This document shows, piece by piece, positions 1-64,000 of a stretch of 64,000 nt of DNA. The notes below the pieces were generated by a model. The model made no database searches. It was not told where the DNA came from and worked only from the letters and a program-made list of their open reading frames with translations. Position 1 is the first letter of the stretch. Every line of letters starts with the position of its first letter. The position numbers and the translations under genes were made by a program. This stretch comes from Nigrospora sphaerica (Eukaryota; Ascomycota; Sordariomycetes; Amphisphaeriales; Apiosporaceae), in the NCBI GenBank assembly GCA_018287875.1, contig JAGVVL010000015.1:2852001-2916000 (forward strand), written 5' to 3'.

Positions 1-1312
1 CACGACGTCCCAGACCTTGAGCTTCTCGGCATGCAACTCGGAGGCGGCGGCTTGCTCGTGGCGGTGGCGGTGGCGAGGCAGCGAGCCCACGGCCTCGTGC
101 AGCAACCGCACGGTGCGGCCTAGCCACGACGTCGGCGTCTCGGCCGGGTCGATGAAGAAGCTGCGACAAATATCGGACGAGTAGCCCAGGTAGTGCGCGC
201 TGTCGGCCTGTCAGCATCGGGCCGGGCGCCCCAAGGCCATCGTTTCTCCAAAACCTACCCGACATCGATTACGACCATGCTCTCGGGCGTGAGTTTCTTG
301 CCACCCGTGACGAAACCGCCGTGGGGCAGCGCGCCGTGCTCCTCGAACAGAACAATGTTGAAGAACAGGCCGAAGCCAATGGACTGGAGAGCGGCGTCGA
401 GAATGTCGCGCACCTCGTCCTCGGTGAGGCCCGGCACCAGGCAGGGCCGCATGGCCCGCACCGCCGCCACCGTGCCCGTATTGACGGCTCGCAGAAGCTC
501 GACCTCGGCGGCGCTCTTGGTTTGCCGGACCAGCTCAACCTCGGGGCTAAGGCCGACCGTCGCGAACCCGGCCCCGGCTAGGCCGCGGGAGATGTAGTCG
601 CGCATCTCCTCGTCCATCATGAGCGTCGGGGCCGAGGCACCACCCGTGCCCGAGCGGTTGGCGAACAAGCGGGAGTCCATCAAGGTGGCGTAGGGGTCCC
701 AGTGCTCCTCCCAGATGACAATGTCCAGCTCGGCCTCGCGCGACGGGATGCCCAGCATTCTGACGCGGCCTTCCTCGAAGTGCGGTGCGAGAAATGCCGT
801 CTTGGCGACCACACGCCCCGAGTCCAGCGTCTGCGGTAGGACGAGCATCAGGAACGGCCTCTCCTCGGGCTCCCAAGGCTCCCAGTCCGGCTGGGAGATG
901 TTGCCATAGTACCTGGTAAGCGGGGGACAGCCGGCGTCAGTAAAAAGCGAGCAACGGGATGCGTGCCTCGGGACGCATACTGGAAGGTGTAGCCCGGCTC
1001 CAAGACGAAGGCATCGACCCCGGACGCCACGAGCGCCTTGGCTAGACGGTCGCGGCGGTCCAGAAACTCGGCGGCCTCGATGGGCTTGGCGGCGTCGAGG
1101 AACGAGAGGTCCGCCTTGAAGGCCTCGATGGCGCACTGCTCTACCTCGGCCGGGTCGGGCGGTGCGTCGTACGGCCCCTGCACGCACCACGACGTGAGGC
1201 GGAAGATGTAAAAAAGAAGCGCCGCGAGGCTGACCAAGACGAGGCCGCGTTTCCCCCTCGGCCCTGGTCCGCGAGGCAAAGCGCCCGCCTGCTCTAGTCC
1301 CCCCTTTGACAT
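1..1312 (-). CDS. Membrane-anchored M24 (Xaa-Pro peptidase-like) metallopeptidase, 3' end missing
   Basis: The gene runs off the left edge, so its C-terminus is absent. Best model: exons 1312-981, 912-259 and 199-1, with introns 913-980 (donor GTATGC) and 200-258 (donor GTAGGT). Splicing gives continuous readings across both joins (FQ/YYGN and VVIDVG/AHYLGYSSDICR). The second join is the M24 'DxG..Y..YSSDI' metal-site region, so this is a pita-bread fold metallopeptidase related to aminopeptidase P/prolidase. The start MSKGGLEQ was chosen because a basic stretch and one hydrophobic helix (LVLVSLAALLFYIF, about residues 24-37) follow; this predicts a type II membrane or secretory-pathway protein. 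An in-frame ATG further upstream (1366) is possible. The exact peptide substrate cannot be told. Confidence 0.8.
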
Positions 1313-1944
1313 TTTACAACAAGAAGTGGGCGCAAGTGCATATAGAAGTGCATGCAGAAGTGGCAAAAGACTGCGGTAGCTGAGAAGCTGCTGTGGAGGT
1401 TTCGTCGTGGGATGCCGCGCCCCAAGGAAGACCTAGATATGGGCGGGAATCGTCGGGCTACGTCCAAGCGGGCAGGGGAACACGCGGTGGCCGCGATGGG
1501 CCAAGGAATCAATCACCAACCCCAATGGATGCATGGGCGGTCGATGGCGGGGTTGGCGGGGTTGGCGGGCCTGAAGGCCTGACGGCGTGTCGGAGTGTCG
1601 GAACTTGGTCGGCGGACCACCGATAAAAGCGGGACACCCGGTACCCAAGCCGGGTTGAGGCGTGTGATACGGGCAGAGCGCCGCCCAGCGCCGGGTACTT
1701 TGTCCATGGGAGGAGAGGGACCAAAGGAACGTGCACAGTTGGTTACGTTCGTACATACGTGGGTACAGAGTACGAGCCCGTTTCCGGCTCATTAAACGCC
1801 GCTGCACATGGCGTGTAGGGAAACCAGGTACAGAGCAGCCGATCATCTGCGTATCTTGCCCGATAGGAGCCCCCCGGCCCCCTTGGCGACCTACGCCTTG
1901 GCAGCGGTATCCGCTTCGCATCTGCCGGTTCCGGCGCCAGATTC
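1313..1944. other. Intergenic, upstream of the M24 gene
   Basis: This is the 5' region of the M24 peptidase gene and the 3' flank of the MFS gene to its right. Short frames on both strands lack family motifs and plausible introns. I see no repeat or RNA gene. Confidence 0.6.
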
Positions 1945-3683
1945 CTACGACACGGCTCTGTCCATGACCACGGCTGACGGGTCCCGGGTGACCGAGTCGC
2001 CCCAGTCCGCCTGCCAGTTGTTCTCGCGCAGGTATTCCTTCCACGCCTGGTCGTCGTCGTCGAGGCGGCTCGATACTTCGGGAATCACGAACAGGGCAAT
2101 GAGAGCCCCCAGGGCGGCAAAACCGGAGCCGATGAGAAAGGCCACCTGGTCGCCCTTGGTGCTGTTTGAGGAATACTTGTTGAGTATCGCCGTGAAGACC
2201 TATCCATGTCAGCCCAATGGGGCCCGGGTGACGGTGCGCGCCAACGCGGCGGGTTCCCTACCTGGGTGCCGATGGCGGCGCCGGCCTTGGAGCAAGCCGA
2301 CACGAGCCCCATCATTTGCCCCCGGATGGAGGTTGGGAAACACTCGGTGGTCGTGACTACTACGGTGCTGCAGTCTTCGTCAGCGTTGTGTTCACGGGTT
2401 TCGGTCGCCTCGGGCGTGCCCGTCAACGTACCTGCCGGGGCCAACTTCGCCGAGGGTGAGAAAGATGCCGTAAAGCACAACGAACAGGGGGAAATGGTTC
2501 TGGATGGGCGCCACGGCGCCGCCCAGGACGAAGCCCAGGATGGACTGCAGGGCAAAACCTAGAGCCATCGTCTTGCGCCGCCCGATGCGATCGCTGAGGA
2601 TGCCGCCGATAAAGGGGCCGGGGAGGTAGAAGCAGTTGATGACGACGCCCCATCCCAGCGTCTTGACGAGGCTCCCGTCCGGGTTCACGCGGGAAACGAT
2701 GGTCGAGCTGAAAATGCCAAAGGGTATCGAGACCCAGTTGTACAGAAACCACTACCACGGGGCCAGCGGGGGTCAGCAACGGCCCCGAAGGCGGCCCCGG
2801 CTCGGGACAGCGGGGCACTTACCGTAGTCGCACAGCCTATCAGGGGCCGGCAGTAGCGCTTCAGGGCGAGCCAGTAGGGCACACGCTGCTTGCGCATGGC
2901 CGACTTGCGGTACGCCGTGGAGACGGCCATGCGCAGGCGGAACCAGAAGATGACGAGCGGCGGCACGAGGCCGAGGGCGAAAGCCGTCCTCCAGACAACG
3001 TCGTACCGGGACGGCTGCTGCCCGACGCAGAGGAGCAGGAGCAGCGGCACGAGGCCGCCCCAGACGTATCCCAGCGAGGCCGACAGGTCGGCCAGCATGG
3101 CAAACATGAAGCCGCGCTGCCTGCGGTACTTGCTGCTCTCGTCGGTGGCCTCGGCCGCGCCGGCGCCGCTGACGGGGTACTCGCCGCCGGCCCCGACGCC
3201 GGCCACGCCGCGCGCGACGATGAGCATCCAGAACAGGCCCGTCTCGCTGGTGCCGCTCGCGGCGCTGGACAGGACGATGCCCACGACCAGCAGCACCGTC
3301 GTGGCCACGGCGCCCGTCTTGCGGCCGAGCTGGTCGACGACGACGCCGAAGAAGAGCATGCCGACGATCATGCCGATCAGGAACGCGTTGGACAGGCGCT
3401 GGTAGATGGTGTCGGTGAGCGCTTCGGGGTACAGGAGGCCGAGGAGGAGCTCGACGTTGCCGATCACGGCGGCATTGTACCCGTCGGAGCCGATGGCCAG
3501 CCCGCTGAAGAGGATGGTCAGCCACACCGAGGCTTTGCTGAAGTACGTCTTCTCCGTCACGTCCGCCTGCTGCACTTCGACATTGTGGGTGGCGGCTCGC
3601 ACGGGCGAATCCAGGCCCCCTTTGGTTTCCATACCGCCGCCTTCGCCACTCTTCGGAGTATCAGTCGTCGCGTCCTCGACCAT
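1945..3683 (-). CDS. MFS permease, Git1-like (glycerophosphoinositol/phosphate:H+ symporter type)
   Basis: Four exons: 3683-2823, 2751-2432, 2367-2262 and 2199-1945, 513 aa. The introns are 62-71 bp and keep phase (donors GTAAGT, GTACGT, GTAGGG). The N-terminal tail is hydrophilic, then 12 membrane segments follow. The motifs 'SGLAIGSDGYNAAVIG' in TM1, 'QLGRKTG' in the loop after TM2, and 'GVGAGGEYPVSG...EATDES' in TM4 are typical of the PHS branch of MFS, most like fungal Git1-type glycerophosphodiester transporters. 'SDRIGRRKT' repeats the MFS signature in the second half. Likely plasma membrane. The family call is good; the actual substrate is inference. Confidence 0.85.
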
Positions 3684-4253
3684 GGTATTCAGGTGTTGAC
3701 CGCAAGCTTCAGCCGGCGGGATTGGCCCAGAACAAAGCTACCGAAGAGACGACTGACGAAAAAGCACTTCGTCGCTACTTATAACAGAGTCTCGGTTCGC
3801 AGCGACATGCGCACGTCCGGCCAGCAAGATAGCCGAGTGCCGTACTGATACGTCGGGCCCATGTCCGATCAGCCCTCTTGGCAGTACTTGCGGACCCCTG
3901 TCCGCGGGGTCCATCCGCCCATTTGCCGTCGATGACCCGGCGATTGTCGGCTTGCCCCGGTCTTGCAGTTCCGTTCGCTACGTTGGCCCAGTTGGTGTGA
4001 GTATGGCGAGGGCATGCCTATCAGGCCCCCGAGTTCCCGAGGACAGGCTGATTGTTCTGCCTACAGCCTCAGGCATGGCCAGGCCGCCCGTTTACGGCGC
4101 GAGCGACTCACCACGCAAACAGGAGCAGTGATTCCGCTCAACGTCCGGATCACGGCACGCCACGGATTGATAAGTAAGCAATTTATTCGATTTGATACAC
4201 TGCGCGATACCAACGAAAGGCGCTCTCGTGGCACCGCCAGACTTTCTACAGGG
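3684..4253. other. Intergenic
   Basis: Promoter region of the Git1-like permease and 3' flank of the CDF transporter gene. No supported gene or repeat. Confidence 0.6.
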
Positions 4254-5853
4254 CTAGGTGCTCTCCAACGAGTGACCGGCAGGGCCTTGCTCCATATCTG
4301 AGCCGATTCGTGAGCAAAACCGGTCGCCTTGGCCAGCGCGGGCGGGGAATACTCACAGTCGACCGTCACAAAGGCGCGGTCCACCTCGCCGAGTCCCTCG
4401 AGGCAGTACTGAAGCGTTTCGGCCACGTCGTGCGCCGTGCGCACCTTTTCGTCTTCGTTCATCATCATGTCCACCTCGACCCAGACCCCGTCGCCGGCGC
4501 GGTACGATCGGATCGATTTGAAGCCATTGATGGCCTCGACGACGCTGAAGCGGTAGGCGAGGTACAGGGCTCGGGTCCAGGTGCGCTCGCTCGCCTCAAT
4601 GCCCGAGAGGGCCAGTATGGTGGCGAAGCAAGTATGGCCCCAGTCGTAGATGATGAAGAGCGACAAGAGCAGGGCACCGACGGGATCCAGGCAAGGGCCG
4701 ATGGGATAGGGGATGTGGGAACCGATGAGCGGGAAGAGAAGGGACAAGGTGTTGAAGAAGACGTCGGTCTTGCAATCTGCGGGCTTGGTATCAGTAAGAA
4801 GCCCAACGGACACGCAGGGCGAAAGGGCAGGGGGGCTGGAAGGAGGGAAAGGGGGAAGGGGAGAGAACTCACCTTGTGCGAGAGCCTGGACTTGCGACGA
4901 TTTTATGGGCATGCACCCAAACCAGATGATACCCTTGAGACCGATGGTGGCGGCCTGGCGAGTGGCCCAGGGTCAGTCTTTTCTCATTCACGCGCAACTC
5001 CTCGGGCAGCGGAACAACTCACCATGGAGGCAACGGCGACGGTGGGCAGGGCGTCCGCCGACGTGGGCAGGTGTGGTATCAGTTTCTCGAGGGACTCCTT
5101 GGCCACCTGGAGGAAGGAAATGACCATAATGACAGAGAAGACGAGAATGCCAATGGGCTCGAGGCGTTTGCGGCCGACGGGAAATTTGCGCTTCAACTTG
5201 TGCAGGCGCCAGTTGACGAGCTTGTTGGTGGACCACACGATGAGGGTGCACAGAAGGTCCAGGGCGGAGTCGACGAGGGAGGCGAGCAGGGAGAGCGAGT
5301 CGGAGTAAATGATGGCGACGCACTTGGCGATGAGCAGGAGGATGTTGGCGGCGACGTTAATGTTGATGGCCCAGCGCGAGCGACGGCGGCTCTTGATGCG
5401 CTTGTCACGCTCGGCCTGGGGCAGGAAAGGCTCGATGCTCTCGTTGGTGTCGCGCAAGGGGCCGCCGCGCTCGTGCACGCCGTCGTGGTCGAGGTCCTCG
5501 GGGTGCATCGAGTCGAGCACGTCGTCGGCGAGGGCGAGCACGAGCGTATCGACCTCGAGCCAGTCGTCGAGCTTCTCGTTTTGCTTCTCATAGAAGCGGC
5601 GCACCTCCTTTTTCTTGATGGTCTTGAGCTCATCGTCGCTCATGCGGAACTTCTCAAACGTGTGGCGACCCGGGTTAGCGAGCAGCTGCTTCTTGATGTC
5701 TTGGCATCGCTTGCGGTTGATGGTGGCATTGACGATGTCGCGGAAACGGGCGCGGCTCACTCCGAGGGTGCCCGTCTCGATATCGTGGACGCGCCGGTCG
5801 TCTTCGTACGCATTAGCGCCGTGGGGGAAGTAGCGCCTGCGGGTGGCCGGCAT
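4254..5853 (-). CDS. Cation diffusion facilitator (CDF), manganese-type
   Basis: Four exons: 5853-5023, 4954-4873, 4776-4357 and 4297-4254, 458 aa. Phase is kept at every join; the last exon is short and the protein ends soon after a 'FVTVDYMEQGP' stretch. About 170 residues of charged cytosolic tail come first. The transmembrane domain has 'YSDSLSLLASLVDSALDLLC' with the paired Asp residues of CDF metal site A (DSALD). A second membrane helix carries 'DCKTDVFFNTLSLLF', the D-x3-D partner site. The C-terminal part (VWVEVDMMMNEDEKVRTAHDVAETLQ) is the cytosolic CDF dimerisation domain. DxxxD at both sites and the 'RRFPVGRKRLEPIG'-like loop fit Mn2+-CDF proteins; metal choice is inference. Confidence 0.88.
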
Positions 5854-7839
5854 TGTTTTCGCCTGCCGGGGATCGGATCGGGTCGAGAGCTTTCGAGGGG
5901 GTCACACGTCTGAGATCTACCAGTACATGGACGGGATCGACAGGAAGTAAGCAAGCGTACCAGTCCGCCAACGATACCAGCACCACGGCACGGCACAGCG
6001 AGCGTGATATATGTTCAAGTTGTCTTCGCTACCGGCTTCGCCCGCAGAGCAGAGCAGCTTTCCGCCGGCCGAGGCGCAACCGAGCAGCCGGGATCGCGTT
6101 GGCAGTCCAATCGACGCGTTCGGCAGGTTATGATATCATGGCTGCATGGCCTATATCGGGAAAAGAGACGGGGCTTGGCAAAGGCGTACCCACTACCACC
6201 CGCCCCATTTGGCCAACTTTACACCAACACCGCTCACCGGTTACGTAGCATTAGTATTCCAATGTAGGTGCATACGGAGTAACTAAAGAAAGAGAGTGGA
6301 AGGAGAGAGCGAGAATAAGCCGCGGAGCCGTCACCCGCTTCCCGTCCTTGGCGGGTCGTGTTCTGCGTGCCAGCGCGGTTGTGTTTGTTGCCAGCGTGCC
6401 AACCTGCTAAGGGCGTCACCGAGCGAGTGGAGGATGGGGTGGCCCATAACACGATGCGCCCTGGCGCGCGAATGCCGTCATCATCGCGGGACGGCCGGCA
6501 AAGGCTTCCGAGCGAAGGAAGAAGGAACCTTGGTCGTCTGTTTGCAAGAGATGCTATGTAATTGCCCCTACCCTCCTTCACGAAGGTCCCCTTTACCGGC
6601 AATACGGCAAGGAAAAGCAGGTGTCTATTCTGGGGTGGTCCGAGAGGGGCTGGCGGGGTGGGGGGGGGGTTTAGGCTGGCGAAATCAGGGCCGTCGGGGA
6701 AGCACGTCCAATCGAGATACGGCAAATCAAGGTTGGTTCCTTTTTCGCGATGCGCGGCCCGCCCACTTGGGGGTGGTTACAGATGGAGCTGAAGGGCGTC
6801 ACGGGCGGCCATTCCGCCTCAAACGGCTGGTGGAGGAGTCGTTGCCCTGTTTCAGAAGTATACGCAGTACGTACGGTGATCGTATAACCTTGTACGTACC
6901 CACATATGTACTCTCTTATGCATGCATAAGTATATGTCTGTACGCAATGCATACCTCATGTACCCAAAAAGGGTAGAAGGCAAGCGCGCACCGCCTGACT
7001 GACATTCCCCTTTTGCCTGCAGTGGGCCCTTCGCGCGGCAAAAAAAGTAGGGGCTGTGTACAGCGAAGAGGGAGCCCACACAGGCGCGTGCCTGAGCAGA
7101 CCACCTAAACAGCCTGGAAACACCCATTGACTTGAGCCACGATACAGCCACCACGTGCACGCGAGCCCACCGCCCATCCGGTCATTCCGCAGCCCGAATT
7201 GCAGTCACCTTGCAGTGCATACACGGGTACCCAATCAAGCCTGTCAAGGCAAGTCAAAGCCAGTCAAGTCAGGCCAACGCCCGTCCCGGCACAGACTCGA
7301 TGGATCCAAGGCATCTGTCGGTGTGGGCCGGCCAGGCCTGCCAAGCTGCGTCGCTCGTCCACGGATGCATGGGAACTCCCTAGGCTCTCCGGGGCCCCTC
7401 CCCAGCACTGCCAGCCCAGCCCGCTTGTGAGCCTATGCCTGTCGAGCCCGTACCTGTCGAGCCCGGTCAGCCTGTCTCTGTACATGTCCATGTCAGTGTG
7501 GGCAAGACGGGTCATTGCCGAGTCAAGCGAGTCGCCCAGTCCGCGCCAACACGGCGCTTACGATGAACCATGGCCACTACCGGGCAGGGGGGGGCATTCA
7601 GCCCCACGACCCACGACACACGGCCCACGACCTGCGCCAGGTGTCGTCCATGGTCCAAGTTCAGGGTCAGGAACACGCAGCTTGGAAGGGAGGAGAGAGT
7701 GTGCGCCGCGCGCGGGAGAGACGAGATAAAGCCGGCCTGACCGGCCCCGGATCTTTGTCCACCTCCCTGCCGCCCTCGTTGCTGAACACGACGACGAAGA
7801 CGACACGACGACGCTTGCTAGCCACTCTTTCGCCAGACA
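5854..7839. other. Long intergenic stretch, divergent promoters
   Basis: About 2 kb between the divergent CDF and T5orf172 genes. Several frames up to about 220 codons exist but have no recognisable domain, odd composition and no consistent splicing, so I do not call a gene. A G-run (6658-6669) and short repeats such as 'ACCTGTCGAGCCC' copies near 7437-7465 are visible. No tRNA-like fold was recognised. Confidence 0.5.
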
Positions 7840-9000
7840 ATGCCCTTCGTTCCCAACACCCCCGAGTCCCGGCTTGGCCGAACCGACTCCCTGAACCCCG
7901 AAACAACATGTAGAGGCATCACCGGCAGCGGCAAACCTTGCCGCCGCGCCCTCGCCGACACCCCCGACGGGCCCTCGCGCCCCAAGCCCAAGCCCCAGCA
8001 ACTGCGTGCCGACGATCCCCGCGATCCCGACCTGTACTGCTGGCAACACCAGGACCAGGCCAATGCCTCGTCGCACTCGAACCCCGGCCCGACCCAGCCG
8101 AGCCCCCTCCGTGAGGGCCGTGCGAGCATTGATACCCTCATGGACCGTCTCGGCATTGTCGATACGGCGAACAAGAAGAACAGCCGGCCGCGGCCGTCGC
8201 ACGATGCCGGCAACGAAAAGCCCAGCTTCATCGGGCGCCAGAAGAAGCGAATTACGCTGTGCTGCTGTTTTTCCTTCGACCTCCCGACCTGGGAGGAGGA
8301 GCCGGAGCCCCAGGCCCGCCCGCATCCCAACCCGACCTCATCGTCTGGAGGCGGAAAGAAACCCAGCGGCAGCAGCTCCTCGGGCAAGGCGGGCGCGTCG
8401 TACCTCTCCTTGATTCCGGCCTCGGCCTCGCCCGAGACGGCCACGGCGCTCATGGCCGAACTCGCCAAGCCCTTCTCCAAAGGCGACGAGCCGGGCTACA
8501 TCTACATCTTCTGGCTCACGCCCGAGTCGGAGGAGGCCGAGGCGCCGGCCGAGGCCGCACGGTCGTTGCTGGCGCCTCCGTCGAAACCGAGCGGTCGCCA
8601 GCGACGCCCCAGTGACGTGCTCGAGTCCTTCTCGACGCGCGGCGGCGGCGCCACCAAGAAGAAGGCGCTGCTCAAGATCGGCCGGGCCACCAACGTCCAA
8701 CGACGGATGAACGAGTGGAAGCGCCAGTGCGGCTACAACCTTTCGCTCGTCCGGTACTATCCCCACATCGCGTCGGGCTCGACCGAGGCACCGCGCAAGA
8801 TGCCGCACAGCCACAAGGTGGAGCGTCTGATTCACATCGAGCTCGACGGCCTCGGTCTTCGCGACAACGACAGGGACGCCTGCGAAGCCTGCGGACGAAA
8901 CCACAAGGAGTGGTTCGAGGTCGAAGCCAGCCGCGAAGGCATCGCCATGGTGGACGAGGTGATACAACGTTGGTCGGATTGGGACGAGACCCAAGGTTGA
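7840..9000 (+). CDS. T5orf172 / MUG113-type GIY-YIG domain protein
   Basis: Single exon, 386 aa. The N-terminus has a small Cys motif (CRGITGSGKPCRR, about residue 24, and YCW near 66) usual in these fungal proteins. A Pro/Ser-rich linker follows. The conserved domain begins with 'GYIYIFWLT' (about 219) and continues through 'ALLKIGRATNVQRRMNEWKRQCG' and 'HKVERLIHIEL', the T5orf172/DUF1766 signature of the GIY-YIG nuclease superfamily. A Cys pair (CEACGRNHKEWFEV) lies near the end. Cellular role is not established for most members; the S. pombe relative Mug113 is expressed in meiosis. The ATG at 7840 gives the full Cys motif and is the first in frame. Confidence 0.85.
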   Translation: MPFVPNTPESRLGRTDSLNPETTCRGITGSGKPCRRALADTPDGPSRPKPKPQQLRADDPRDPDLYCWQHQDQANASSHSNPGPTQPSPLREGRASIDTLMDRLGIVDTANKKNSRPRPSHDAGNEKPSFIGRQKKRITLCCCFSFDLPTWEEEPEPQARPHPNPTSSSGGGKKPSGSSSSGKAGASYLSLIPASASPETATALMAELAKPFSKGDEPGYIYIFWLTPESEEAEAPAEAARSLLAPPSKPSGRQRRPSDVLESFSTRGGGATKKKALLKIGRATNVQRRMNEWKRQCGYNLSLVRYYPHIASGSTEAPRKMPHSHKVERLIHIELDGLGLRDNDRDACEACGRNHKEWFEVEASREGIAMVDEVIQRWSDWDETQG

Positions 9001-9351
9001 TTTGGAGGCGCATCGGCACAATACGGCGTTTGGGTTTTTCTACTTTGGTGGGTTAGGCATGGCGGCACGGCAAACGGTTACACAGATACAGGGGTTTTTT
9101 TTTTTTGCATGACCATGACCATGAGTATCTTTCGCAATCATTCGCCGAGAGAGCGTGACGTTTGGGCCCGCGAGAGAAGACGCGGGCTCAATCGACCGCC
9201 GATCTCCTAGATTAGCCGGGGGTTCGAAATACAAACATTCGGCACACGTGGACCCTACTCATGTCGGCGTTGACGCGGGCATTGACGCCTTGCAGTTGTT
9301 TAAGCGCACTTCCTCCCCGGTGTTTGCATCTGCCCCGTGCCTCTCTTGGCC
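9001..9351. other. Short convergent intergenic region
   Basis: 3' flanks of two convergent genes. It holds a run of 12 T at about 9095-9106. Nothing else supported. Confidence 0.5.
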
Positions 9352-10107
9352 TCACAGTGTTTCCTGGCCCCATCGGACCGCTGCATCTCGCTCGCTCCGT
9401 TGCACCGTCTTCCACCCGGACAATGGGACATTGTCCCACCCGAGCGCTTCGCAGCTGATGGTGCCCTGGAACCTGGGGCACTGGTTGCCAGAGAAGACGA
9501 GATAGCCGGTGCCGTTCAATCCCTCTCCGCCCGCGGCACCGCTCGAGGACGGTGGGCGGCCGCAGAAGCTGAACCAGAACTTGGGCGAGCGGAAACTGTT
9601 TTTCTCAAAGGTCCGGAACCGCCGCCGCTCTCTTGCCTCGTCATCCATGGCCGCGTCTTCGTCCATGGCCTCGTCGTCCCGTTCCCCGCCCGTGTCGTCG
9701 CCATACGGGGCCGAGTCGCCGGTCGACGCGTGGGCAGCGGAAGCGGCATCGGTGCCTTTGTTGGCGCCGGCGTCCCGACGGGCCCTGGCCACGAGCGCGC
9801 CGAGGCTTGCTCGGCCTCCCGCCAGCAGGACCGTCGCCGCCAGGACGCCTTGCAGGTGCATCTCGCCCACGATGCCGTTGCCGTCGTCGGTCAGTCGGAA
9901 CAGCTCGAGGGCCGAAAGCGACGGCTTGGCTTTCTTTCCCCGCGCTTTCGGCGCGCCGCCCCAATTCACCTCATAGGTGCCGAAGCTCCTGCGGACGTCG
10001 AAGGAGGCCTTGGCGTTCCTTCCATTGCCGGCGCCGTGGTGCGCAACACGATTGTGGACGTGTCTAGATGAGAAGGCCGTCTCGTGCCAGTCCTCTTCTT
10101 CCTCCAT
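9352..10107 (-). CDS. Conserved-looking fungal protein of unknown function
   Basis: Single exon, 251 aa from MEEEEDWHETAF (10107). I do not recognise a named domain. Visible parts are a basic/neutral N-terminal block with 'FGTYEVNWGGAPKARGKKAKPSLSAL', an amphipathic region (LELFRLTDDGNGIVGEMHLQGVLAATVLL), an acidic low-complexity centre (DDTGGERDDEAMDEDAAMDDE), and a C-terminal part with 'FWFSFCGRP' and 'GYLVFSGNQCPRFQGTISCEALGW', which looks like an ordered beta-rich fold with two Cys. No signal peptide or membrane helix. The frame is open far longer than chance with consistent GC3 bias, so it is probably real. In-frame upstream ATGs exist but add sequence of unusual composition. Confidence 0.65.
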   Translation of the reverse strand: MEEEEDWHETAFSSRHVHNRVAHHGAGNGRNAKASFDVRRSFGTYEVNWGGAPKARGKKAKPSLSALELFRLTDDGNGIVGEMHLQGVLAATVLLAGGRASLGALVARARRDAGANKGTDAASAAHASTGDSAPYGDDTGGERDDEAMDEDAAMDDEARERRRFRTFEKNSFRSPKFWFSFCGRPPSSSGAAGGEGLNGTGYLVFSGNQCPRFQGTISCEALGWDNVPLSGWKTVQRSERDAAVRWGQETL

Positions 10108-11258
10108 CGGACAGCTGTGTCTAGTTGCTTGAATGTGCGTAAAAGTCGAGGAAACGGTACTGTGCCAGCCGCCGGGCGGGTTTTTTTTATTACGGGAGCG
10201 TGGCGTGTAGTCTGCGTGTGGTAGGTGCATGCATCTTACATGGACAAAGGAAACCACGATGACGTTGTGCAAAGCGCAAGGACATAATATCTCCCCGGGG
10301 GGTCCCCATTAGCTCCGGGCCAAAAGTCATCTCATCTACGTACCTCTTCATCAACAGGCATGTCTTATGCGGTCCGTCCATCCATGGAAAGAGATATTCC
10401 ACGTGCTATACGCTACGGCAAGCACATCCGGACCTGATCCCCTACACATGTTCGTCGCTACCAGCGCCGCCGCACTTACACGTCTCCCAGCACACGACGG
10501 CAGCGGCGCTTCCGCTGACCCGGGCACACTGGGTCATACCGTTCGGCTACCGCTTGATAGCACCACGGGCGCTGGGTTTTCCGGTGCCACGGGGCTTTTC
10601 CCATCATCCCCTCTGCTTAAGGTCGGTGGGCGTCCGAGATAAGGCTGCAGCTGTGCGACCTCAGGCCGTCCCCTCGGGAGATAAGGCGCTGTGCAGGTGC
10701 AGTGCCCGAATCGGAGCAGATCATCTGCTGAGGACGAGGTAAGACGACACGAAGCTTGCTCTTCCAGCAAATGGTCCGCCTATCGGGGCCGCCAGGGTCC
10801 ACGGCCCGTAGGACGGCACCCTGGGATCGCGGGTCGAAGGCACTGCTACCGCTGGGATCCCATTCGAGAAACGGCACTGGGAACAAGGAGGGCCAGGCCC
10901 GCCACGATGAAAAAAGTTCCGAGGGGCAGTAGAGGGCATTCACCTATCTCTCGCGGTGCCCCGCGCTGCATATGTTACCTACTACTACTTCAGATGCAAT
11001 CCATGCATGCAGTCATCCTGCGTGCTTCCGAAGTCCGGATCGCGCAGTACCGAGGGCCAGAAAATCCAAGTACATCCCGTCAAACTCACCTCGCTTTCCA
11101 ACTTGGGCCGCTAAGTCCAGGCCGTGGTCTACCTTTACTGCCTCCTGCGCGTGTCTTTGATCACCGTCTCTCCAGACATCCAACCTAGAAGCGCGCCACC
11201 AGGTCCGGCTCTGTGAATTGCGACGGCAAGCCCTCTCCCCACCAAAGTGGCGACGCCG
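10108..11258. other. Divergent intergenic region
   Basis: 5' flanks of the unknown protein gene (left) and the DHA1-type MFS gene (right). Frames of up to 165 codons overlap on both strands without motifs. No gene called. Confidence 0.5.
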
Positions 11259-12983
11259 ATGGCTTCCCCGATTCGCATCGACGAGTCCTCGGTCCCGGGC
11301 ACAGTTCACCTCGTGGACCTGGAGCACACTTTGCAGACTCGGCATGCCAAAGCCCACAAGGACATTGTTTTGGTGCCCACGCCGTCGACGGATCCAGAAG
11401 ATCCGCTGAACTGGACGCCGGCGCGCAAACAGTGCGCGCTGGCCTGCGCGCTGCTGTGAGCAGCTCCGGTGCCGGCGACACGACCGTTTGACCCAGCCGC
11501 TGACCATGCCATAGGTATACTTGGTTCAACGGTATAGCGCTGTCGGTCGTCTACTCGGTCTTGGTCCCGCTCTCTACGGCGTTGGGCGTCACTGAGGCCG
11601 ACCTGAATGCCGGCACGGGCTACATGTTCCTGCTCCTGGGCTGGAGCCTCCTCTTCTGGCAGCCCTTCGCGCTGCAGTACGGCAAGCGCCCCACGTATCT
11701 CGTGTCCATGCTGGCACTCACAGCCGTCACCGTCTGGGGGCCCTTTGCCCGGGGCAACGGCCGTTGGATCGCAAAGAGCATTCTGACGGGCTTCTTCGGT
11801 GCCCCCGTCGAGGCCTTGCCCGAGACCACTATAGCCGATCTGTTCTTCGCCCACGAGAGAGGTACCTACCTCGGCTGGTACGCCTTCATGCTGGCAGGCA
11901 GCAACTTCTTCGCCCCCATTATCTGCGGCTTCATCAACGACGGCATGGGACATAGGTGGGTCTTTTACTTCCCGGCCATTTTCTGCGCCGCTACCTTCGT
12001 CTTCCTCTTTTTCTTCATGGAGGAGACCAACTACGATCGAAGGACAGTCGGGGTGGTTGCCAGCACTGCCGGCCCGGGGAGCACGACGATCGATATACCG
12101 GGCGGCGAAAAGATGAGCTCGCCTCGGGCAACAGTCCCGGAACAGCCCTTGGCGAGCACGAGAACGTTCGGGCAAAAGCTATCGCTCGTGGACAAGCCCC
12201 GACCCTTCACTATGCACCACCGGGCCTGGCAATCCCTCAAGCTGCTCTCTTGGCCCGTCGTCTTCTACTCGGGCTTCAGCTACGGGACGTACCTGATCTA
12301 CTTCAACATCCTCAACGCCACCAGCTCCATCATTCTGGGCAGCCCGCCCTACAACTTTCCGGCATCCATGGTGGGCTTAAGCTACGTGTCGTGCGTGATC
12401 GGCGTCATTGCCTCGTAAGTCACCGGCGCTGTGGACCTTTGACGGGGCCGTCGACTAACGGCGAGCCAGTTCTGCCTTCACGGGCTTCTTCGCCGACCAC
12501 TTCGTCCTCGTCTTGGCGCGGCGCAACCGCGGCATCGCCGAGCCCGAACATCGCCTCTGGCTCTTCGCCATCTCGACCCTCGTCATCCCGGCATCGCTGA
12601 TCCTGTGGGGCGTGGGCGCCGCGCACCACGTCCACTGGTTCGGGCTCGTAGTGGCCATGGGCACGACGGCCTTTGCCAACACGGCCGGAATCACCCTCTC
12701 GGTCGCCTACCTCATTGACACCTACCGCGACCTAGCCGGCGACGCCCTGACCACGTGCATCCTGGTCCGCAACACCATGAGCTTCGCTGTCGGCTACGCC
12801 ATCACGCCTTGGTTACGTCGTCTTGGCTACCAGAACTGTTTTGTCAGCGTCGGCCTCGTCGGCCTGGCCATTTGCAGCGTCTTCTTGGTCATGATCCGCT
12901 GGGGCAAGGCGTTCCGCGAAGCGAAAAGGGTGCAGTACTGGAACCAGATGCGGGCGCGCGTGGACAAGGGCATGTTACACTGA
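11259..12983 (+). CDS. MFS transporter, DHA1-like (fungal multidrug/metabolite exporter type)
   Basis: Three exons: 11259-11455, 11515-12414 and 12470-12983, 536 aa. Introns are 59 and 55 bp, phase consistent (joins ALL/YTWFNG and IAS/SAFTGF). The N-terminal tail has '[15 protein letters not shown]', the hallmark DP.DPLNW signature just before TM1 in fungal DHA1-type MFS proteins. '[24 protein letters not shown]' in TM4-5 also fits that group. About 12 membrane segments with a central loop carrying 'SLVDKPRPF'. Start 11259 is the first true ATG in frame. It converges with the Zn2Cys6 regulator gene, which may control it; the substrate is unknown. Confidence 0.85.
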
Positions 12984-13858
12984 GGTGCAGCCTCTGCGTG
13001 GGGAGTTTTGGCGTGAGATGTTTGTTGGCGCCGTGGCCGAGACCGGAACACACGCGGGCAAAGAGGGGGGACTAAGCAGAAGGAAAGTATTCGTCTCATC
13101 AGAAGGCCGACCAGAGGCTGACGAGCTACAAACATCGAGGCGGAAAGTCGTTCTCAGGACCGTTACTGAAAGCTCGCTATTGAATCTGGATTACAATTCA
13201 ACCTTTCTATGTGACCCTATGATAGTGTCGCCGAAGTGACGGCTGACGGGGGGGTACACGCCGAGGCATCTCGGAAATTTCGGCCATTTGTCACCAGAAT
13301 CCAATGTACGAGGCATTAGCCAAGGTCCCGGGTATCGGGGATCGGAGCCCGAAGCGTCGGAGTCCCGGTACGGACGGATCATCTCCTCGCTTATGAGAGT
13401 ATCCGAGGAGTGCCACGGCGTTTCTGCGAGATATTCTGGCGGAAGCACAGTTGACGGACAACAACATACGACCAAGCGACAGGCGAGGCGTCTGGCTCTT
13501 GGCCTTTCGGACACGTCTGTGTAGCTAGCCAGCCCACCTGTCGCCATCACGGAACTATCGGCCGCCGCGGACCTGCTGGGTCGGCACCATCCGGGAACAA
13601 GCCAACACCTTCACGCACCGGGAACTAAGTGTCGGAGCAGAAGGCTACGCATTCCCAGGCCGGGGGTTCAAAGGACCACCCCGGACACCATCACCGCCAC
13701 CATTAAATGAGAGGGTACGAAGATTGCGGGGCACAGTTGTGCAGAACAAAGCGTCGCATGACTATTGGGGGCCACACATACTCTCTCGGTGTTGGGCCCA
13801 GTCTTCGGACCATGTCTTACAGGAGATGCGCGAACCTTTTATGCGCTGGGTGGGAAGG
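12984..13858. other. Convergent intergenic region
   Basis: 3' flanks of the MFS exporter and the Zn2Cys6 regulator. Nothing else supported. Confidence 0.5.
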
Positions 13859-16800
13859 TCAGGACCGGAAGCCCCAGGGGTGCCCTAGCGTGTTTGGTTC
13901 ATCACTGCGCAGAGTGCTCCCCGGGTCCCCCGACGCCGCAAAGGTGGCATACAAAGTCTCGCTTGGATCTGTGGACATGTACGGGAGCAGTGAAGCGTGC
14001 AGTGGATCCTGTAGCTGCAGCAGTTGGCCATCCATGTCGGGAGACGGGTCATAGAGAGGGAGCCGCAATCCGTCTTCTTCGAATGCGGAAAAGTGGTTGT
14101 CGGTGAGGCTGACGCCCGGCAGGATAGGATAGGCAAACGGGTCTTCTTGGGGCAGCGTCATCCAGTTCAGAGCCTCGTGGTACTGTGCAGGTCTCGAAGT
14201 CGTAGCACCGGACTGTACGGCCGGCTCTTGCTGGCCAGCAGCCATGCCGCCCGCCGTGCGGGGGTTCTCGGCTGGCGTGGGTCTGTTCAAGCTCTCTTGG
14301 CCTTCCAGGCTGGGGTTGCGGTGTTGCGTCGGCGGTCGGGAACGGTGGCTCGTCTGATAGCCGATGCGCGAGGGTCCGACCGGGGGAACGGCGACGGGAC
14401 TCGGGGGGTCGGCCCACCTGAACCGGGTGGGAAGCTGGTCAAAGAAAGACTGCGACGACGTCAGCTTGCGAATCTGGGCACCCTCTTCGTCCGAAGGGCG
14501 AGAAACGAACATTGAGAGCGGCGGTAACCCGGTCAGCCGCCATGCTCCGTTGAGTCAGGCCTGAAATGCACTCTTTTCCCAACTTGGCATCGGCGAAGAG
14601 CTCCGAAGCCTCGGGCTTATCGGGATTGTACAGCACATACAAGACCAGGGTGAGGATGGCGAAAAATTGCGTGTTCGTGATGAACCAATACGGTCCTATC
14701 AGCACCCCTTGTCGTCGAATCTCGAGCCCAATGTAGATGATGTTCCGGCATACGTTGATGCCGGCGGCAGCGAAAGCGAAGTACCGGGCATCCGCCGTCT
14801 CGTCTGCCGAGGCGCGTCGCGAATAGTATTGGAGGAAGGGTCTGTACAACATGAGCTGAACATGGGCGTAGGCCGACCGAAGTAGAATCTTAACCCTGGA
14901 TGGCAACGTCCCGAGTCAGTGGCGCGTTCGGATTCAGCGGCCCGCACCCACGCACCGGGCTTCGAGGGTGATGCGATCTGCTCCCGGTTCGCGCCCGTGT
15001 GCATGATGGAATTGGCCCGGATTGGGATGGCCGGGGTGTCCACACGTACCGGGTGATTTCCGCATTCTCCTCAGGTCCGGGCCGCCATGTTTCTGCTAAT
15101 TTCTCCTGCCAATCATGAAGCGCCTGCTCTATCTCCCTGACGCGAGTGCAGCTGATGACATAGGTCACATTAGCGAGTCCCGGGTCTGTTCCCCTAGGCG
15201 GCGGGTAAAGATGGTCTACGACGTCGGCGAGGATGCGCATCAGCTCCAGGTGGGCGTTAAAAGCTTCCAGAAACGAAGGAGTCCCTGGCAGAGTTGTTTG
15301 GATGCCGTCTTCGGTAATGTATTCGTCATCAACCTCGGTTGGCCGAGGCTGGTTGATGTCGCAGTCCCTCAGCATAATGGGGAGGCCGAGAGAAGTACAC
15401 AGGTAGATGTCCAGCTGCCGAATCGAGTGGAAAACTCGCCTCCTCGTTTCGTCCTGGATGGGCGACATGGGGATGTGAGGGAGGTACCTATGTAGTCCCA
15501 TACGGAGGGCGGAGCGGAGAGCGATGCCGGTCAAGGTATGACAGCCGTTCAGGTTGCCGGTGGCCTGCAGGAACTGGATGAGGAAGACCATGGCCTGCAG
15601 GGTCACCAAGTCCGAGCACTCGGTAATGTCCTGCAGGAAATGCCTCGCTGAGGTGTAATACTTGTACCTGCGGTAGTTAGCATGGGCTCGGGGGGCCGGC
15701 GACGGACCAAGCAGGCGTCTAGGACGGGGGGCGGTTGGGCTTTACCCTCGTTCGATGGCGACGGCATAGTGGTCAGGGTTGGTCGGGTCATTCTCGTCCA
15801 CGTCGTACATGGAGCCTAGCGCCATGGCGGCAAAGAGCAGACCGACGAAGCGCCGCTGCTGGTTCGTGCGGCCCGGGGGGCGTCCGGTATAGAGCATCTC
15901 GAAGGCGGTCCAGAAGGAGGGCGCGTGGACGACGCGGAGGAGGCAGGAGCCCCAGCTGAGCGCATAGCCGCACAGGTCGCGGGCGAGGTCGCGGGGAGGC
16001 AGGTGTTGGTGGTCGTGGTCCTCCAGCCTCCAGGGGTTGGCAGAGTAGACGGGCAGCTCCAGCGGCTTTGCAGGCGAGGGCCGGCTGGGCTGCGGCAGGA
16101 AGGGCATGCGGGCATCGTGGCGCAAAAGGCCGGGGAATTGCTGGTCGATGCGGCTCAAAAAGGCAGCACCGGACGAGATGCCATGGAATTGGTACTCTCC
16201 CGAGTCGGTGAGATCGAGCTGGTCGGCGCTTCCGACCAAGCGGATGAACCTGGCGCCGTCAACAGCAGCATCGTCGGCACGGCTGGACTGCGCCGACGGC
16301 CGCTCGGGCGGCTGCTGCGCCGGCATTGACTGGGCATCGACGGCATCCTCCAGCTTGGTGAGATCGAGCTGGGGCAAGCAGCGGCGGAGGATGGATTCGG
16401 CCGCTTGAAGTCTCTTCTTGAGCGTCGCGATCTCATCATTCGGCGGCCTGTCAGTGGTGGTGATGGTGGTGGTGGTGCTGCTGCTAGCGCTGGTGCTGGC
16501 ATTGCCCCCGCCCCGGACGCTGGGCCCATTGTACGTGCATCCTACGTAAGCCGGCAGCGTCAACCATGCTCATCCACGAGAAGTCGTATAGAAGGCCCCT
16601 CAAGGCCCAGGACGAACCAGGTCGTCAAGGCCCAGGATGTTCAGGTCATCAAGGCCCAAGACAGCCAGCGCATCGCGGGACCGAGGCGAGTCCGTCCAGG
16701 GTAGGCAGACAGCAGTACGGGAAGCAAAAGGTGAGGCAGGGGCGACGGGCTTACTCGAGTTGAAATCGGCACAGCTCTCGCACGGGCGCTTTCCGTCACA

Positions 16801-17022
16801 CTTGATTTTCTTCCGCCGACAATCGTCACAGGCGCGCGGGATTCTTCGGCGCTTGCGCCCGACGGGCTGCTGGGCGTCGGTCACACATCCGGGCGACGGG
16901 GAAGCCCGACTTCTCTCCGTCGCCAAACCCGCGCCCGGCGAAGACGGGATGGCGGCCGCGCGCGTCGAGGCAGCGGTAGACCAATTGGCATCGCCAATCG
17001 CGGACGAAGGCGGGGGCGGCAT
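13859..17022 (-). CDS. Zn2Cys6 fungal transcription factor with middle homology region
   Basis: Five exons: 17022-16755, 16541-15746, 15667-15050, 14895-14511 and 14449-13859, 885 aa. The zinc cluster (about residues 65-91) is exactly C-x2-C-x6-C-x5-C-x2-C-x6-C (CDDCRRKKIKC, then DGKRPCESC). Its last Cys is encoded after intron 1 (213 bp), so the intron splits the DNA-binding domain. A basic patch (GRKRRRIPR) precedes it. Exons 2-4 carry the fungal-specific TF domain: 'ALSWGSCLLRVVHAPSF', 'RFVGLLFAAMALGSMY', 'ITECSDLVTLQAMVFLIQFLQ', 'YLHIP..RRRVFHSIRQLDIYLCTSLGLP'. Intron 4 (61 bp, donor GTTCGT) is needed to join 'RVTAALN' to 'SFFDQLP'. The C-terminal 200 residues are disordered and probably activating. 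Target genes are unknown; it lies next to the AT-rich boundary of the large cluster. Confidence 0.87.
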
Positions 17023-17099
17023 GAGGAATGAAAGCCTTCAGGTCTAGGTCTGTCCAGTCCAGCGGGGTCTCGTCGAACATGGCCAGGTAACTTCCGCTA

Positions 17100-18000
17100 C
17101 AGAGATCAACGAGTACGTAAAGAATAAAGTAGACAGGTAGTCTTTTAAAATTAAAAGTTTATTTTTTAACAACAAGTAGATATTACATTAACACTTTTAT
17201 GGCTTTTAAAACTTTGAGGTTTTCATTATTAAATTTTTTAAAAAGAAAAAACAAAATAATAAAAATTTCATAAATTATATAATGAATTATGTGTTCATAA
17301 GTATCCAAAGGAGTTACAGTGGCACTGTCAGGTTTATGATAGCAAAAGGCGCGTCAATTCCGCTGCAAGCCTGATTCTTGCCAACTCCAAGTCCAGCCCA
17401 GGCGCCTGCAAGGGGTCAGCTTTTAGCTACTACAGTGGGGTTGCAAAAAAACTGGTCACCCCCCTTTAAAATCGCGATTTCTCACCAAAACGCTTATATT
17501 TAAAACAAATATAACTAAATACATAAGCATATTAAAAATCTACAAAAATATTATTTATATTATATAAAAGATACAAAAAGAAATCCATTTTTATTTTTTT
17601 TAAATATCTTTAAATGATAAAGCTATATAAAAAAGTATAAATTATGATTTTTAAAAATTAAATATAACTTATATTTAAGATTAGTAAATATAAGTATGAG
17701 TAACTCAAAATAGTATTTAAGAAATAAATTTTCTAGCTATATCTTTTTCTTTCTTATATATGTTTTATTTAACTTTATATCGCTTTTTAAAAAGCATAAG
17801 GGGGTGATTGGTTTTTTGAGATCCACTGTACCTTGCTAGCTGGTCTGTGCAGCGGGTCAGGTGACCAATTTCCGGACGCCTATCTACCCATTGGGATACC
17901 CTTACAATATTACAATCATTTTTGGAATCAATTCTTTTCTTCTGTATAGGAGCTTTTGGTTTTTAAAGTACTTAGTGTACTATAGCGCGTACTACTTACT
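17100..18000. repeat. AT-rich, RIP-like repeat block at left cluster border
   Basis: The composition drops abruptly from GC-rich coding DNA to AT-rich DNA without coding frames. It contains fragments of the 213-bp solo-LTR family seen at 50-64 kb (about 17290-17430 and about 17832-17875), separated by the 400-bp inverted-repeat element described next. Confidence 0.7.
17431..17830. mobile_element. 400-bp MITE, Tc1/mariner-like (TA target site)
   Basis: Left end reads TACAGTGGGGTTGCAAAAAA, then CTGGTCACCCCCC; the complement of the right end reads TACAGTGGATCTCAAAAAAC, then CAATCACCCCC. These imperfect terminal inverted repeats of about 38 bp begin at a TA on both sides, as in Tc1/mariner insertions. 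The interior is AT-rich and non-coding, so it is non-autonomous. It appears to sit inside a degraded solo LTR. Confidence 0.6.
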
Positions 18001-18653
18001 TATCTTAGCGCCAACAGGGTAATGTGCATGCATAACCAGTAGCTAGTGGCTGGCGGTGGAACCCGATGGCCTAGCGAGCCGAAGGGGGTGAGAGCACCGG
18101 CTTCTTCCCCATGTTCCCGTCCCAGTAACAGGTGCATCATACGTACCCTAGGCGTCACCCAACTCCTACGACACTTATCGTCGACACCCGTGAATCGGCT
18201 GCCTAGGATACTTGAGAGCCACGTGCAGCCTGGCGATCGCTGTTGCGTGGTGAATGTACCCGTAACTAACGTGTTGATGCGATTGCTGGCGGGTATTTTG
18301 TCGCCGCCACCCGTCAATCTCGGCCCACCTCAACTCGGACCTCTATCGCGAGGACGGCACCGCGTGCAAGAGGACCCGGGGAGCCGACAGCGAATTCTCC
18401 AACATGGAACTGCACATTCTTCTGTGTCTACGCGGTTGGGGAGCCTCGGTCATGACAAAAGCGTTGTAGATGAACATCAACAGCTGTATGCATAGTCTAT
18501 GGACCCGGAGGAAAATAACGGCTAGAAAGGCAGATCATGTACACCTATCCGTCGCCCACACGGGTGCGCAGCGAGACGGTGCGCTTGGTATCAAAAGTAC
18601 GGCGCCCCCTCTCATACGCACCTTGATCAGCTCGGCAACGGATTAGCAGCGGG
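18001..18653. other. Intergenic, 3' of the isopropylmalate synthase-like gene
   Basis: Normal base composition resumes. No supported gene, although frames of 105-149 codons exist on both strands. Confidence 0.5.
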
Positions 18654-20573
18654 TCATGGGCCCACGAGGTTCTGTGACAGTCAGCTTCCCGACTCGAATC
18701 AAGACGGTTACCGGGCGTGGGAACTCACCATGGCTGCGGCCAGCACAGCAAGTGCCTGGGCCCGATCCGCGTTGTCGTGAATGGCGCAGCCCCAGGCGGT
18801 TTGCGCCCCGTCAGAGCACGTCGCGAAGGCGCCCCAGCCTCTGGTGCCGTGTATGCGGCATTCCGCCTGCGTTTCCTCGACGACGGCCTTCGCCTGCAGC
18901 TTCTGCAGGCGGGGCAGCCCGGCAACCACGGCCGAGGCGATGTCGGGCCCCGTGCTGTCGATGCGGGAGGCGGCGCGCGCGTCCCGTTCCACCGACGCCC
19001 TGAGCCGTACCGCATCGGAACCCCTCTCCACCAACAGGCCGGACACGCGCGTGCCCGTCACGCGGAAGTTGGTCATGTAGGCCGTGGCGAAAAGGTCCAG
19101 CACCTCGGCGTGCGACAGCTCCCGCGCCACCTGCTCGCACATGGCCTGCACCCGCCGGCCAAAGTCCACCTGGAGCTTGGCCGGCAGCTCCAACCCCCAG
19201 CGCCGGCTGAGAACCCACGCCGCCGCCGCTTTGCCGCTCTGCGAGTTCACGCGGATGATCTCGTCCAGTGGAATGCCCAGGTCCTCGGGGTCGAGTGGCA
19301 GGTAGGGGACGTCCCACAACGGCGCCGTCCCGGCCTTGAGCGACTCGACGCGCGCCGCGATGCCCTTGCGGATGACGTTTTGATGCCCGCCGCTGAAAGC
19401 CTGGAGTGCGAACTCGCCCGCGTACGGGGCGCGCTGGGGGACCGTGAGGCCGGTGAGGTCCTCGAAGATGCCCTTCAGCTTCCGAAGGTCCGAGAAGTCG
19501 AGGTTGGGATTTATGCCGCGGGTGTAGAGGTTCAGCGCGAGCGTGATCAGGTCCGCATTTCCCGCCCGTTCTCCGTTGCCGAAGAGACAGCCCTCGACCA
19601 TCTCGGCGCCGGCCAGCAGGGACAGCTCGGCTGCCGCCACGGCGCACCCGCGGTCGTTGTGCGTATGGGCCGAGACCTGGACCGCTTTCGGCTCGGGCAG
19701 CAGATTACGGAGGCGTTCCACCATGTCGGCAAAGACATTGGGCGTGGCGACCTCGAGGCTGGAGGCCAGAACGACAACCATGGGATCCTCGGCCGTCGCC
19801 CCCCACGCCTGCCGGACGGTCTCGAGGACGCGTGCGGCGTAGTCGACGTCGGCTTCCGAGAAGGACTCCATTCCGAAGGCCAGCGACCACTCCGTCACCT
19901 TGGAGGCCTCGGGGTCGTCCTTGGTCAGCGAGCGCAGGTAGCGCACTGCGTCGACGGCCTGCTCCACCGCTTGGTCCCGGCTGAAGCCGAGGTAGCGAAG
20001 ATTGTTGTCGCCGACGCAGATGTAGGTGCAGACGCTGGCGCGCTTGGCGCCTCGGAGGGCGGCTACGGTGCGCTCCAGGAAGTCCCTGCGCGTCGGCGAC
20101 AGGGCTCGCAAACGCACGTCGTCGGGAACCTCGCCCGGCGTTTCGACCAGACGCCGCGTAAAGTCAAACTCGGTCTGCGACGCCGCGGGGAAAGATACCT
20201 CGATCTCCTTGAACCCCGTGGCAACCAAGACTCTGAAGAGTTGCAGTTTTTGTTCCAGTGTCTGCGCCCAAGTCAGCACGCCGCCGCCAACCACTGCTCG
20301 TCGCCCCGGAGTCGGCCCGCCCTGGCCATGCTGGACGTCTAGTTACCATTGGGTTAACCAAGGACTGGTTGCCGTCCCGTAGGTCTGTGGACAGCCATAT
20401 CGGGGCCTTTGAAATTTTCTGGTTAGGCCATTGCCGCTGTGTGTTGTCGATGTGCTTCAGGGGCGTGTATTTAAGGTGCGGACTGGTGATCCTACCATGT
20501 ATGAGTCCGGTGGGTCAACGATGGTATGCGGTGATATTTGGGAAGAGCCGCCGCCCTGGCGAGTTACTCACAT
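18654..20573 (-). CDS. 2-isopropylmalate synthase-like enzyme (keto-acid chain elongation)
   Basis: Model: 20573-20572, 20491-20347, 20261-18729 and 18671-18654, 565 aa. It would condense a 2-oxo acid with acetyl-CoA, the first step of leucine-type elongation. The N-terminus '[21 protein letters not shown]' (about 29-49) has the catalytic/metal RDGNQ motif of LeuA. '[19 protein letters not shown]', '[12 protein letters not shown]' (metal HxH, about 249) and '[15 protein letters not shown]' are also diagnostic. The C-terminus keeps a LeuA allosteric-type domain (about 470-560). No in-frame ATG precedes the conserved N-terminus: the only start I find is an ATG whose AT and G are separated by an 80-bp intron (donor GTGAGT, acceptor GTAG). 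The last exon is just 18 nt. The neighbours supply the rest of the pathway, so this is a cluster paralogue rather than the housekeeping enzyme. Confidence 0.88.
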
Positions 20574-21382
20574 GGTCTTCAGTGTCTACCGGGGGGCAGA
20601 AGAATTGAACGAGAGAGGGTGAAGGGCTTTGGTGGACAGGATACAACCATACAGAACAGACAGAACAGGAACGAAGGACTATACCTTATTCCTTCAAGCT
20701 AGTGCCTGTCAGATGCGTAAAAGTTCAAATTCTTGTTTAAATGAAGGTCGAATATGCTGAACTACTGTCGCGAATCGAAACACATCGACCTAAGGGATAG
20801 ATCTAGCTGCTTCCTGGTGGCTTACACCAAGGCTCTCGAGGGGAAACTGCTCTCAATATATGATGCGCCTCACTTACCTGCAGATGGCGTTCATTCCCAT
20901 CTGCCGCAACGAAGCCGACCCGTTTCCGTCCTGTCACGAGGTCGCCCCGGTGGTGTCTTGCCATGTCATCGCGGCCCACGACGGCGATTCCTGACCTCGC
21001 CTGTTGTTGACGCGGCCTCGCGCTGCGCTGTTATGACGGATCCTGGCCGCGCATCTTGACCGTGCTTGCTGACTGTGCTTGCTGACCGTGCTTGCTGACC
21101 GCGGTTTCTGACCATGGTGTCACGATTCGGCGGCCACGAGACAAGCAGTACTACTATTACCAAGTCGAAACCGAGACTCATATCCACGCTGTGGCTGATG
21201 GGTAACCGAGTCATGCACAGAAACAGGCCCGGAGCATCGAGGCCTATTAAAGTTCGCCTGAGGAACTCTAGTTCGGGATTGTTGCTTGTCAAACTCAACG
21301 ACACGAATCAAATCATAGTCGGAAAAATCGAAAACTACCAACGAAATCGGAAATTTTCGGAATTATCGGAATTATCGAAACC
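20574..21382. promoter_or_regulatory. Divergent promoter region with short tandem repeat
   Basis: It separates the divergently transcribed isopropylmalate synthase-like and asparaginase-like genes and probably serves both. At 21057-21112 it holds about 3.5 imperfect copies of a 13-bp unit (CGTGCTTGCTGAC). 21350-21378 has short GGAATTATC/CGAAATT repeats. No binding sites can be assigned with confidence. Confidence 0.45.
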
Positions 21383-23365
21383 ATGGAGGGACCACACTAT
21401 GCCATCGCCATTCACGCCGGAGCTGCTGAATCTTGGATCGGAGATGAGACGTCGGAGCAGGAAACGACTCGGTTGCTGAACTCTCTGCTGGAGGACGCCC
21501 TAGCACGTCTCGCCGCGGGTGCGTCGGCAGTCGATATCGTGACCGACGTTGTCACCGTTCTCGAAGACTATCCTGAATTCAACGCCGGCCGGGGGTCGGC
21601 TCTGAACATCGACGGTTTCCACGAGGTACGTACTTTGAGCGAACAAGACGTGTCCCTCGTCCCTAGAGTGCTAACGAGACTCCGTGGTAGCTCGAGGCGG
21701 CTGTGGTGGATGGGAAGACGTCCGAGTATCGTGCCGTGGCCAGCCTACAGAGGACCAAGAACCCAGTGCGCCTGGCCCGCGCTCTTCTCCCCAAACAAGT
21801 GCCGGCGTTGCTGGTCGGCAAGACGGCCGACGAACTGGCGGAGAAACTGGGCCTCGAGGTGGTCCCAAACTCTTACTTCACCACGGAAAAGCGCGAGCAG
21901 TACTGGCGAGCGAACGTACACAAGGCGCGATCGCTCCCCGAGGACCACGGCACCGCCGGCTGCGTCGTTCTCGACATCCACGGGAGACTTGCCGCCGCAA
22001 ACACTACTGGGGGCATGACTTTCAAGCCCACTGGTCGCATTGGCGATACGGCCATTCTGGGTGCCGGAATCTGGGCGGATGACAAGGTGGCCATCGCATG
22101 GTACGTATTCCCCCCCTTATCCCACAAATCACCACACCCGTTCCTCGCTAACACGCCACGACAGCAGCGGCACGGGAGAAGCCATTCTTAAATCCGGCGT
22201 GGCAGGAAAGGTGGCGGCCGAGGTCAACAGGGGTGGCGTGCTCGAAGAAGCGGTGGGGAAAGTCCTTCTGAGCTCGGCCGAACGATTCCCCCATTCATCC
22301 TGCGGAGTGATTTCCGTCTCGGTCGATGGCTCCGTGTGCATTCAAAACAACAGCAGGCTGTTTGTGGCGGCGTCGGCGTCGTCGCGGCCACCAACACCAA
22401 GAGTTGCGGGCGTGCTGCCGTCCACCTTCGCCCTCCTCAACCAGCATATCGTGCATCAAGACGACATGATGAAGGCCGGGCTGGCAAAATACCCCGTCGT
22501 AGCGAACCAAATGGCCGTCGAACTACGGCCCGGCGCTCGGCTGCCTTCCTTGGATCTCGTTCCGTTCCTCGTTTTCTCAAGGACGCTTTTCCACATCGTC
22601 GGCGCCCTTTGCGACCACGTCGGGCAAGTCCCTTGTGGCTTCATCATGGGAGGAGACAAGGCCGGGTTCGTTTTCCCGGTGAACTCCAAGAAGCCATACT
22701 CACCCGCGGAATCAGAGGGAAACGCCGCCTCGGCAGCTTGGAGAGTATGCCCCGATGGCGGCGAGGCTCCGACGGTGGCGGTTGCGCCGAAGCCCAGTGC
22801 CACGCCGCGCGGCACTTCCACCGAGGCTCACAAGACAACCACCCTAGATCAGGGTCACGAAATGGAAGCGTCTTTCCAAACCACGCCACAGAAAGTACTG
22901 AGCGAAGTCCGAGTTCGTGGCCTCCAACGCGACCACCGGCCTTTGTTTCAACTGCCACTCCCGGACTACCTCGGCTTCTGGGCAGCCACTTGGAAAGCTC
23001 TACGGATAGTTAGTACCGAGTACGAAGTACCACTTTCTTCGCTGCATTTAGAGGTCGTACCGGACTGCCCTGGTGGCGCCGAAATAAAGATCCTGCCACC
23101 ATCTGTCACGCGTAGTCGCTTTCCCCGTGCTGTCCCCTACTACGAACAGTGGCCCGGCTTCATGACCGTAGAGAACGGCACCGTGGCACAGGACCTCGAT
23201 AAATTTGACCTGTTGGCTGTGCAACTCCGCACACGCCTGAGTCGGAGGCTCAACCACGCGAAGGACGACGAAGCGTCAAGCAAATCCGGCGGAGACCGTG
23301 GACTTGGCCTGGAGGACTGCCCCCGCGAGGCTGTCGCGCTCCTTTACGACGTACTCCTTCGATGA
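21383..23365 (+). CDS. Isoaspartyl peptidase/L-asparaginase (Ntn hydrolase) with unknown C-terminal extension
   Basis: Exons 21383-21625, 21691-22100 and 22165-23365, 617 aa; introns 65 and 64 bp. The N-terminal half is a plant-type asparaginase/isoaspartyl peptidase: 'YAIAIHAGA' at the start, 'VLEDYPEFNAGRGSALNIDG', 'ELEAAVVDG', and 'HGTAGCVVLD' with the self-cleaving nucleophile Thr at about residue 169; 'NTTGGMTFKPTGRIGDTAILGAG' and 'CSGTGEAILKSG' form the Thr/Gly-rich active site. Family members are usually 300-350 aa. Here about 300 further residues follow, with a Pro/Ser-rich linker and an ordered block 'FQLPLPDYLGFWAATWKAL...LHLEVVPDCPGG' that I cannot place. In the cluster it could hydrolyse an amide or beta-aspartyl bond in the product or free its amide donor; that is inference. 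Confidence 0.82.
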
Positions 23366-23970
23366 GGCCCCGTCATTCCTACAAGCTTGGGGGTTGACCT
23401 TCTCGCCCGCGTTGGGCGTCGGATCGAAACTGGAATGGAGAGAAGGGGGCATATCCCCCACACGGTCAATGGATACGTGTGGTGGCCGCCCCGGCATATT
23501 CTTTGGTGAGCGCCGGTCCCAAGCGGGCCGAAGCCGTAAGGCCTTCCGGCAACACCATCATATCGCTCTTTTTACCCCGGTGTACCCACATCGGCGATGG
23601 TCGAGGAGTCTCCGGCACGGCCTGGAGGAAGAAGGCGCTTGGCGTCAACGGGAAGGAGTAGGGTATGGAGTTTTTGCTGCAGCAGTGCATGGAGCTGGAG
23701 TGGAATCTGGGTACGTTTCGGGACTTGTTTCTTGGCGTTGAGGCCGAGACGCACGCCCCACGGAACAGATGGATCTGTCAAACGACATCATGTCTTTGCA
23801 CCTCCGGGGTTCTTCAGGGGCCACGCCAGGGGTCCCCTGTCCATTCAGGCAAGGGTGGGGGCAATATATCTAGTTGTAATCACCTGTGGGAAACACGGCA
23901 TGGTCTTTTTGTACAGTACACTCTACAGACGAATGAAGGCAAGAACGTGTCTATTGTGTATACTTGGCCA
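23366..23970. other. Convergent intergenic region
   Basis: 3' flanks of the asparaginase-like and P-loop genes. Overlapping frames of up to 147 codons show no motif. No gene called. Confidence 0.5.
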
Positions 23971-24588
23971 CTACGGCTCGGCGGTGAGGCGCCGCAGCTC
24001 GGCACAATGACTGATTAGGTGCTCTAGAATCCTCGCCGCCGCCTCGCCGGGAGAGAGGCGGGTCACATCCAGCTCGAATGCTGCCGGATGGCCGGCGAAC
24101 CTGTACAGCTCTGCGTCCTCCCTGAAGCGCCTCGCCAACTCGACGTCGACGAGTTTTTTGTGCTGGGCCCGATCGCCGGCCACGAGTCTCTGCAGGTTGG
24201 TCTCGACGTCGCAATGGAGAAGTATGGGCACGAAATCGCTCCCACGCTCCGCGGCACAGGCGGCGTGCTCGTGGCAGACGGCGGCGCCGAGTTCGTTGGA
24301 CGATTGGAAATCGGTGAAAATGTAGGCCGTTGCGTGCGTGCTCTCCTCGTGCGCGAGAGCATGGAAGACGGCAGCGCGAACCGAGCGGCGCAGCGTCTGG
24401 TACCCGGGCTGCGTACGGCCCAGGATGGCGTCGACGGGGTTGATGAGAAGGTGATTGTGCACCAATTTGGCGTGCGGCGGGCGCAAGAGGGCCAGCAGTT
24501 CGCGACAGATGGTTAACTTGCCCGTGCCGGGAAAGGCATTGATGTGGATGATGGGAAAGGGCCTCGGCCCGTTTGGAAGCTCACTCAT
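23971..24588 (-). CDS. P-loop kinase-like protein (AAA_33 / zeta-toxin-like nucleotide-binding fold)
   Basis: Single exon, 205 aa. The N-terminal 'IIHINAFPGTGKLTICREL' (about 13-31) is a Walker A loop of the form GTGKLT found in small fungal P-loop kinases. 'AYIFTDFQSS' is a probable Walker B strand and 'FVPILLHCDVETNLQRLVAGDR' a lid/LID-like arginine region. Length and layout fit small-molecule kinases such as the chloramphenicol phosphotransferase/gluconate kinase class. The substrate is unknown. Within the cluster it could phosphorylate an intermediate or give self-protection, but it may be unrelated. No signal peptide. It is followed by the isopropylmalate dehydrogenase-like gene on the same strand after 710 bp. 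Confidence 0.7.
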   Translation of the reverse strand: MSELPNGPRPFPIIHINAFPGTGKLTICRELLALLRPPHAKLVHNHLLINPVDAILGRTQPGYQTLRRSVRAAVFHALAHEESTHATAYIFTDFQSSNELGAAVCHEHAACAAERGSDFVPILLHCDVETNLQRLVAGDRAQHKKLVDVELARRFREDAELYRFAGHPAAFELDVTRLSPGEAAARILEHLISHCAELRRLTAEP

Positions 24589-25298
24589 CGTGTCGTCAGA
24601 TTCTTTTGGTTGTTTTGGGAGGAGGGGGAATGGTTACGAGGGGTAATGTGGAATTGGTCGGGTACGTGAGCCCGGGATACGATATTAGCTAAGGGCTTCG
24701 CTGTGGATACAGTGCGAATAACCACGATGAAAGAGTGAGATAGTGAGTGAGTGAGAGTGAGCGTGTGGGTGTGAGAGAGAGAGAGAGAGAGAGTTCTGGA
24801 CCCCAATGAACAGGCCCTCCGATTGCTATATTGTTAGCTTTCACCCATGCTCCCGCTCCTCTCACTTTCAACGGATAGCCCGGGCGCTACGGGGAAGGAC
24901 CGGTCATGTTTTGCACCTGTCTACTTACATTGTTCACTTATGAAAACCTGCTTGGGAGATAGGAGAACATGACAAGCCGCCGGTTTGGTTTTACAGGCAA
25001 GTCCCCTGCTATCCGGTTCTACCGTTACATACCCAGTCATAGGCCCGGTATAAGCCAATAACTCTCTAACTCATTACGGCTTAGTTAAGAGGGGGCTTGC
25101 CAACCGTCAAATTCGAATCCATCGTAGCCCTACTGGGAAACCCCTGTGCGGTTGACGAAAAGCAGTCGTCCATTTAAGGGTTCGTTCCATCTCATCACGA
25201 AGCGTAGTAGTAGTAGTAGTACTAATAGTAGTAGTAGTGGTTATTGTTGTTGTTGTCGTACCACGCACGCCCCTTTTCCAAGTGTATAATACTATCCC
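24589..25298. repeat. Intergenic with microsatellites
   Basis: It contains a (GA)n run at about 24771-24793 preceded by GTGA-rich repeats, and an imperfect (AGT)n run at about 25203-25238. No gene seen. Confidence 0.7.
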
Positions 25299-26735
25299 TC
25301 AGCCAAGTTGGGAGAGAACCTTGACCACGTGATTGCCAATGCCGCTCGTCGTGGCGTTTCCCCCCATGTCCTTCGTACGCACGCCGGCCTCTATCGTGTC
25401 CCTCACTGCCTTCTCGATGGAATCGGCCGCGTCGGGCATGGCGAGCGAGTACCGGAACATCATGGCTACGGAGAGAATCATGCCCAGGGGGTTCACAACC
25501 TGCTTTCCCGCAATGTCGGGGGCGGACCCTGGTTGCGTTATTCCGTCAGTAACTGGGTTTGGGAACGGCAAGGCCCGCGCCGCTCAGCGGAAAGTTGGGG
25601 CCACGAGAGTAAGAACTTGCCGTGGATGGGCTCGTACAAGCCCTTGATGGGACCAGCTTCGGCCGTGGGGATCCCGCGCAAACTGGCGCTGGGCAGCAGG
25701 CCGATGCTCCCGGCGATGGCACTCCCCTGGTCGCTGATGATGTCGCCGAAGAGGTTGCTGGCCAGCACGATGCCGTTGAGCTTGGTCGGCGCGCACGCCA
25801 GCAGCATGGCCGCGCTGTCGGCCAGCTGGTGAGATAGGGGCACGTCGGGGAACTCCCTAGCGAACACGTCGCTGACGACCTGGCGCCAGAAGGCCCCGCA
25901 GGCCATCAGCACGTTGGCCTTGTCCAGGCTGATGACGGGACGCGGCGGCTTGTGCTGGCGCGCGAGGCTGCCGGCGAGCCGGGCCACCCGCTCGACCTCC
26001 TCATAGGTATAGCGGTCCGTGTCGAACGCGGCCCGTTCTCCGCGCTCCTTCTGTCCGAAGTAGATGCCCCCCGTGAGCTCGCGGATTATGAGAATGTCGG
26101 TGCCGCGGACGATGTCGGCCTTGAGCGGTGAGTCTTCGACGAGCGATGGCGCCGCGAAGTGGACGGGACGTAGGTTGCCGTACAGCTGCAGCTCGCGGCG
26201 TAGTACGCCGAGGCTGAGATACTCGACCGAGGGCACGAGTCCGTTCCATTTCTGGACCGCAGCGGCCGCATTTGTTCATCAGCAACTCGGAGGCGACAAG
26301 ACCCGCAACATCAGGAGGATCGGCCTTCGCTTACCGGGCCTCCCACGGCACCCAGCAGCACCGCGTCGGCATCTTTGGCGGCCTGCAAGGCTTCAGGACG
26401 GATGGCCTCGCCGTAGAGATCAAAGCTGGTCTAAACGATGGGGGGTTATGGGGGGAGAAATATCAGTAGTAGCCACCAAGAAAATTTGATTCCACGGATA
26501 CCCACCCCTCCCAGCTCGTAGGACTTGACGTTGTATTCGACGTTAGGATAACGACGCATTGCTTCATGTAAAACCTTTAACCCTTCAGCTAGGACCTAGA
26601 AAAGCGAGTGTTGCGTGATTAGTAACGCTGATATCAAGATGGGCCTCGAGGACATGTGGCAGTGAAGAAATCGTGTACCTCGGGTCCGGCATAATCTCCA
26701 CCAAAAGCAATGATGTTGAGTTTCTTGCCGGCCAT
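25299..26735 (-). CDS. 3-isopropylmalate dehydrogenase-like enzyme
   Basis: Five exons: 26735-26679, 26595-26506, 26430-26335, 26251-25621 and 25528-25299, 367 aa, the usual LeuB length. It would oxidise and decarboxylate the isopropylmalate analogue with NAD+. Motifs in order: 'NIIAFGGDYAGPE' (start), 'ADAVLLGAVGGPKWNG' (about 70-84), 'LRRELQLYGNLRP', 'RELTGGIYFG', 'SLDKANVL' (catalytic Lys, about 190), 'SNLFGDIISDQGSAIAGSIGLLPSASL' (metal Asp pair, about 244) and 'YEPIHGSAPDIAGK'. The last motif is complete only if the last intron (25529-25620) uses a GC donor (G|GCAAGT). Two details differ from housekeeping LeuB: Gln after the second Asp where Glu is usual, and Gly-Val where the substrate-recognition helix normally has Leu-Leu/Lys. 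It transcribes away from the aminotransferase gene. Confidence 0.9.
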
Positions 26736-27621
26736 GCTGCAAAATTTATAAATTCTAGAGCGGCCCAGATGGTGCTTCTCTCTTGCGACAGAATGAATTC
26801 TCTACGAGGAGGTGGGGTTTATTTGGGTTTTCTTTTTTTTTTGGGCCATCAACAAATACACACCTTTTGCTTCGATATCTCTCGCAGTAAATCTTCTGCC
26901 AAGTGTTTGAAAGCTTCTGTGACCCTAGGCATGTGGGAGGGAAGACGTAGTAAGCGCAATAGTACGCGCAACGACCAGCACCGTTGCACTGATGGGTGGT
27001 TCGCGCTCTGGGAAGGGGGTCCCAGTAGACCCGGAGGTCTTGCTGAAAGTCTATTAGATGCCCTGAATACGGAACATGGCGATAGAAACGCAAGGGCCAA
27101 GGTTGCCAGATACAGGCTTGAAGGGTAATCCCGTGTCATCGTAACTCTATCTAGGGCAGCCAACAAGTCTGGGCTAGGGGACGGGGGACATAACCCTATC
27201 AAGTAGGCGGCAAACAAATCCGCGGACGCGGCGACAAGGCAATTTGTAAGTCATGGATCTCACGAGGCCATAGAGAGCGGTGAGACAAGATTCAGGTCGG
27301 ACAGCAGACACGGACCAGGCCAGGACGAAATGGTGTTGAAAATAGGCACGTCGTTTTTCAGGTCCATGACTTCGGGCTTTAGCAGTCTGTACAAACGCCG
27401 GATGGCGTCGTGTCATGTAAGTAACATGGGCCACGATGCCAGACAGTTCCTGATGACGTGAACAGCCGGTTTAGTCTTGGTGGTTGTTGCCGAGCCTGCT
27501 AGGGGGTGTCGAGGTACTATATAGCCCGGCCAACCTCGGCGGCTCGCTTCACCGTAGTAGGAGCCTCGTACAGCGGAGAAATTCGGCAAGCGACGTCGTC
27601 GTGGTATGGGAGAAAAGTAAG
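26736..27621. promoter_or_regulatory. Divergent promoter of dehydrogenase and aminotransferase genes
   Basis: 886 bp between two divergently transcribed pathway genes, so probably a shared regulatory region. Frames of up to 151 codons here have no motifs. A T-run occurs near 26830-26842. Confidence 0.4.
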
Positions 27622-28899
27622 ATGAATTTGACAGCAAACGAAATGGAGTCGGCTTGCGTACAGGAGCCCAACCGCAATGTGGATTGGAGCAGCGTAGGCT
27701 TCACTCCTTATCCCGGTACGTCGCCTCCCCGGCCCGTAGATGGCGAAACCCCTGGGGGCCTCAGCTCACCTCTGACTTGACGTCGGAAAGTGAACGGCCA
27801 TATCCAATGCAACTTCTCGAGCGACACGGGCAGCTGGAGTGAGCCGCAGTGGGTCACGAGCCCAATGCTCCAAGTCCACGGCTTCGCGCCGGGGCTCAAC
27901 TACGGCCAGCAGGCCTTCGAGGGTCTGCGCGTCTTCCGCGATGAGGCCGGGGGCATCCGGCTGTTCCGGCTTTCGACGCACGCGGCCCGTTTCGCGCGCT
28001 CTACTGTAGCCGTGGGTATACCGGCGGTGCCGACGAAGCTCTTCGAACGGGCCGTGCGGCTCGCCGTGGCCCTCAACAGCGAGTTCGTGCCGCCTTTCGC
28101 GAGCTCCGGCTGTTCCATGTACGTACGGCCCGTCGCCTTCGCCAGCAGCGCCAGCCTGGACCTGCGCCCCGCGACGGGCTACACTTTGGCCGTCATGGTC
28201 ACACCCATCACCGTCCTCTACCAGCCCAAGGGGCTCCGGGCCCTTGTCGTCGAGGACTTTGACCGCACGGCGCCCCGCGGCACTGGCGCCGTCAAGATCG
28301 GCGGCAACTACGGCCCGACCGTCCCCATCATGCAGGCCGCCCGCCAGAAGGGCTTCGCCCTCACCCTGCACCTCGACTCGCAGACCAACTCGGTCGTTCA
28401 TGAGTTCTCCGCCAGCGGCTTCGTCGCCCTCAAGGTGCTTCCCGGACAGGCGGGCCCCCTCCGCACGCTGGTCATCCCCAAGGACGACCAGATCCTGCCG
28501 AGCATCACTGTCGACAGCGTCGCCACCGTCGCCGCCTCACTAGGCTGGGAGGTAGAGCGCCGCAAGGTACGTACTTGGGCGTCCCGACGTCTGTCTCCTC
28601 CCTCCCCTGCCTGACCCTTGCTCCAGATTCCTCTCCTGGAGCTCGCGAGCTTCACCCAGGTGTACACCGTAGGCACAGCTTCGTCTTTAGTCCCCGTCGG
28701 CAGCATCGACCACGAGTCGGCCGGGGCATGCTACAACTTTACTGTCGACGCTGAATCGCCTGACTCGGCCCACAACATCCTGAACGAGCGCCTGCATAGG
28801 ATCAAGCGTGGCATAGACGCCGAGCCTTGGGGGTGGGTCGAGAAGTTGGAGGCAGGCGAGATTCTCCCCGACGTGAAGAGAATCCTGGGACGCGAATAG
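27622..28899 (+). CDS. Branched-chain amino acid aminotransferase-like (class IV PLP enzyme)
   Basis: Exons 27622-27715, 27791-28566 and 28627-28899, 380 aa; introns 75 and 60 bp. It transfers an amino group to a branched or extended 2-oxo acid using PLP. Motifs: 'VDWSSVGFTPYPVNGHIQCNF' near the start, 'HGFAPGLNYGQQAFEGLRVFR' (substrate/PLP entry), 'GTGAVKIGGNYGPTVPIMQAA' with the PLP Lys at about residue 199, 'HEFSASGFVAL' (the E-x-S motif of fungal BCATs), and 'VGTASSLVPVGSI' near the end (cofactor phosphate region). No clear mitochondrial presequence, so probably cytosolic. As the last step of an elongation set it would give the extended amino acid. Confidence 0.9.
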
Positions 28900-29369
28900 G
28901 AGAGCCCAAGTGGTCTTACTGAATTCGGCATGGCCTTACGGAGCGGCAATAAAGTTCTCGGACAGTGGAACGGAAAGGAACAGAGAAGCTGTGAGATGAT
29001 AATAACTTTGCTAGCCTTTGGGGCTCGCCCGTGCCCAGTCCGCTTCCATCGGGTTTCCCCGTCCCAACTCAAAAGGTCCCCCGTGATGAACAGGGTTCCC
29101 GAGAAATCCGATTCGGGTAAAGTCACGTACTAAGCGGTACGGACTCGCCCAGTCCCGCTGCAGGCGCACAGCAAGCGAGCCGGGGGCAAAAGCAGACGGT
29201 GGCCTTCTTACAAGCCCATGATCGCTTGGGGGAATCCCGGTTTTTGGCCCCGGGGGCACTCACTTGTCCTTGCGCGTCGAGGGCCAGCCTGATGGTCCTA
29301 TACACCTTCTCTGCTGCTGAAATTCCTGCGTGTCAGCATCTCCGTACACCACCCCGGGTCTGGTCAGCC
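28900..29369. other. Convergent intergenic region
   Basis: 3' flanks of the aminotransferase and MFS exporter genes. Nothing supported. Confidence 0.5.
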
Positions 29370-31700
29370 CTACTCTGGTTTGAACTTGTCGACCCGGACC
29401 CTCCAAAGCATCGCGACGATGATGCAGGCCGCCGCTAAGCAAATGCCGAACGTCGCAGTAAATGCTTTTTGGTAGGCGTTGATGACTACGAAGCAAAAGT
29501 CAGCTGGAAGTGAAAAAAGAACCGTGGTGATGCGATCTGCCCACTCAATAGTTTCAACGGGTCGGGAATGGACTTCAAGAGAACGGGGTCCTCCCGTACT
29601 GCATTGGCCGTCTATCCCAAGATTTGTCAGTCTAACGGGCGCCGCTTTTGGTCCGGCCCGGGAGTACACACCTGGATATCGCGGCTGTCCAGCTCGTCTC
29701 TGCCCAAAACCGACAGAAAAAGGTTTTGCAAGATGGCGGTGCTGAGAGCCGTGGATACGAAGATGCCGAGGGAGCGAAACATGATCAACCCACTGTTGGC
29801 CACGGCTTGATCTTGGGTCGGGGTGATGTTCAAAAGCGCCAAAACGGTGCTGGGGGCGAGCATCGCCACGCCCACCGTCGGTAGGGCCAGCATGATGTAG
29901 TACACGGCGTCGGGGACGCCGAAGCGCTGGAAAATAGAGGCCATGAGGACGAGCCCCAGCCCTCCGGCGAACAGCATGACCTGGCTCACGGCCATGGTAA
30001 GTCGCGGACTCCCCAGGCGTGCGACGAGGGACCCCGTCAGCGCGCTGCTAACGGTGAAGGTGATGGAGGGCACGACCAGGCGCAGGCCGGCGTCGCGCAC
30101 CGAGTCAAGTTTGACCAACTGGAAGAACAGCGGCGTGTTGTACAACAACTGGACCCGCTCAGTAAGCACCTGTGTATCGGGGGTGGACGGGGGAATGCGG
30201 TGGCAGTTTGGCCTTTGCGTGACGTACCGTCGAGTTGGCCAGGCTCGCGAGAAAGCCAGCGCACATCAGGTTCCCCGTCGGGAAGGCAAGGAAAAGGTAG
30301 GGCGGGAGGACGGGGTTCGCAACTTTGGTCTCGATGTACGCAAAGCCGGCGACGGAAAGAATGGCCGTCACGGCCGTGGTGATGACGGCGGGGTGTTTCC
30401 AGTTGTACACGTTACCTCCCAGGGTCAAGCACACGAAGAGACTGCCCAGGGCCGCAACCTGTTCCGGCTTAGTTTCAGCCAGCGCACGTCTTCGGGCCTT
30501 GCGAAGCATCATACCAAGAAAAGGGAGCCTTTCCAATCGAACTTGGCCAGGATCGTTTGCCGGAAGGTTTGGCCCTCCCTTTTCCCCCGGGATTTGGGAA
30601 CGAAGCAGGCTAACAAAACAGCCGCAAGCACGGTTATCGGGATCTGAGTCTGGGAGTCCGGTAAGCCTTTATACCCTTGCTTCAGGGGGGGAGGACGAGG
30701 CCGAGAGAGAGCAAACCTTGTATGCCCAGCTCCAACCAAGCTGTTCGACAATGATTCCCCCAAGGGCGGCGCCCATTCTACCTTCACATTAGTACCCGAC
30801 CTTTCTGTGTCCATGTCTTGTTCGTGTCGCCGGTATACGTACGCATTGCCAGTCCCGTAAATCATATAGTTGAGCGATTGGTAGTACCCTCTCTTCTTCA
30901 CGCCGACCACATCGGTAAGGAGGACGGATCCTAAGGCCGAGTAAGCACCCAACTCGTGTTCTGCAGCCCATCGGTCGATGGACGCCTACCCATTGTCACG
31001 ACCCCGGCCGACCCGATGCCGCACAGCGCCCGGGCGAACAACAGCACCCCCCATATCGGGGCAAAGGAGGATAGAAGGATGGCGGCGGCGAACAGGAAGG
31101 ATGCGAACAGGTAGGGGATGCGCCTGCCGACCAGGTCGGAGAAGCCTCCGTACAAGGGTTGGAAGACCATGGACGTGAGGACGAAAGAATTGACGAGCCA
31201 TGAGGACAAGTTTGCGTGGTTGAAATTGGACGCGATGGCAGCGTGCGTCGAGCTGTTGAGACCCGAATCATACGCCGTTGACTGTGAAACGGTCAGGGAG
31301 GCGTCTCATCTGGTCTGCGGGCGGAGAGAACGTACGAAGTTGGATATTGAGATTGCTATGGCTCGGCCGTTAGTAAGGAGTAGTCATGGAACGGCTGATG
31401 TACGGGAAAAAGTAGCAACATGCGGTAAAAGGGACAGATCTGAAGCATACCGAGAATTACAAGCACGAGCTGAAGCTTTCCCGACCTCTTAGGATTGTCT
31501 ACCACTGCCTCGGAGGTATCTGGCTGGGCACCCGCAGGAGAATTGTCTCGCTCCGGCTTCCTGGTCTCTTGAGGTCCATCCTCTTGGTCTCCCTTCTCCG
31601 ATACCCCCGTCGCGACTGAACGGGATTCTGTAGTCAAATCCTGCCGCTCCGGCCCATCGTGCGCTCTCTCCCGCTGCTCATTCTTTTCTGTTTGGGGCAT
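29370..31700 (-). CDS. MFS exporter, DHA2/VBA-like (14-TM type), ten exons
   Basis: Exons: 31700-31451, 31355-31336, 31281-30990, 30930-30843, 30777-30717, 30649-30515, 30458-30228, 30169-29672, 29611-29545 and 29485-29370; 585 aa. All joins keep phase; introns are 54-95 bp. The second exon is only 20 nt. A charged Glu/Arg-rich tail of about 75 residues precedes TM1. 'SWLVNSFVLTSMVFQPLYGGFSDLVGRRIPYLFA' (MFS signature loop), 'ARALCGIGSAGVVTMGSVLLTDVV' (TM4-5) and 'GAALGGIIVEQLGWSWAY' (antiporter motif C) put it in the DHA2 group close to fungal VBA-type transporters. Likely exports the cluster product or moves an amino-acid precursor. An upstream ATG (31874) adds an unconvincing extension. 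Confidence 0.85.
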
Positions 31701-32880
31701 GATCGGTGGCAAAGGGGCGCAAGCCGTCGGGGACTCGGGGTCTATGAGAGCTATCAATCGCACCAAAGCAATTAAAGGGGGAAAGGGGTTCAAAAACAGC
31801 GTGCCGCGAGGGTTTCCCGTGTTATAAATATTCACAGCGGATAGGAAAACAGTTTTGGCCCTGGGCATCCACACCCTTCCTCGGCCCGACGAGAAAGCGG
31901 CCGGAAGACCTTGCTGAGTAAGGCATAAGATGGTACAGGTGGAGCTATCGGGGTGTATTCCCCCTGGGATATTCCGCTTGATAGGCCCAAGTTCTTTTGA
32001 AATATGATTACGGAGGGCGCCAGGAGCTCTGACGAACGGTGGATCTTTGGCGGTTGATGTCTATAGAAAGAAATTGCCTCCATCAGCGGCTCGAAGATGC
32101 CGGGAGCAGGGATGGGACCAGTTCGGCGATTGGCGACTCACCCGAATCGTATGACCAATATATATCTGCATGGTCAGCGGTGGACCGAAATTCAGCGGTG
32201 GCCGGCCCCGGAACTTGCCTGCGCCGTCACAGGTTCACCGTCACAAGGGCATAGGAATCTCATCTCATTGTACCGAGGGTCGATATGACCACGGCTGTTT
32301 AGCCCACCTGATGCTAGGTTTGGCTTGGTTGGGTTGCATGACGTAGCCTCGTGGAGGTGTCTCGGTAGGAGAAGATGTCTGCGAGCCACGCGTAGCTATC
32401 TTGCCTTTTAATCCGATGGAACATCGGTCTGCTGCTAGCCGAAGCTTGCCAGGATGGCAAAAAAGTACCTGGGCGGAACCGCCGAGGCGACGACGCGATA
32501 GGGCTATGCCAACAGGCCCGCAGACAGATGGTAAGCTCGACGCCCTCTTGGCAGAGAACATACTGCGTTCTTGGAGCGGCACAAGGTGATTACAACGGTA
32601 CGTCCTCCCATGAGCAGGGCAATATCGGTAAGGGGTTCTCCATGGTGTTTCCTGTCTAGAAACGAGCGTTAAAAAGCCCAAAATACCCAGGCCTCTGGGG
32701 GTTGCCCTTTCGGAAACGAATACAGGCGTGTCCAACAGCGCAAGCGGCAGTTGAGGTCCAGCAGGCCCATTGGGCATGATTTTGCGATCGATAGTTGGAT
32801 CCACTCCGCGTGGTCCCCTCATGACGCTGAATATTCCCGGTTGATCCAGCTGCGAAAGTGAGAGACCAATGGAAGACGGG
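31701..32880. other. Intergenic
   Basis: 5' flank of the MFS exporter gene and 3' flank of the small ORF. A 185-codon minus-strand frame at 32265-32822 has no recognisable features and is not called. Confidence 0.45.
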
Positions 32881-33236
32881 CTAGGCTCGAAAACGGCGGA
32901 CTATTTCCCCCACAATCGCCAGGGCTCTGAACTGGACGAGCGTCGCACCGTCCATCCGGACGTTCAATACTGGCATCAAGAATCCCGCCTCGCCGTGCGG
33001 CGCTGAGAGGGCGGGGGGTCTTGGATAATATTCCGAGTAGATATCCAGGGTCAGAGTCAGCGTGCGTGATTCCCCTGCCTGCAAAGTCAGCCGCTAGTCT
33101 GAAATACGACCTCACTCATGACATCGCGCCTCGGGTAGCCGGCGACGGAAATGCGCCTGGCGCCTACTTGCTGGAAGCTATCGAGGACTGAGCTCAGGGC
33201 GGTTTGGTCAATCTTGCCCTTGCGTCGCTGCGGCAT
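32881..33236 (-). CDS. Possible small two-exon gene of unknown function
   Basis: Exon 33236-33168 joined to 33078-32881 gives 88 aa. The 89-bp intron has donor GTAGGC, a GCTGAC branch site and acceptor TTGCAG, and joins phase 0 to phase 0. The protein has a basic start (MPQRRKGKID), then 'LSSVLDSFQQAGESRTLTLTLDIYSEYY', a Pro-rich turn, and 'GFLMPVLNVRMDGATLVQFRALAIVGEIV'. This alternates hydrophobic residues like a small alpha/beta fold. No family recognised. The start is uncertain: in-frame ATGs occur upstream to 33377. It could also be a remnant of a longer gene. It sits divergently from the AsnRS-like gene. Confidence 0.4.
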
Positions 33237-33760
33237 CGACCCAGGCTCGCACCTGTGCTGCTGGGAATACATGGCTTTCATCCGGACGTAATCTAGCCAA
33301 AGGGGGGGTAGAAGAAGGGCGGTGCACGTACGAAGACTTATAAAATTACAAACGCATGTATGCGTATTGGTATACATTGCAGCGCGGTTGGAAATTCCAG
33401 GGGTATCTGCAACTATGGACGCCTTTCAGGTCGGAAAAGTATCTTCGGGATCGGTGCTGCCCGTCAGGCGAGTGGCAACAAAGACAGGAACTCGACTCGG
33501 AATGGCCATGCATCACCAAGGCGTCGGGCCGCATAGCAGGAACAATGACTCGTAAGTCGTGATATCGCGCCCTATATAGATGGGTTGATTCCCGCATGAA
33601 ACAACCAACATCTCATCATCACATCTCAGCTTCGATTCCCACCTTCGCCTTACAATTACAGTCTTTTTTCTAGGAACAGTTTTCCACCACCGCAACTCAA
33701 CCAAGACATTCTTTTCACCAATTGACCTTTCGCTTCGTCCAACCACCCCCCACTATCAAA
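33237..33760. promoter_or_regulatory. Promoter region of the AsnRS-like gene
   Basis: The 100 bp before 33761 are pyrimidine-rich (CT/CAACC tracts), as is usual before fungal transcription/translation starts, and the ATG sits in a good context (TCAAAATGG). No other feature is supported. Confidence 0.45.
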
Positions 33761-34900
33761 ATGGCCGTCGGCGTTGTTCCCTCCACCACCACCACCACCA
33801 ACGGCACGGCCCGCAAGGCGGAGCAGGTCGAGCGCAAGCCCACGACGGCGCTGACTCACAAGGCGCCCAAGCTCTGGCAGCAGCCGCAGACGTTCGCCGT
33901 GGAGGCGCTCAAGAGCCCCTGGTACTCTGCCCTCTTCGGGATCCAGAGCACGCTCTTCCACTCGTCCATCGACTTCTTCCGCTCGCAGATGGGGTACGAG
34001 TACCTCATCGTGCCGGTGACGACGTCGAGCATCAGCTCGCCCATGGGGCTCGGGTCCGACTCGCAGCCCGTCAGCATCGAGCTCGGCGGCCTCGACACGT
34101 ACCTGGCCGACTCGCAGCAGTTCGTGCTCGAGTACGCCCTCCGCTACCAGCAGGGACTCGCCGGCACCTACTACGTGGGCACCTCGTGCCGCGGCGAGGA
34201 CCCCGACGCGACGCACCTCAACCAGTTCTGCCACGTCGAGTGCGAGCTCCTCGGGCCGCTGGAGAAGGGCGTCGACGTGGCGAACCGCTACGTGGCCGAG
34301 CTCACCAAGTCCCTCCTCGACCGCCACGGCGACCAGATCCGCGCCTGCGCCGGCACCACCGAGCACCTCGAGTCGCTGCTGAAGCTGTACCGCGCCCACA
34401 ACAATGCCTTCCCGCAGATCACGCTGGACGAGGCCCTGGCCCTGCCCGAAATCACCGACGACATGTGGGCCTACGCCGTCGAGGGCGAGCCCAAGTACGG
34501 CCGCACGCTGACGCGCAAGGGCGAGCTCATGTTGATCAAGAAGTTTGGCGGCGCCTGCTGGCTGCTTGAGATGGACCACCAGAGCGTGCCCTTCTACCAG
34601 GCCTACACCGACGCGAGCCGGCGCAAGGCCCGCTGCGGCGACCTCCTGCTCGGCCTGGGCGAAGTCGTCGGCTGCGGCCAGCGCCACGTCACGGCCGACC
34701 AGGCCCTCGAGGCCCTTCACCAGCACGAGGTCGACCCTGCCTCGTACGCCTGGTACCTCGACATGCGCCGCGTCCAGGCGCTCGAGACGACGGGCTGGGG
34801 CATCGGCACCGAGCGCTTCATGTGCTGGGTCCTGCAGCACGACGACGTCCGCGACGTTCAGCTGCTGCCCCGCCTCAAGGGCGTCGAGTGCGCCCCTTAG
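33761..34900 (+). CDS. Free-standing asparaginyl-tRNA-synthetase-like catalytic core (class II aaRS fold)
   Basis: Single exon, 379 aa. After a disordered Thr-rich tail the protein has only the class II catalytic domain. Motif 1 region: 'SALFGIQSTLFHSSIDFFRSQMGYEYLIVPVTT'. Motif 2: 'SCRGEDPDATHLNQFCHVECELLG' (about 143), matching AsnRS/AspRS 'FRAE...HLPEF..LE.E' with the ATP-binding Arg and the Glu. Motif 3: 'GWGIGTERFMCWVL' (about 345), with the invariant Arg. The N-terminal OB-fold anticodon-binding domain is absent, so it probably does not charge tRNA. The closest known logic is the archaeal AsnRS-related asparagine synthetase, which adenylates Asp and accepts an amine. Here it probably activates a carboxylate (aspartate-like) and forms an amide; this fits the neighbouring ATP-grasp and asparaginase. 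Confidence 0.83.
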   Translation: MAVGVVPSTTTTTNGTARKAEQVERKPTTALTHKAPKLWQQPQTFAVEALKSPWYSALFGIQSTLFHSSIDFFRSQMGYEYLIVPVTTSSISSPMGLGSDSQPVSIELGGLDTYLADSQQFVLEYALRYQQGLAGTYYVGTSCRGEDPDATHLNQFCHVECELLGPLEKGVDVANRYVAELTKSLLDRHGDQIRACAGTTEHLESLLKLYRAHNNAFPQITLDEALALPEITDDMWAYAVEGEPKYGRTLTRKGELMLIKKFGGACWLLEMDHQSVPFYQAYTDASRRKARCGDLLLGLGEVVGCGQRHVTADQALEALHQHEVDPASYAWYLDMRRVQALETTGWGIGTERFMCWVLQHDDVRDVQLLPRLKGVECAP

Positions 34901-35776
34901 GCCGTGCCACCTCGTTTCCGGCCGGACGGGGGCTTCTCCGCGGTTCGGACGTTGGGGGGGACGGGTAAAGCTGCGTGACGTGGCCGGTCCGTGGTCGCCC
35001 AGGGGGAAAAGAGCTCTTCCCGCTGTCCGACACCTTCACATCCTCTCGGCGAGTCGAAACTATATTCGGGGTTCCCCGGCTTGGTTCTGTGTCACTACCC
35101 TCGGCGTTAAAAAGTGCCCGGGGCGTCGCTTTCAGGGGCTGGCCTGCCAGCTCGTCTGGCCCGCGCGCGCAGCCCAGACGAGGAGGGCGGGTCTTTCTGT
35201 TCCACTCTTTCCTCTTTCCTTCTCTTTGTAGTTTCACTAGACTTTACCATAGACTTGTTTCTTATAGACTTATGCATCCTACGCTTTGGCCCCATGCTTA
35301 CCGTGACCGTCCTGCCCATCCCTCTCCGCAACTACGCAGATCGCCCGATGACGGTGCGACCCGCGACTCCTGCCCTCAATCCACATGCAGAGGTTCTCAA
35401 CAGGCCTACTTTCAAGTTGGTCCAGCCCAGGTCCTCCGCAGAGGAACAGTGCATCCGGTACTTGATAAGCCCGTGTTGGTGATTTCTACCATTGTCCGAT
35501 CCATCGTAGCTACAGTGGTTTACATACTGCCTGCTGTCTTGTGACTGCAGCAGAGCTGGCCCGTCGTGTTTACAATACTCTGGTGTCGATGCCTACCGGT
35601 CATCATACGGTCTGGCAGATCTAACCCATCTAGGCTCTGCCTTGCGCGTGACCAGGCACGCCGAAGCCCTGATCCCGCCAAGGAAATATACTTGTCGAAT
35701 GTGTAGCCGCGTTTTATTAATCCGGGTTTATAAATTGTATGGGTACTCTAACGTAATGAGGCCGCGCCTCCGCATG
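34901..35776. other. Convergent intergenic region
   Basis: 3' flanks of the AsnRS-like and bZIP-ankyrin genes. Overlapping frames up to 189 codons but no motif. Confidence 0.5.
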
Positions 35777-36605
35777 TCACCGCAACGAAACACCCTGCCG
35801 AAGAAGATGGCCGACAAGCAAGGAACTCCCCGTTTCCGCGGCGCGATACAGTCGAGAGTACCCCTCGGGATCCAGCGAGTCCGCTTTGGCGCCGCTCTCC
35901 AACAGAAACACAGCCGCGGCGTCTTTTCCATTCCTGATTGCATAGTCCAAGGGCGACAGGCCGGCATCGTCGGTCGCGTCAACGTCGGCGCCATGGGAGA
36001 CGAGAAGCTGCACGACGCCAGTATGACCAAGCGCCGCGGCAATATGCAAGGGACCCCCCAATACGGGCTTTATTAGCGTCTGCAGCTCGGTCAGTGACAC
36101 GGTTTCTCCCACGATCAAGTTACGTGGCTTACCGTTTCGAAGAGAGCGCCACTGTTGTAAAGGCCACGGCCAGGTTCAGGCGTACTGGTCGGCGTGGCTT
36201 CCCGCGTCGTCGTCAAGGGGTCACAGGACACGGGGAAAAAGTCGCCATCCGCAGTGGCCCCATGATGGGGGGTAGCTGGACATTCCAAAGGGTGAAGTTG
36301 GTCACCCCACGTCGGGTCAAATGGCGAAAATAGGCCGAATCGCGAGAGATTGGAAATTTCATCATTCCGGGGCCCTTGGGCGAAGTCGTGATGAAAATGC
36401 GGCGAGGCCGTATCGCTCGCTGGCGGTGATGGGTAGGCTATATCCGGCCGGCTCTGGCTTAGACGTAGCCCTGCAAGCGGTGAGTTGACGGTCCGGACAC
36501 GTCCGTAGTATTTCAAGGCGACTCACGTGATCGCCTTTTCGCTAGACGGTTCTGCGTGCGACGCTTTTCCAAGTCGCTGTAGCTGACGATGGTCGGGGTC
36601 GACAT
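35777..36605 (-). CDS. ToxE-like bZIP-basic-region / ankyrin transcription factor (bANK type)
   Basis: Exons 36605-36527, 36470-36133 and 36079-35777, 239 aa. Residues 11-28 (DLEKRRTQNRLAKRRSRLRL) are a bZIP basic region with the N-x7-R core (Asn19, Arg27); intron 1 splits the Arg27 codon. No leucine heptad follows: the chain goes straight to Pro/Ser-rich sequence. The C-terminal 100 residues form about three ankyrin repeats, e.g. 'GGPLHIAAALGHTGVVQLLVSHGADVD' and 'AGLSPLDYAIRNGKDAAAVFLLESGAKAD'. A zipper-less basic region plus ankyrins is the architecture of the HC-toxin cluster regulator ToxE and related bANK proteins. It is therefore the likely pathway-specific regulator. It is shorter than ToxE. 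Confidence 0.85.
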
Positions 36606-38237
36606 GGCGGCTCTGCGAGATGAGCTTGTTGACCGTCGCGACTTGGTCTTCCTGGTATGAGGGGGGAAATTGGCAAGGGGGGGTGGGAGGGGTTGGGGAA
36701 GCTGCCGGCTTCAACTGCAAGTGTAAAGGTTAAGATCTGACTTTTTCTTGGGTTCTCCAGAAGCAATTCTCACACCTGACTTTTTCCCCTGGAACCAGGG
36801 CCACGGGGAGTAAATAGACCATGAGCTCCAGGAACCGTGAGCCCAAATACCCCAAAATCATATTACCACCCGGCCTGTCACGCGAGCCGAGCAGAAACAA
36901 TGATGACCACGCGTATGCTGTAGTAGGACCCGCCATTTTCTCCTCGTCTTTCGAGTCATTTGGATGAGAATGCCCTTTATCTTTTACAAAACAATCGACT
37001 GTTAAAGATGATTCCCACAATTGCGGAGAGATTCCCGCCCTACCGCAATGACGAGAACGCCGTACCGTAGCTTCGGTTCTTCTCACGGCGGCATCGAAGT
37101 CCCTGTATCGAGTAGTTGAGGTTGGGAGTCAGGTTACGGCTGAACTGAATCGTTCCTGAATACTAATTTGCGGCCTGCGAAAAGCTTGTCCACACGCATC
37201 GCAACGTTAACACACCTTTCTGCAGTAACACACCGGGTCGTCAGAGGCAGGCTCCGCTCCATGGAAATTGCTAGAGCAAGATAACAAGACTGATGGGTTT
37301 CTTCACACTTCCGCATACAAGGGGCGCATTCGAAACTCCCAAAAATGCCTCCGAAGGCCCGTGTTGGACAAGCACAGGGTCAGAGTCAGCAGATAACGCT
37401 TCAGTCAGATTCTTTGCGACATCTTCGAGCCAGATTTCGAATAGCCGACTGAAATATAAGGGCGGCTGCTCCGGGTGATGCTAGAGAGTGGCGGAGAGAT
37501 ATTTAGACGGGTGGCAGGACGGCTGACAGAGGGGCTGACAGAGGCACGATCCTTGAAAGAGAGGGAAACCTCGGCGTAGCTTCCCAACTTCAACCTGGCT
37601 GCTTGGGTATCACGTTGAGAGAGGCTGTAGCCAACGCTTTCTCTGTCGGAATGGGCGGTATTCTGCCAGGTACTCATCTACTCACAGCTCTTTCAAGCAC
37701 GATGGATCTACCTGAGTACCAAGTGCCAAGCCTCACTGACTCGCCTGCTTCCAGTACACGGCGAACACCACAGCTGGTGTGCACTCACGTACTTGGCTGG
37801 TACACCGGGGCTTCCCCCGAATAAAGGTTTGCTTGGTGCGGAGCCGTGGTTCTTAGGTTCTATCGATCCACAAATCAGGCTTTCCAGCCTGCCAGCTCAT
37901 GTTCTCGCGGCGGTTACCGCACGGGGGCGGCGGAATGAGCATTTGGACGGCCTAAAGGGGAAGGGAGAACATCGCGGCAGAAGGCAGGCTCCAATCTTGA
38001 CTAAATCATACTCTTTAGCTCTTCAACGAGAAATATCAACAGTGGAAAAGTAGATGGGAAGATATGATGTGCCATTACCACACGGCACGTGCTACTTCTT
38101 GGGAGAATTATACAAATGGGCTCTTTCGCCTCCTTTCCATACCGTACGGCTCTCAACCTGTCTGTGTTCGACCCCGACCATCTGCCTGCAACCTTTCTGC
38201 CTACCTGTCTCCCTCTGTATTCTCCCTGTTGTTGGCT
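36606..38237. promoter_or_regulatory. Long divergent promoter region
   Basis: 1.6 kb between the bZIP-ankyrin regulator and the ATP-grasp gene, transcribed apart. Frames of up to 118 codons have no motifs. Long shared upstream regions suit the target sites of the cluster regulator, but no site was identified. Confidence 0.4.
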
Positions 38238-40139
38238 ATGGGTTCACCTACTTCGACTGGTAGAATGGAGAGCGGGACAGCCACCAAGAGCCACTTCGTT
38301 TCCCACGTACTCCAGGTATCTCAGGATGCCGGGCTCCTTGATTCTCTCGTCCGGGCAGTACGTAATAGACTCGGCGCTGATGTCACACCCGCGGCCCGAG
38401 AGCTCGAGGCCTTATTGGAGGCCTTGTCCTCGACCGCGTCCGCTGCTGGCTCATCTGCCATCATCCTTGTTGGCTCAGTTTGTGCCGGCTGGGTCATCAG
38501 ATCCGACTATGTCGCTTTCCGGCTCCGACAGACGCGCTGCGCCGAGTCAATTCACCACTTGGCAGTCCCACGCGGTTGGATTCCGGCGATGCCGCCGAGT
38601 CGCGGGGCCAGCGGTCAGTCCGAGTTGGACCATCTGCTGCCGGCCACCCTGAGCGCGCTCATCGTCCGAGCCAAGGACCAAAGCGGGCTTTCGTCAAAGC
38701 TCGCCCGAATTTCGGCATTGCTGGCGAACCGGGTCGACATCCCGCTGACGCTCCCGCACCCCATTGAGCCCAAGACGGTCGCCGTCCTTGGGGGTGGTCT
38801 CAACATGGCCTATCGTCGAGCTTTTCTCGAGGCCGCCGCCGCGCTGGGCATCGGCCTGGTCATATTGGACCGCCCTGGCCATTGGATGGCGTCGCATCCC
38901 GAGCTTTGCGAGGCCTTCGTCCCTCTCGACACCACCAGGGACTCGGAGCTCTCCAATCGCATCGTCGCAGCATGTCGGGCGTACGGCAGACTGGACGGCC
39001 TCACCACCTACGCCGACGACCACCTCGAGACGACGGCGAGGGCGGCACAGCAACTGGGTCTCCCAGCCGAGTCACCCGAGGCACTCAGCACTTGCACCCG
39101 GAAGAACGAATTCCGGAGGCTTTTCCCCATATCGCAGTGCCCGTCCCTAAAAGTGGCCTCGGTGGATGAGTTTCGCGCGGGCGCGTCAGCATTCGAGGCG
39201 CACTACCCTCTCATCATCAAGCCGCCCAGCGGTGGGAACTCGGTCGGCGTGAGCAAGGCCGCCTGTCTGGCCGAAGCCGAGCAGCAGATTTCCCGTCTGC
39301 TTCAGACCCAGTCATCCGCCCTCGTTGAGAAATACATTCAAGGCCCCGAGGTGGATGTCAACGTGGCTCTCGTCGACGGCGAAGTGGCCTTTTACGACAT
39401 CGTGGACGAGCCCCCTTGCTCCGCCGAGACGCAGGAAACACCGGCACCGTCCGATCCGCCCTCCTCCTTCATCGAACCTTCGGCCATGTGGCCTTCGATT
39501 CTGCCTGCGAACGAGCAGGGCGTCCTATACAACATGGTGTGCAAAGGCCTTGCTCGTCTGGGTTTCAAAAACGGCGTCTTCCATGTCGAAGCGCGCATGA
39601 TTGACTCGGCTATGCAATGGGCTCCCAAGAGACTCGACGGGCTGGACGAGCCACTGTGGTCCCTGGGCTGGAAGCACGAGGACCAAAAGTGTCTTCCCAA
39701 TCCCGAGGCCATGATGATCGAGGCCAACGCACGTACTCCCGGGTACCCGGCAGCGCTGGGAAGCGTTTACTGCTCCGGCATTGACTTCGCGGCGATACAA
39801 CTGTTGCTTTGCGTCTCTGACAAGGTTCGGGCCCGGTCCCTATCCATTCCTTTCCGGGACAGCGGCAGCGCGTGCGTCATTTCGTATGCAGTACTCACGC
39901 CCCGGGGGGGCAAATTCCAAGGAGAGAACATGTATCAGGAGTTGGCTCGTAGCCATCCCGACTTGAGCAAGGCAATTTTGGAGCCAGTCTTGTTTTTCAA
40001 GGACGGGGATCTCATCAAAGACCCTCAAGAGCGGGCTTCATGGCTCACCACGTTCACTATGCGCTCCGAGGCCGGACGGGAGGAAGCCATGGTAGTGGGT
40101 GAGAAGATACAGCGCTGTCTTAAGTACAAAATTGTATAG
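38238..40139 (+). CDS. ATP-grasp ligase
   Basis: Single exon, 633 aa from MGSPTSTG (38238); ATGs at 38064 and 38265 are in frame too. The central and C-terminal parts are an ATP-grasp domain: 'LSTCTRKNEFRRLF' (pre-grasp helix, about 285-300), 'YPLIIKPPSGGNSVGVSKA' (ATP Lys and Gly loop, about 322), 'ALVEKYIQGPEVDVNVAL' (adenine-contact strand, about 363), 'LGFKNGVFHVEARMI' and 'MMIEANARTPGYPAA' (Mg2+ Glu/Asn, about 493). The N-terminal 200 residues include a Rossmann-like 'KTVAVLGGGLNMAYRRAFLEAAAALGIGLVILD' pre-ATP-grasp fold. Such enzymes activate a carboxylate as acyl-phosphate and join it to an amine. In the cluster it is the prime candidate for peptide-bond formation on the extended amino acid. 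Confidence 0.88.
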   Translation: MGSPTSTGRMESGTATKSHFVSHVLQVSQDAGLLDSLVRAVRNRLGADVTPAARELEALLEALSSTASAAGSSAIILVGSVCAGWVIRSDYVAFRLRQTRCAESIHHLAVPRGWIPAMPPSRGASGQSELDHLLPATLSALIVRAKDQSGLSSKLARISALLANRVDIPLTLPHPIEPKTVAVLGGGLNMAYRRAFLEAAAALGIGLVILDRPGHWMASHPELCEAFVPLDTTRDSELSNRIVAACRAYGRLDGLTTYADDHLETTARAAQQLGLPAESPEALSTCTRKNEFRRLFPISQCPSLKVASVDEFRAGASAFEAHYPLIIKPPSGGNSVGVSKAACLAEAEQQISRLLQTQSSALVEKYIQGPEVDVNVALVDGEVAFYDIVDEPPCSAETQETPAPSDPPSSFIEPSAMWPSILPANEQGVLYNMVCKGLARLGFKNGVFHVEARMIDSAMQWAPKRLDGLDEPLWSLGWKHEDQKCLPNPEAMMIEANARTPGYPAALGSVYCSGIDFAAIQLLLCVSDKVRARSLSIPFRDSGSACVISYAVLTPRGGKFQGENMYQELARSHPDLSKAILEPVLFFKDGDLIKDPQERASWLTTFTMRSEAGREEAMVVGEKIQRCLKYKIV

Positions 40140-40931
40140 AGCAATAAATTGAGCCGACGTCTCAGCTGGAACACGTGGGCCAGACCGTCTCCGAGTGTGG
40201 GCGATTTGATGATGACGAATGCCACGCTTTTCCGGCAAAGCAACCTGAGAAAGAAGGTAACATTGCCTCGTTGCCTCGGATGTCAGGGGACGCCCACTTG
40301 TCAGTCCCTCACCCCATCAGCCAGCGGCGTGAAGCTAGAGAGTATGCGTCCTGCGTTGTACATCCCCCCTTGCTTGGCTCTTGAGATCCTAGCCCGGTTC
40401 CCGGGCAGAATTGCAAGTCAGCCCCAGCCCTGTTCCTTTTCCCTCCCCCGCCCATACTCTGGGTTGAGCGGGATACGCCATAATACCGAGCGACACGTAG
40501 TGCAATAGCCCCTACGGATGAGGCGAAAGTTTCCGTCTAGAAAATTCCACACGTAGACGGACGGCAGGGTCAGGCAGCTGGTGACCCCCTTCATATGCGT
40601 GGTCAGCACGCGGCATTGCCGCAAACTTAATTCAACAATCCTGCTTTCGAGCCTGGGTTTACAGGGCCCCCTTCGGTTACTCAGAACATGCAGGACTCTT
40701 TCCGGTTGTAACAGGTGTGCGTCACCCAGCATTGGCACCTTTTGGTGCGGCTTCTGCCGGGTGTTTGTACCATTCATGTTCCTCCAGCCACTCCGTACCG
40801 AAGCAACCTGCGACGCAGAAGCCTCCTGCCCAGTTATAACCGAGATTTCGGCCAATACAAAACAACCCATCTAGTTCGCGTGTTCTCTCTGGATAACCTC
40901 TCAGTGCTTTCTGGTCACTTCGAATCTCACC
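40140..40931. other. Intergenic, promoter of the isopropylmalate isomerase-like gene
   Basis: The two genes run in the same direction. Frames up to 150 codons without motifs; nothing supported. Confidence 0.45.
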
Positions 40932-43900
40932 ATGGCCTCCCAAACGCTGCAGTCCCGACTGGGCCAGCTCTTACAGACAATCCGCGGCGTCTCCCTGGAC
41001 GACGCTTGGGCGTCCCTTCAGCATGGCAAAGACGAAACATCACCTCATCCGCTGGCTGTCTGTTCTGCACTGAGTGAGCACTTACGGCAGAAGGGATACG
41101 AGAAGGAAAGCGACATCCTCCAGCAGACGCTGGGTATTGCTACCACGAGAACCGAACTAGGCGGCATGGCCTTGTCATGGGGCAAAGAGCTTTCATCAGA
41201 CGATGTCGATGAGTTACTGCTTCTGATCTCGGCCTGTACGAAAGAATCCTTTGCTCTTCAGCACTTTAACTTCTTTCTCCTGTGTCTTCTTTCCACCAAC
41301 GTGCCCCCTAAAGCACCCCCGGGCTGAGCCCATCGGCTGACCGTGCTTTGGCCGCGCCAGGGCTGGAATCGCTGAATTCGGCGGAGAGATACGACGGAGG
41401 CTTCGAAGCCCCTCTGCTTGTACGCCCTGCTGGCCGTCCCCTCATGAACGCGACCGAGAAGATCTTTGCTTTCCACGATCTGTCCCGCGCCGGATACGTC
41501 AAGACGGGCGACACAATCCGCGTTTCCGTAGACTGGGTCATGGCCAGCGAAGCCAGCTGGCATGTAAGTCCCGGAAGCCCTCGCCCCCCCTTCACTACTC
41601 CCTTTTCGTCCGTCCTTCCTCGCCGCCAACTTTTCTGCCATGGGTACTGAACCAGAACGCTCGGCACAGGGCATGCTGCAGGTATACAACAAGCTCGGCG
41701 ACCCTGGCGTCTTCCGCAATGACCGCTTTTGGCTGGCCGGAGACCACGTGGTCGATCCCCGGCTTTCCGACACGCCATTAGTAAAGAGTTTGGTGCGCGA
41801 GATGGACTTTGCGCGCAAGAAGTTCAAGATGACGCAGTTCCAGGGCAGCAACTACACCATCATGCACACCGAGTTCTATCGCGAGCGAGCGCAGCCCGGC
41901 CAGATCGTCATTGGCTCCGACTCGCACACCTGCAGCGGAGGCGCCAACGGTTGCCTATCCATAGGGCTCGGCGCAGCCGAGGTAACCATGGCCTTGGTAA
42001 CGGGCCAAATCTGGTTTAAAGTGCCCGAGGTTGTCGAGATACGCCTTACGGGCAAACCGGCTCGTGGCGTCGGCGGCAAAGATGTCATCTTGTACATCCT
42101 ACAGCAGCTGAAGCGTAATACAGTGGCCGCCGACAGGGTGGTCGAATACACGGGGCCGGGTTGCCGATGGCTGAGCTCTGATGCCCGCTTTGCCGTCGCC
42201 AATATGACAACGGTAAGTGAGCCTGAGCCCGGAAGCTCCTGATCTCTGTCAGCGTCTTTGTCCCTTGCCTTTCACGCGTCTGCCCTGCACCTCTAGTCTC
42301 CACGTCGGGCTCCTCGCAGTCTGGGCTTTGCCTGACTCTCTTTAGGAATTTGGTGGCATTACCGGCATTTTTGTGGCCGACGGAGTGACCAAGCGCTTTG
42401 TCGAGTCCCGCAAGACTTACCATCATAAGAGCGCTTCCCACTACTTCCGTCCGGACGAGGGATGTTCCTATGTCGAGTCGTACGAAATCGACCTCGCCAA
42501 GGCCCAGCCCTCGGTGGCGCGGTATCCCAATCCGGACGACGTGGTGCCCGTGGGCGAGGTGGCCGGTACGAAGCTCGATGGCGTCTTTATCGGCGCCTGC
42601 ACGACGGCTGAGGAGGACTTGGTCGTGGGCGCCCTCGTCCTCCAGGCCGGCCTAGACGCCGGCCGCAAGCCCGTCGCCCGTGGCCAACGCCGCGTCGTGC
42701 CAGGCAGCCGACCCATCGCCGAACATCTCCGTAAGACCGGCCTTGCCGACGTATATGAACGGGCCGGATTCACCATCGGCATTCCCGGTTGCTCGTACTG
42801 TGTAGGCATGGGCGCCGACATGGCCGAGCCAGGCTCGGTCTGGCTCAGTAGCCAAAACCGCAATTTTGAGAACCGCATGGGAAAGGGTATGTGTCCAGCT
42901 CAAGCACCCCCCCCCTCATGAAACAGGCCTCCTGATCTGTGTGCATCTTCTGCCAGGCGCCATCGGTTCTCTGGCTTCAGCAGCAACAGTGGCGGCGTCG
43001 TCTTTTGACATGGTGGTGACGCCGCCGCAGGAACTGATCGACCTCATCCCAGACGAGCGGTGGAGCGGTGTCAAGGGAAGGGGCTCTTTGCCCGCCGATG
43101 ATGCCCTTGAAGAACCCCAATGGGTTGAGCCACCGGGACAAGATAGCCTCACCCAGGTGGATGAGAAGCCAAAGCGCGTCCCAGTTGAGGCGGCGAGCAA
43201 GGCCGCTATCGAGGCCGATGCATCCCCGACAAAAAGCACCCTAGGGCGCATCAAGAGCAAGGTTTACCGCCTGGGTGACTTTGTGGACACAGACGCTGTG
43301 AGTGATGACCCTCCACTTTGCCTGGACTTCATCGAGACCGACTTCGGCTGACTGTGCTCATTCTACTACAGCTTGCCCCTGCCCAGTTTCTCCTCATATC
43401 TAAGAATAATAAAGAGCTCGGGAACCACTGTATGGAGAGGAATGAGCCTGGGTTCCGGGATAGCGTGAAAGACGGCCACGAGGTCATTGTTGGAGGGAAG
43501 GCTTTTGGTTGTGGTTCCAGTCGCCAAGAAGCTGTCCAGGCCCTGCTCGGTAAGTGTTTCCCATGCAAATCAGCGGCTATTTACGCTAGCGACCGCTAAC
43601 GCAATTCAAACCCTGTCCTTCCAAGGTGTCGGAGCTAAGTGTGTCATCGCTAAAAGCTTCGCTTTTATTTTTGCACGGAACATGCCGTCGCTGGGCCTCC
43701 TGGGCTTCACTATCAGCGATGACCGCTTTTACGAGCTGGCAACGACAGGCGCCGCTATCGACATTGACACGGACCGAAACGTGCTGACTATTGCGGGCGA
43801 AACCTTCCAGTTCGCGCTGTCGCCCCTCGAGAAAAGGCTAACAGAGATTGGGGGTATCACGAATGCATTCTCGAAGTTTGGAAAACGAATCTACGATGTA

Positions 43901-43999
43901 CTGGCGGGGGGCGGGGCGACGGCGACGGCGACAGTGACGGCGAAGGTGTGCGGGACGCGGGAGGACGCTAAGGCAGTAAGTCGTAGCATGGCGTGGTAA
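40932..43999 (+). CDS. Isopropylmalate isomerase-like aconitase-family dehydratase (fused LeuC-LeuD)
   Basis: Seven exons: 40932-41235, 41361-41563, 41670-42212, 42346-42886, 42957-43297, 43372-43549 and 43626-43999; 827 aa, all phases consistent. It would move the hydroxyl of the 2-alkylmalate intermediate. The LeuC half has 'TEKIF', '[15 protein letters not shown]', '[10 protein letters not shown]' (about 256), '[11 protein letters not shown]' (about 434) and '[12 protein letters not shown]' (about 499/502): the last three Cys of these are the usual [4Fe-4S] ligands, all present. The LeuD swivel half follows after a charged linker: '[11 protein letters not shown]', '[37 protein letters not shown]'. 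The first 100 residues (exon 1) are not LeuC-like and their junction to exon 2 (125-bp intron, donor GTACGA) is the least certain. The gene ends the cluster; a retrotransposon begins 300 bp downstream. Confidence 0.87.
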
Positions 44000-44302
44000 C
44001 GGTTAAATAAACAGATAGATATATTTACCTCTTAAACCTATATTTAAAAGCGTGTTCTATGGTATATAAGAAATTAAAAGTCGCTTAAACATTACTTAAT
44101 ATCACGGTATAAAAAATAAGAGGTTAATAACAGTTTTAAGAGTTTTATTACAGTGCGAAAATTATAAGTGAAGAGAAAAGAAAAGAGATAAGAACCTCCT
44201 AATTATTGTTTCATAATATTATATATTCATTATTAAAGACGTAAATAATTTTCAAATTTATTAATTTTTATACTTATATATTTATATAATAATACTACTT
44301 AC
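44000..44302. other. AT-rich spacer between cluster and retrotransposon
   Basis: Base composition falls sharply right after the stop codon of the dehydratase gene. It ends in the target-site copy CTTAC (44298-44302). Confidence 0.6.
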
Positions 44303-44632
44303 TGTGAGAGGCTGAGCCTTGAAGCACTATCGAAGGGGCCAAATGCTGTTTATTTTCTAGATGGGAAAGAGAGAAGAGAACCGTCTTCAGGAGGCCGGGC
44401 GCAGCGTCTCGTTAAATCTTGCGAGACTGGACCGGAACGTTCGGATAGGAACGTTCGGACCGGAACGTTCGGATCGGAACGTTCGGATCGCTGCTCAGCT
44501 CCCCCCTCCTAGGTCTTGACCACTAGCCTGGCGTTCGAATGGAGAGACCTACTCGGAGCCTCATATGAGGGGTTCGTGAGACGCTCAGGCCAGGTGCGCC
44601 TGAGCCTATCTCCCAGGTCCCAACCTGTAACA
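44303..44632 (-). repeat. LTR (3' in transcription sense), 330 bp
   Basis: Same sequence as 49884-50213 apart from one base. Bordered on the outside by CTTAC. Confidence 0.93.
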
Positions 44633-44659
44633 TCACCCCCTTCTCCCCCTTTTTCTTTC
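44633..44659 (-). other. Polypurine tract
   Basis: On the minus strand this is an almost pure A/G run of about 27 nt ending next to the 3' LTR, the usual plus-strand primer of LTR elements. Confidence 0.8.
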
Positions 44660-44670
44660 TATAACCCCCT

Positions 44671-44810
44671 GTACGTCTCCTCCCGTACGTCTCCTCCCGT
44701 ACGTCTCCTCCCGTACGTCTCCTCCCGTACGTCTCCTCCCGTACGTCTCCTCCCGTACGTCTCCTCCCGTACGTCTCCTCCCGTACGTCTCCTCCCGTAC
44801 GTCTCCTCTT
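44671..44810. repeat. Ten tandem copies of a 14-bp unit
   Basis: GTACGTCTCCTCCC repeated ten times; the last copy ends CTT. It lies between the end of pol and the polypurine tract. The unit includes the palindrome GTAC. Confidence 0.95.
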
Positions 44811-44874
44811 CTTAACCCATCAGTTCCCTACTTGTGCTCCTTCCGGCCTTCGGCTAGCCTAGTTCTTCTTTAGC

Positions 44875-47800
44875 TAGCGGGTTTTTCGCCATCGAAATCC
44901 GTCGCTGGTCTGTATTTTGCTTCGAACTCGTTTAGCGCTTGAGTATCTTTTAAGTTCTCTAGAGGCTCCCAAGTTGGTTCTACGTAGCCTCTCCATTTGA
45001 CTAGGACCTATCGGTATGAGCCCCTTCCGCGTCTTTTCGTACGGGCTCTTGAAATACTCTCGACTTCCCACTCGTTGTTATCCGGGTTACTGTTATCTGC
45101 AAAAGCCGGTGGCGGTTGATAGTCCGTTGTCTTCTGGGAGGGTAGAGGATCCTCGTACGCAGGTCTTATAAGGTCCACATGGAACCTTGGCCATACTCCT
45201 TATGGGACGTCCAGTTTGTAAACGTGAGAACTGATAACCTTCGTAACGGTGTATTTCGCGTGTAACCAGGCTAGCTTTTTCGAAGGGACGTCCAGGTTAA
45301 AGTTCTTAAGGGAAAGCCAAACCTTATCCCCTACTCGGTATTCGCGTGCGGCGGTCCTTTTCCGGTTCGCGAGGTCCTCCTGGGCTTGTTAGGCGGCTAT
45401 CATAGCGGCTTGGGCGAAATCTCCAGCGTCCTTCAGTCTCTGGACGAAGTGTTCGGCTCTAGTGCGTGGATCCCTCGAACTTTGTGGCGATCTCTCGATA
45501 ACTTGGATTGGTTCGATATGGTATCCGTGTAAGAGAAAGAACGGACTGACCCTAATAACTCTCGAGTCTCTGTTGTTAATCGCTAGCTGAGCTCCTGGGA
45601 GTAGCTTAGCCTAGTCGTGCTGGGTTAGAGCTATATAGGAATGTAAGTACGCGAGAACCTCCTGATTAGCTCGTTCAGTTGCTCCATCAGTCTCAGGGTG
45701 GAAGGCGGTGCTTAACCTCTGATCTATTAATGTAAGCTGGTAAAGTCGCGTTCAGAATCGGCCAGTCCAGTTAGAGCCCCTATCGCTTATAATGGCTCTT
45801 AGGAATCCATGGAACCGCCAGAAGGCTCTCACGAAGGTCTCGGCGCAGGCTTCCGCTTCTATCGTTGTCATGGCCTTTAAGGTTACCTCTTTAGATAGCC
45901 TGTCGGTGATCACCATTAGGAAGCTCGGGTCGGTCTCGCACGTAGTTGGTAAATCCGTTATGAAGTCGATCGAGATCTCTGCGTGGAACCTATCCGGGAC
46001 GGGTAGCGGCTTTAGAAGCCCTTGCTTTGCGTCTCTCTAGACTCTCTTTTTGCCGCAGGTATCGTAGTTCCTTAGGAATTGACGAACTGCTAGTGTAAGG
46101 CCAGGCCAAAAGAAGCTTCGGTTTAGGATGCTAATTGTTCCGTCCCTTCCTGGGTGTCCTGAAGCGTGCGAGTCGTGGGCGTTCTAGATTAAGGCCGTCC
46201 TGAGGGGCTCGTATGCTGGTATCCAGATTCTGTTGCGAAACCTGACTCTTCCTTCCGGGTCTAGCTTGCACTCCGATATCGATACGACGCCTTTTAGGCT
46301 AGGAGCAAAGGACTGCTGCTTCGTACGGAGGTCTGCCACTATAGTTCGGTAATCGGAATCCTTCTCGATAGCTTAGTTCCAGAGCGTCTGAAGGTCTTCA
46401 TAGGCGAAGCACTCGTCTCCTGATAGGAATTGCTGGCCATCGATGTTTAGGACTCCAACACCGAGGTCCTCACTCTCCTCCTCCTCCGCTGGTTGCTTCT
46501 TGCGAGGATCTCCCTCGTCCTTAAGGAGCTGTTGGTAACGGCCTTTCGTTCTCTCGTCGTCGTACCCATCCGGTTTGTCTTGCTCTCTTCTAGACAGCGC
46601 ATCGGGCCTGTCTGCTAGCCTCCCCAGTCGGTAATGGAGCTTATAAGAGTACCTCTCGAGCTTAACTGCCTAGCGAGCTTGTCTCTCTATAAGGTGTCTT
46701 GCCTTTCGGAAGTATTCGAGGTTCTTGTGGTCCGTTAGGATCTCGAAGGGCTCTTGTACGCTCCTTAGCATCCCGTCCCACGCGCTAAGGCAGTCTATCA
46801 CCGCTAGGAGTTCTTTATCGTGGATCTCGTAGTTGAACTCTGCTAGGGAGAGCTTCCGGGAGTGGTATGCTATTAGGTGTAGCAGACCGTCTTCGCTATA
46901 CTATGATAAACAGCCTCCGAGGCTGTGTCCTGAGCAGTCCGTCTCGACTACCGTTTATCGGTCTGCGTCCCACTAGGCTAGGACTGGAGCTTCGATAAAA
47001 CGTCTCTTAAGGTGCTCGAAAGCGCCCTATTGCTCTCGTTCCCATTAGAACGGGGTTCCTTTCTTAGTTAGGGCGGTTAGCGGCCGTGCGATCGCTAAAT
47101 ACTCGGGTATAAACGTTCGGTAAAAGTTTGCGAATCCTAGGAAGCTGCGTACTCTTTTAAGCGTCTTAGGAGCTTCCCACTCTTGGATCGCGAGTACCTT
47201 CTAAGGGTCCATTCGTACTCCCTTGCCTGCTTCGATAATAAACCCTAGGTACTTAGTTTCCTTCACTGCGAACTCGCATTTACCTAAGTCGAGACCTAGG
47301 CTAGCGTCTCGTAAGCGGCTTAGGACCTTCTCGACTTCTTTCATATAGTCCTCCCTACTCCTTGAAGAGTAAATAAGGATATCGTCTATGTAAGCTGAAC
47401 AGGAATGGTCTAGTAAGTCCCTTAAAGTGTAGTTAATATACCGTTAGAACGTAGCTGGTGCCCCAGCTAATCCGAATGGCGTCACGAGCCACTCGTATAA
47501 GCCGAACCTGGTCCTAAAGGCTGTCTTCCATTCCTCGCCCGCAGCAATTCGGATCTTATGAAACGCCGCTCGGATATCGAGCTTCGTGAGCCAGCGCACT
47601 CCTGAGAGCGTCGTGAGTGTCTCTCGGATCAGCGGCAGAGGGTATCTGTCTCTCTTTGTAATCGCGTTGAGCGCTTTAAAATCGCAGCAAAAGCGTAGTC
47701 CGCCTCCCGGCTTTTTCACGAACAGCACGGGAGCTCCTCTAGCGGAGCTGCTCGCTCGGATATAGTTCTTATCTAGTAGGTCCGTTAAGGTCTTCCGTAG

Positions 47801-49809
47801 CACTAAGAGCTCTTCGCGCGATATCCTATATAAGGGGCCCTAAGGCACCTCTGGTTCCTTGCCATCGGTTCCCTTCGTTAAGGGGATCGTGTGGTCTACC
47901 CCTGGCCGGTGTGGTGGTAAGCAGTTGTCGGCTGCTAAGTCGAATAGGTCCTTCCACTTCCGTAACTCCTTTGGGAGTTTCTCGTACGGCACTTGTTTAT
48001 CCTTAAGTCCGAGGGCCTTTTTGATGTCCGCTAATAAGGCTGCGAACACCCGTATCTCGTGTGGGCCTTGCAAGCGTCTTGCTTGTCTTATAAGCGTTCC
48101 AATAGAGGCCGCTCCTATCTCTTTAGGCGGCTCGATAGAAGAGCTCTTCGCAGCTTCTATATCTCGTATACGAAACTCTCCTTGAGACCTTATAAGGAGT
48201 TCGCGCGCTGCAGCGTCGTACACTACCCGATGTTTCTCGAACCAGGGCTTCCTAAGTATAAGGGAATAGTTTAAGCCTGGTACCACGTATCTATAGATTC
48301 TCTGAGAGAACCCTTCGAGGTCGATCTCTAAGTAAGCGATCTCCGAGATACGAGGGTCTTGTTTCTGCGAGCTTTTCGTAGAGGTAGCTTCGCGTAATAC
48401 TCGAGGTCGTGTTGGGATCCTTGGTAGGTCTAGCTGTCGAGCTAGTTTTTCGCTGATCGCTATATAGCAGTCGCATCCGGTGTCGGCTAAGATAGGAATA
48501 ATCTTTTTATTGTTCACGAGGCCTTCAATAGTGAGTGCCGAACCATTCATAAGCTTCTCTATCTTCGGTAGCGACAGGGTAGCTGCTGTTGACCTCTAAG
48601 GACGACTTCCCCCAGAGGTTACTCTTTTTCCGAATCCGATGTCTCGACTCCGCTGCTCTCGCTAGCGTCTTGCTCGGCCTTTATGCTGTGCACTTGTGTG
48701 TTAGGGCGTTTCGCAGGCCTTAGCTTGCACGTCATTATTCTATGCCCTTGCTTCCCGTATCTTAAGCATGAGCCGTCGTCTCTTCGCTTTTGCATCTCTT
48801 CGGGGGAGGCCCACGCGGCCTTCGTGTGAGACGACCTGCTCTGGCCTTGTCCCCTAGGCTTCTTCTTATCGAAGGGGTTCATCCCAGTCATGACCGTGTC
48901 TCCGGAGGCGTCTTTCGTGTGCGAGCTCTGCGCGGGGCTTATGCGTCCTGTAGGCGCTGGCGTAGGGTTCCCATAAGTAAGGGAGTAGGTGGTTTCCAGC
49001 CTCGAGGCTGTTAACATAAGCTGGTTCACCATGTCTGTGTATCCTTCCGGCAGTGAGACGGGTATTAGAATCCTCTTAAGCTATTCGTTTAGGCCTCCCT
49101 CGAGGAACGTCCTCTTAACAGCGTCGGGCCAATCGATTCCACCAGCCTCCGCGAGGGCCTTCTCGAAGCTCACGTAGTACTCATGGAACGGCTGTTTCTT
49201 TCCTTGCTTCATCTCCCTAAGCCAGACAGTAGCGGCTTGCTGCTTGTTCCGGTCGAGGTATTTATTCTCGAGGTACTCGAGGAACTCGTCTGGGTTCTTC
49301 GTGTGGCTAGGACCGCCCGAGAGGAAGAAGGCGCTCACGACTCTTTGAGGAGCTTCTCCTAAGTTCTGGTAAATAGAGTACCAGCGGTCCTCTTGGGATC
49401 CAATAATCTCGGCGTCCGCTCGCAGCTTATGTTCCATTGAAACCTTCCATGCTGGGAAGTATGTCTTGTCGCCTTCGAACTTTGCGGGCCAAGCGAGAGG
49501 TTTTCGTTTAGGCCTTATGTCGGGCTCGCGAGCGACTACGATCGAGGGCCCGCTACTTGGGGTGTTCTCGGTCTGGATCGAGCTGCCCGAGGCGGGCGCT
49601 ATTGTAGGGCCAGTCGTCTCTTATGTCGTGCCTTGGCTTTCGGTAATCTGTTGTTGGAGGCTCGCGATAGTCTACTGAGACGCCTGTTGGTCGTGCTGAA
49701 GGTTTATAATGTCTTGCTGCATCTGGAAGACAAGAGCGGCCCATTCTTCTGAGGATTGGGGGGGTCTTGGCGCTTGGCCGGCCATCGTTTCGTCGGTTTG
49801 AGATTCCAT
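44875..49809 (-). pseudogene. gag-pol of the Ty3/gypsy element, interrupted
   Basis: gag starts at 49809 (MESQTDET) with a capsid-like region (about 49440-49080) and one zinc knuckle near 48740-48790 whose second Cys is Tyr (CLRYGKQGH...). pol is in another frame from about 48550: protease 'ADTGCD' (about 48500), RT '[12 protein letters not shown]' and 'YIDDILIYS' (about 47385), RNase H '[11 protein letters not shown]', integrase D,D,E blocks (about 45960, 45785, 45690), and chromodomain 'VLVKWRGYVEPTWEPLENL' (about 45000). At least ten in-frame stops occur (e.g. 49081-49083, 47444-47446). They sit mostly where relatives have Gln or Trp, as C-to-T changes at CpA on one strand or the other would produce. 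This copy cannot make intact proteins. Confidence 0.85.
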
Positions 49810-49871
49810 TGAAATAGCCTTCTGAGACGTCCGCACGTCTCTCGGAAGGTATAGAAAAGAAAAGAAAAGTG

Positions 49872-49883
49872 ATCTAGAAAATA
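49872..49883 (-). other. Primer-binding site, probably self-priming (Tf1-like)
   Basis: Directly after the 5' LTR the minus strand reads TATTTTCTAGAT. This is a perfect 12-nt complement of ATCTAGAAAATA inside the LTR (49932-49943), 60 nt before the LTR end. That is the arrangement in which the 5' end of the transcript folds back as primer, as known for Tf1-type elements. I see no match to a tRNA 3' end (which would give TGG first). Confidence 0.65.
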
Positions 49884-50213
49884 TGTGAGAGGCTGAGCCT
49901 TGAAGCACTATCGAAGGGGCCAAATGCTGTTTATTTTCTAGATGGGAAAGAGAGAAGAGAACCGTCTTCAGGAGGCCGGGCGCAGCGTCTCGTTAAATCT
50001 TGCGAGACTGGACCGGAACGTTCGGATAGGAACGTTCGGACCGGAACGTTCGGATCGGAACGTTCGGATCGCTGCTCAGCTCCCCCCTCCTAGGTCTTGA
50101 CCACTAGCCTGGCGTTCGAATGAAGAGACCTACTCGGAGCCTCATATGAGGGGTTCGTGAGACGCTCAGGCCAGGTGCGCCTGAGCCTATCTCCCAGGTC
50201 CCAACCTGTAACA
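49884..50213 (-). repeat. LTR (5' in transcription sense), 330 bp
   Basis: TG...CA ends. Identical to the other LTR except one base (A here, G at 44542). It contains four near-palindromic copies of a GGAACGTTCGGA unit. The stretch 49932-49943 is complementary to the primer-binding site. Confidence 0.93.
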
Positions 50214-50234
50214 CTTACGTTTAAAAAGAAAAAG

Positions 50235-50447
50235 TGTAAGCATTTAAAGGAGTTATAGTGGCACCGTTAGGTATATAGTAGCGAAAGATAGTCTTAATTC
50301 TACTATAAGATTAATTTTTATAGAATCTAAATTTAAGTCGGGCGTTAACGGTGCGCCCACTTCTCGCTAATAGGCCGCCGGTGAGTTTATATTGTAAGTT
50401 AAGCGATTAGCTTATAAATGCACTTCTTTAACGCTTCCTCTCTTATA
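50235..50447 (+). repeat. Decayed solo LTR (213-bp family)
   Basis: Same length as the intact copies but many C-to-T and G-to-A changes (ends TGTAAG...CTTATA). No clear target duplication. Confidence 0.75.
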
Positions 50448-50453
50448 ATTATA

Positions 50454-50666
50454 CGTAAGGATCCAAAGGAATTACAATGGCACCGTCAGGTATAGGGTAG
50501 CGAAGGGCAGGCTCAATTCCACTGCAAGACTGATTCTTGCAGAATCCAAGTTCAGGTCGGGCGCCAGCGGTGCGCCCGCTCCTCGCTAGTAGGCTGCCGG
50601 TGGGTCTGTGTCGCAGGTCAGGTGACCAGCCTGCTGATGCACCTCTCCAGCGTCTCCTCCCTTACA
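50454..50666 (+). repeat. Solo LTR (213-bp family), well preserved
   Basis: Ends (C)GTAAGG...CTTACA, flanked by the 5-bp duplication TTATA (50449-50453 and 50667-50671). Confidence 0.85.
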
Positions 50667-51828
50667 TTATACCTCTCTTATAAAGTAGTTATTTTAATAC
50701 CTTAAGCTATATCGCTAATCTCTTTAATGCTATAATTATTAAGTAAGAGAGCTATCTCTTTTTAATAAGAGCTGTAGCTTAAAGTTAAGGCGGGGTCTTA
50801 ATAGTTAAGTAATTAGGTCGCTAAATAATTAAAGTAATTAATCTTAATTACTAGTTTAATCTTACTCAAACTTTTTAATCCTTAGCCCTCTTCTTTCTCT
50901 TATAAAGAGTGTATCCTTGTTATTATATTATTATCTTAACGGTTATTAAACGCTATTCTCTTATTGTTTTTTAAACTTGTCCTTATTCTTTAAACGCGGT
51001 CCCGGCACGTCTTTATTATATCGCTATCTCTTATATACCAGTTCATCAGTATCTTAACGTTATAAGTGTACGCGATCGCAGCGGTCTATTCTTATTAGTT
51101 ATTTAATAGTGTCTTGCTACGTTAAAGGATATGTATAATGTTAATAGCCTTATCATTAATGATGCTAAAAAACAAGCTATATAAAGTGATCGCAGCTATA
51201 AAGGCGGCGACGAAGTAGTGTTAAGCCTTATTAATAAGAAAGCGAGCCTTTATAAGCATTACGTTATATACCGTTACGTTACGCTTCTTATCGCTATCGC
51301 CTTTATTATCCTTATTAGCTATCTCTTTGATATCAAAGAAGGTCGTCTTTGTAATGAATAAGACCTTATTAAGATTTATCTCGTCGCTTAACATTCCGGT
51401 AAGAGACTATAATATATTAACGACGCGACGTCGACACAATAAAATACTCGCTAGCTTATAAGACTTAGATTAGTCATGATATAACTTATAACAATTTACT
51501 AAGGCTATATAAAACGTGCACTTAGACTTAATAAAGTTAAGGACGCCCTTTAGCTAATTATCAAGTAAATGCTCTTAGCATTGTTAATAAGGGTAGATGG
51601 CTAGCTTTAACTAGATGTAGTTTGACTTTTAAACATAGGATAAATAGGCGGCGCGAGGTATAGTGATAAACGGGACGGTGTCGCGACGTCGAGATAATAG
51701 TGAACTGGTATAAAAGTAACAGCAACACGATAAAAACACGTCGAAACCGCGTTTAAAGAAAGAGGACACGTTTAAAAGACGATGAGAGGATAGCTCTTAG
51801 CAGTTAAAGAGATGACAATGTAATAACG
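50667..51828. other. AT-rich gene-free DNA
   Basis: No open frames of note on either strand. TA-rich, CA/TG-poor text, as left by RIP. Confidence 0.7.
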
Positions 51829-52262
51829 TGTAAGGGAGAAGACGCTGGAGAGGTGCATCAGCAGGCTGGTCACCTGACCTGCGACACAGACCCACCGGCG
51901 GCCTACTAGCGAGGAGCGGGCGCACCGCTGGCGCCCAACCTGGACTTAGATTCTGCAAGAATCAGTTTTGCAGTGGAATTGAGTGTAAGGATCCAAAGGA
52001 ATCACAATGGCACCGTCAGGTATAGGGTAGCGAAGGGCAGGCTCAATTTCACTGCAAGACTGATTCTTGCAGAATCCAAGTTCAGGTCGGGCGCCAGCAG
52101 TGCGCCCGCTCCTCGCTAGTAGGCTGCCGGTGGGTCTGTACCGCAGGTCAGGTGACCAGCCTGCTGATGCACCTCTCCAGCGCCTCCTCTCTTACATTGA
52201 GCCTGCCCTTCGCTATCCTATACCTGACGGTGGTGCCACTGTGATTCCTCCGGATCCTTACA
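51829..52262 (-). repeat. Outer solo LTR, split by a nested copy
   Basis: Ends TGTAAG...CTTACA with target duplication TAACG (51824-51828 and 52263-52267). It is interrupted by the inner copy 51984-52196. Confidence 0.9.
51984..52196 (+). repeat. Inner solo LTR, 213 bp, inserted in the outer copy
   Basis: TGTAAG...CTTACA, flanked by TTGAG on both sides (51979-51983, 52197-52201). Joining the outer halves restores the family sequence, proving insertion into an existing copy. Confidence 0.92.
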
Positions 52263-52519
52263 TAACGAGAATACACTCTCAATAAAGAAGAGAAGAGGGC
52301 TAAAGATAAAAAAGAATAGATAAGATTAAATTAGTAGCTAGGATTAATTACTCTACTTATTTAGCTACCTAGTTACCTAAATATTAGAACTCCGCCTTAA
52401 CTTTAAGCTGGAGCTCTTATTAAAGAGGGGTAGCTTTCCATCTTAATAGGTATGGCACTAGTAAGGCTAGCGATGCGGCCTAAGGCACCGGGACAGCTGC
52501 CTTATAAAGGGGGCATAAT

Positions 52520-52738
52520 CATAAGGGAGGAGGCGTTAAAGAGGTGCTCCCGCGCACCCGTAGGCTAATCACCTAACCTGTGGTATAGACCCGCTGGTGA
52601 TCTACTAACGAGGGGCGGGCGCACCGCTAGCGCTCGACGTAAAACTTAGACTCTATAAGAATTAGTCATAGTGGAATTGAGCTACCCTTCGCTACCATGT
52701 ACCTAACGGTGCCACTAGAACTCCTCCGGAACCTTACA
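52520..52738 (-). repeat. Diverged solo LTR (213-bp family)
   Basis: Recognisable throughout, with scattered transitions. Left end approximate. Confidence 0.75.
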
Positions 52739-55700
52739 GTATTAATAAAAATAGAATAAAGAGTTGATATCTTCTATCTTTAACTATTAAGTTTATAAAT
52801 AAGGCATTTAATTTTTCATTTCTTTTAAATAATAAGGTTTTTTTTAAATAGTATTTGTATCTTATGAAATAATAAATGAATAATTCTTTTTGAATTTACT
52901 ATAATCATTTTAAATGTATAATTTTACTCTAGGAACTAATAAATAGATTAGTTGTTTCTTAAAATATAATTCTAATCGCTATTATAAATGTAAAATAAGT
53001 CGCGTAATTAATTAAATAACATAATTTCTTACACTTTTATAAAATATAATTATTTCAAATTATAAGGCTTAGAATATAAAATGAAAACTAAGATTTAATT
53101 TTTTAATTTTTAATATCTAATATATGTATTTATTATAATAAGCCGTTTTATAAGTCTTACACTGCTATCAAAATAAACCTACTCTTTTTTTCTTACGTCT
53201 TTTTATATAGATTTTCTCTTTGAATTATATAGTTATATAATTTCCATTTAAAAGAGTATAACACTTATTAATTTAAAATGTTTACTCCTTCTTACTATGA
53301 ACTGATTTTTTTAATTCTTCAACATTTTATGAAGTTAAAAGTCAAGTCTTAAACCATCATAATACTGATTTATAAGAGGGTGACCTTAATAATAATGAAC
53401 TTGATTGTTTAATAGAATCTATTTATAAAGTGACTTTAAATAGCTTATATAATGTTTAAAATGTTTATAAGACGCTTATAGTTTACAGGGGACTTAAAAA
53501 CTAAAACAATAACTTAGAACCTAACGTTTATAATACAATTAGTAAATAGCTTTGAAAATAATAAATAAAATGTATAGAATACTTTTACTTATATACAAAA
53601 CTTTAGGAGTATTAATAGTAAAATTAAAAATTTAAGTAACATGTTAACGTTACTTGATATAATAACGTACTTATATAAAAAAAGTAGGAAAAGAAGTTAT
53701 AAGCATCTTTAAAGTGCTCTATAAAGTCTATACTTAAATAACCTGCTATAATAACGATTATAATACTTCTAAATAAGTTGAACATAGCTTTAAATATTAC
53801 CTTAAAAGTTAAACATAGCTTTAAATATCACATTCAAAGTTGTACTAGACTATTATTATTATAACAACAAAATAATAAAATAAAAGAAAGAACTTACTAT
53901 GGTATTATACTTAGGAAAAAGTAATAAAGAATAGCTTTAATCAATATAGATCTTACATATCACTCAATTACATGTCTAGCACTTTTAAGAACTATATATC
54001 CTTATCACGAGTAATAAAATAAACCATCTATTAACTACATGTATAGAATAAAATCGAGAAAATCATTATTTAACATGTAGATTAATGAAGATGTATATTT
54101 TTGAAAGCAACTTTGGAGTATTACCCCTTACTTTTTGATTACACAAAGTGAAAGTGCTATTTTAGATATTAATACCATTTTAAAAAAGTATACCATCCTT
54201 TACCAACTAGAAATAGAGAAAGAAAAGGATACTTAACGATACTAATAAAGTGATTATATAATCTTTTTAGAAATATAAGCCTTAAAACATATTAAGTATT
54301 GAAATGAGAAATTATTATTACTTATATACTTTCTATATGTTGCTAGTATAAGTTATTAGAAATAAGTTACTTATATTGTATAACGATAGAACTCAGTATA
54401 ATAAGTTACATTATTATTTTAAGAATTCTTCAGCTATATAAAGTGTTTTCAACGTTGTTGAAATAAATAGTAAAGTTGAAATAATACATTTAAGAAGCTT
54501 TAGCCTCTTAAAAACTTTATTGTAATCTTTTTAAAACGTACATAATCTCTTAAGCTTTTAACAAATTATAGAAGTTTAAAGAAGTAAGGTTAAAATTAAG
54601 CCTTAAAAAATTAAGTAGCATTATAGGTATAGTGACTTATTTAATTAAAAGCTGTTAACAAGATTATTAAATTATAAGTAATAAGACTATAGAATACTTT
54701 TAACGAAGGTAAGAAATGATTGGCTTTATTAACTTATTTACTTATCTTTTAATAAAAAGAAAAACTCCAAGAGTATTTTATTAAAAACTTTAAAAATAGT
54801 AACATCAAATTATCGATATCTTATATTGAACACTATATATTCAGCAATTCATGAAGGTAAGGAAAAGAATATAACAGAAGAACAATTACATTTCGATCAT
54901 AGAAAGCTTCACGAATCAGTGATAAACCTTTACTTACTACTATTTTCTAACGACTTATAAAGTGAATAAATACAAGAAAGATCTTTATAACACTTAACAT
55001 ATATAAAGAAAGGCGAAGAATAAGAAATAGTCCTTAAATAGAGTATAAGTACTATCAATACTTAAAAAACCCTTTAAAGCTTTTTAATTTGCTTTAAGCT
55101 TTTAAAAATGAACTATGTAAAGTTAAAGAGGCTCTTGTAAAATTAATTATGAATTATCGTTACTTAACATATTATATCTTTTTACTTGAATTATAGTTAA
55201 GAGGTTTGAATTTAAAGATATATCAAATTTCAAAACCGTTTAATTTAAGTTTTAAAAACACTTAGAATACCTTAGTAAATAGAAATAGTACTTATTAAAA
55301 GATGGTATTTAAGCATGATAGGTAACATTTATAAAACGCCCCTTTATGCTAGATAAATAGAGTATAGCTAAAAGGAATTAAGAATTTAAAGGCTTTAACT
55401 TCGAGTTCAAACTGAAAGTAAATTAATGAACATTTATAAGCCCCTAATAAGTTATGAGTGCTTAATTAAGTAAAGTTCATATTTATTTAGAATAAATAAA
55501 AAATAGTTCTCTATAATTAATTTACATATCCTCCTTTAAAAGAGTTTAACCGTCTTTCCTTTAACTTAACTTTTAATCTTTTTGATTTGAGATGAGTAAT
55601 TATTCATTATAACTAGTAGAATTTAAACTCTGTTAGTTAAATGTAAAGAGGTAAAAAGATCTTATTTAGGTCCTCCTCTTTTAAACATAGTTTTAATCGT

Positions 55701-58700
55701 TAAGTGATAAGCTTCTTAAAGATAAGGCCACTTAAGTATTATTCTAGAAATTTTTTATTATATATAGTCTTTATAACTATTTAATTTATTTTTTATTGTG
55801 AAACTAAGAACAGAAAACAATAGAAGTTAGCTTATAATCCTAGCATGTTTAAGACGTTTAATATGACTTAATGTAAAGGGTATATATAATATAAAGATAA
55901 AATGAAAGAAAGCTTCTCAAAACAATTACGTAAGTATTAAGTATGTCATATATATCTTAGATTAAACTCTAAAAACAAATATTAGAGAAAGAAAAGATAA
56001 AATTCTAAACATAGTAAAACTAGCTAATATAACATATACTTTATTAAGATTATTTACTTTTATATTAAAGATTCTTAAGTTAAGATAACATATAAAAGTA
56101 TGAATAGTTCAAAAGAGAAGATAAATAATATGTACTTTAGTTTATGAGAAACATATAAAGATACATATGCAGCTTTAATCTTTAAGCGAGTATTAATGAG
56201 TTATATAAAAAGTTTTAAAAGTTAAGCACTTTCAATATAGTTAAAATAAGAATGTCAAGGCGTTATTAGTGCTCTAAAAGGGTAAGAGTACAGCACTTTT
56301 AAAATTTGGATGGTATTAATAAGAAAATAATTTAAAATGTAAGTAATCATGACTTTTAGTATTGAGAGTTCGCAGTGAGTAAATAGAATAAACATTATCT
56401 TACTTATAAACTTATAGTTCAATAACTTAATATAAAGTTTAATTTTTAAACTCGAATAGGTTTTCATTATCTAATGTTGAAAAATTAGTATTTAATAACA
56501 TGAACGCTTCTTATTCTTTATCCTATATACCTGATAATTTAAAAATGCCATATATGACACTTAAGATACCTAAGTTAGAAAAGTGCGCTATAATGAGAGG
56601 TTTATGAGTTTTCTTTCTAAATACAATCAATATATCTTAGAATTTCAAATGTGTACTTATATAGAGAGATTAAATATAAATACATAGGATAGTATATCAT
56701 ACTTATCTTTTAATTTAATATTAGTCTTATAATATGCACTTTTAAAATGAATCTCTAAAATATTCAAATGTAAAATACTTAACATGTACTTCATATAAAT
56801 GAATAAGGTGTGTTATTCAAAATATTAACTTAATGAGTACTATAACTTTAAATATTTACTATTAAATATTTATTAAGTACTTATATAAGGATAGTAAAAG
56901 GTAACCACTTGCTTATAAATCTAAAATGCTAGTAATCTCTCTTTTTATAGACATATACCTTTACTTTAAACCTATATAGGTATAGCAGGCTAAACGTAGC
57001 TGTAACCTTTATAACTATGCTATCCTCCTTGAAGGGCTCGTCCCCAAGCCTTGTATACGAGCTTCTTACGCCACTAAGTACACGGCAGTTCGATATATAG
57101 TTTATTAAGCCTTTAAGAAAGCTACACAATTTAATTCGCGTACGTTGAGCATTATAAGACTTCGACGAAACGCTTAAAGGCCCTTTAAAAGCTATGAACA
57201 TTATAACTCGAATTAAAAGCTGGTTATTAATAAGAAAGATAAGTGGAGTCAAATTTATAAATAATATAAAAAGACTATTCGGATTCTATGTAATACTCAC
57301 TATTATAAACTAATAAAATGATATTTTAATTAGTCGACGTTATATAATACAACGTACATATCGTTATAAACGAAGTGTAAGCTTTAAATAAGCACTTTAG
57401 TATTAAATCCGATAAGGCTTATTGAGAGGTTTAATAGTTAAGTACGATAAAAGAAAATATTATAATGTTAAGATAAAAGTGGTGTAAAGTTATAATATAA
57501 CATATTAGTATCCTGTTTATTGATATTTATTACTTTAAATTGAAAGTTAGACTGTTTACTAATTAAACATATTTATAAAATGATCTTTATAGTCAACTCC
57601 ACTTTATTTAGTAAAGCTAATAAGAGATTTAAATTTTCACTATATGGGCATTTAAAGAGAAAAAAAGCGCATTTTGACTTCGTTATAATGATTTTAAATA
57701 GTAAAACTATATAATATAATAAGACTTTATAATAGATAATAAGTTATTAAAAGTACTTAACGTAGACGTCATACGAGTGAGCTAGTTATAAGAGTGAGCC
57801 ACTAGAAATACTAATAAAACACGTCCGTGTGTAACCGTGAACTTCAACGAGTTTTAAGTAAAAAATAACTGGGACTTAGAATTTAGCTTATAACTATAAT
57901 AAAGATTTTAATAGGTTTTTTTTTCTATTTTTTCATTTTCTTATAGATCTACTTATATCGAAAAATCAAGAAGGTGGAGTCGTTTTTTCATTCTCTTATA
58001 TAACCACTTTAATAAGTTTTTTTAAACTTAGAAGAAATTAATTTTTAATTTCTCTTTATATAAGAAAGCTAGTATATATATCTTAATATATTTAAAGCTA
58101 AAATAAGCTAAGCTCACGGTTACGTATATATATTTTTATTAGGATTTCTAGTGACTTACTCGTATAACATCTACGTTACTTAAATAATAAGTAACATAAT
58201 CATACTTATATTATATTTAAGTTAAATGATACAGTACATTAAAATCGCGTGTTTAGTGAATAAGAAAGGAGATGACAATAAGATAATAAGAAAATGATAA
58301 AAGAAGTATTTAATGATACACAAATAGTAACGCGTTTATAATATAACAGCGATATAGATTTATAATAGTAATCAAAGATAAAGAAGAAAAGATAACTAAA
58401 AGTTAGCTAATAATTAAAATTATTATTTCATATTACGGCCTAGCAGAATACTCCCTGTAAGAGTAGCCCTTATAGTGTAAAACTAAGTAGAATGACTTTA
58501 TTCAGTGGATTATTCCTGAAGCTTTTGCTTTATACCTTAGCGGGCAGTTAGTTTAGACGCGCTATCACACTTTAGTCTTTTATCTAGCTATTTAAATACC
58601 TAGGTTTTAAATTATTTGATTATCAAGACCCTGCTTTATTTATAAGTTAAAACTTTAATTAAAGAAGAGTAGCTCTTTACATAACGTTAATAAAATTAAC

Positions 58701-59876
58701 TATATGATTTAGGGTACTAAGCTAGCTACCTTAAGAAGAGGGGCGAAATCATAATGAAGGCGTGTATTAGAAGAGCACACCTTATTGTATCTATAAATTA
58801 GTTTAGTCACTCAATAAACGGCACGCACTAATTAACAACCTATTAATAAATTGTAGGCATTTTACTAACACCCGACTTAAACTTAAACTCTATAAATTAA
58901 CTCATAATAGAATTAACATACTTATTCGCTATTGTATACTTGATAATACTATTATAACTCTTTTAAATCCTTATTATATACTTTTTAAAAAGTTGACTAA
59001 TGTTTTAAAACGTCTAAATAGATTTCATGTTACGACCTTAAGAGATCTAAACTAAGAAAGGTAGCTAAGCACTATAATATCCACCAATAAGCTTATTAAG
59101 AAAGGGAAGTCGTGTGATAAATTATAGCTAAGATTATATAACTCAAGATAGATCGATAAATCGAGTTGCTAAGTTATCGAGCCAGATTATAAGATCGACT
59201 AGTCAATTTAATAATTTAAGGCATTAATAAGGGAATGACTTAAGTATATAAGCTAAAGATTTTTTAATTAAATAGTTATTACCTTAATAATTTATTTAAT
59301 TTTTTATCTTACTTAAAAAGAGAAGTAATCTTTTAATAACTTATTATAAATGTTGAAATTAGTTAGTTAAGCACTCCTAATTTATTAGTTGCCTTACGAC
59401 TAGTGTACAAGTAAATAACCGCTCTCTATCTTTAATTATGTAAGCCTTACGTCACGTAGTACTTAAATATAGCGTTTGTGATATTCCACTCTTTTTAACT
59501 AGTATAGTTTACCTATATAGGAGTATATTTTCACTTTTATCTCGATTAATATCTTTTAATTCTTTATAGAGTATTATACTTATTAATAAAAAAACGTAAT
59601 AAGCTATACATTATATTAAAGGCATCTAATGCATTAAAGAGAACTTAATATCTATATCTTAGTGCGTAATTATTTCAACAGCTTAACTTCACTTTATACA
59701 CATATATACACACTCTTTCAAATACAAACGCTTATCTACTTTCATAATATCTTTATATACTTTAATAATAGGTTTACTTAGAAGTCCACACGTATTAGTG
59801 ATATAGATTCCTATAGTTTATAGATTCGTGGAGGTTTATTTAAAAAAAAGATTTAAAATAAGAAGCAATGAAATCG
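52739..59876. other. 7-kb AT-rich, gene-free RIP-like block
   Basis: No frame longer than about 107 codons and no protein motif in either strand. A very decayed minus-strand copy of the 213-bp LTR lies at about 58750-58980. The block probably consists of transposons mutated beyond recognition. Confidence 0.75.
58750..58980 (-). repeat. Heavily mutated copy of the 213-bp LTR family
   Basis: Alignable by its ordered landmarks (AGAGCACACC, ACTCAATAAACGGC, CCCGACTTAAACTTAAA, ATTCGCTATTGTATACTTGATA), nearly all C-to-T/G-to-A. Ends approximate. Confidence 0.6.
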
Positions 59877-60089
59877 TGTAAGGGAGGAGGCGCTGGAGAG
59901 GTGCATCCGCAGGCTAGTCACCTGACCTGCGACACAGACCCACCGGCGGCCTACTAGCGAGGAGTGGGCGCATCGCTGGCGCCCGACCTGGACTTAGATT
60001 CTGCAAGAATCAGTCTTGCAGTGCAATTGAGACTACCCTTCGCTACCCTATACCTGACGGTGCCACTGTGACTCCTTCGGATCCTTACA
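59877..60089 (-). repeat. Solo LTR (213-bp family), well preserved
   Basis: TGTAAG...CTTACA, flanked by the 5-bp duplication AATCG (59872-59876 and 60090-60094). It marks the left edge of a GC-richer pocket. Confidence 0.9.
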
Positions 60090-61267
60090 AATCGTTTATA
60101 AGGCACCATGGGAAATTTAAAACACTAATCACTAAAAAGATCACGCACTATAGTGAACATACTGAACTTGAAGCACGGCACTCTTTACCGTTCCCACCAA
60201 TTTCGCACCTCGATTGGAGTCGGGTCTATCGTCTTCCTCATCCTGTTTGCTTCCTATTTTCTGGTCGTCCTCCTGGTACTATTTGTATTCCTCGTTCCGG
60301 CTGTCTTCATTCTTTCGTGCTTTACGCACCCACTTATCCCTCCACCGCCGGCTTGCTGAATGAAGTCCGTGCCTGACATTTTCGTCACTGAGACCCCGCT
60401 CTGCGAGATGCTCGTAAATCAGTCTTGTAATCTTCACACATAGCTTATCATTCACATGCTAAAGAGTCCTAATCACGTGCCTGAAGCCGGTGAGCTGGCA
60501 GACACTACTTAAGTGGATGCCCTCATCCACAGACCCGGTGCCGTCAACTCGTCCTGATCCATAGGCTGGAAAATAAGCAAGAAATGGAGCATGGCGTTGG
60601 AGATCCATCTCGAGGAGGCGCTCTACCGTGAGAGGATCCTCTTTCCAGCCTGTTAGGAGTAGTCGAAATGGGGGCGGCTGCTGCTTGGGCGTCATGGCAA
60701 CCTGAGAAGTTCAGTCCTCTTCACCCCCCCTCCCTTCCTGCAGCTCTTTCTCGGTCGACTGCCTGCCTCTTCTCTTTTCTCACTACCGACTCGACGCCAT
60801 TCTGTTGCTAATCGACGGAATGCCAGACACGCTTCTCGACCACGCACGTCCAGCCGTTTAACAAGAAAATGCCAAAAACTGTTCTACACCGTGCCAGTGA
60901 TCATCCTGTCCAAACTGATTCTGAACCTATGTCCATCACGTTGACACCTTCATCCGCTGCGCCATGGTGCCCGCCGTTATGTACCGGGGCTGCTTCCTTG
61001 ATTCGAGACTTCCTATCTACACCGCTCGTTCCAGGGACAGGCCGGGGGCAACTGAACACCGCGTCCCCGGCCATATGAGACGGCTGAATTCTCTCCTGTG
61101 TTATGTCCTCCTCACCCCCACATCACCGCACTCTATCAACACCCGTCTCTCTCCAACTCCTCCACTACCGAACCCCATCTTCTCCCGTGCTGTTTTTGGC
61201 CTCAGTATCGCCATCCCCTCTGCCAGTCAATTTACCATCGAGGTGCTCAGTTCTATATCGTTGTACG
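60090..61267. other. Non-repetitive pocket, no supported gene
   Basis: Normal composition between the solo LTR and the F-box-like gene. Short frames on both strands (up to 171 codons) lack motifs and overlap each other. Confidence 0.45.
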
Positions 61268-62632
61268 TCACTCTGCTGCGGTGCCTTCCAGTCTAATATC
61301 CCCGGTCGGTCCCTTCATGCCGTCTCTCAATTCCGGCGGCATCTTCCACGACGTGTCAAAGTCCTTCCCGGTGCAGACTTCCCAGAAAGGTCCTCCGCCC
61401 TCGTCATTCGATTGCGGAAAGTACTTCAGATCGAGCGGTGCTCTACTGGTTCTTCCGATTTTGACTGTGAAGCTGTGCAGGCTGGGCATGCCGTGTAAGG
61501 CACCGTCGACGAAGGACTGCAGGAGCTTTAAGTATGGCGGCTCCGGGTGGAAACGAAACCACCTTCCTGGGACGTCGCCGTCCTCCTTATCCCACTCGAA
61601 CTCGGGGGCGTAATCCGACGTGTCCGAGTCGTCGGAATTAAAGGCGGCCGGTTCTTCTTCGGCTTCGGAATCGTAATAGCCGTCGTCTATTACGCCCGCC
61701 TCGGGATCACCCGACATCATCCATTCGCCGCCCGGTGTCGTTCTCGCACAGTCGATGTAAAGATGTTCGAGGGAAGGACAGTGGAGCTTGGGAAGGGACG
61801 CGTCTTTTCCGAGCGCGACGGGCGACAGAATCCAATGATCAACTAGACGCTGTGTACGGATCATAGGAAGCTGACAGAGGCGCCGCACGGCTAAGCTGAG
61901 GTCGTCGGCGTCGTCGGCATTCTCGTTAAAGCTGCCCGGGTCGAAATGCTCGTTACCGGGATCCTGATCAGCTAAGCGGATCTCAAAGGTAGTAAGCGTT
62001 TGGGGGAAGTCGACGTGCTGTAGGGCGTGCGCTAGGGCGGATCGCATATCACGGCGGTCCGAGGCGAGGCGTCTCCCGGGGAGTAAGAAGCGCCACTCTA
62101 GCCCCTCGAGCCGGTCGAAGGCGGTCGAGAGGATGAGAAGCAAGCTAGGGTGGAAACTATATTGTATCTCGACGTCGAACGTGGACACACAGGCCACCTT
62201 GGGTAGAGGCGGGGTATTGGGCGTGAACTCGATGTAGCGGTAGCTATCTCGCATGTCCCATATGGGCGGACCGAACTGGTTATGAGCCTGGTCTAGCTCG
62301 CCGTTGGCGACCAGGTCCTGGATGAGGCTGCGGTTAAGTGACTGCGTTATGACTGTCAACTTGATGCCGCCGCCGGGGCTGCGGGGTTTCCAAGTAGCGA
62401 GCCGTCCGAAGAAGGCCGCAATAGCGCGAGTGAAGGTGGCGTTATTAGCGGCCGTCTCGGTTTTACTTTGCAGCTTCTTGAGCCGCTTAACGCTGGTGGG
62501 GGGTAGCAGGACCTTGAAATGAATATCCTTAACATCGGCCTGCTTGTTGGGGTCGGAGAATGTGGCATCAAACAGGGCGAAACCTTCGTCGGAGCTCTCG
62601 AGGCGGATGGAGGATTCATTCGGGGTCTCCAT
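61268..62632 (-). CDS. F-box-family-like protein, N-terminally truncated
   Basis: Single frame from METPNESS (62632; an ATG at 62680 is also in frame), 454 aa. The body resembles the large family of fungal F-box proteins of unknown function: 'IHFKVLLPPTSVKRL', 'NATFTRAIAAFFGRLATWKPR', 'SFHPSLLLILSTAFDRLEGLEWRFLLPG', 'LRRLCQLPMIRTQRLVDHWILSP', 'CPSLEHLYIDCARTTPGGEWM'. An acidic insert lies near residue 330-350. The N-terminal F-box and the following 50-60 residues expected in this family are missing; upstream DNA turns AT-rich within about 100 bp. Either the 5' end was destroyed or a new start was taken up. Expression is uncertain. Confidence 0.6.
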   Translation of the reverse strand: METPNESSIRLESSDEGFALFDATFSDPNKQADVKDIHFKVLLPPTSVKRLKKLQSKTETAANNATFTRAIAAFFGRLATWKPRSPGGGIKLTVITQSLNRSLIQDLVANGELDQAHNQFGPPIWDMRDSYRYIEFTPNTPPLPKVACVSTFDVEIQYSFHPSLLLILSTAFDRLEGLEWRFLLPGRRLASDRRDMRSALAHALQHVDFPQTLTTFEIRLADQDPGNEHFDPGSFNENADDADDLSLAVRRLCQLPMIRTQRLVDHWILSPVALGKDASLPKLHCPSLEHLYIDCARTTPGGEWMMSGDPEAGVIDDGYYDSEAEEEPAAFNSDDSDTSDYAPEFEWDKEDGDVPGRWFRFHPEPPYLKLLQSFVDGALHGMPSLHSFTVKIGRTSRAPLDLKYFPQSNDEGGGPFWEVCTGKDFDTSWKMPPELRDGMKGPTGDIRLEGTAAE

Positions 62633-62680
62633 GCTGCGCAGCAGTATTGGTGGTATGCGACAATACAGTAAAAGAGACAA

Positions 62681-64000
62681 AGAACGGCTGGGGAGCGACG
62701 CTCCTATAAATACTTTCTACATCCTTGATGAAATGACCCCCGCTCTTGGACCCGCTGTGAAGAGTCCATATAAATTTAGTTTTAAGAAGAGAGACTATAT
62801 AAAGGTTACGTTAAAAATCCTTCAAGCCGCTATAGAAACAATATCTATAGAAAGAAACTTATATCCCTCACTATTAAAAAGAAGGACTAAGTTAAGATTA
62901 TATTAAAGGTTATTAAAGTTACTTTAATAAATGAGGGTTATAAAAAGGAGATCTTTAGCTTCCTTCTTAAAACAAAAGAAGATTAATTTAAAACTATATT
63001 AAATCTTATTATGCTTTATATGGGGTCTTTTATTTATTAATATATAGACTTACGTTTTAAGTAAAGAGGAGGCTAAGTAAAAAAGTTATATCTTAACTTA
63101 AAGTATATTATTAAGTTAAATTTTGAAATTATATGTTTAAGTTTTGTAACTGATATTTTTTGAATAAGTATTCTTTATAATAAAGTTTTCAAATTTTACG
63201 TTTAAATTATCTTAATTAAGTTAAAACATATACTCATTTAAACTACCTTAATTTATATAACATATTAAATTATTTAAATAAAAAGGGTTTGAATTTTTTT
63301 TTTAAAAAAAGATTAGTTCATAGAAAGTATGTAGACTTTTAAAAGTAAGGATACACTAAAAAGGTGCCCTATAAGCTAATGCACCTACGCACCCGTAAGT
63401 TAATCACTTAACTAATAATATAAAATAACTTACGACTTATTAGCAAAGGGTAAGTATACTGTTAACGCCCGACTTAAACTTAGATTCTATACGAATTAAT
63501 CTTATAAGAGAATTAAGACTACCCTTCGCTACTATATACCTAACGGTGCCACCGTGACTTCTTTAAACCTTTATAACTTTATAATAAGCTTATTTAAACT
63601 TTTTTAAAAAACAGTGTCTTTGAAAGAATATTTAATATTTAAATACATTATCATCTATATTTGAAAAAAGTGTATATGCTTTTATATTTACTTAATTAGT
63701 CTTTAAGTTTCATCTTTTTGAAAAGTTAATAATGAAATGTTATATTTACTCTTTTATTATAACAAACGGCGGGATGTACTAGCTATTAAAATAAAGACCT
63801 TATATTATTGTAACTTACTTACGATTATTTAATTAAGCTTTTTTCGTGTTCTACTATAATCGGCTCTTATTATAGCATTTAAAGATATAATTTAGCTTAT
63901 TATAAAGCTAGTCTTATCGAAAATATAAATATCCTCATCTTAAATACTTTACTTAGCTTTTAAGTTCATGAAACGTATAAACTAGCTTACGATCTTTTTA
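62681..64000. other. AT-rich, gene-free DNA with a decayed solo LTR
   Basis: RIP-like composition resumes from about 62760 to the window end. A minus-strand copy of the 213-bp LTR family, strongly mutated, spans about 63344-63576. No genes seen. Confidence 0.65.
63344..63576 (-). repeat. Decayed copy of the 213-bp LTR family
   Basis: Ordered landmarks remain (AAGGTGCCC, AACGCCCGACTTAAACTTAGATTCTA, CTACCCTTCGCTA, CTAACGGTGCCACCGTGA). Ends approximate. Confidence 0.65.

Follow-up and report, generated by a model that had tools for sequence, protein, structure and literature searches.

Homologues of the four leucine-type enzymes, 2-isopropylmalate synthase (IPMS), isopropylmalate isomerase, 3-isopropylmalate dehydrogenase (IPMDH), and branched-chain aminotransferase, are encoded in Nigrospora sphaerica at positions 18654 to 43999 of the window (the whole 64,000-nucleotide stretch of DNA analysed), together with an ATP-grasp ligase, an AsnRS-like enzyme, an Ntn asparaginase homologue, an MFS exporter, and an ankyrin protein (Table 1). 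On balance, the locus appears to be an NRPS-free fungal biosynthetic cluster, in which the quartet would extend an amino acid and stand-alone ligases would join the product. Gene models were obtained with a splice-aware finder written for this analysis, and Pfam matches were counted above the curated cut-offs.

Table 1. Genes and gene models at the candidate cluster (coordinates within the window)
Feature	Position	Strand	Basis
IPMS homologue; no LeuA regulatory domain, altered keto-acid pocket	18654..20491	-	Pfam, gene model, pocket signature, tree
Asparaginase_2 (Ntn hydrolase) homologue	21383..23365	+	Pfam (251.4 bits), gene model
Small P-loop kinase-like protein; cluster membership uncertain	23971..24588	-	AAA_18 below cut-off
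IPMDH homologue; approximate splice junctions	25299..26735	-	Pfam, PDB alignment, frames, comparison with the genome's own other copy
Branched-chain aminotransferase homologue	27643..28899	+	Pfam, gene model
MFS exporter (predicted)	29370..31926	-	MFS_1 (126.2 bits), spliced model
AsnRS-like adenylating enzyme of class II; length insufficient for an anticodon-binding domain	33761..34900	+	Pfam, fold, relatives
Ankyrin-repeat protein with basic stretch upstream, ToxE-like by general design; approximate exon structure	35777..36605	-	Pfam Ank, coordinates
ATP-grasp ligase of the ATPgrasp_N/ATP-grasp_4 type; start maybe 38238	38265..40139	+	Pfam, relatives, fold
Isopropylmalate isomerase homologue; LeuC part and LeuD-like part	40932..43999	+	Pfam Aconitase; Aconitase_C below cut-off; model in two pieces

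An initial annotation of this DNA had placed four leucine-type enzymes within 25 kb, and Pfam confirmed all of them, only the LeuD part of the isomerase remaining under its cut-off (18.4 bits versus 22.8). The IPMS matched HMGL-like (187.9 bits) and IPMS_D2; its first exon (20347-20491) carries the motif DLRDGNQ, and the start codon in the model is not trustworthy. The IPMDH matched Iso_dh (203.6 bits) and the aminotransferase class IV (66.9 bits), while Aconitase was matched in two exons of the isomerase, in which the cysteine motifs GACTTAEED and PGCSYC are present. The ATP-grasp ligase (PF18130/PF13535/PF07478), the AsnRS-like protein (PF00152, 84.9 bits), the Ntn hydrolase homologue, and the exporter, all named in the same annotation, were likewise matched above cut-off. 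Its ToxE-like regulator held up in part: ankyrin repeats are clear (35780-36175), no bZIP Pfam match was found in the protein, and a basic stretch (36525-36569) was judged by eye, so that the ToxE-like identity is the weaker assignment.

The absence of an NRPS or PKS from the cluster was borne out by a domain census and by genome-wide searches. The 131 open frames of at least 90 aa between 17.5 and 44.6 kb matched 17 Pfam families (E <= 1e-5), each belonging to a gene named at the locus; no Condensation, AMP-binding, ketoacyl-synthase, P450, 2OG-oxygenase, or methyltransferase family was among them. Across the genome, all 37 Condensation candidates and all 88 ketoacyl-synthase candidates were scored; none of the matches fell within the window, and the nearest ketoacyl synthase on its contig lies about 280 kb to the left; the corresponding search for AMP-binding covered 14 of 95 candidates. 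An NRPS or PKS was rejected for both the window and its AT-rich right flank on the basis of the genome-wide searches and of a comparison of a sister NRPS, encoded on contig C18, with the window plus 20 kb.

Separate leucine-family copies, for which the initial annotation had suggested a search, were found elsewhere in the genome, among them an IPMS on contig C5 that carries the genome's single LeuA_dimer match; this domain was detected by Pfam in neither the window IPMS nor its C18 counterpart. The C5 IPMS model reached at most about 71% identity with the database IPMS proteins listed. Because such members exist, the idea that the window genes are the genome's only leucine copies was rejected, and the objection based on it fails. 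The window quartet does not represent the housekeeping leucine genes. A paralogous quartet is located on C18 beside a three-module NRPS, with which it shares the contig, and the two quartets are 58 to 89% identical over the main tblastn segments (49% in one 84-column IPMDH segment across introns). Versus the genome's other own copies, identity of the window quartet recomputed piece by piece was 23 to 51%. The proposed duplication of the leucine pathway thus stood insofar as extra copies exist; by sequence, the quartet is a separate lineage with an NRPS-adjacent sister set and not a recent housekeeping copy.

Both clusters share changes at substrate-contacting positions. The keto-acid pocket reads C-Y-G-V-A-S in the window and C18 IPMSs, versus H-Y-S-N-P-T in the C5 copy; among the 120 database IPMS matches listed, the former occurred in 22 and the latter in 81, and C-Y-G-V-A-S is common to relatives from Diaporthe, Colletotrichum, Apiospora, and Pyricularia. 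In IPMDH, PDB alignment placed a Gly at a substrate contact in both clusters, where it replaces the second Leu of a Leu-Leu pair. Because the IPMS pocket and this IPMDH contact are altered in both clusters, the keto acid that the quartet extends is probably larger than the normal substrate. The homoleucine-like product suggested earlier was therefore retained only as a chain-extended one: the pockets argue against the normal substrate and probably for a larger one, and homoleucine itself is not established. A duplicated pathway that merely raises leucine free of feedback would fit the missing LeuA_dimer domain, with which inhibition by leucine was probably lost. We consider this very improbable, since the usual housekeeping pocket residues are replaced in all 25 rows of the window/C18 IPMS clade (24 with C-Y-G-V-A-S, and P0147 with C-Y-A-A-P-S) and the IPMDH contact is changed as well.

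As the same pocket occurs in the C18 IPMS, whose quartet adjoins an NRPS, the pocket itself is no pointer to an NRPS-free product. The shared signature of two quartets in the same genome, and the composition of the C18 NRPS, with A, T, and C domains in three copies each, would even suit an arrangement in which the window quartet feeds the same extended amino acid to that NRPS and the ligase genes belong elsewhere. Such cross-talk seems improbable: the C18 cluster owns a complete quartet, linkage between the AsnRS-like family and the IPMS family is probable in a second fungus (see below), and the two IPMSs fall with different genera in the tree, a placement that speaks for distinct roles.

The predicted model of the ATP-grasp protein best matches bacterial L-amino-acid ligases: Foldseek ranks 1 to 6 were all entries of this kind, the nearest being BL00235/BacD/RizA. 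K319, E355, E362, E486, N488, and R490 were invariant across nine aligned sequences. At least nine relatives of the ligase were found, none of which was seen beside the quartet. Ligation into a small peptide or amide, as originally proposed, is supported to the extent that the model resembles amino-acid ligases. Bacterial clusters raise the further reading that only part of the quartet is used, yielding an alkylmalate-derived warhead of the beta-lactone type, as for cystargolide and belactosin, or an unsaturated acid, as in the pantaphos pathway. Parts of the published accounts describe cystargolide and belactosin clusters with an IPMS homologue, ATP-grasp, and adenylating ligases and no NRPS or PKS (PMC11408123, PMC11427300), and a pantaphos operon with IPMS- and isomerase-like enzymes and ATP-grasp proteins (PMC7858074). 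The products described there are a beta-lactone or a phosphonate and not a chain-extended amino acid. The window additionally encodes IPMDH and aminotransferase homologues, with which the path would lead on to an amino acid; moreover, neither a methyltransferase nor an AMP-binding family appeared in the census of frames of at least 90 aa. Partial use is thus very unlikely.

The AsnRS-like protein adopts the AsnRS fold and matches archaeal asparagine synthetase A, which is AsnRS derived, with a TMt of 0.80; like that enzyme, it has a class II AsnRS core without an anticodon-binding domain. It differs from the archaeal enzyme in its identity, which is 15% in the structural match, and in scoring 194.8 bits against the NCBIfam asparagine synthetase A equivalog, under the cut-off of 322. 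Its relatives span many fungi, e.g., Trichoderma, Penicillium, and Metarhizium (among the 120 matches listed), and asparaginase-AsnRS fusions occur in a bacterium, fish, and fungus (L040, P0047, P0093, and P0096). The spliced asparaginase model matched no family other than Asparaginase_2. By eye, its tail resembles the HIT-like linker between asparaginase and AsnRS of the fused relatives; Pfam found no HIT domain in this tail. For bacterial AsnRS-like loci, 143 pattern matches yielded 130 confirmed loci, of which 80 were kept. An asparaginase homologue was present in only 2/80, a rarity that counts against the favoured reading, relatives of a bacterial ATP-grasp match in 6/80, relatives of the window ATP-grasp in 1/80, and IPMS, IPMDH, or isomerase homologues in none of the 80. 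These partners being rare or absent, bacterial AsnRS-like genes do not usually occur in the fungal combination. Their most frequent neighbours (42/80) belong to a family identified from two representatives as S66 LD-carboxypeptidase, and in one bacterial locus (L108) a homologue of the P-loop kinase-like protein adjoins the AsnRS-like gene.

In Colletotrichum somersetense, the IPMS and AsnRS-like families were found on contigs of equal size (36,321 bp) and, for this reason, probably share one contig; the synteny in other fungi that the initial annotation had suggested looking for is supported to this degree. The quartet might instead merely adjoin an unrelated ATP-grasp/AsnRS/asparaginase locus by chance. 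Consistent with this, the Trichoderma, Penicillium, and Metarhizium sources of AsnRS-like matches were absent from the named C-Y-G-V-A-S IPMS matches (120 matches listed each), and no promoter word was shared across the six intergenic regions beyond dinucleotide shuffles once word choice was allowed for: some 8-mer occurred in 4/6 regions in 46% of shuffles, and some 9-mer in 3/6 regions in 79%. Two words chosen after looking were found in the window four times versus 0.40 expected (ACCCATCAG; 0/100 shuffles reached 4) and five times versus 1.95 expected (CCCATCAG). The pattern ATCTCNCGNA, which we take to be the ToxE binding pattern (tox-box), matched twice versus 1.92 expected, i.e., at chance level. 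Chance neighbourhood is nevertheless unlikely, given the probable linkage in the second genus, modelled exons free of internal stops, and the interleaving of quartet and ligase genes (IPMS, asparaginase, IPMDH, aminotransferase, MFS, AsnRS, ATP-grasp, isomerase).

In the favoured NRPS-free pathway, IPMS, isomerase, and IPMDH would add one carbon to an alpha-keto acid, the changed pocket accepting a side chain larger than that of leucine's precursor, and the aminotransferase would convert the product to a chain-extended L-amino acid. The ATP-grasp enzyme would phosphorylate a carboxylate and couple the extended amino acid with a second unit. A second amide could be formed by the adenylating AsnRS-like enzyme, a relative of archaeal asparagine synthetase A, in the role held by the ANL amide-bond synthetases of E-64, dapdiamide, and cystargolide. 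An amine may be supplied or removed, or the product edited, by the Ntn asparaginase homologue; the MFS protein would export the product, and the ankyrin protein may act as regulator. More tentatively, the chain-extension module might exist in two versions in one fungal lineage, the first supplying an NRPS and the second plugged into an ATP-grasp ligase and an amide synthetase derived from a class II aaRS, with an Ntn partner of its own; the AsnRS-like/asparaginase pair would then act as an amide synthetase that transfers asparagine or an amine and takes over the function of ANL enzymes, and the small fungal peptides made in this way from chain-extended amino acids would represent a new class. 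If the favoured pathway is right, one precursor-supply module serves two assembly logics in a single genome, C-Y-G-V-A-S becomes a sequence signature with which to mine for chain-extension clusters, and the widespread AsnRS-like/asparaginase pair gains a testable function. Cluster finders keyed to NRPS/PKS core genes would probably miss the locus.

The same enzyme quartet is found in the homotyrosine (hty) genes of echinocandin, an NRPS-dependent lipopeptide; to our knowledge, that cluster has no ATP-grasp or AsnRS-like partner. In agreement with the initial annotation, no described set of quartet, ATP-grasp, and AsnRS-like enzyme was found in the literature searched, most subscription journals being outside its scope. 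The quartet itself is already known from AM-toxin and echinocandin, and its combination with ATP-grasp and AsnRS-like enzymes is what appears to be new. NRPS-independent amide formation is described as rare in fungal natural products, with a fungal precedent in the E-64 cp clusters (PMC12568646, in part). There, two stand-alone amide formers act, one ATP-grasp and one adenylating, and the window encodes a candidate pair of this kind; the second is an ANL enzyme in the cp clusters and class II aaRS-like here. Compared by description, Cp1B has no detectable Pfam domain and is homoglutathione synthetase-like, whereas the window ligase is of the ATPgrasp_N/ATP-grasp_4 type and BL00235/BacD/RizA-like. 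The four cp genes, as given in the portions of that paper covered, include no leucine-type quartet, and no Pfam family of the E-64-type Fe(II)/alphaKG oxygenase or ANL synthetase was among the 131 open frames of at least 90 aa. For sec-pentyl-tenuazonic acid of Alternaria alternata, the parts of PMC12140367 covered describe IPMS, isomerase, and dehydrogenase extending 2-oxobutanoate before amide formation and name no ATP-grasp or AsnRS-like enzyme; unlike the window, this pathway involves an NRPS as well as additional branched-chain enzymes. In the AM-toxin cluster of A. alternata (AMT5-AMT8, NRPS AMT1) and in the corresponding cluster of Zymoseptoria tritici, the quartet serves chain extension (PMC8102738, PMC5561558, both in part), and IPMS, isomerase, IPMDH, and aminotransferase are clustered as in the window. 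The C18 cluster, with quartet and NRPS, is the closer parallel to AM-toxin; whereas the AM-toxin and Zymoseptoria clusters have an NRPS, the partners of the quartet in the window are an ATP-grasp ligase and an AsnRS-like enzyme.

The gene cluster recognized in the initial annotation proved to be real; it lies in a genome of 51.6 Mb in 33 contigs, of which the window covers C7:2852001-2916000. Its introns, its gene content and its relatives in the databases point to an ascomycete. A Pfam census of 131 open frames (≥90 aa, 17.5 to 44.6 kb of the window) returned 17 families (E ≤ 1e-5), all assignable to the ten cluster genes and none of them of the NRPS type, so that within the window the cluster is NRPS free, as claimed. 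GC content dips to 0.48 at 16 to 18 kb and is ≤0.41 in most 2-kb steps beyond 50 kb (exception, 0.54 at 60 to 62 kb). Since low GC also extends across the 20 kb right of the window, the cluster adjoins a long AT-rich, gene-poor stretch. A tandem repeat, whose five copies overlap in a 26-nt register at a spacing of 13 nt, sits between the divergent isopropylmalate synthase (IPMS) and asparaginase genes, and a T5orf172 (GIY-YIG-like) domain protein is encoded left of the cluster.

Genes of the cluster in left-to-right order, neighboring features, and related loci
Feature	Position	Strand
IPMS	1 (leftmost)	-
Asparaginase homologue	2	+
Kinase-like protein	3	-
Isopropylmalate dehydrogenase (IPMDH)	4	-
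Aminotransferase	5	+
MFS	6	-
AsnRS-like	7	+
Ankyrin protein	8	-
ATP-grasp	9	+
Isomerase	10 (rightmost)	+
T5orf172 domain protein	window 7840-9000	
Tandem repeat	window 21043-21120	
AT-rich stretch	window 50000-60000 and C7:2916001-2936000	
Sister cluster (L039, L036, L034, L035)	C18:1484674-1518159	
Second ATP-grasp gene and PTR2 gene (L133-L134)	G000:C18:729275-733793	
Candidatus Parabeggiatoa multidomain protein	L040:1-4494	
Alphaproteobacterial kinase-like homologue	L108:6412-7026	

The cluster genes are also distinct from the housekeeping leucine genes: further IPMDH, aconitase/isomerase and class IV aminotransferase family members occur elsewhere in the genome, and its single LeuA_dimer match lies on contig C5 together with another IPMS. 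A sister cluster on contig C18 encodes an NRPS, IPMS, P450, IPMDH, aminotransferase and isomerase. Between window and C18, identities (tblastn) were 58% for IPMS, 89% and 72% for the main IPMDH segments (49% in a third segment of 84 columns across introns), 70%, 61% and 70% for aminotransferase segments, and 66% for the isomerase. Against the other own copies compared, IPMS segments reached 46% and 33% (a direct alignment of the two proteins gave 40% in 538 columns), and the values for IPMDH, aminotransferase and isomerase segments were up to 51%, 45% and 28%, respectively. The C18 NRPS has three modules: the two stretches scanned, both downstream of codon 145, contain A, T and C domains in three copies each. 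No relative of the window ATP-grasp, AsnRS-like or asparaginase protein, nor of the MFS with a partial model as query, was found in the 60-kb C18 cluster region (E ≤ 1e-5).

In the IPMS tree, the window protein formed a group with two close relatives from the database (100/100), which in turn joined Diaporthe and others (95/95); the C18 protein clustered with Apiospora and Pyricularia (100/99). Support for the fork uniting the whole window side was lower, at 83/91; the Colletotrichum somersetense branch is long and its position unsure, and the tree program flagged this branch with a warning. The tree topology suggests an early divergence, or transfer between fungal lineages, and not a recent local duplication. 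Close database relatives of three cluster proteins (ATP-grasp, 84%; AsnRS-like, 92%; IPMS, 90%), all from records of the source 'lgn', have longest contigs of different sizes. For the C. somersetense IPMS (P0152) and AsnRS-like protein (P0018), the longest contig is given as 36,321 bp in both cases, from which we infer that they share one contig.

The IPMS pocket was read at positions 167, 169, 216, 250, 252 and 254, with Mycobacterium tuberculosis LeuA (1sr9) as the reference; we take these positions to line the keto-acid site, and the corresponding positions in E. coli have reportedly been engineered to take larger substrates. Both the window and C18 proteins read C-Y-G-V-A-S, as did 22 of the 120 database matches listed. 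The C5 copy and 81 of these matches read H-Y-S-N-P-T, 13 read S-Y-S-N-P-T, and 4 others deviated, among them P0154 and P0159 (C-Y-G-G-G-S), which are placed outside the window's clade. In IPMDH, where another copy in this genome carries Leu-Leu (EQGLLRLR), presumably at a substrate contact, the window and C18 clusters have Leu-Gly instead. Since two enzymes of one pathway are altered at the substrate side chain, we argue for a quartet substrate larger than normal, the pockets not distinguishing aliphatic from aromatic. The homoleucine-like product initially put forward is a guess.

The window ATP-grasp protein had at least nine relatives (E ≤ 0.001) among 7996 candidates scored. Those listed comprised one at 84%, seven at 29 to 35%, of which two were assigned to Trichoderma and one each to Aspergillus alliaceus and Lasiosphaeris hirsuta, and a Kitasatospora protein whose match covers 45% of the query. 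Its predicted structure (pLDDT 74.0, from 9 sequences) retrieved L-amino-acid ligases at Foldseek ranks 1 to 6. A second ATP-grasp gene on C18, 31% identical to that of the window, adjoins a POT-family (PTR2) transporter gene and is perhaps part of another small NRPS-free peptide locus.

In the AsnRS-like family, R144 was invariant in 23 aligned sequences and R352 nearly so; we take these to be the motif 2 and motif 3 arginines. The predicted structure (pLDDT 82.6) best matched AsnRS and gave a TMt of 0.80 against archaeal asparagine synthetase A, which was also the top NCBIfam model, with a score under the cut-off. A search of this genome gave two other matches, both weak, and no additional close copy. 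Among the best 120 of 1105 relatives, the AsnRS-like part is fused to an asparaginase domain in 3 proteins and to a HIT domain in 7, and one Candidatus Parabeggiatoa chain combines acyltransferase, asparaginase, HIT and AsnRS-like domains. This sharing of one chain argues that the asparaginase homologue and the AsnRS-like enzyme of the window act together. Of 80 bacterial loci with AsnRS-like genes, 42 had an S66 LD-carboxypeptidase nearby and 25 a member of a methyltransferase family; at one locus, in an alphaproteobacterium, a homologue of the window kinase-like protein lay directly 3' of the AsnRS-like gene.

By analogy with E-64, described as using an ATP-grasp enzyme plus an ANL amide-bond synthetase (PMC12568646), and with cystargolide (PMC11427300), we propose that a chain-extended amino acid would be produced first and condensed next by the ATP-grasp ligase, after which the AsnRS-like enzyme would form a second amide. 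A non-ribosomal peptide ligase role has been predicted for paralogous aminoacyl-tRNA synthetases (PMC2922099). The C18 cluster is of conventional, AM-toxin-like design, both systems pairing the chain-extension quartet with an NRPS; AMT5 to AMT8 are described as elongating the keto acid of tyrosine for an NRPS (PMC8102738), and the same gene set is reported from Zymoseptoria (PMC5561558). The nearest described kin of the window cluster are NRPS clusters with the same quartet, whereas the window cluster is without an NRPS; the quartet itself is already known from such clusters, and what is new is the gene combination.
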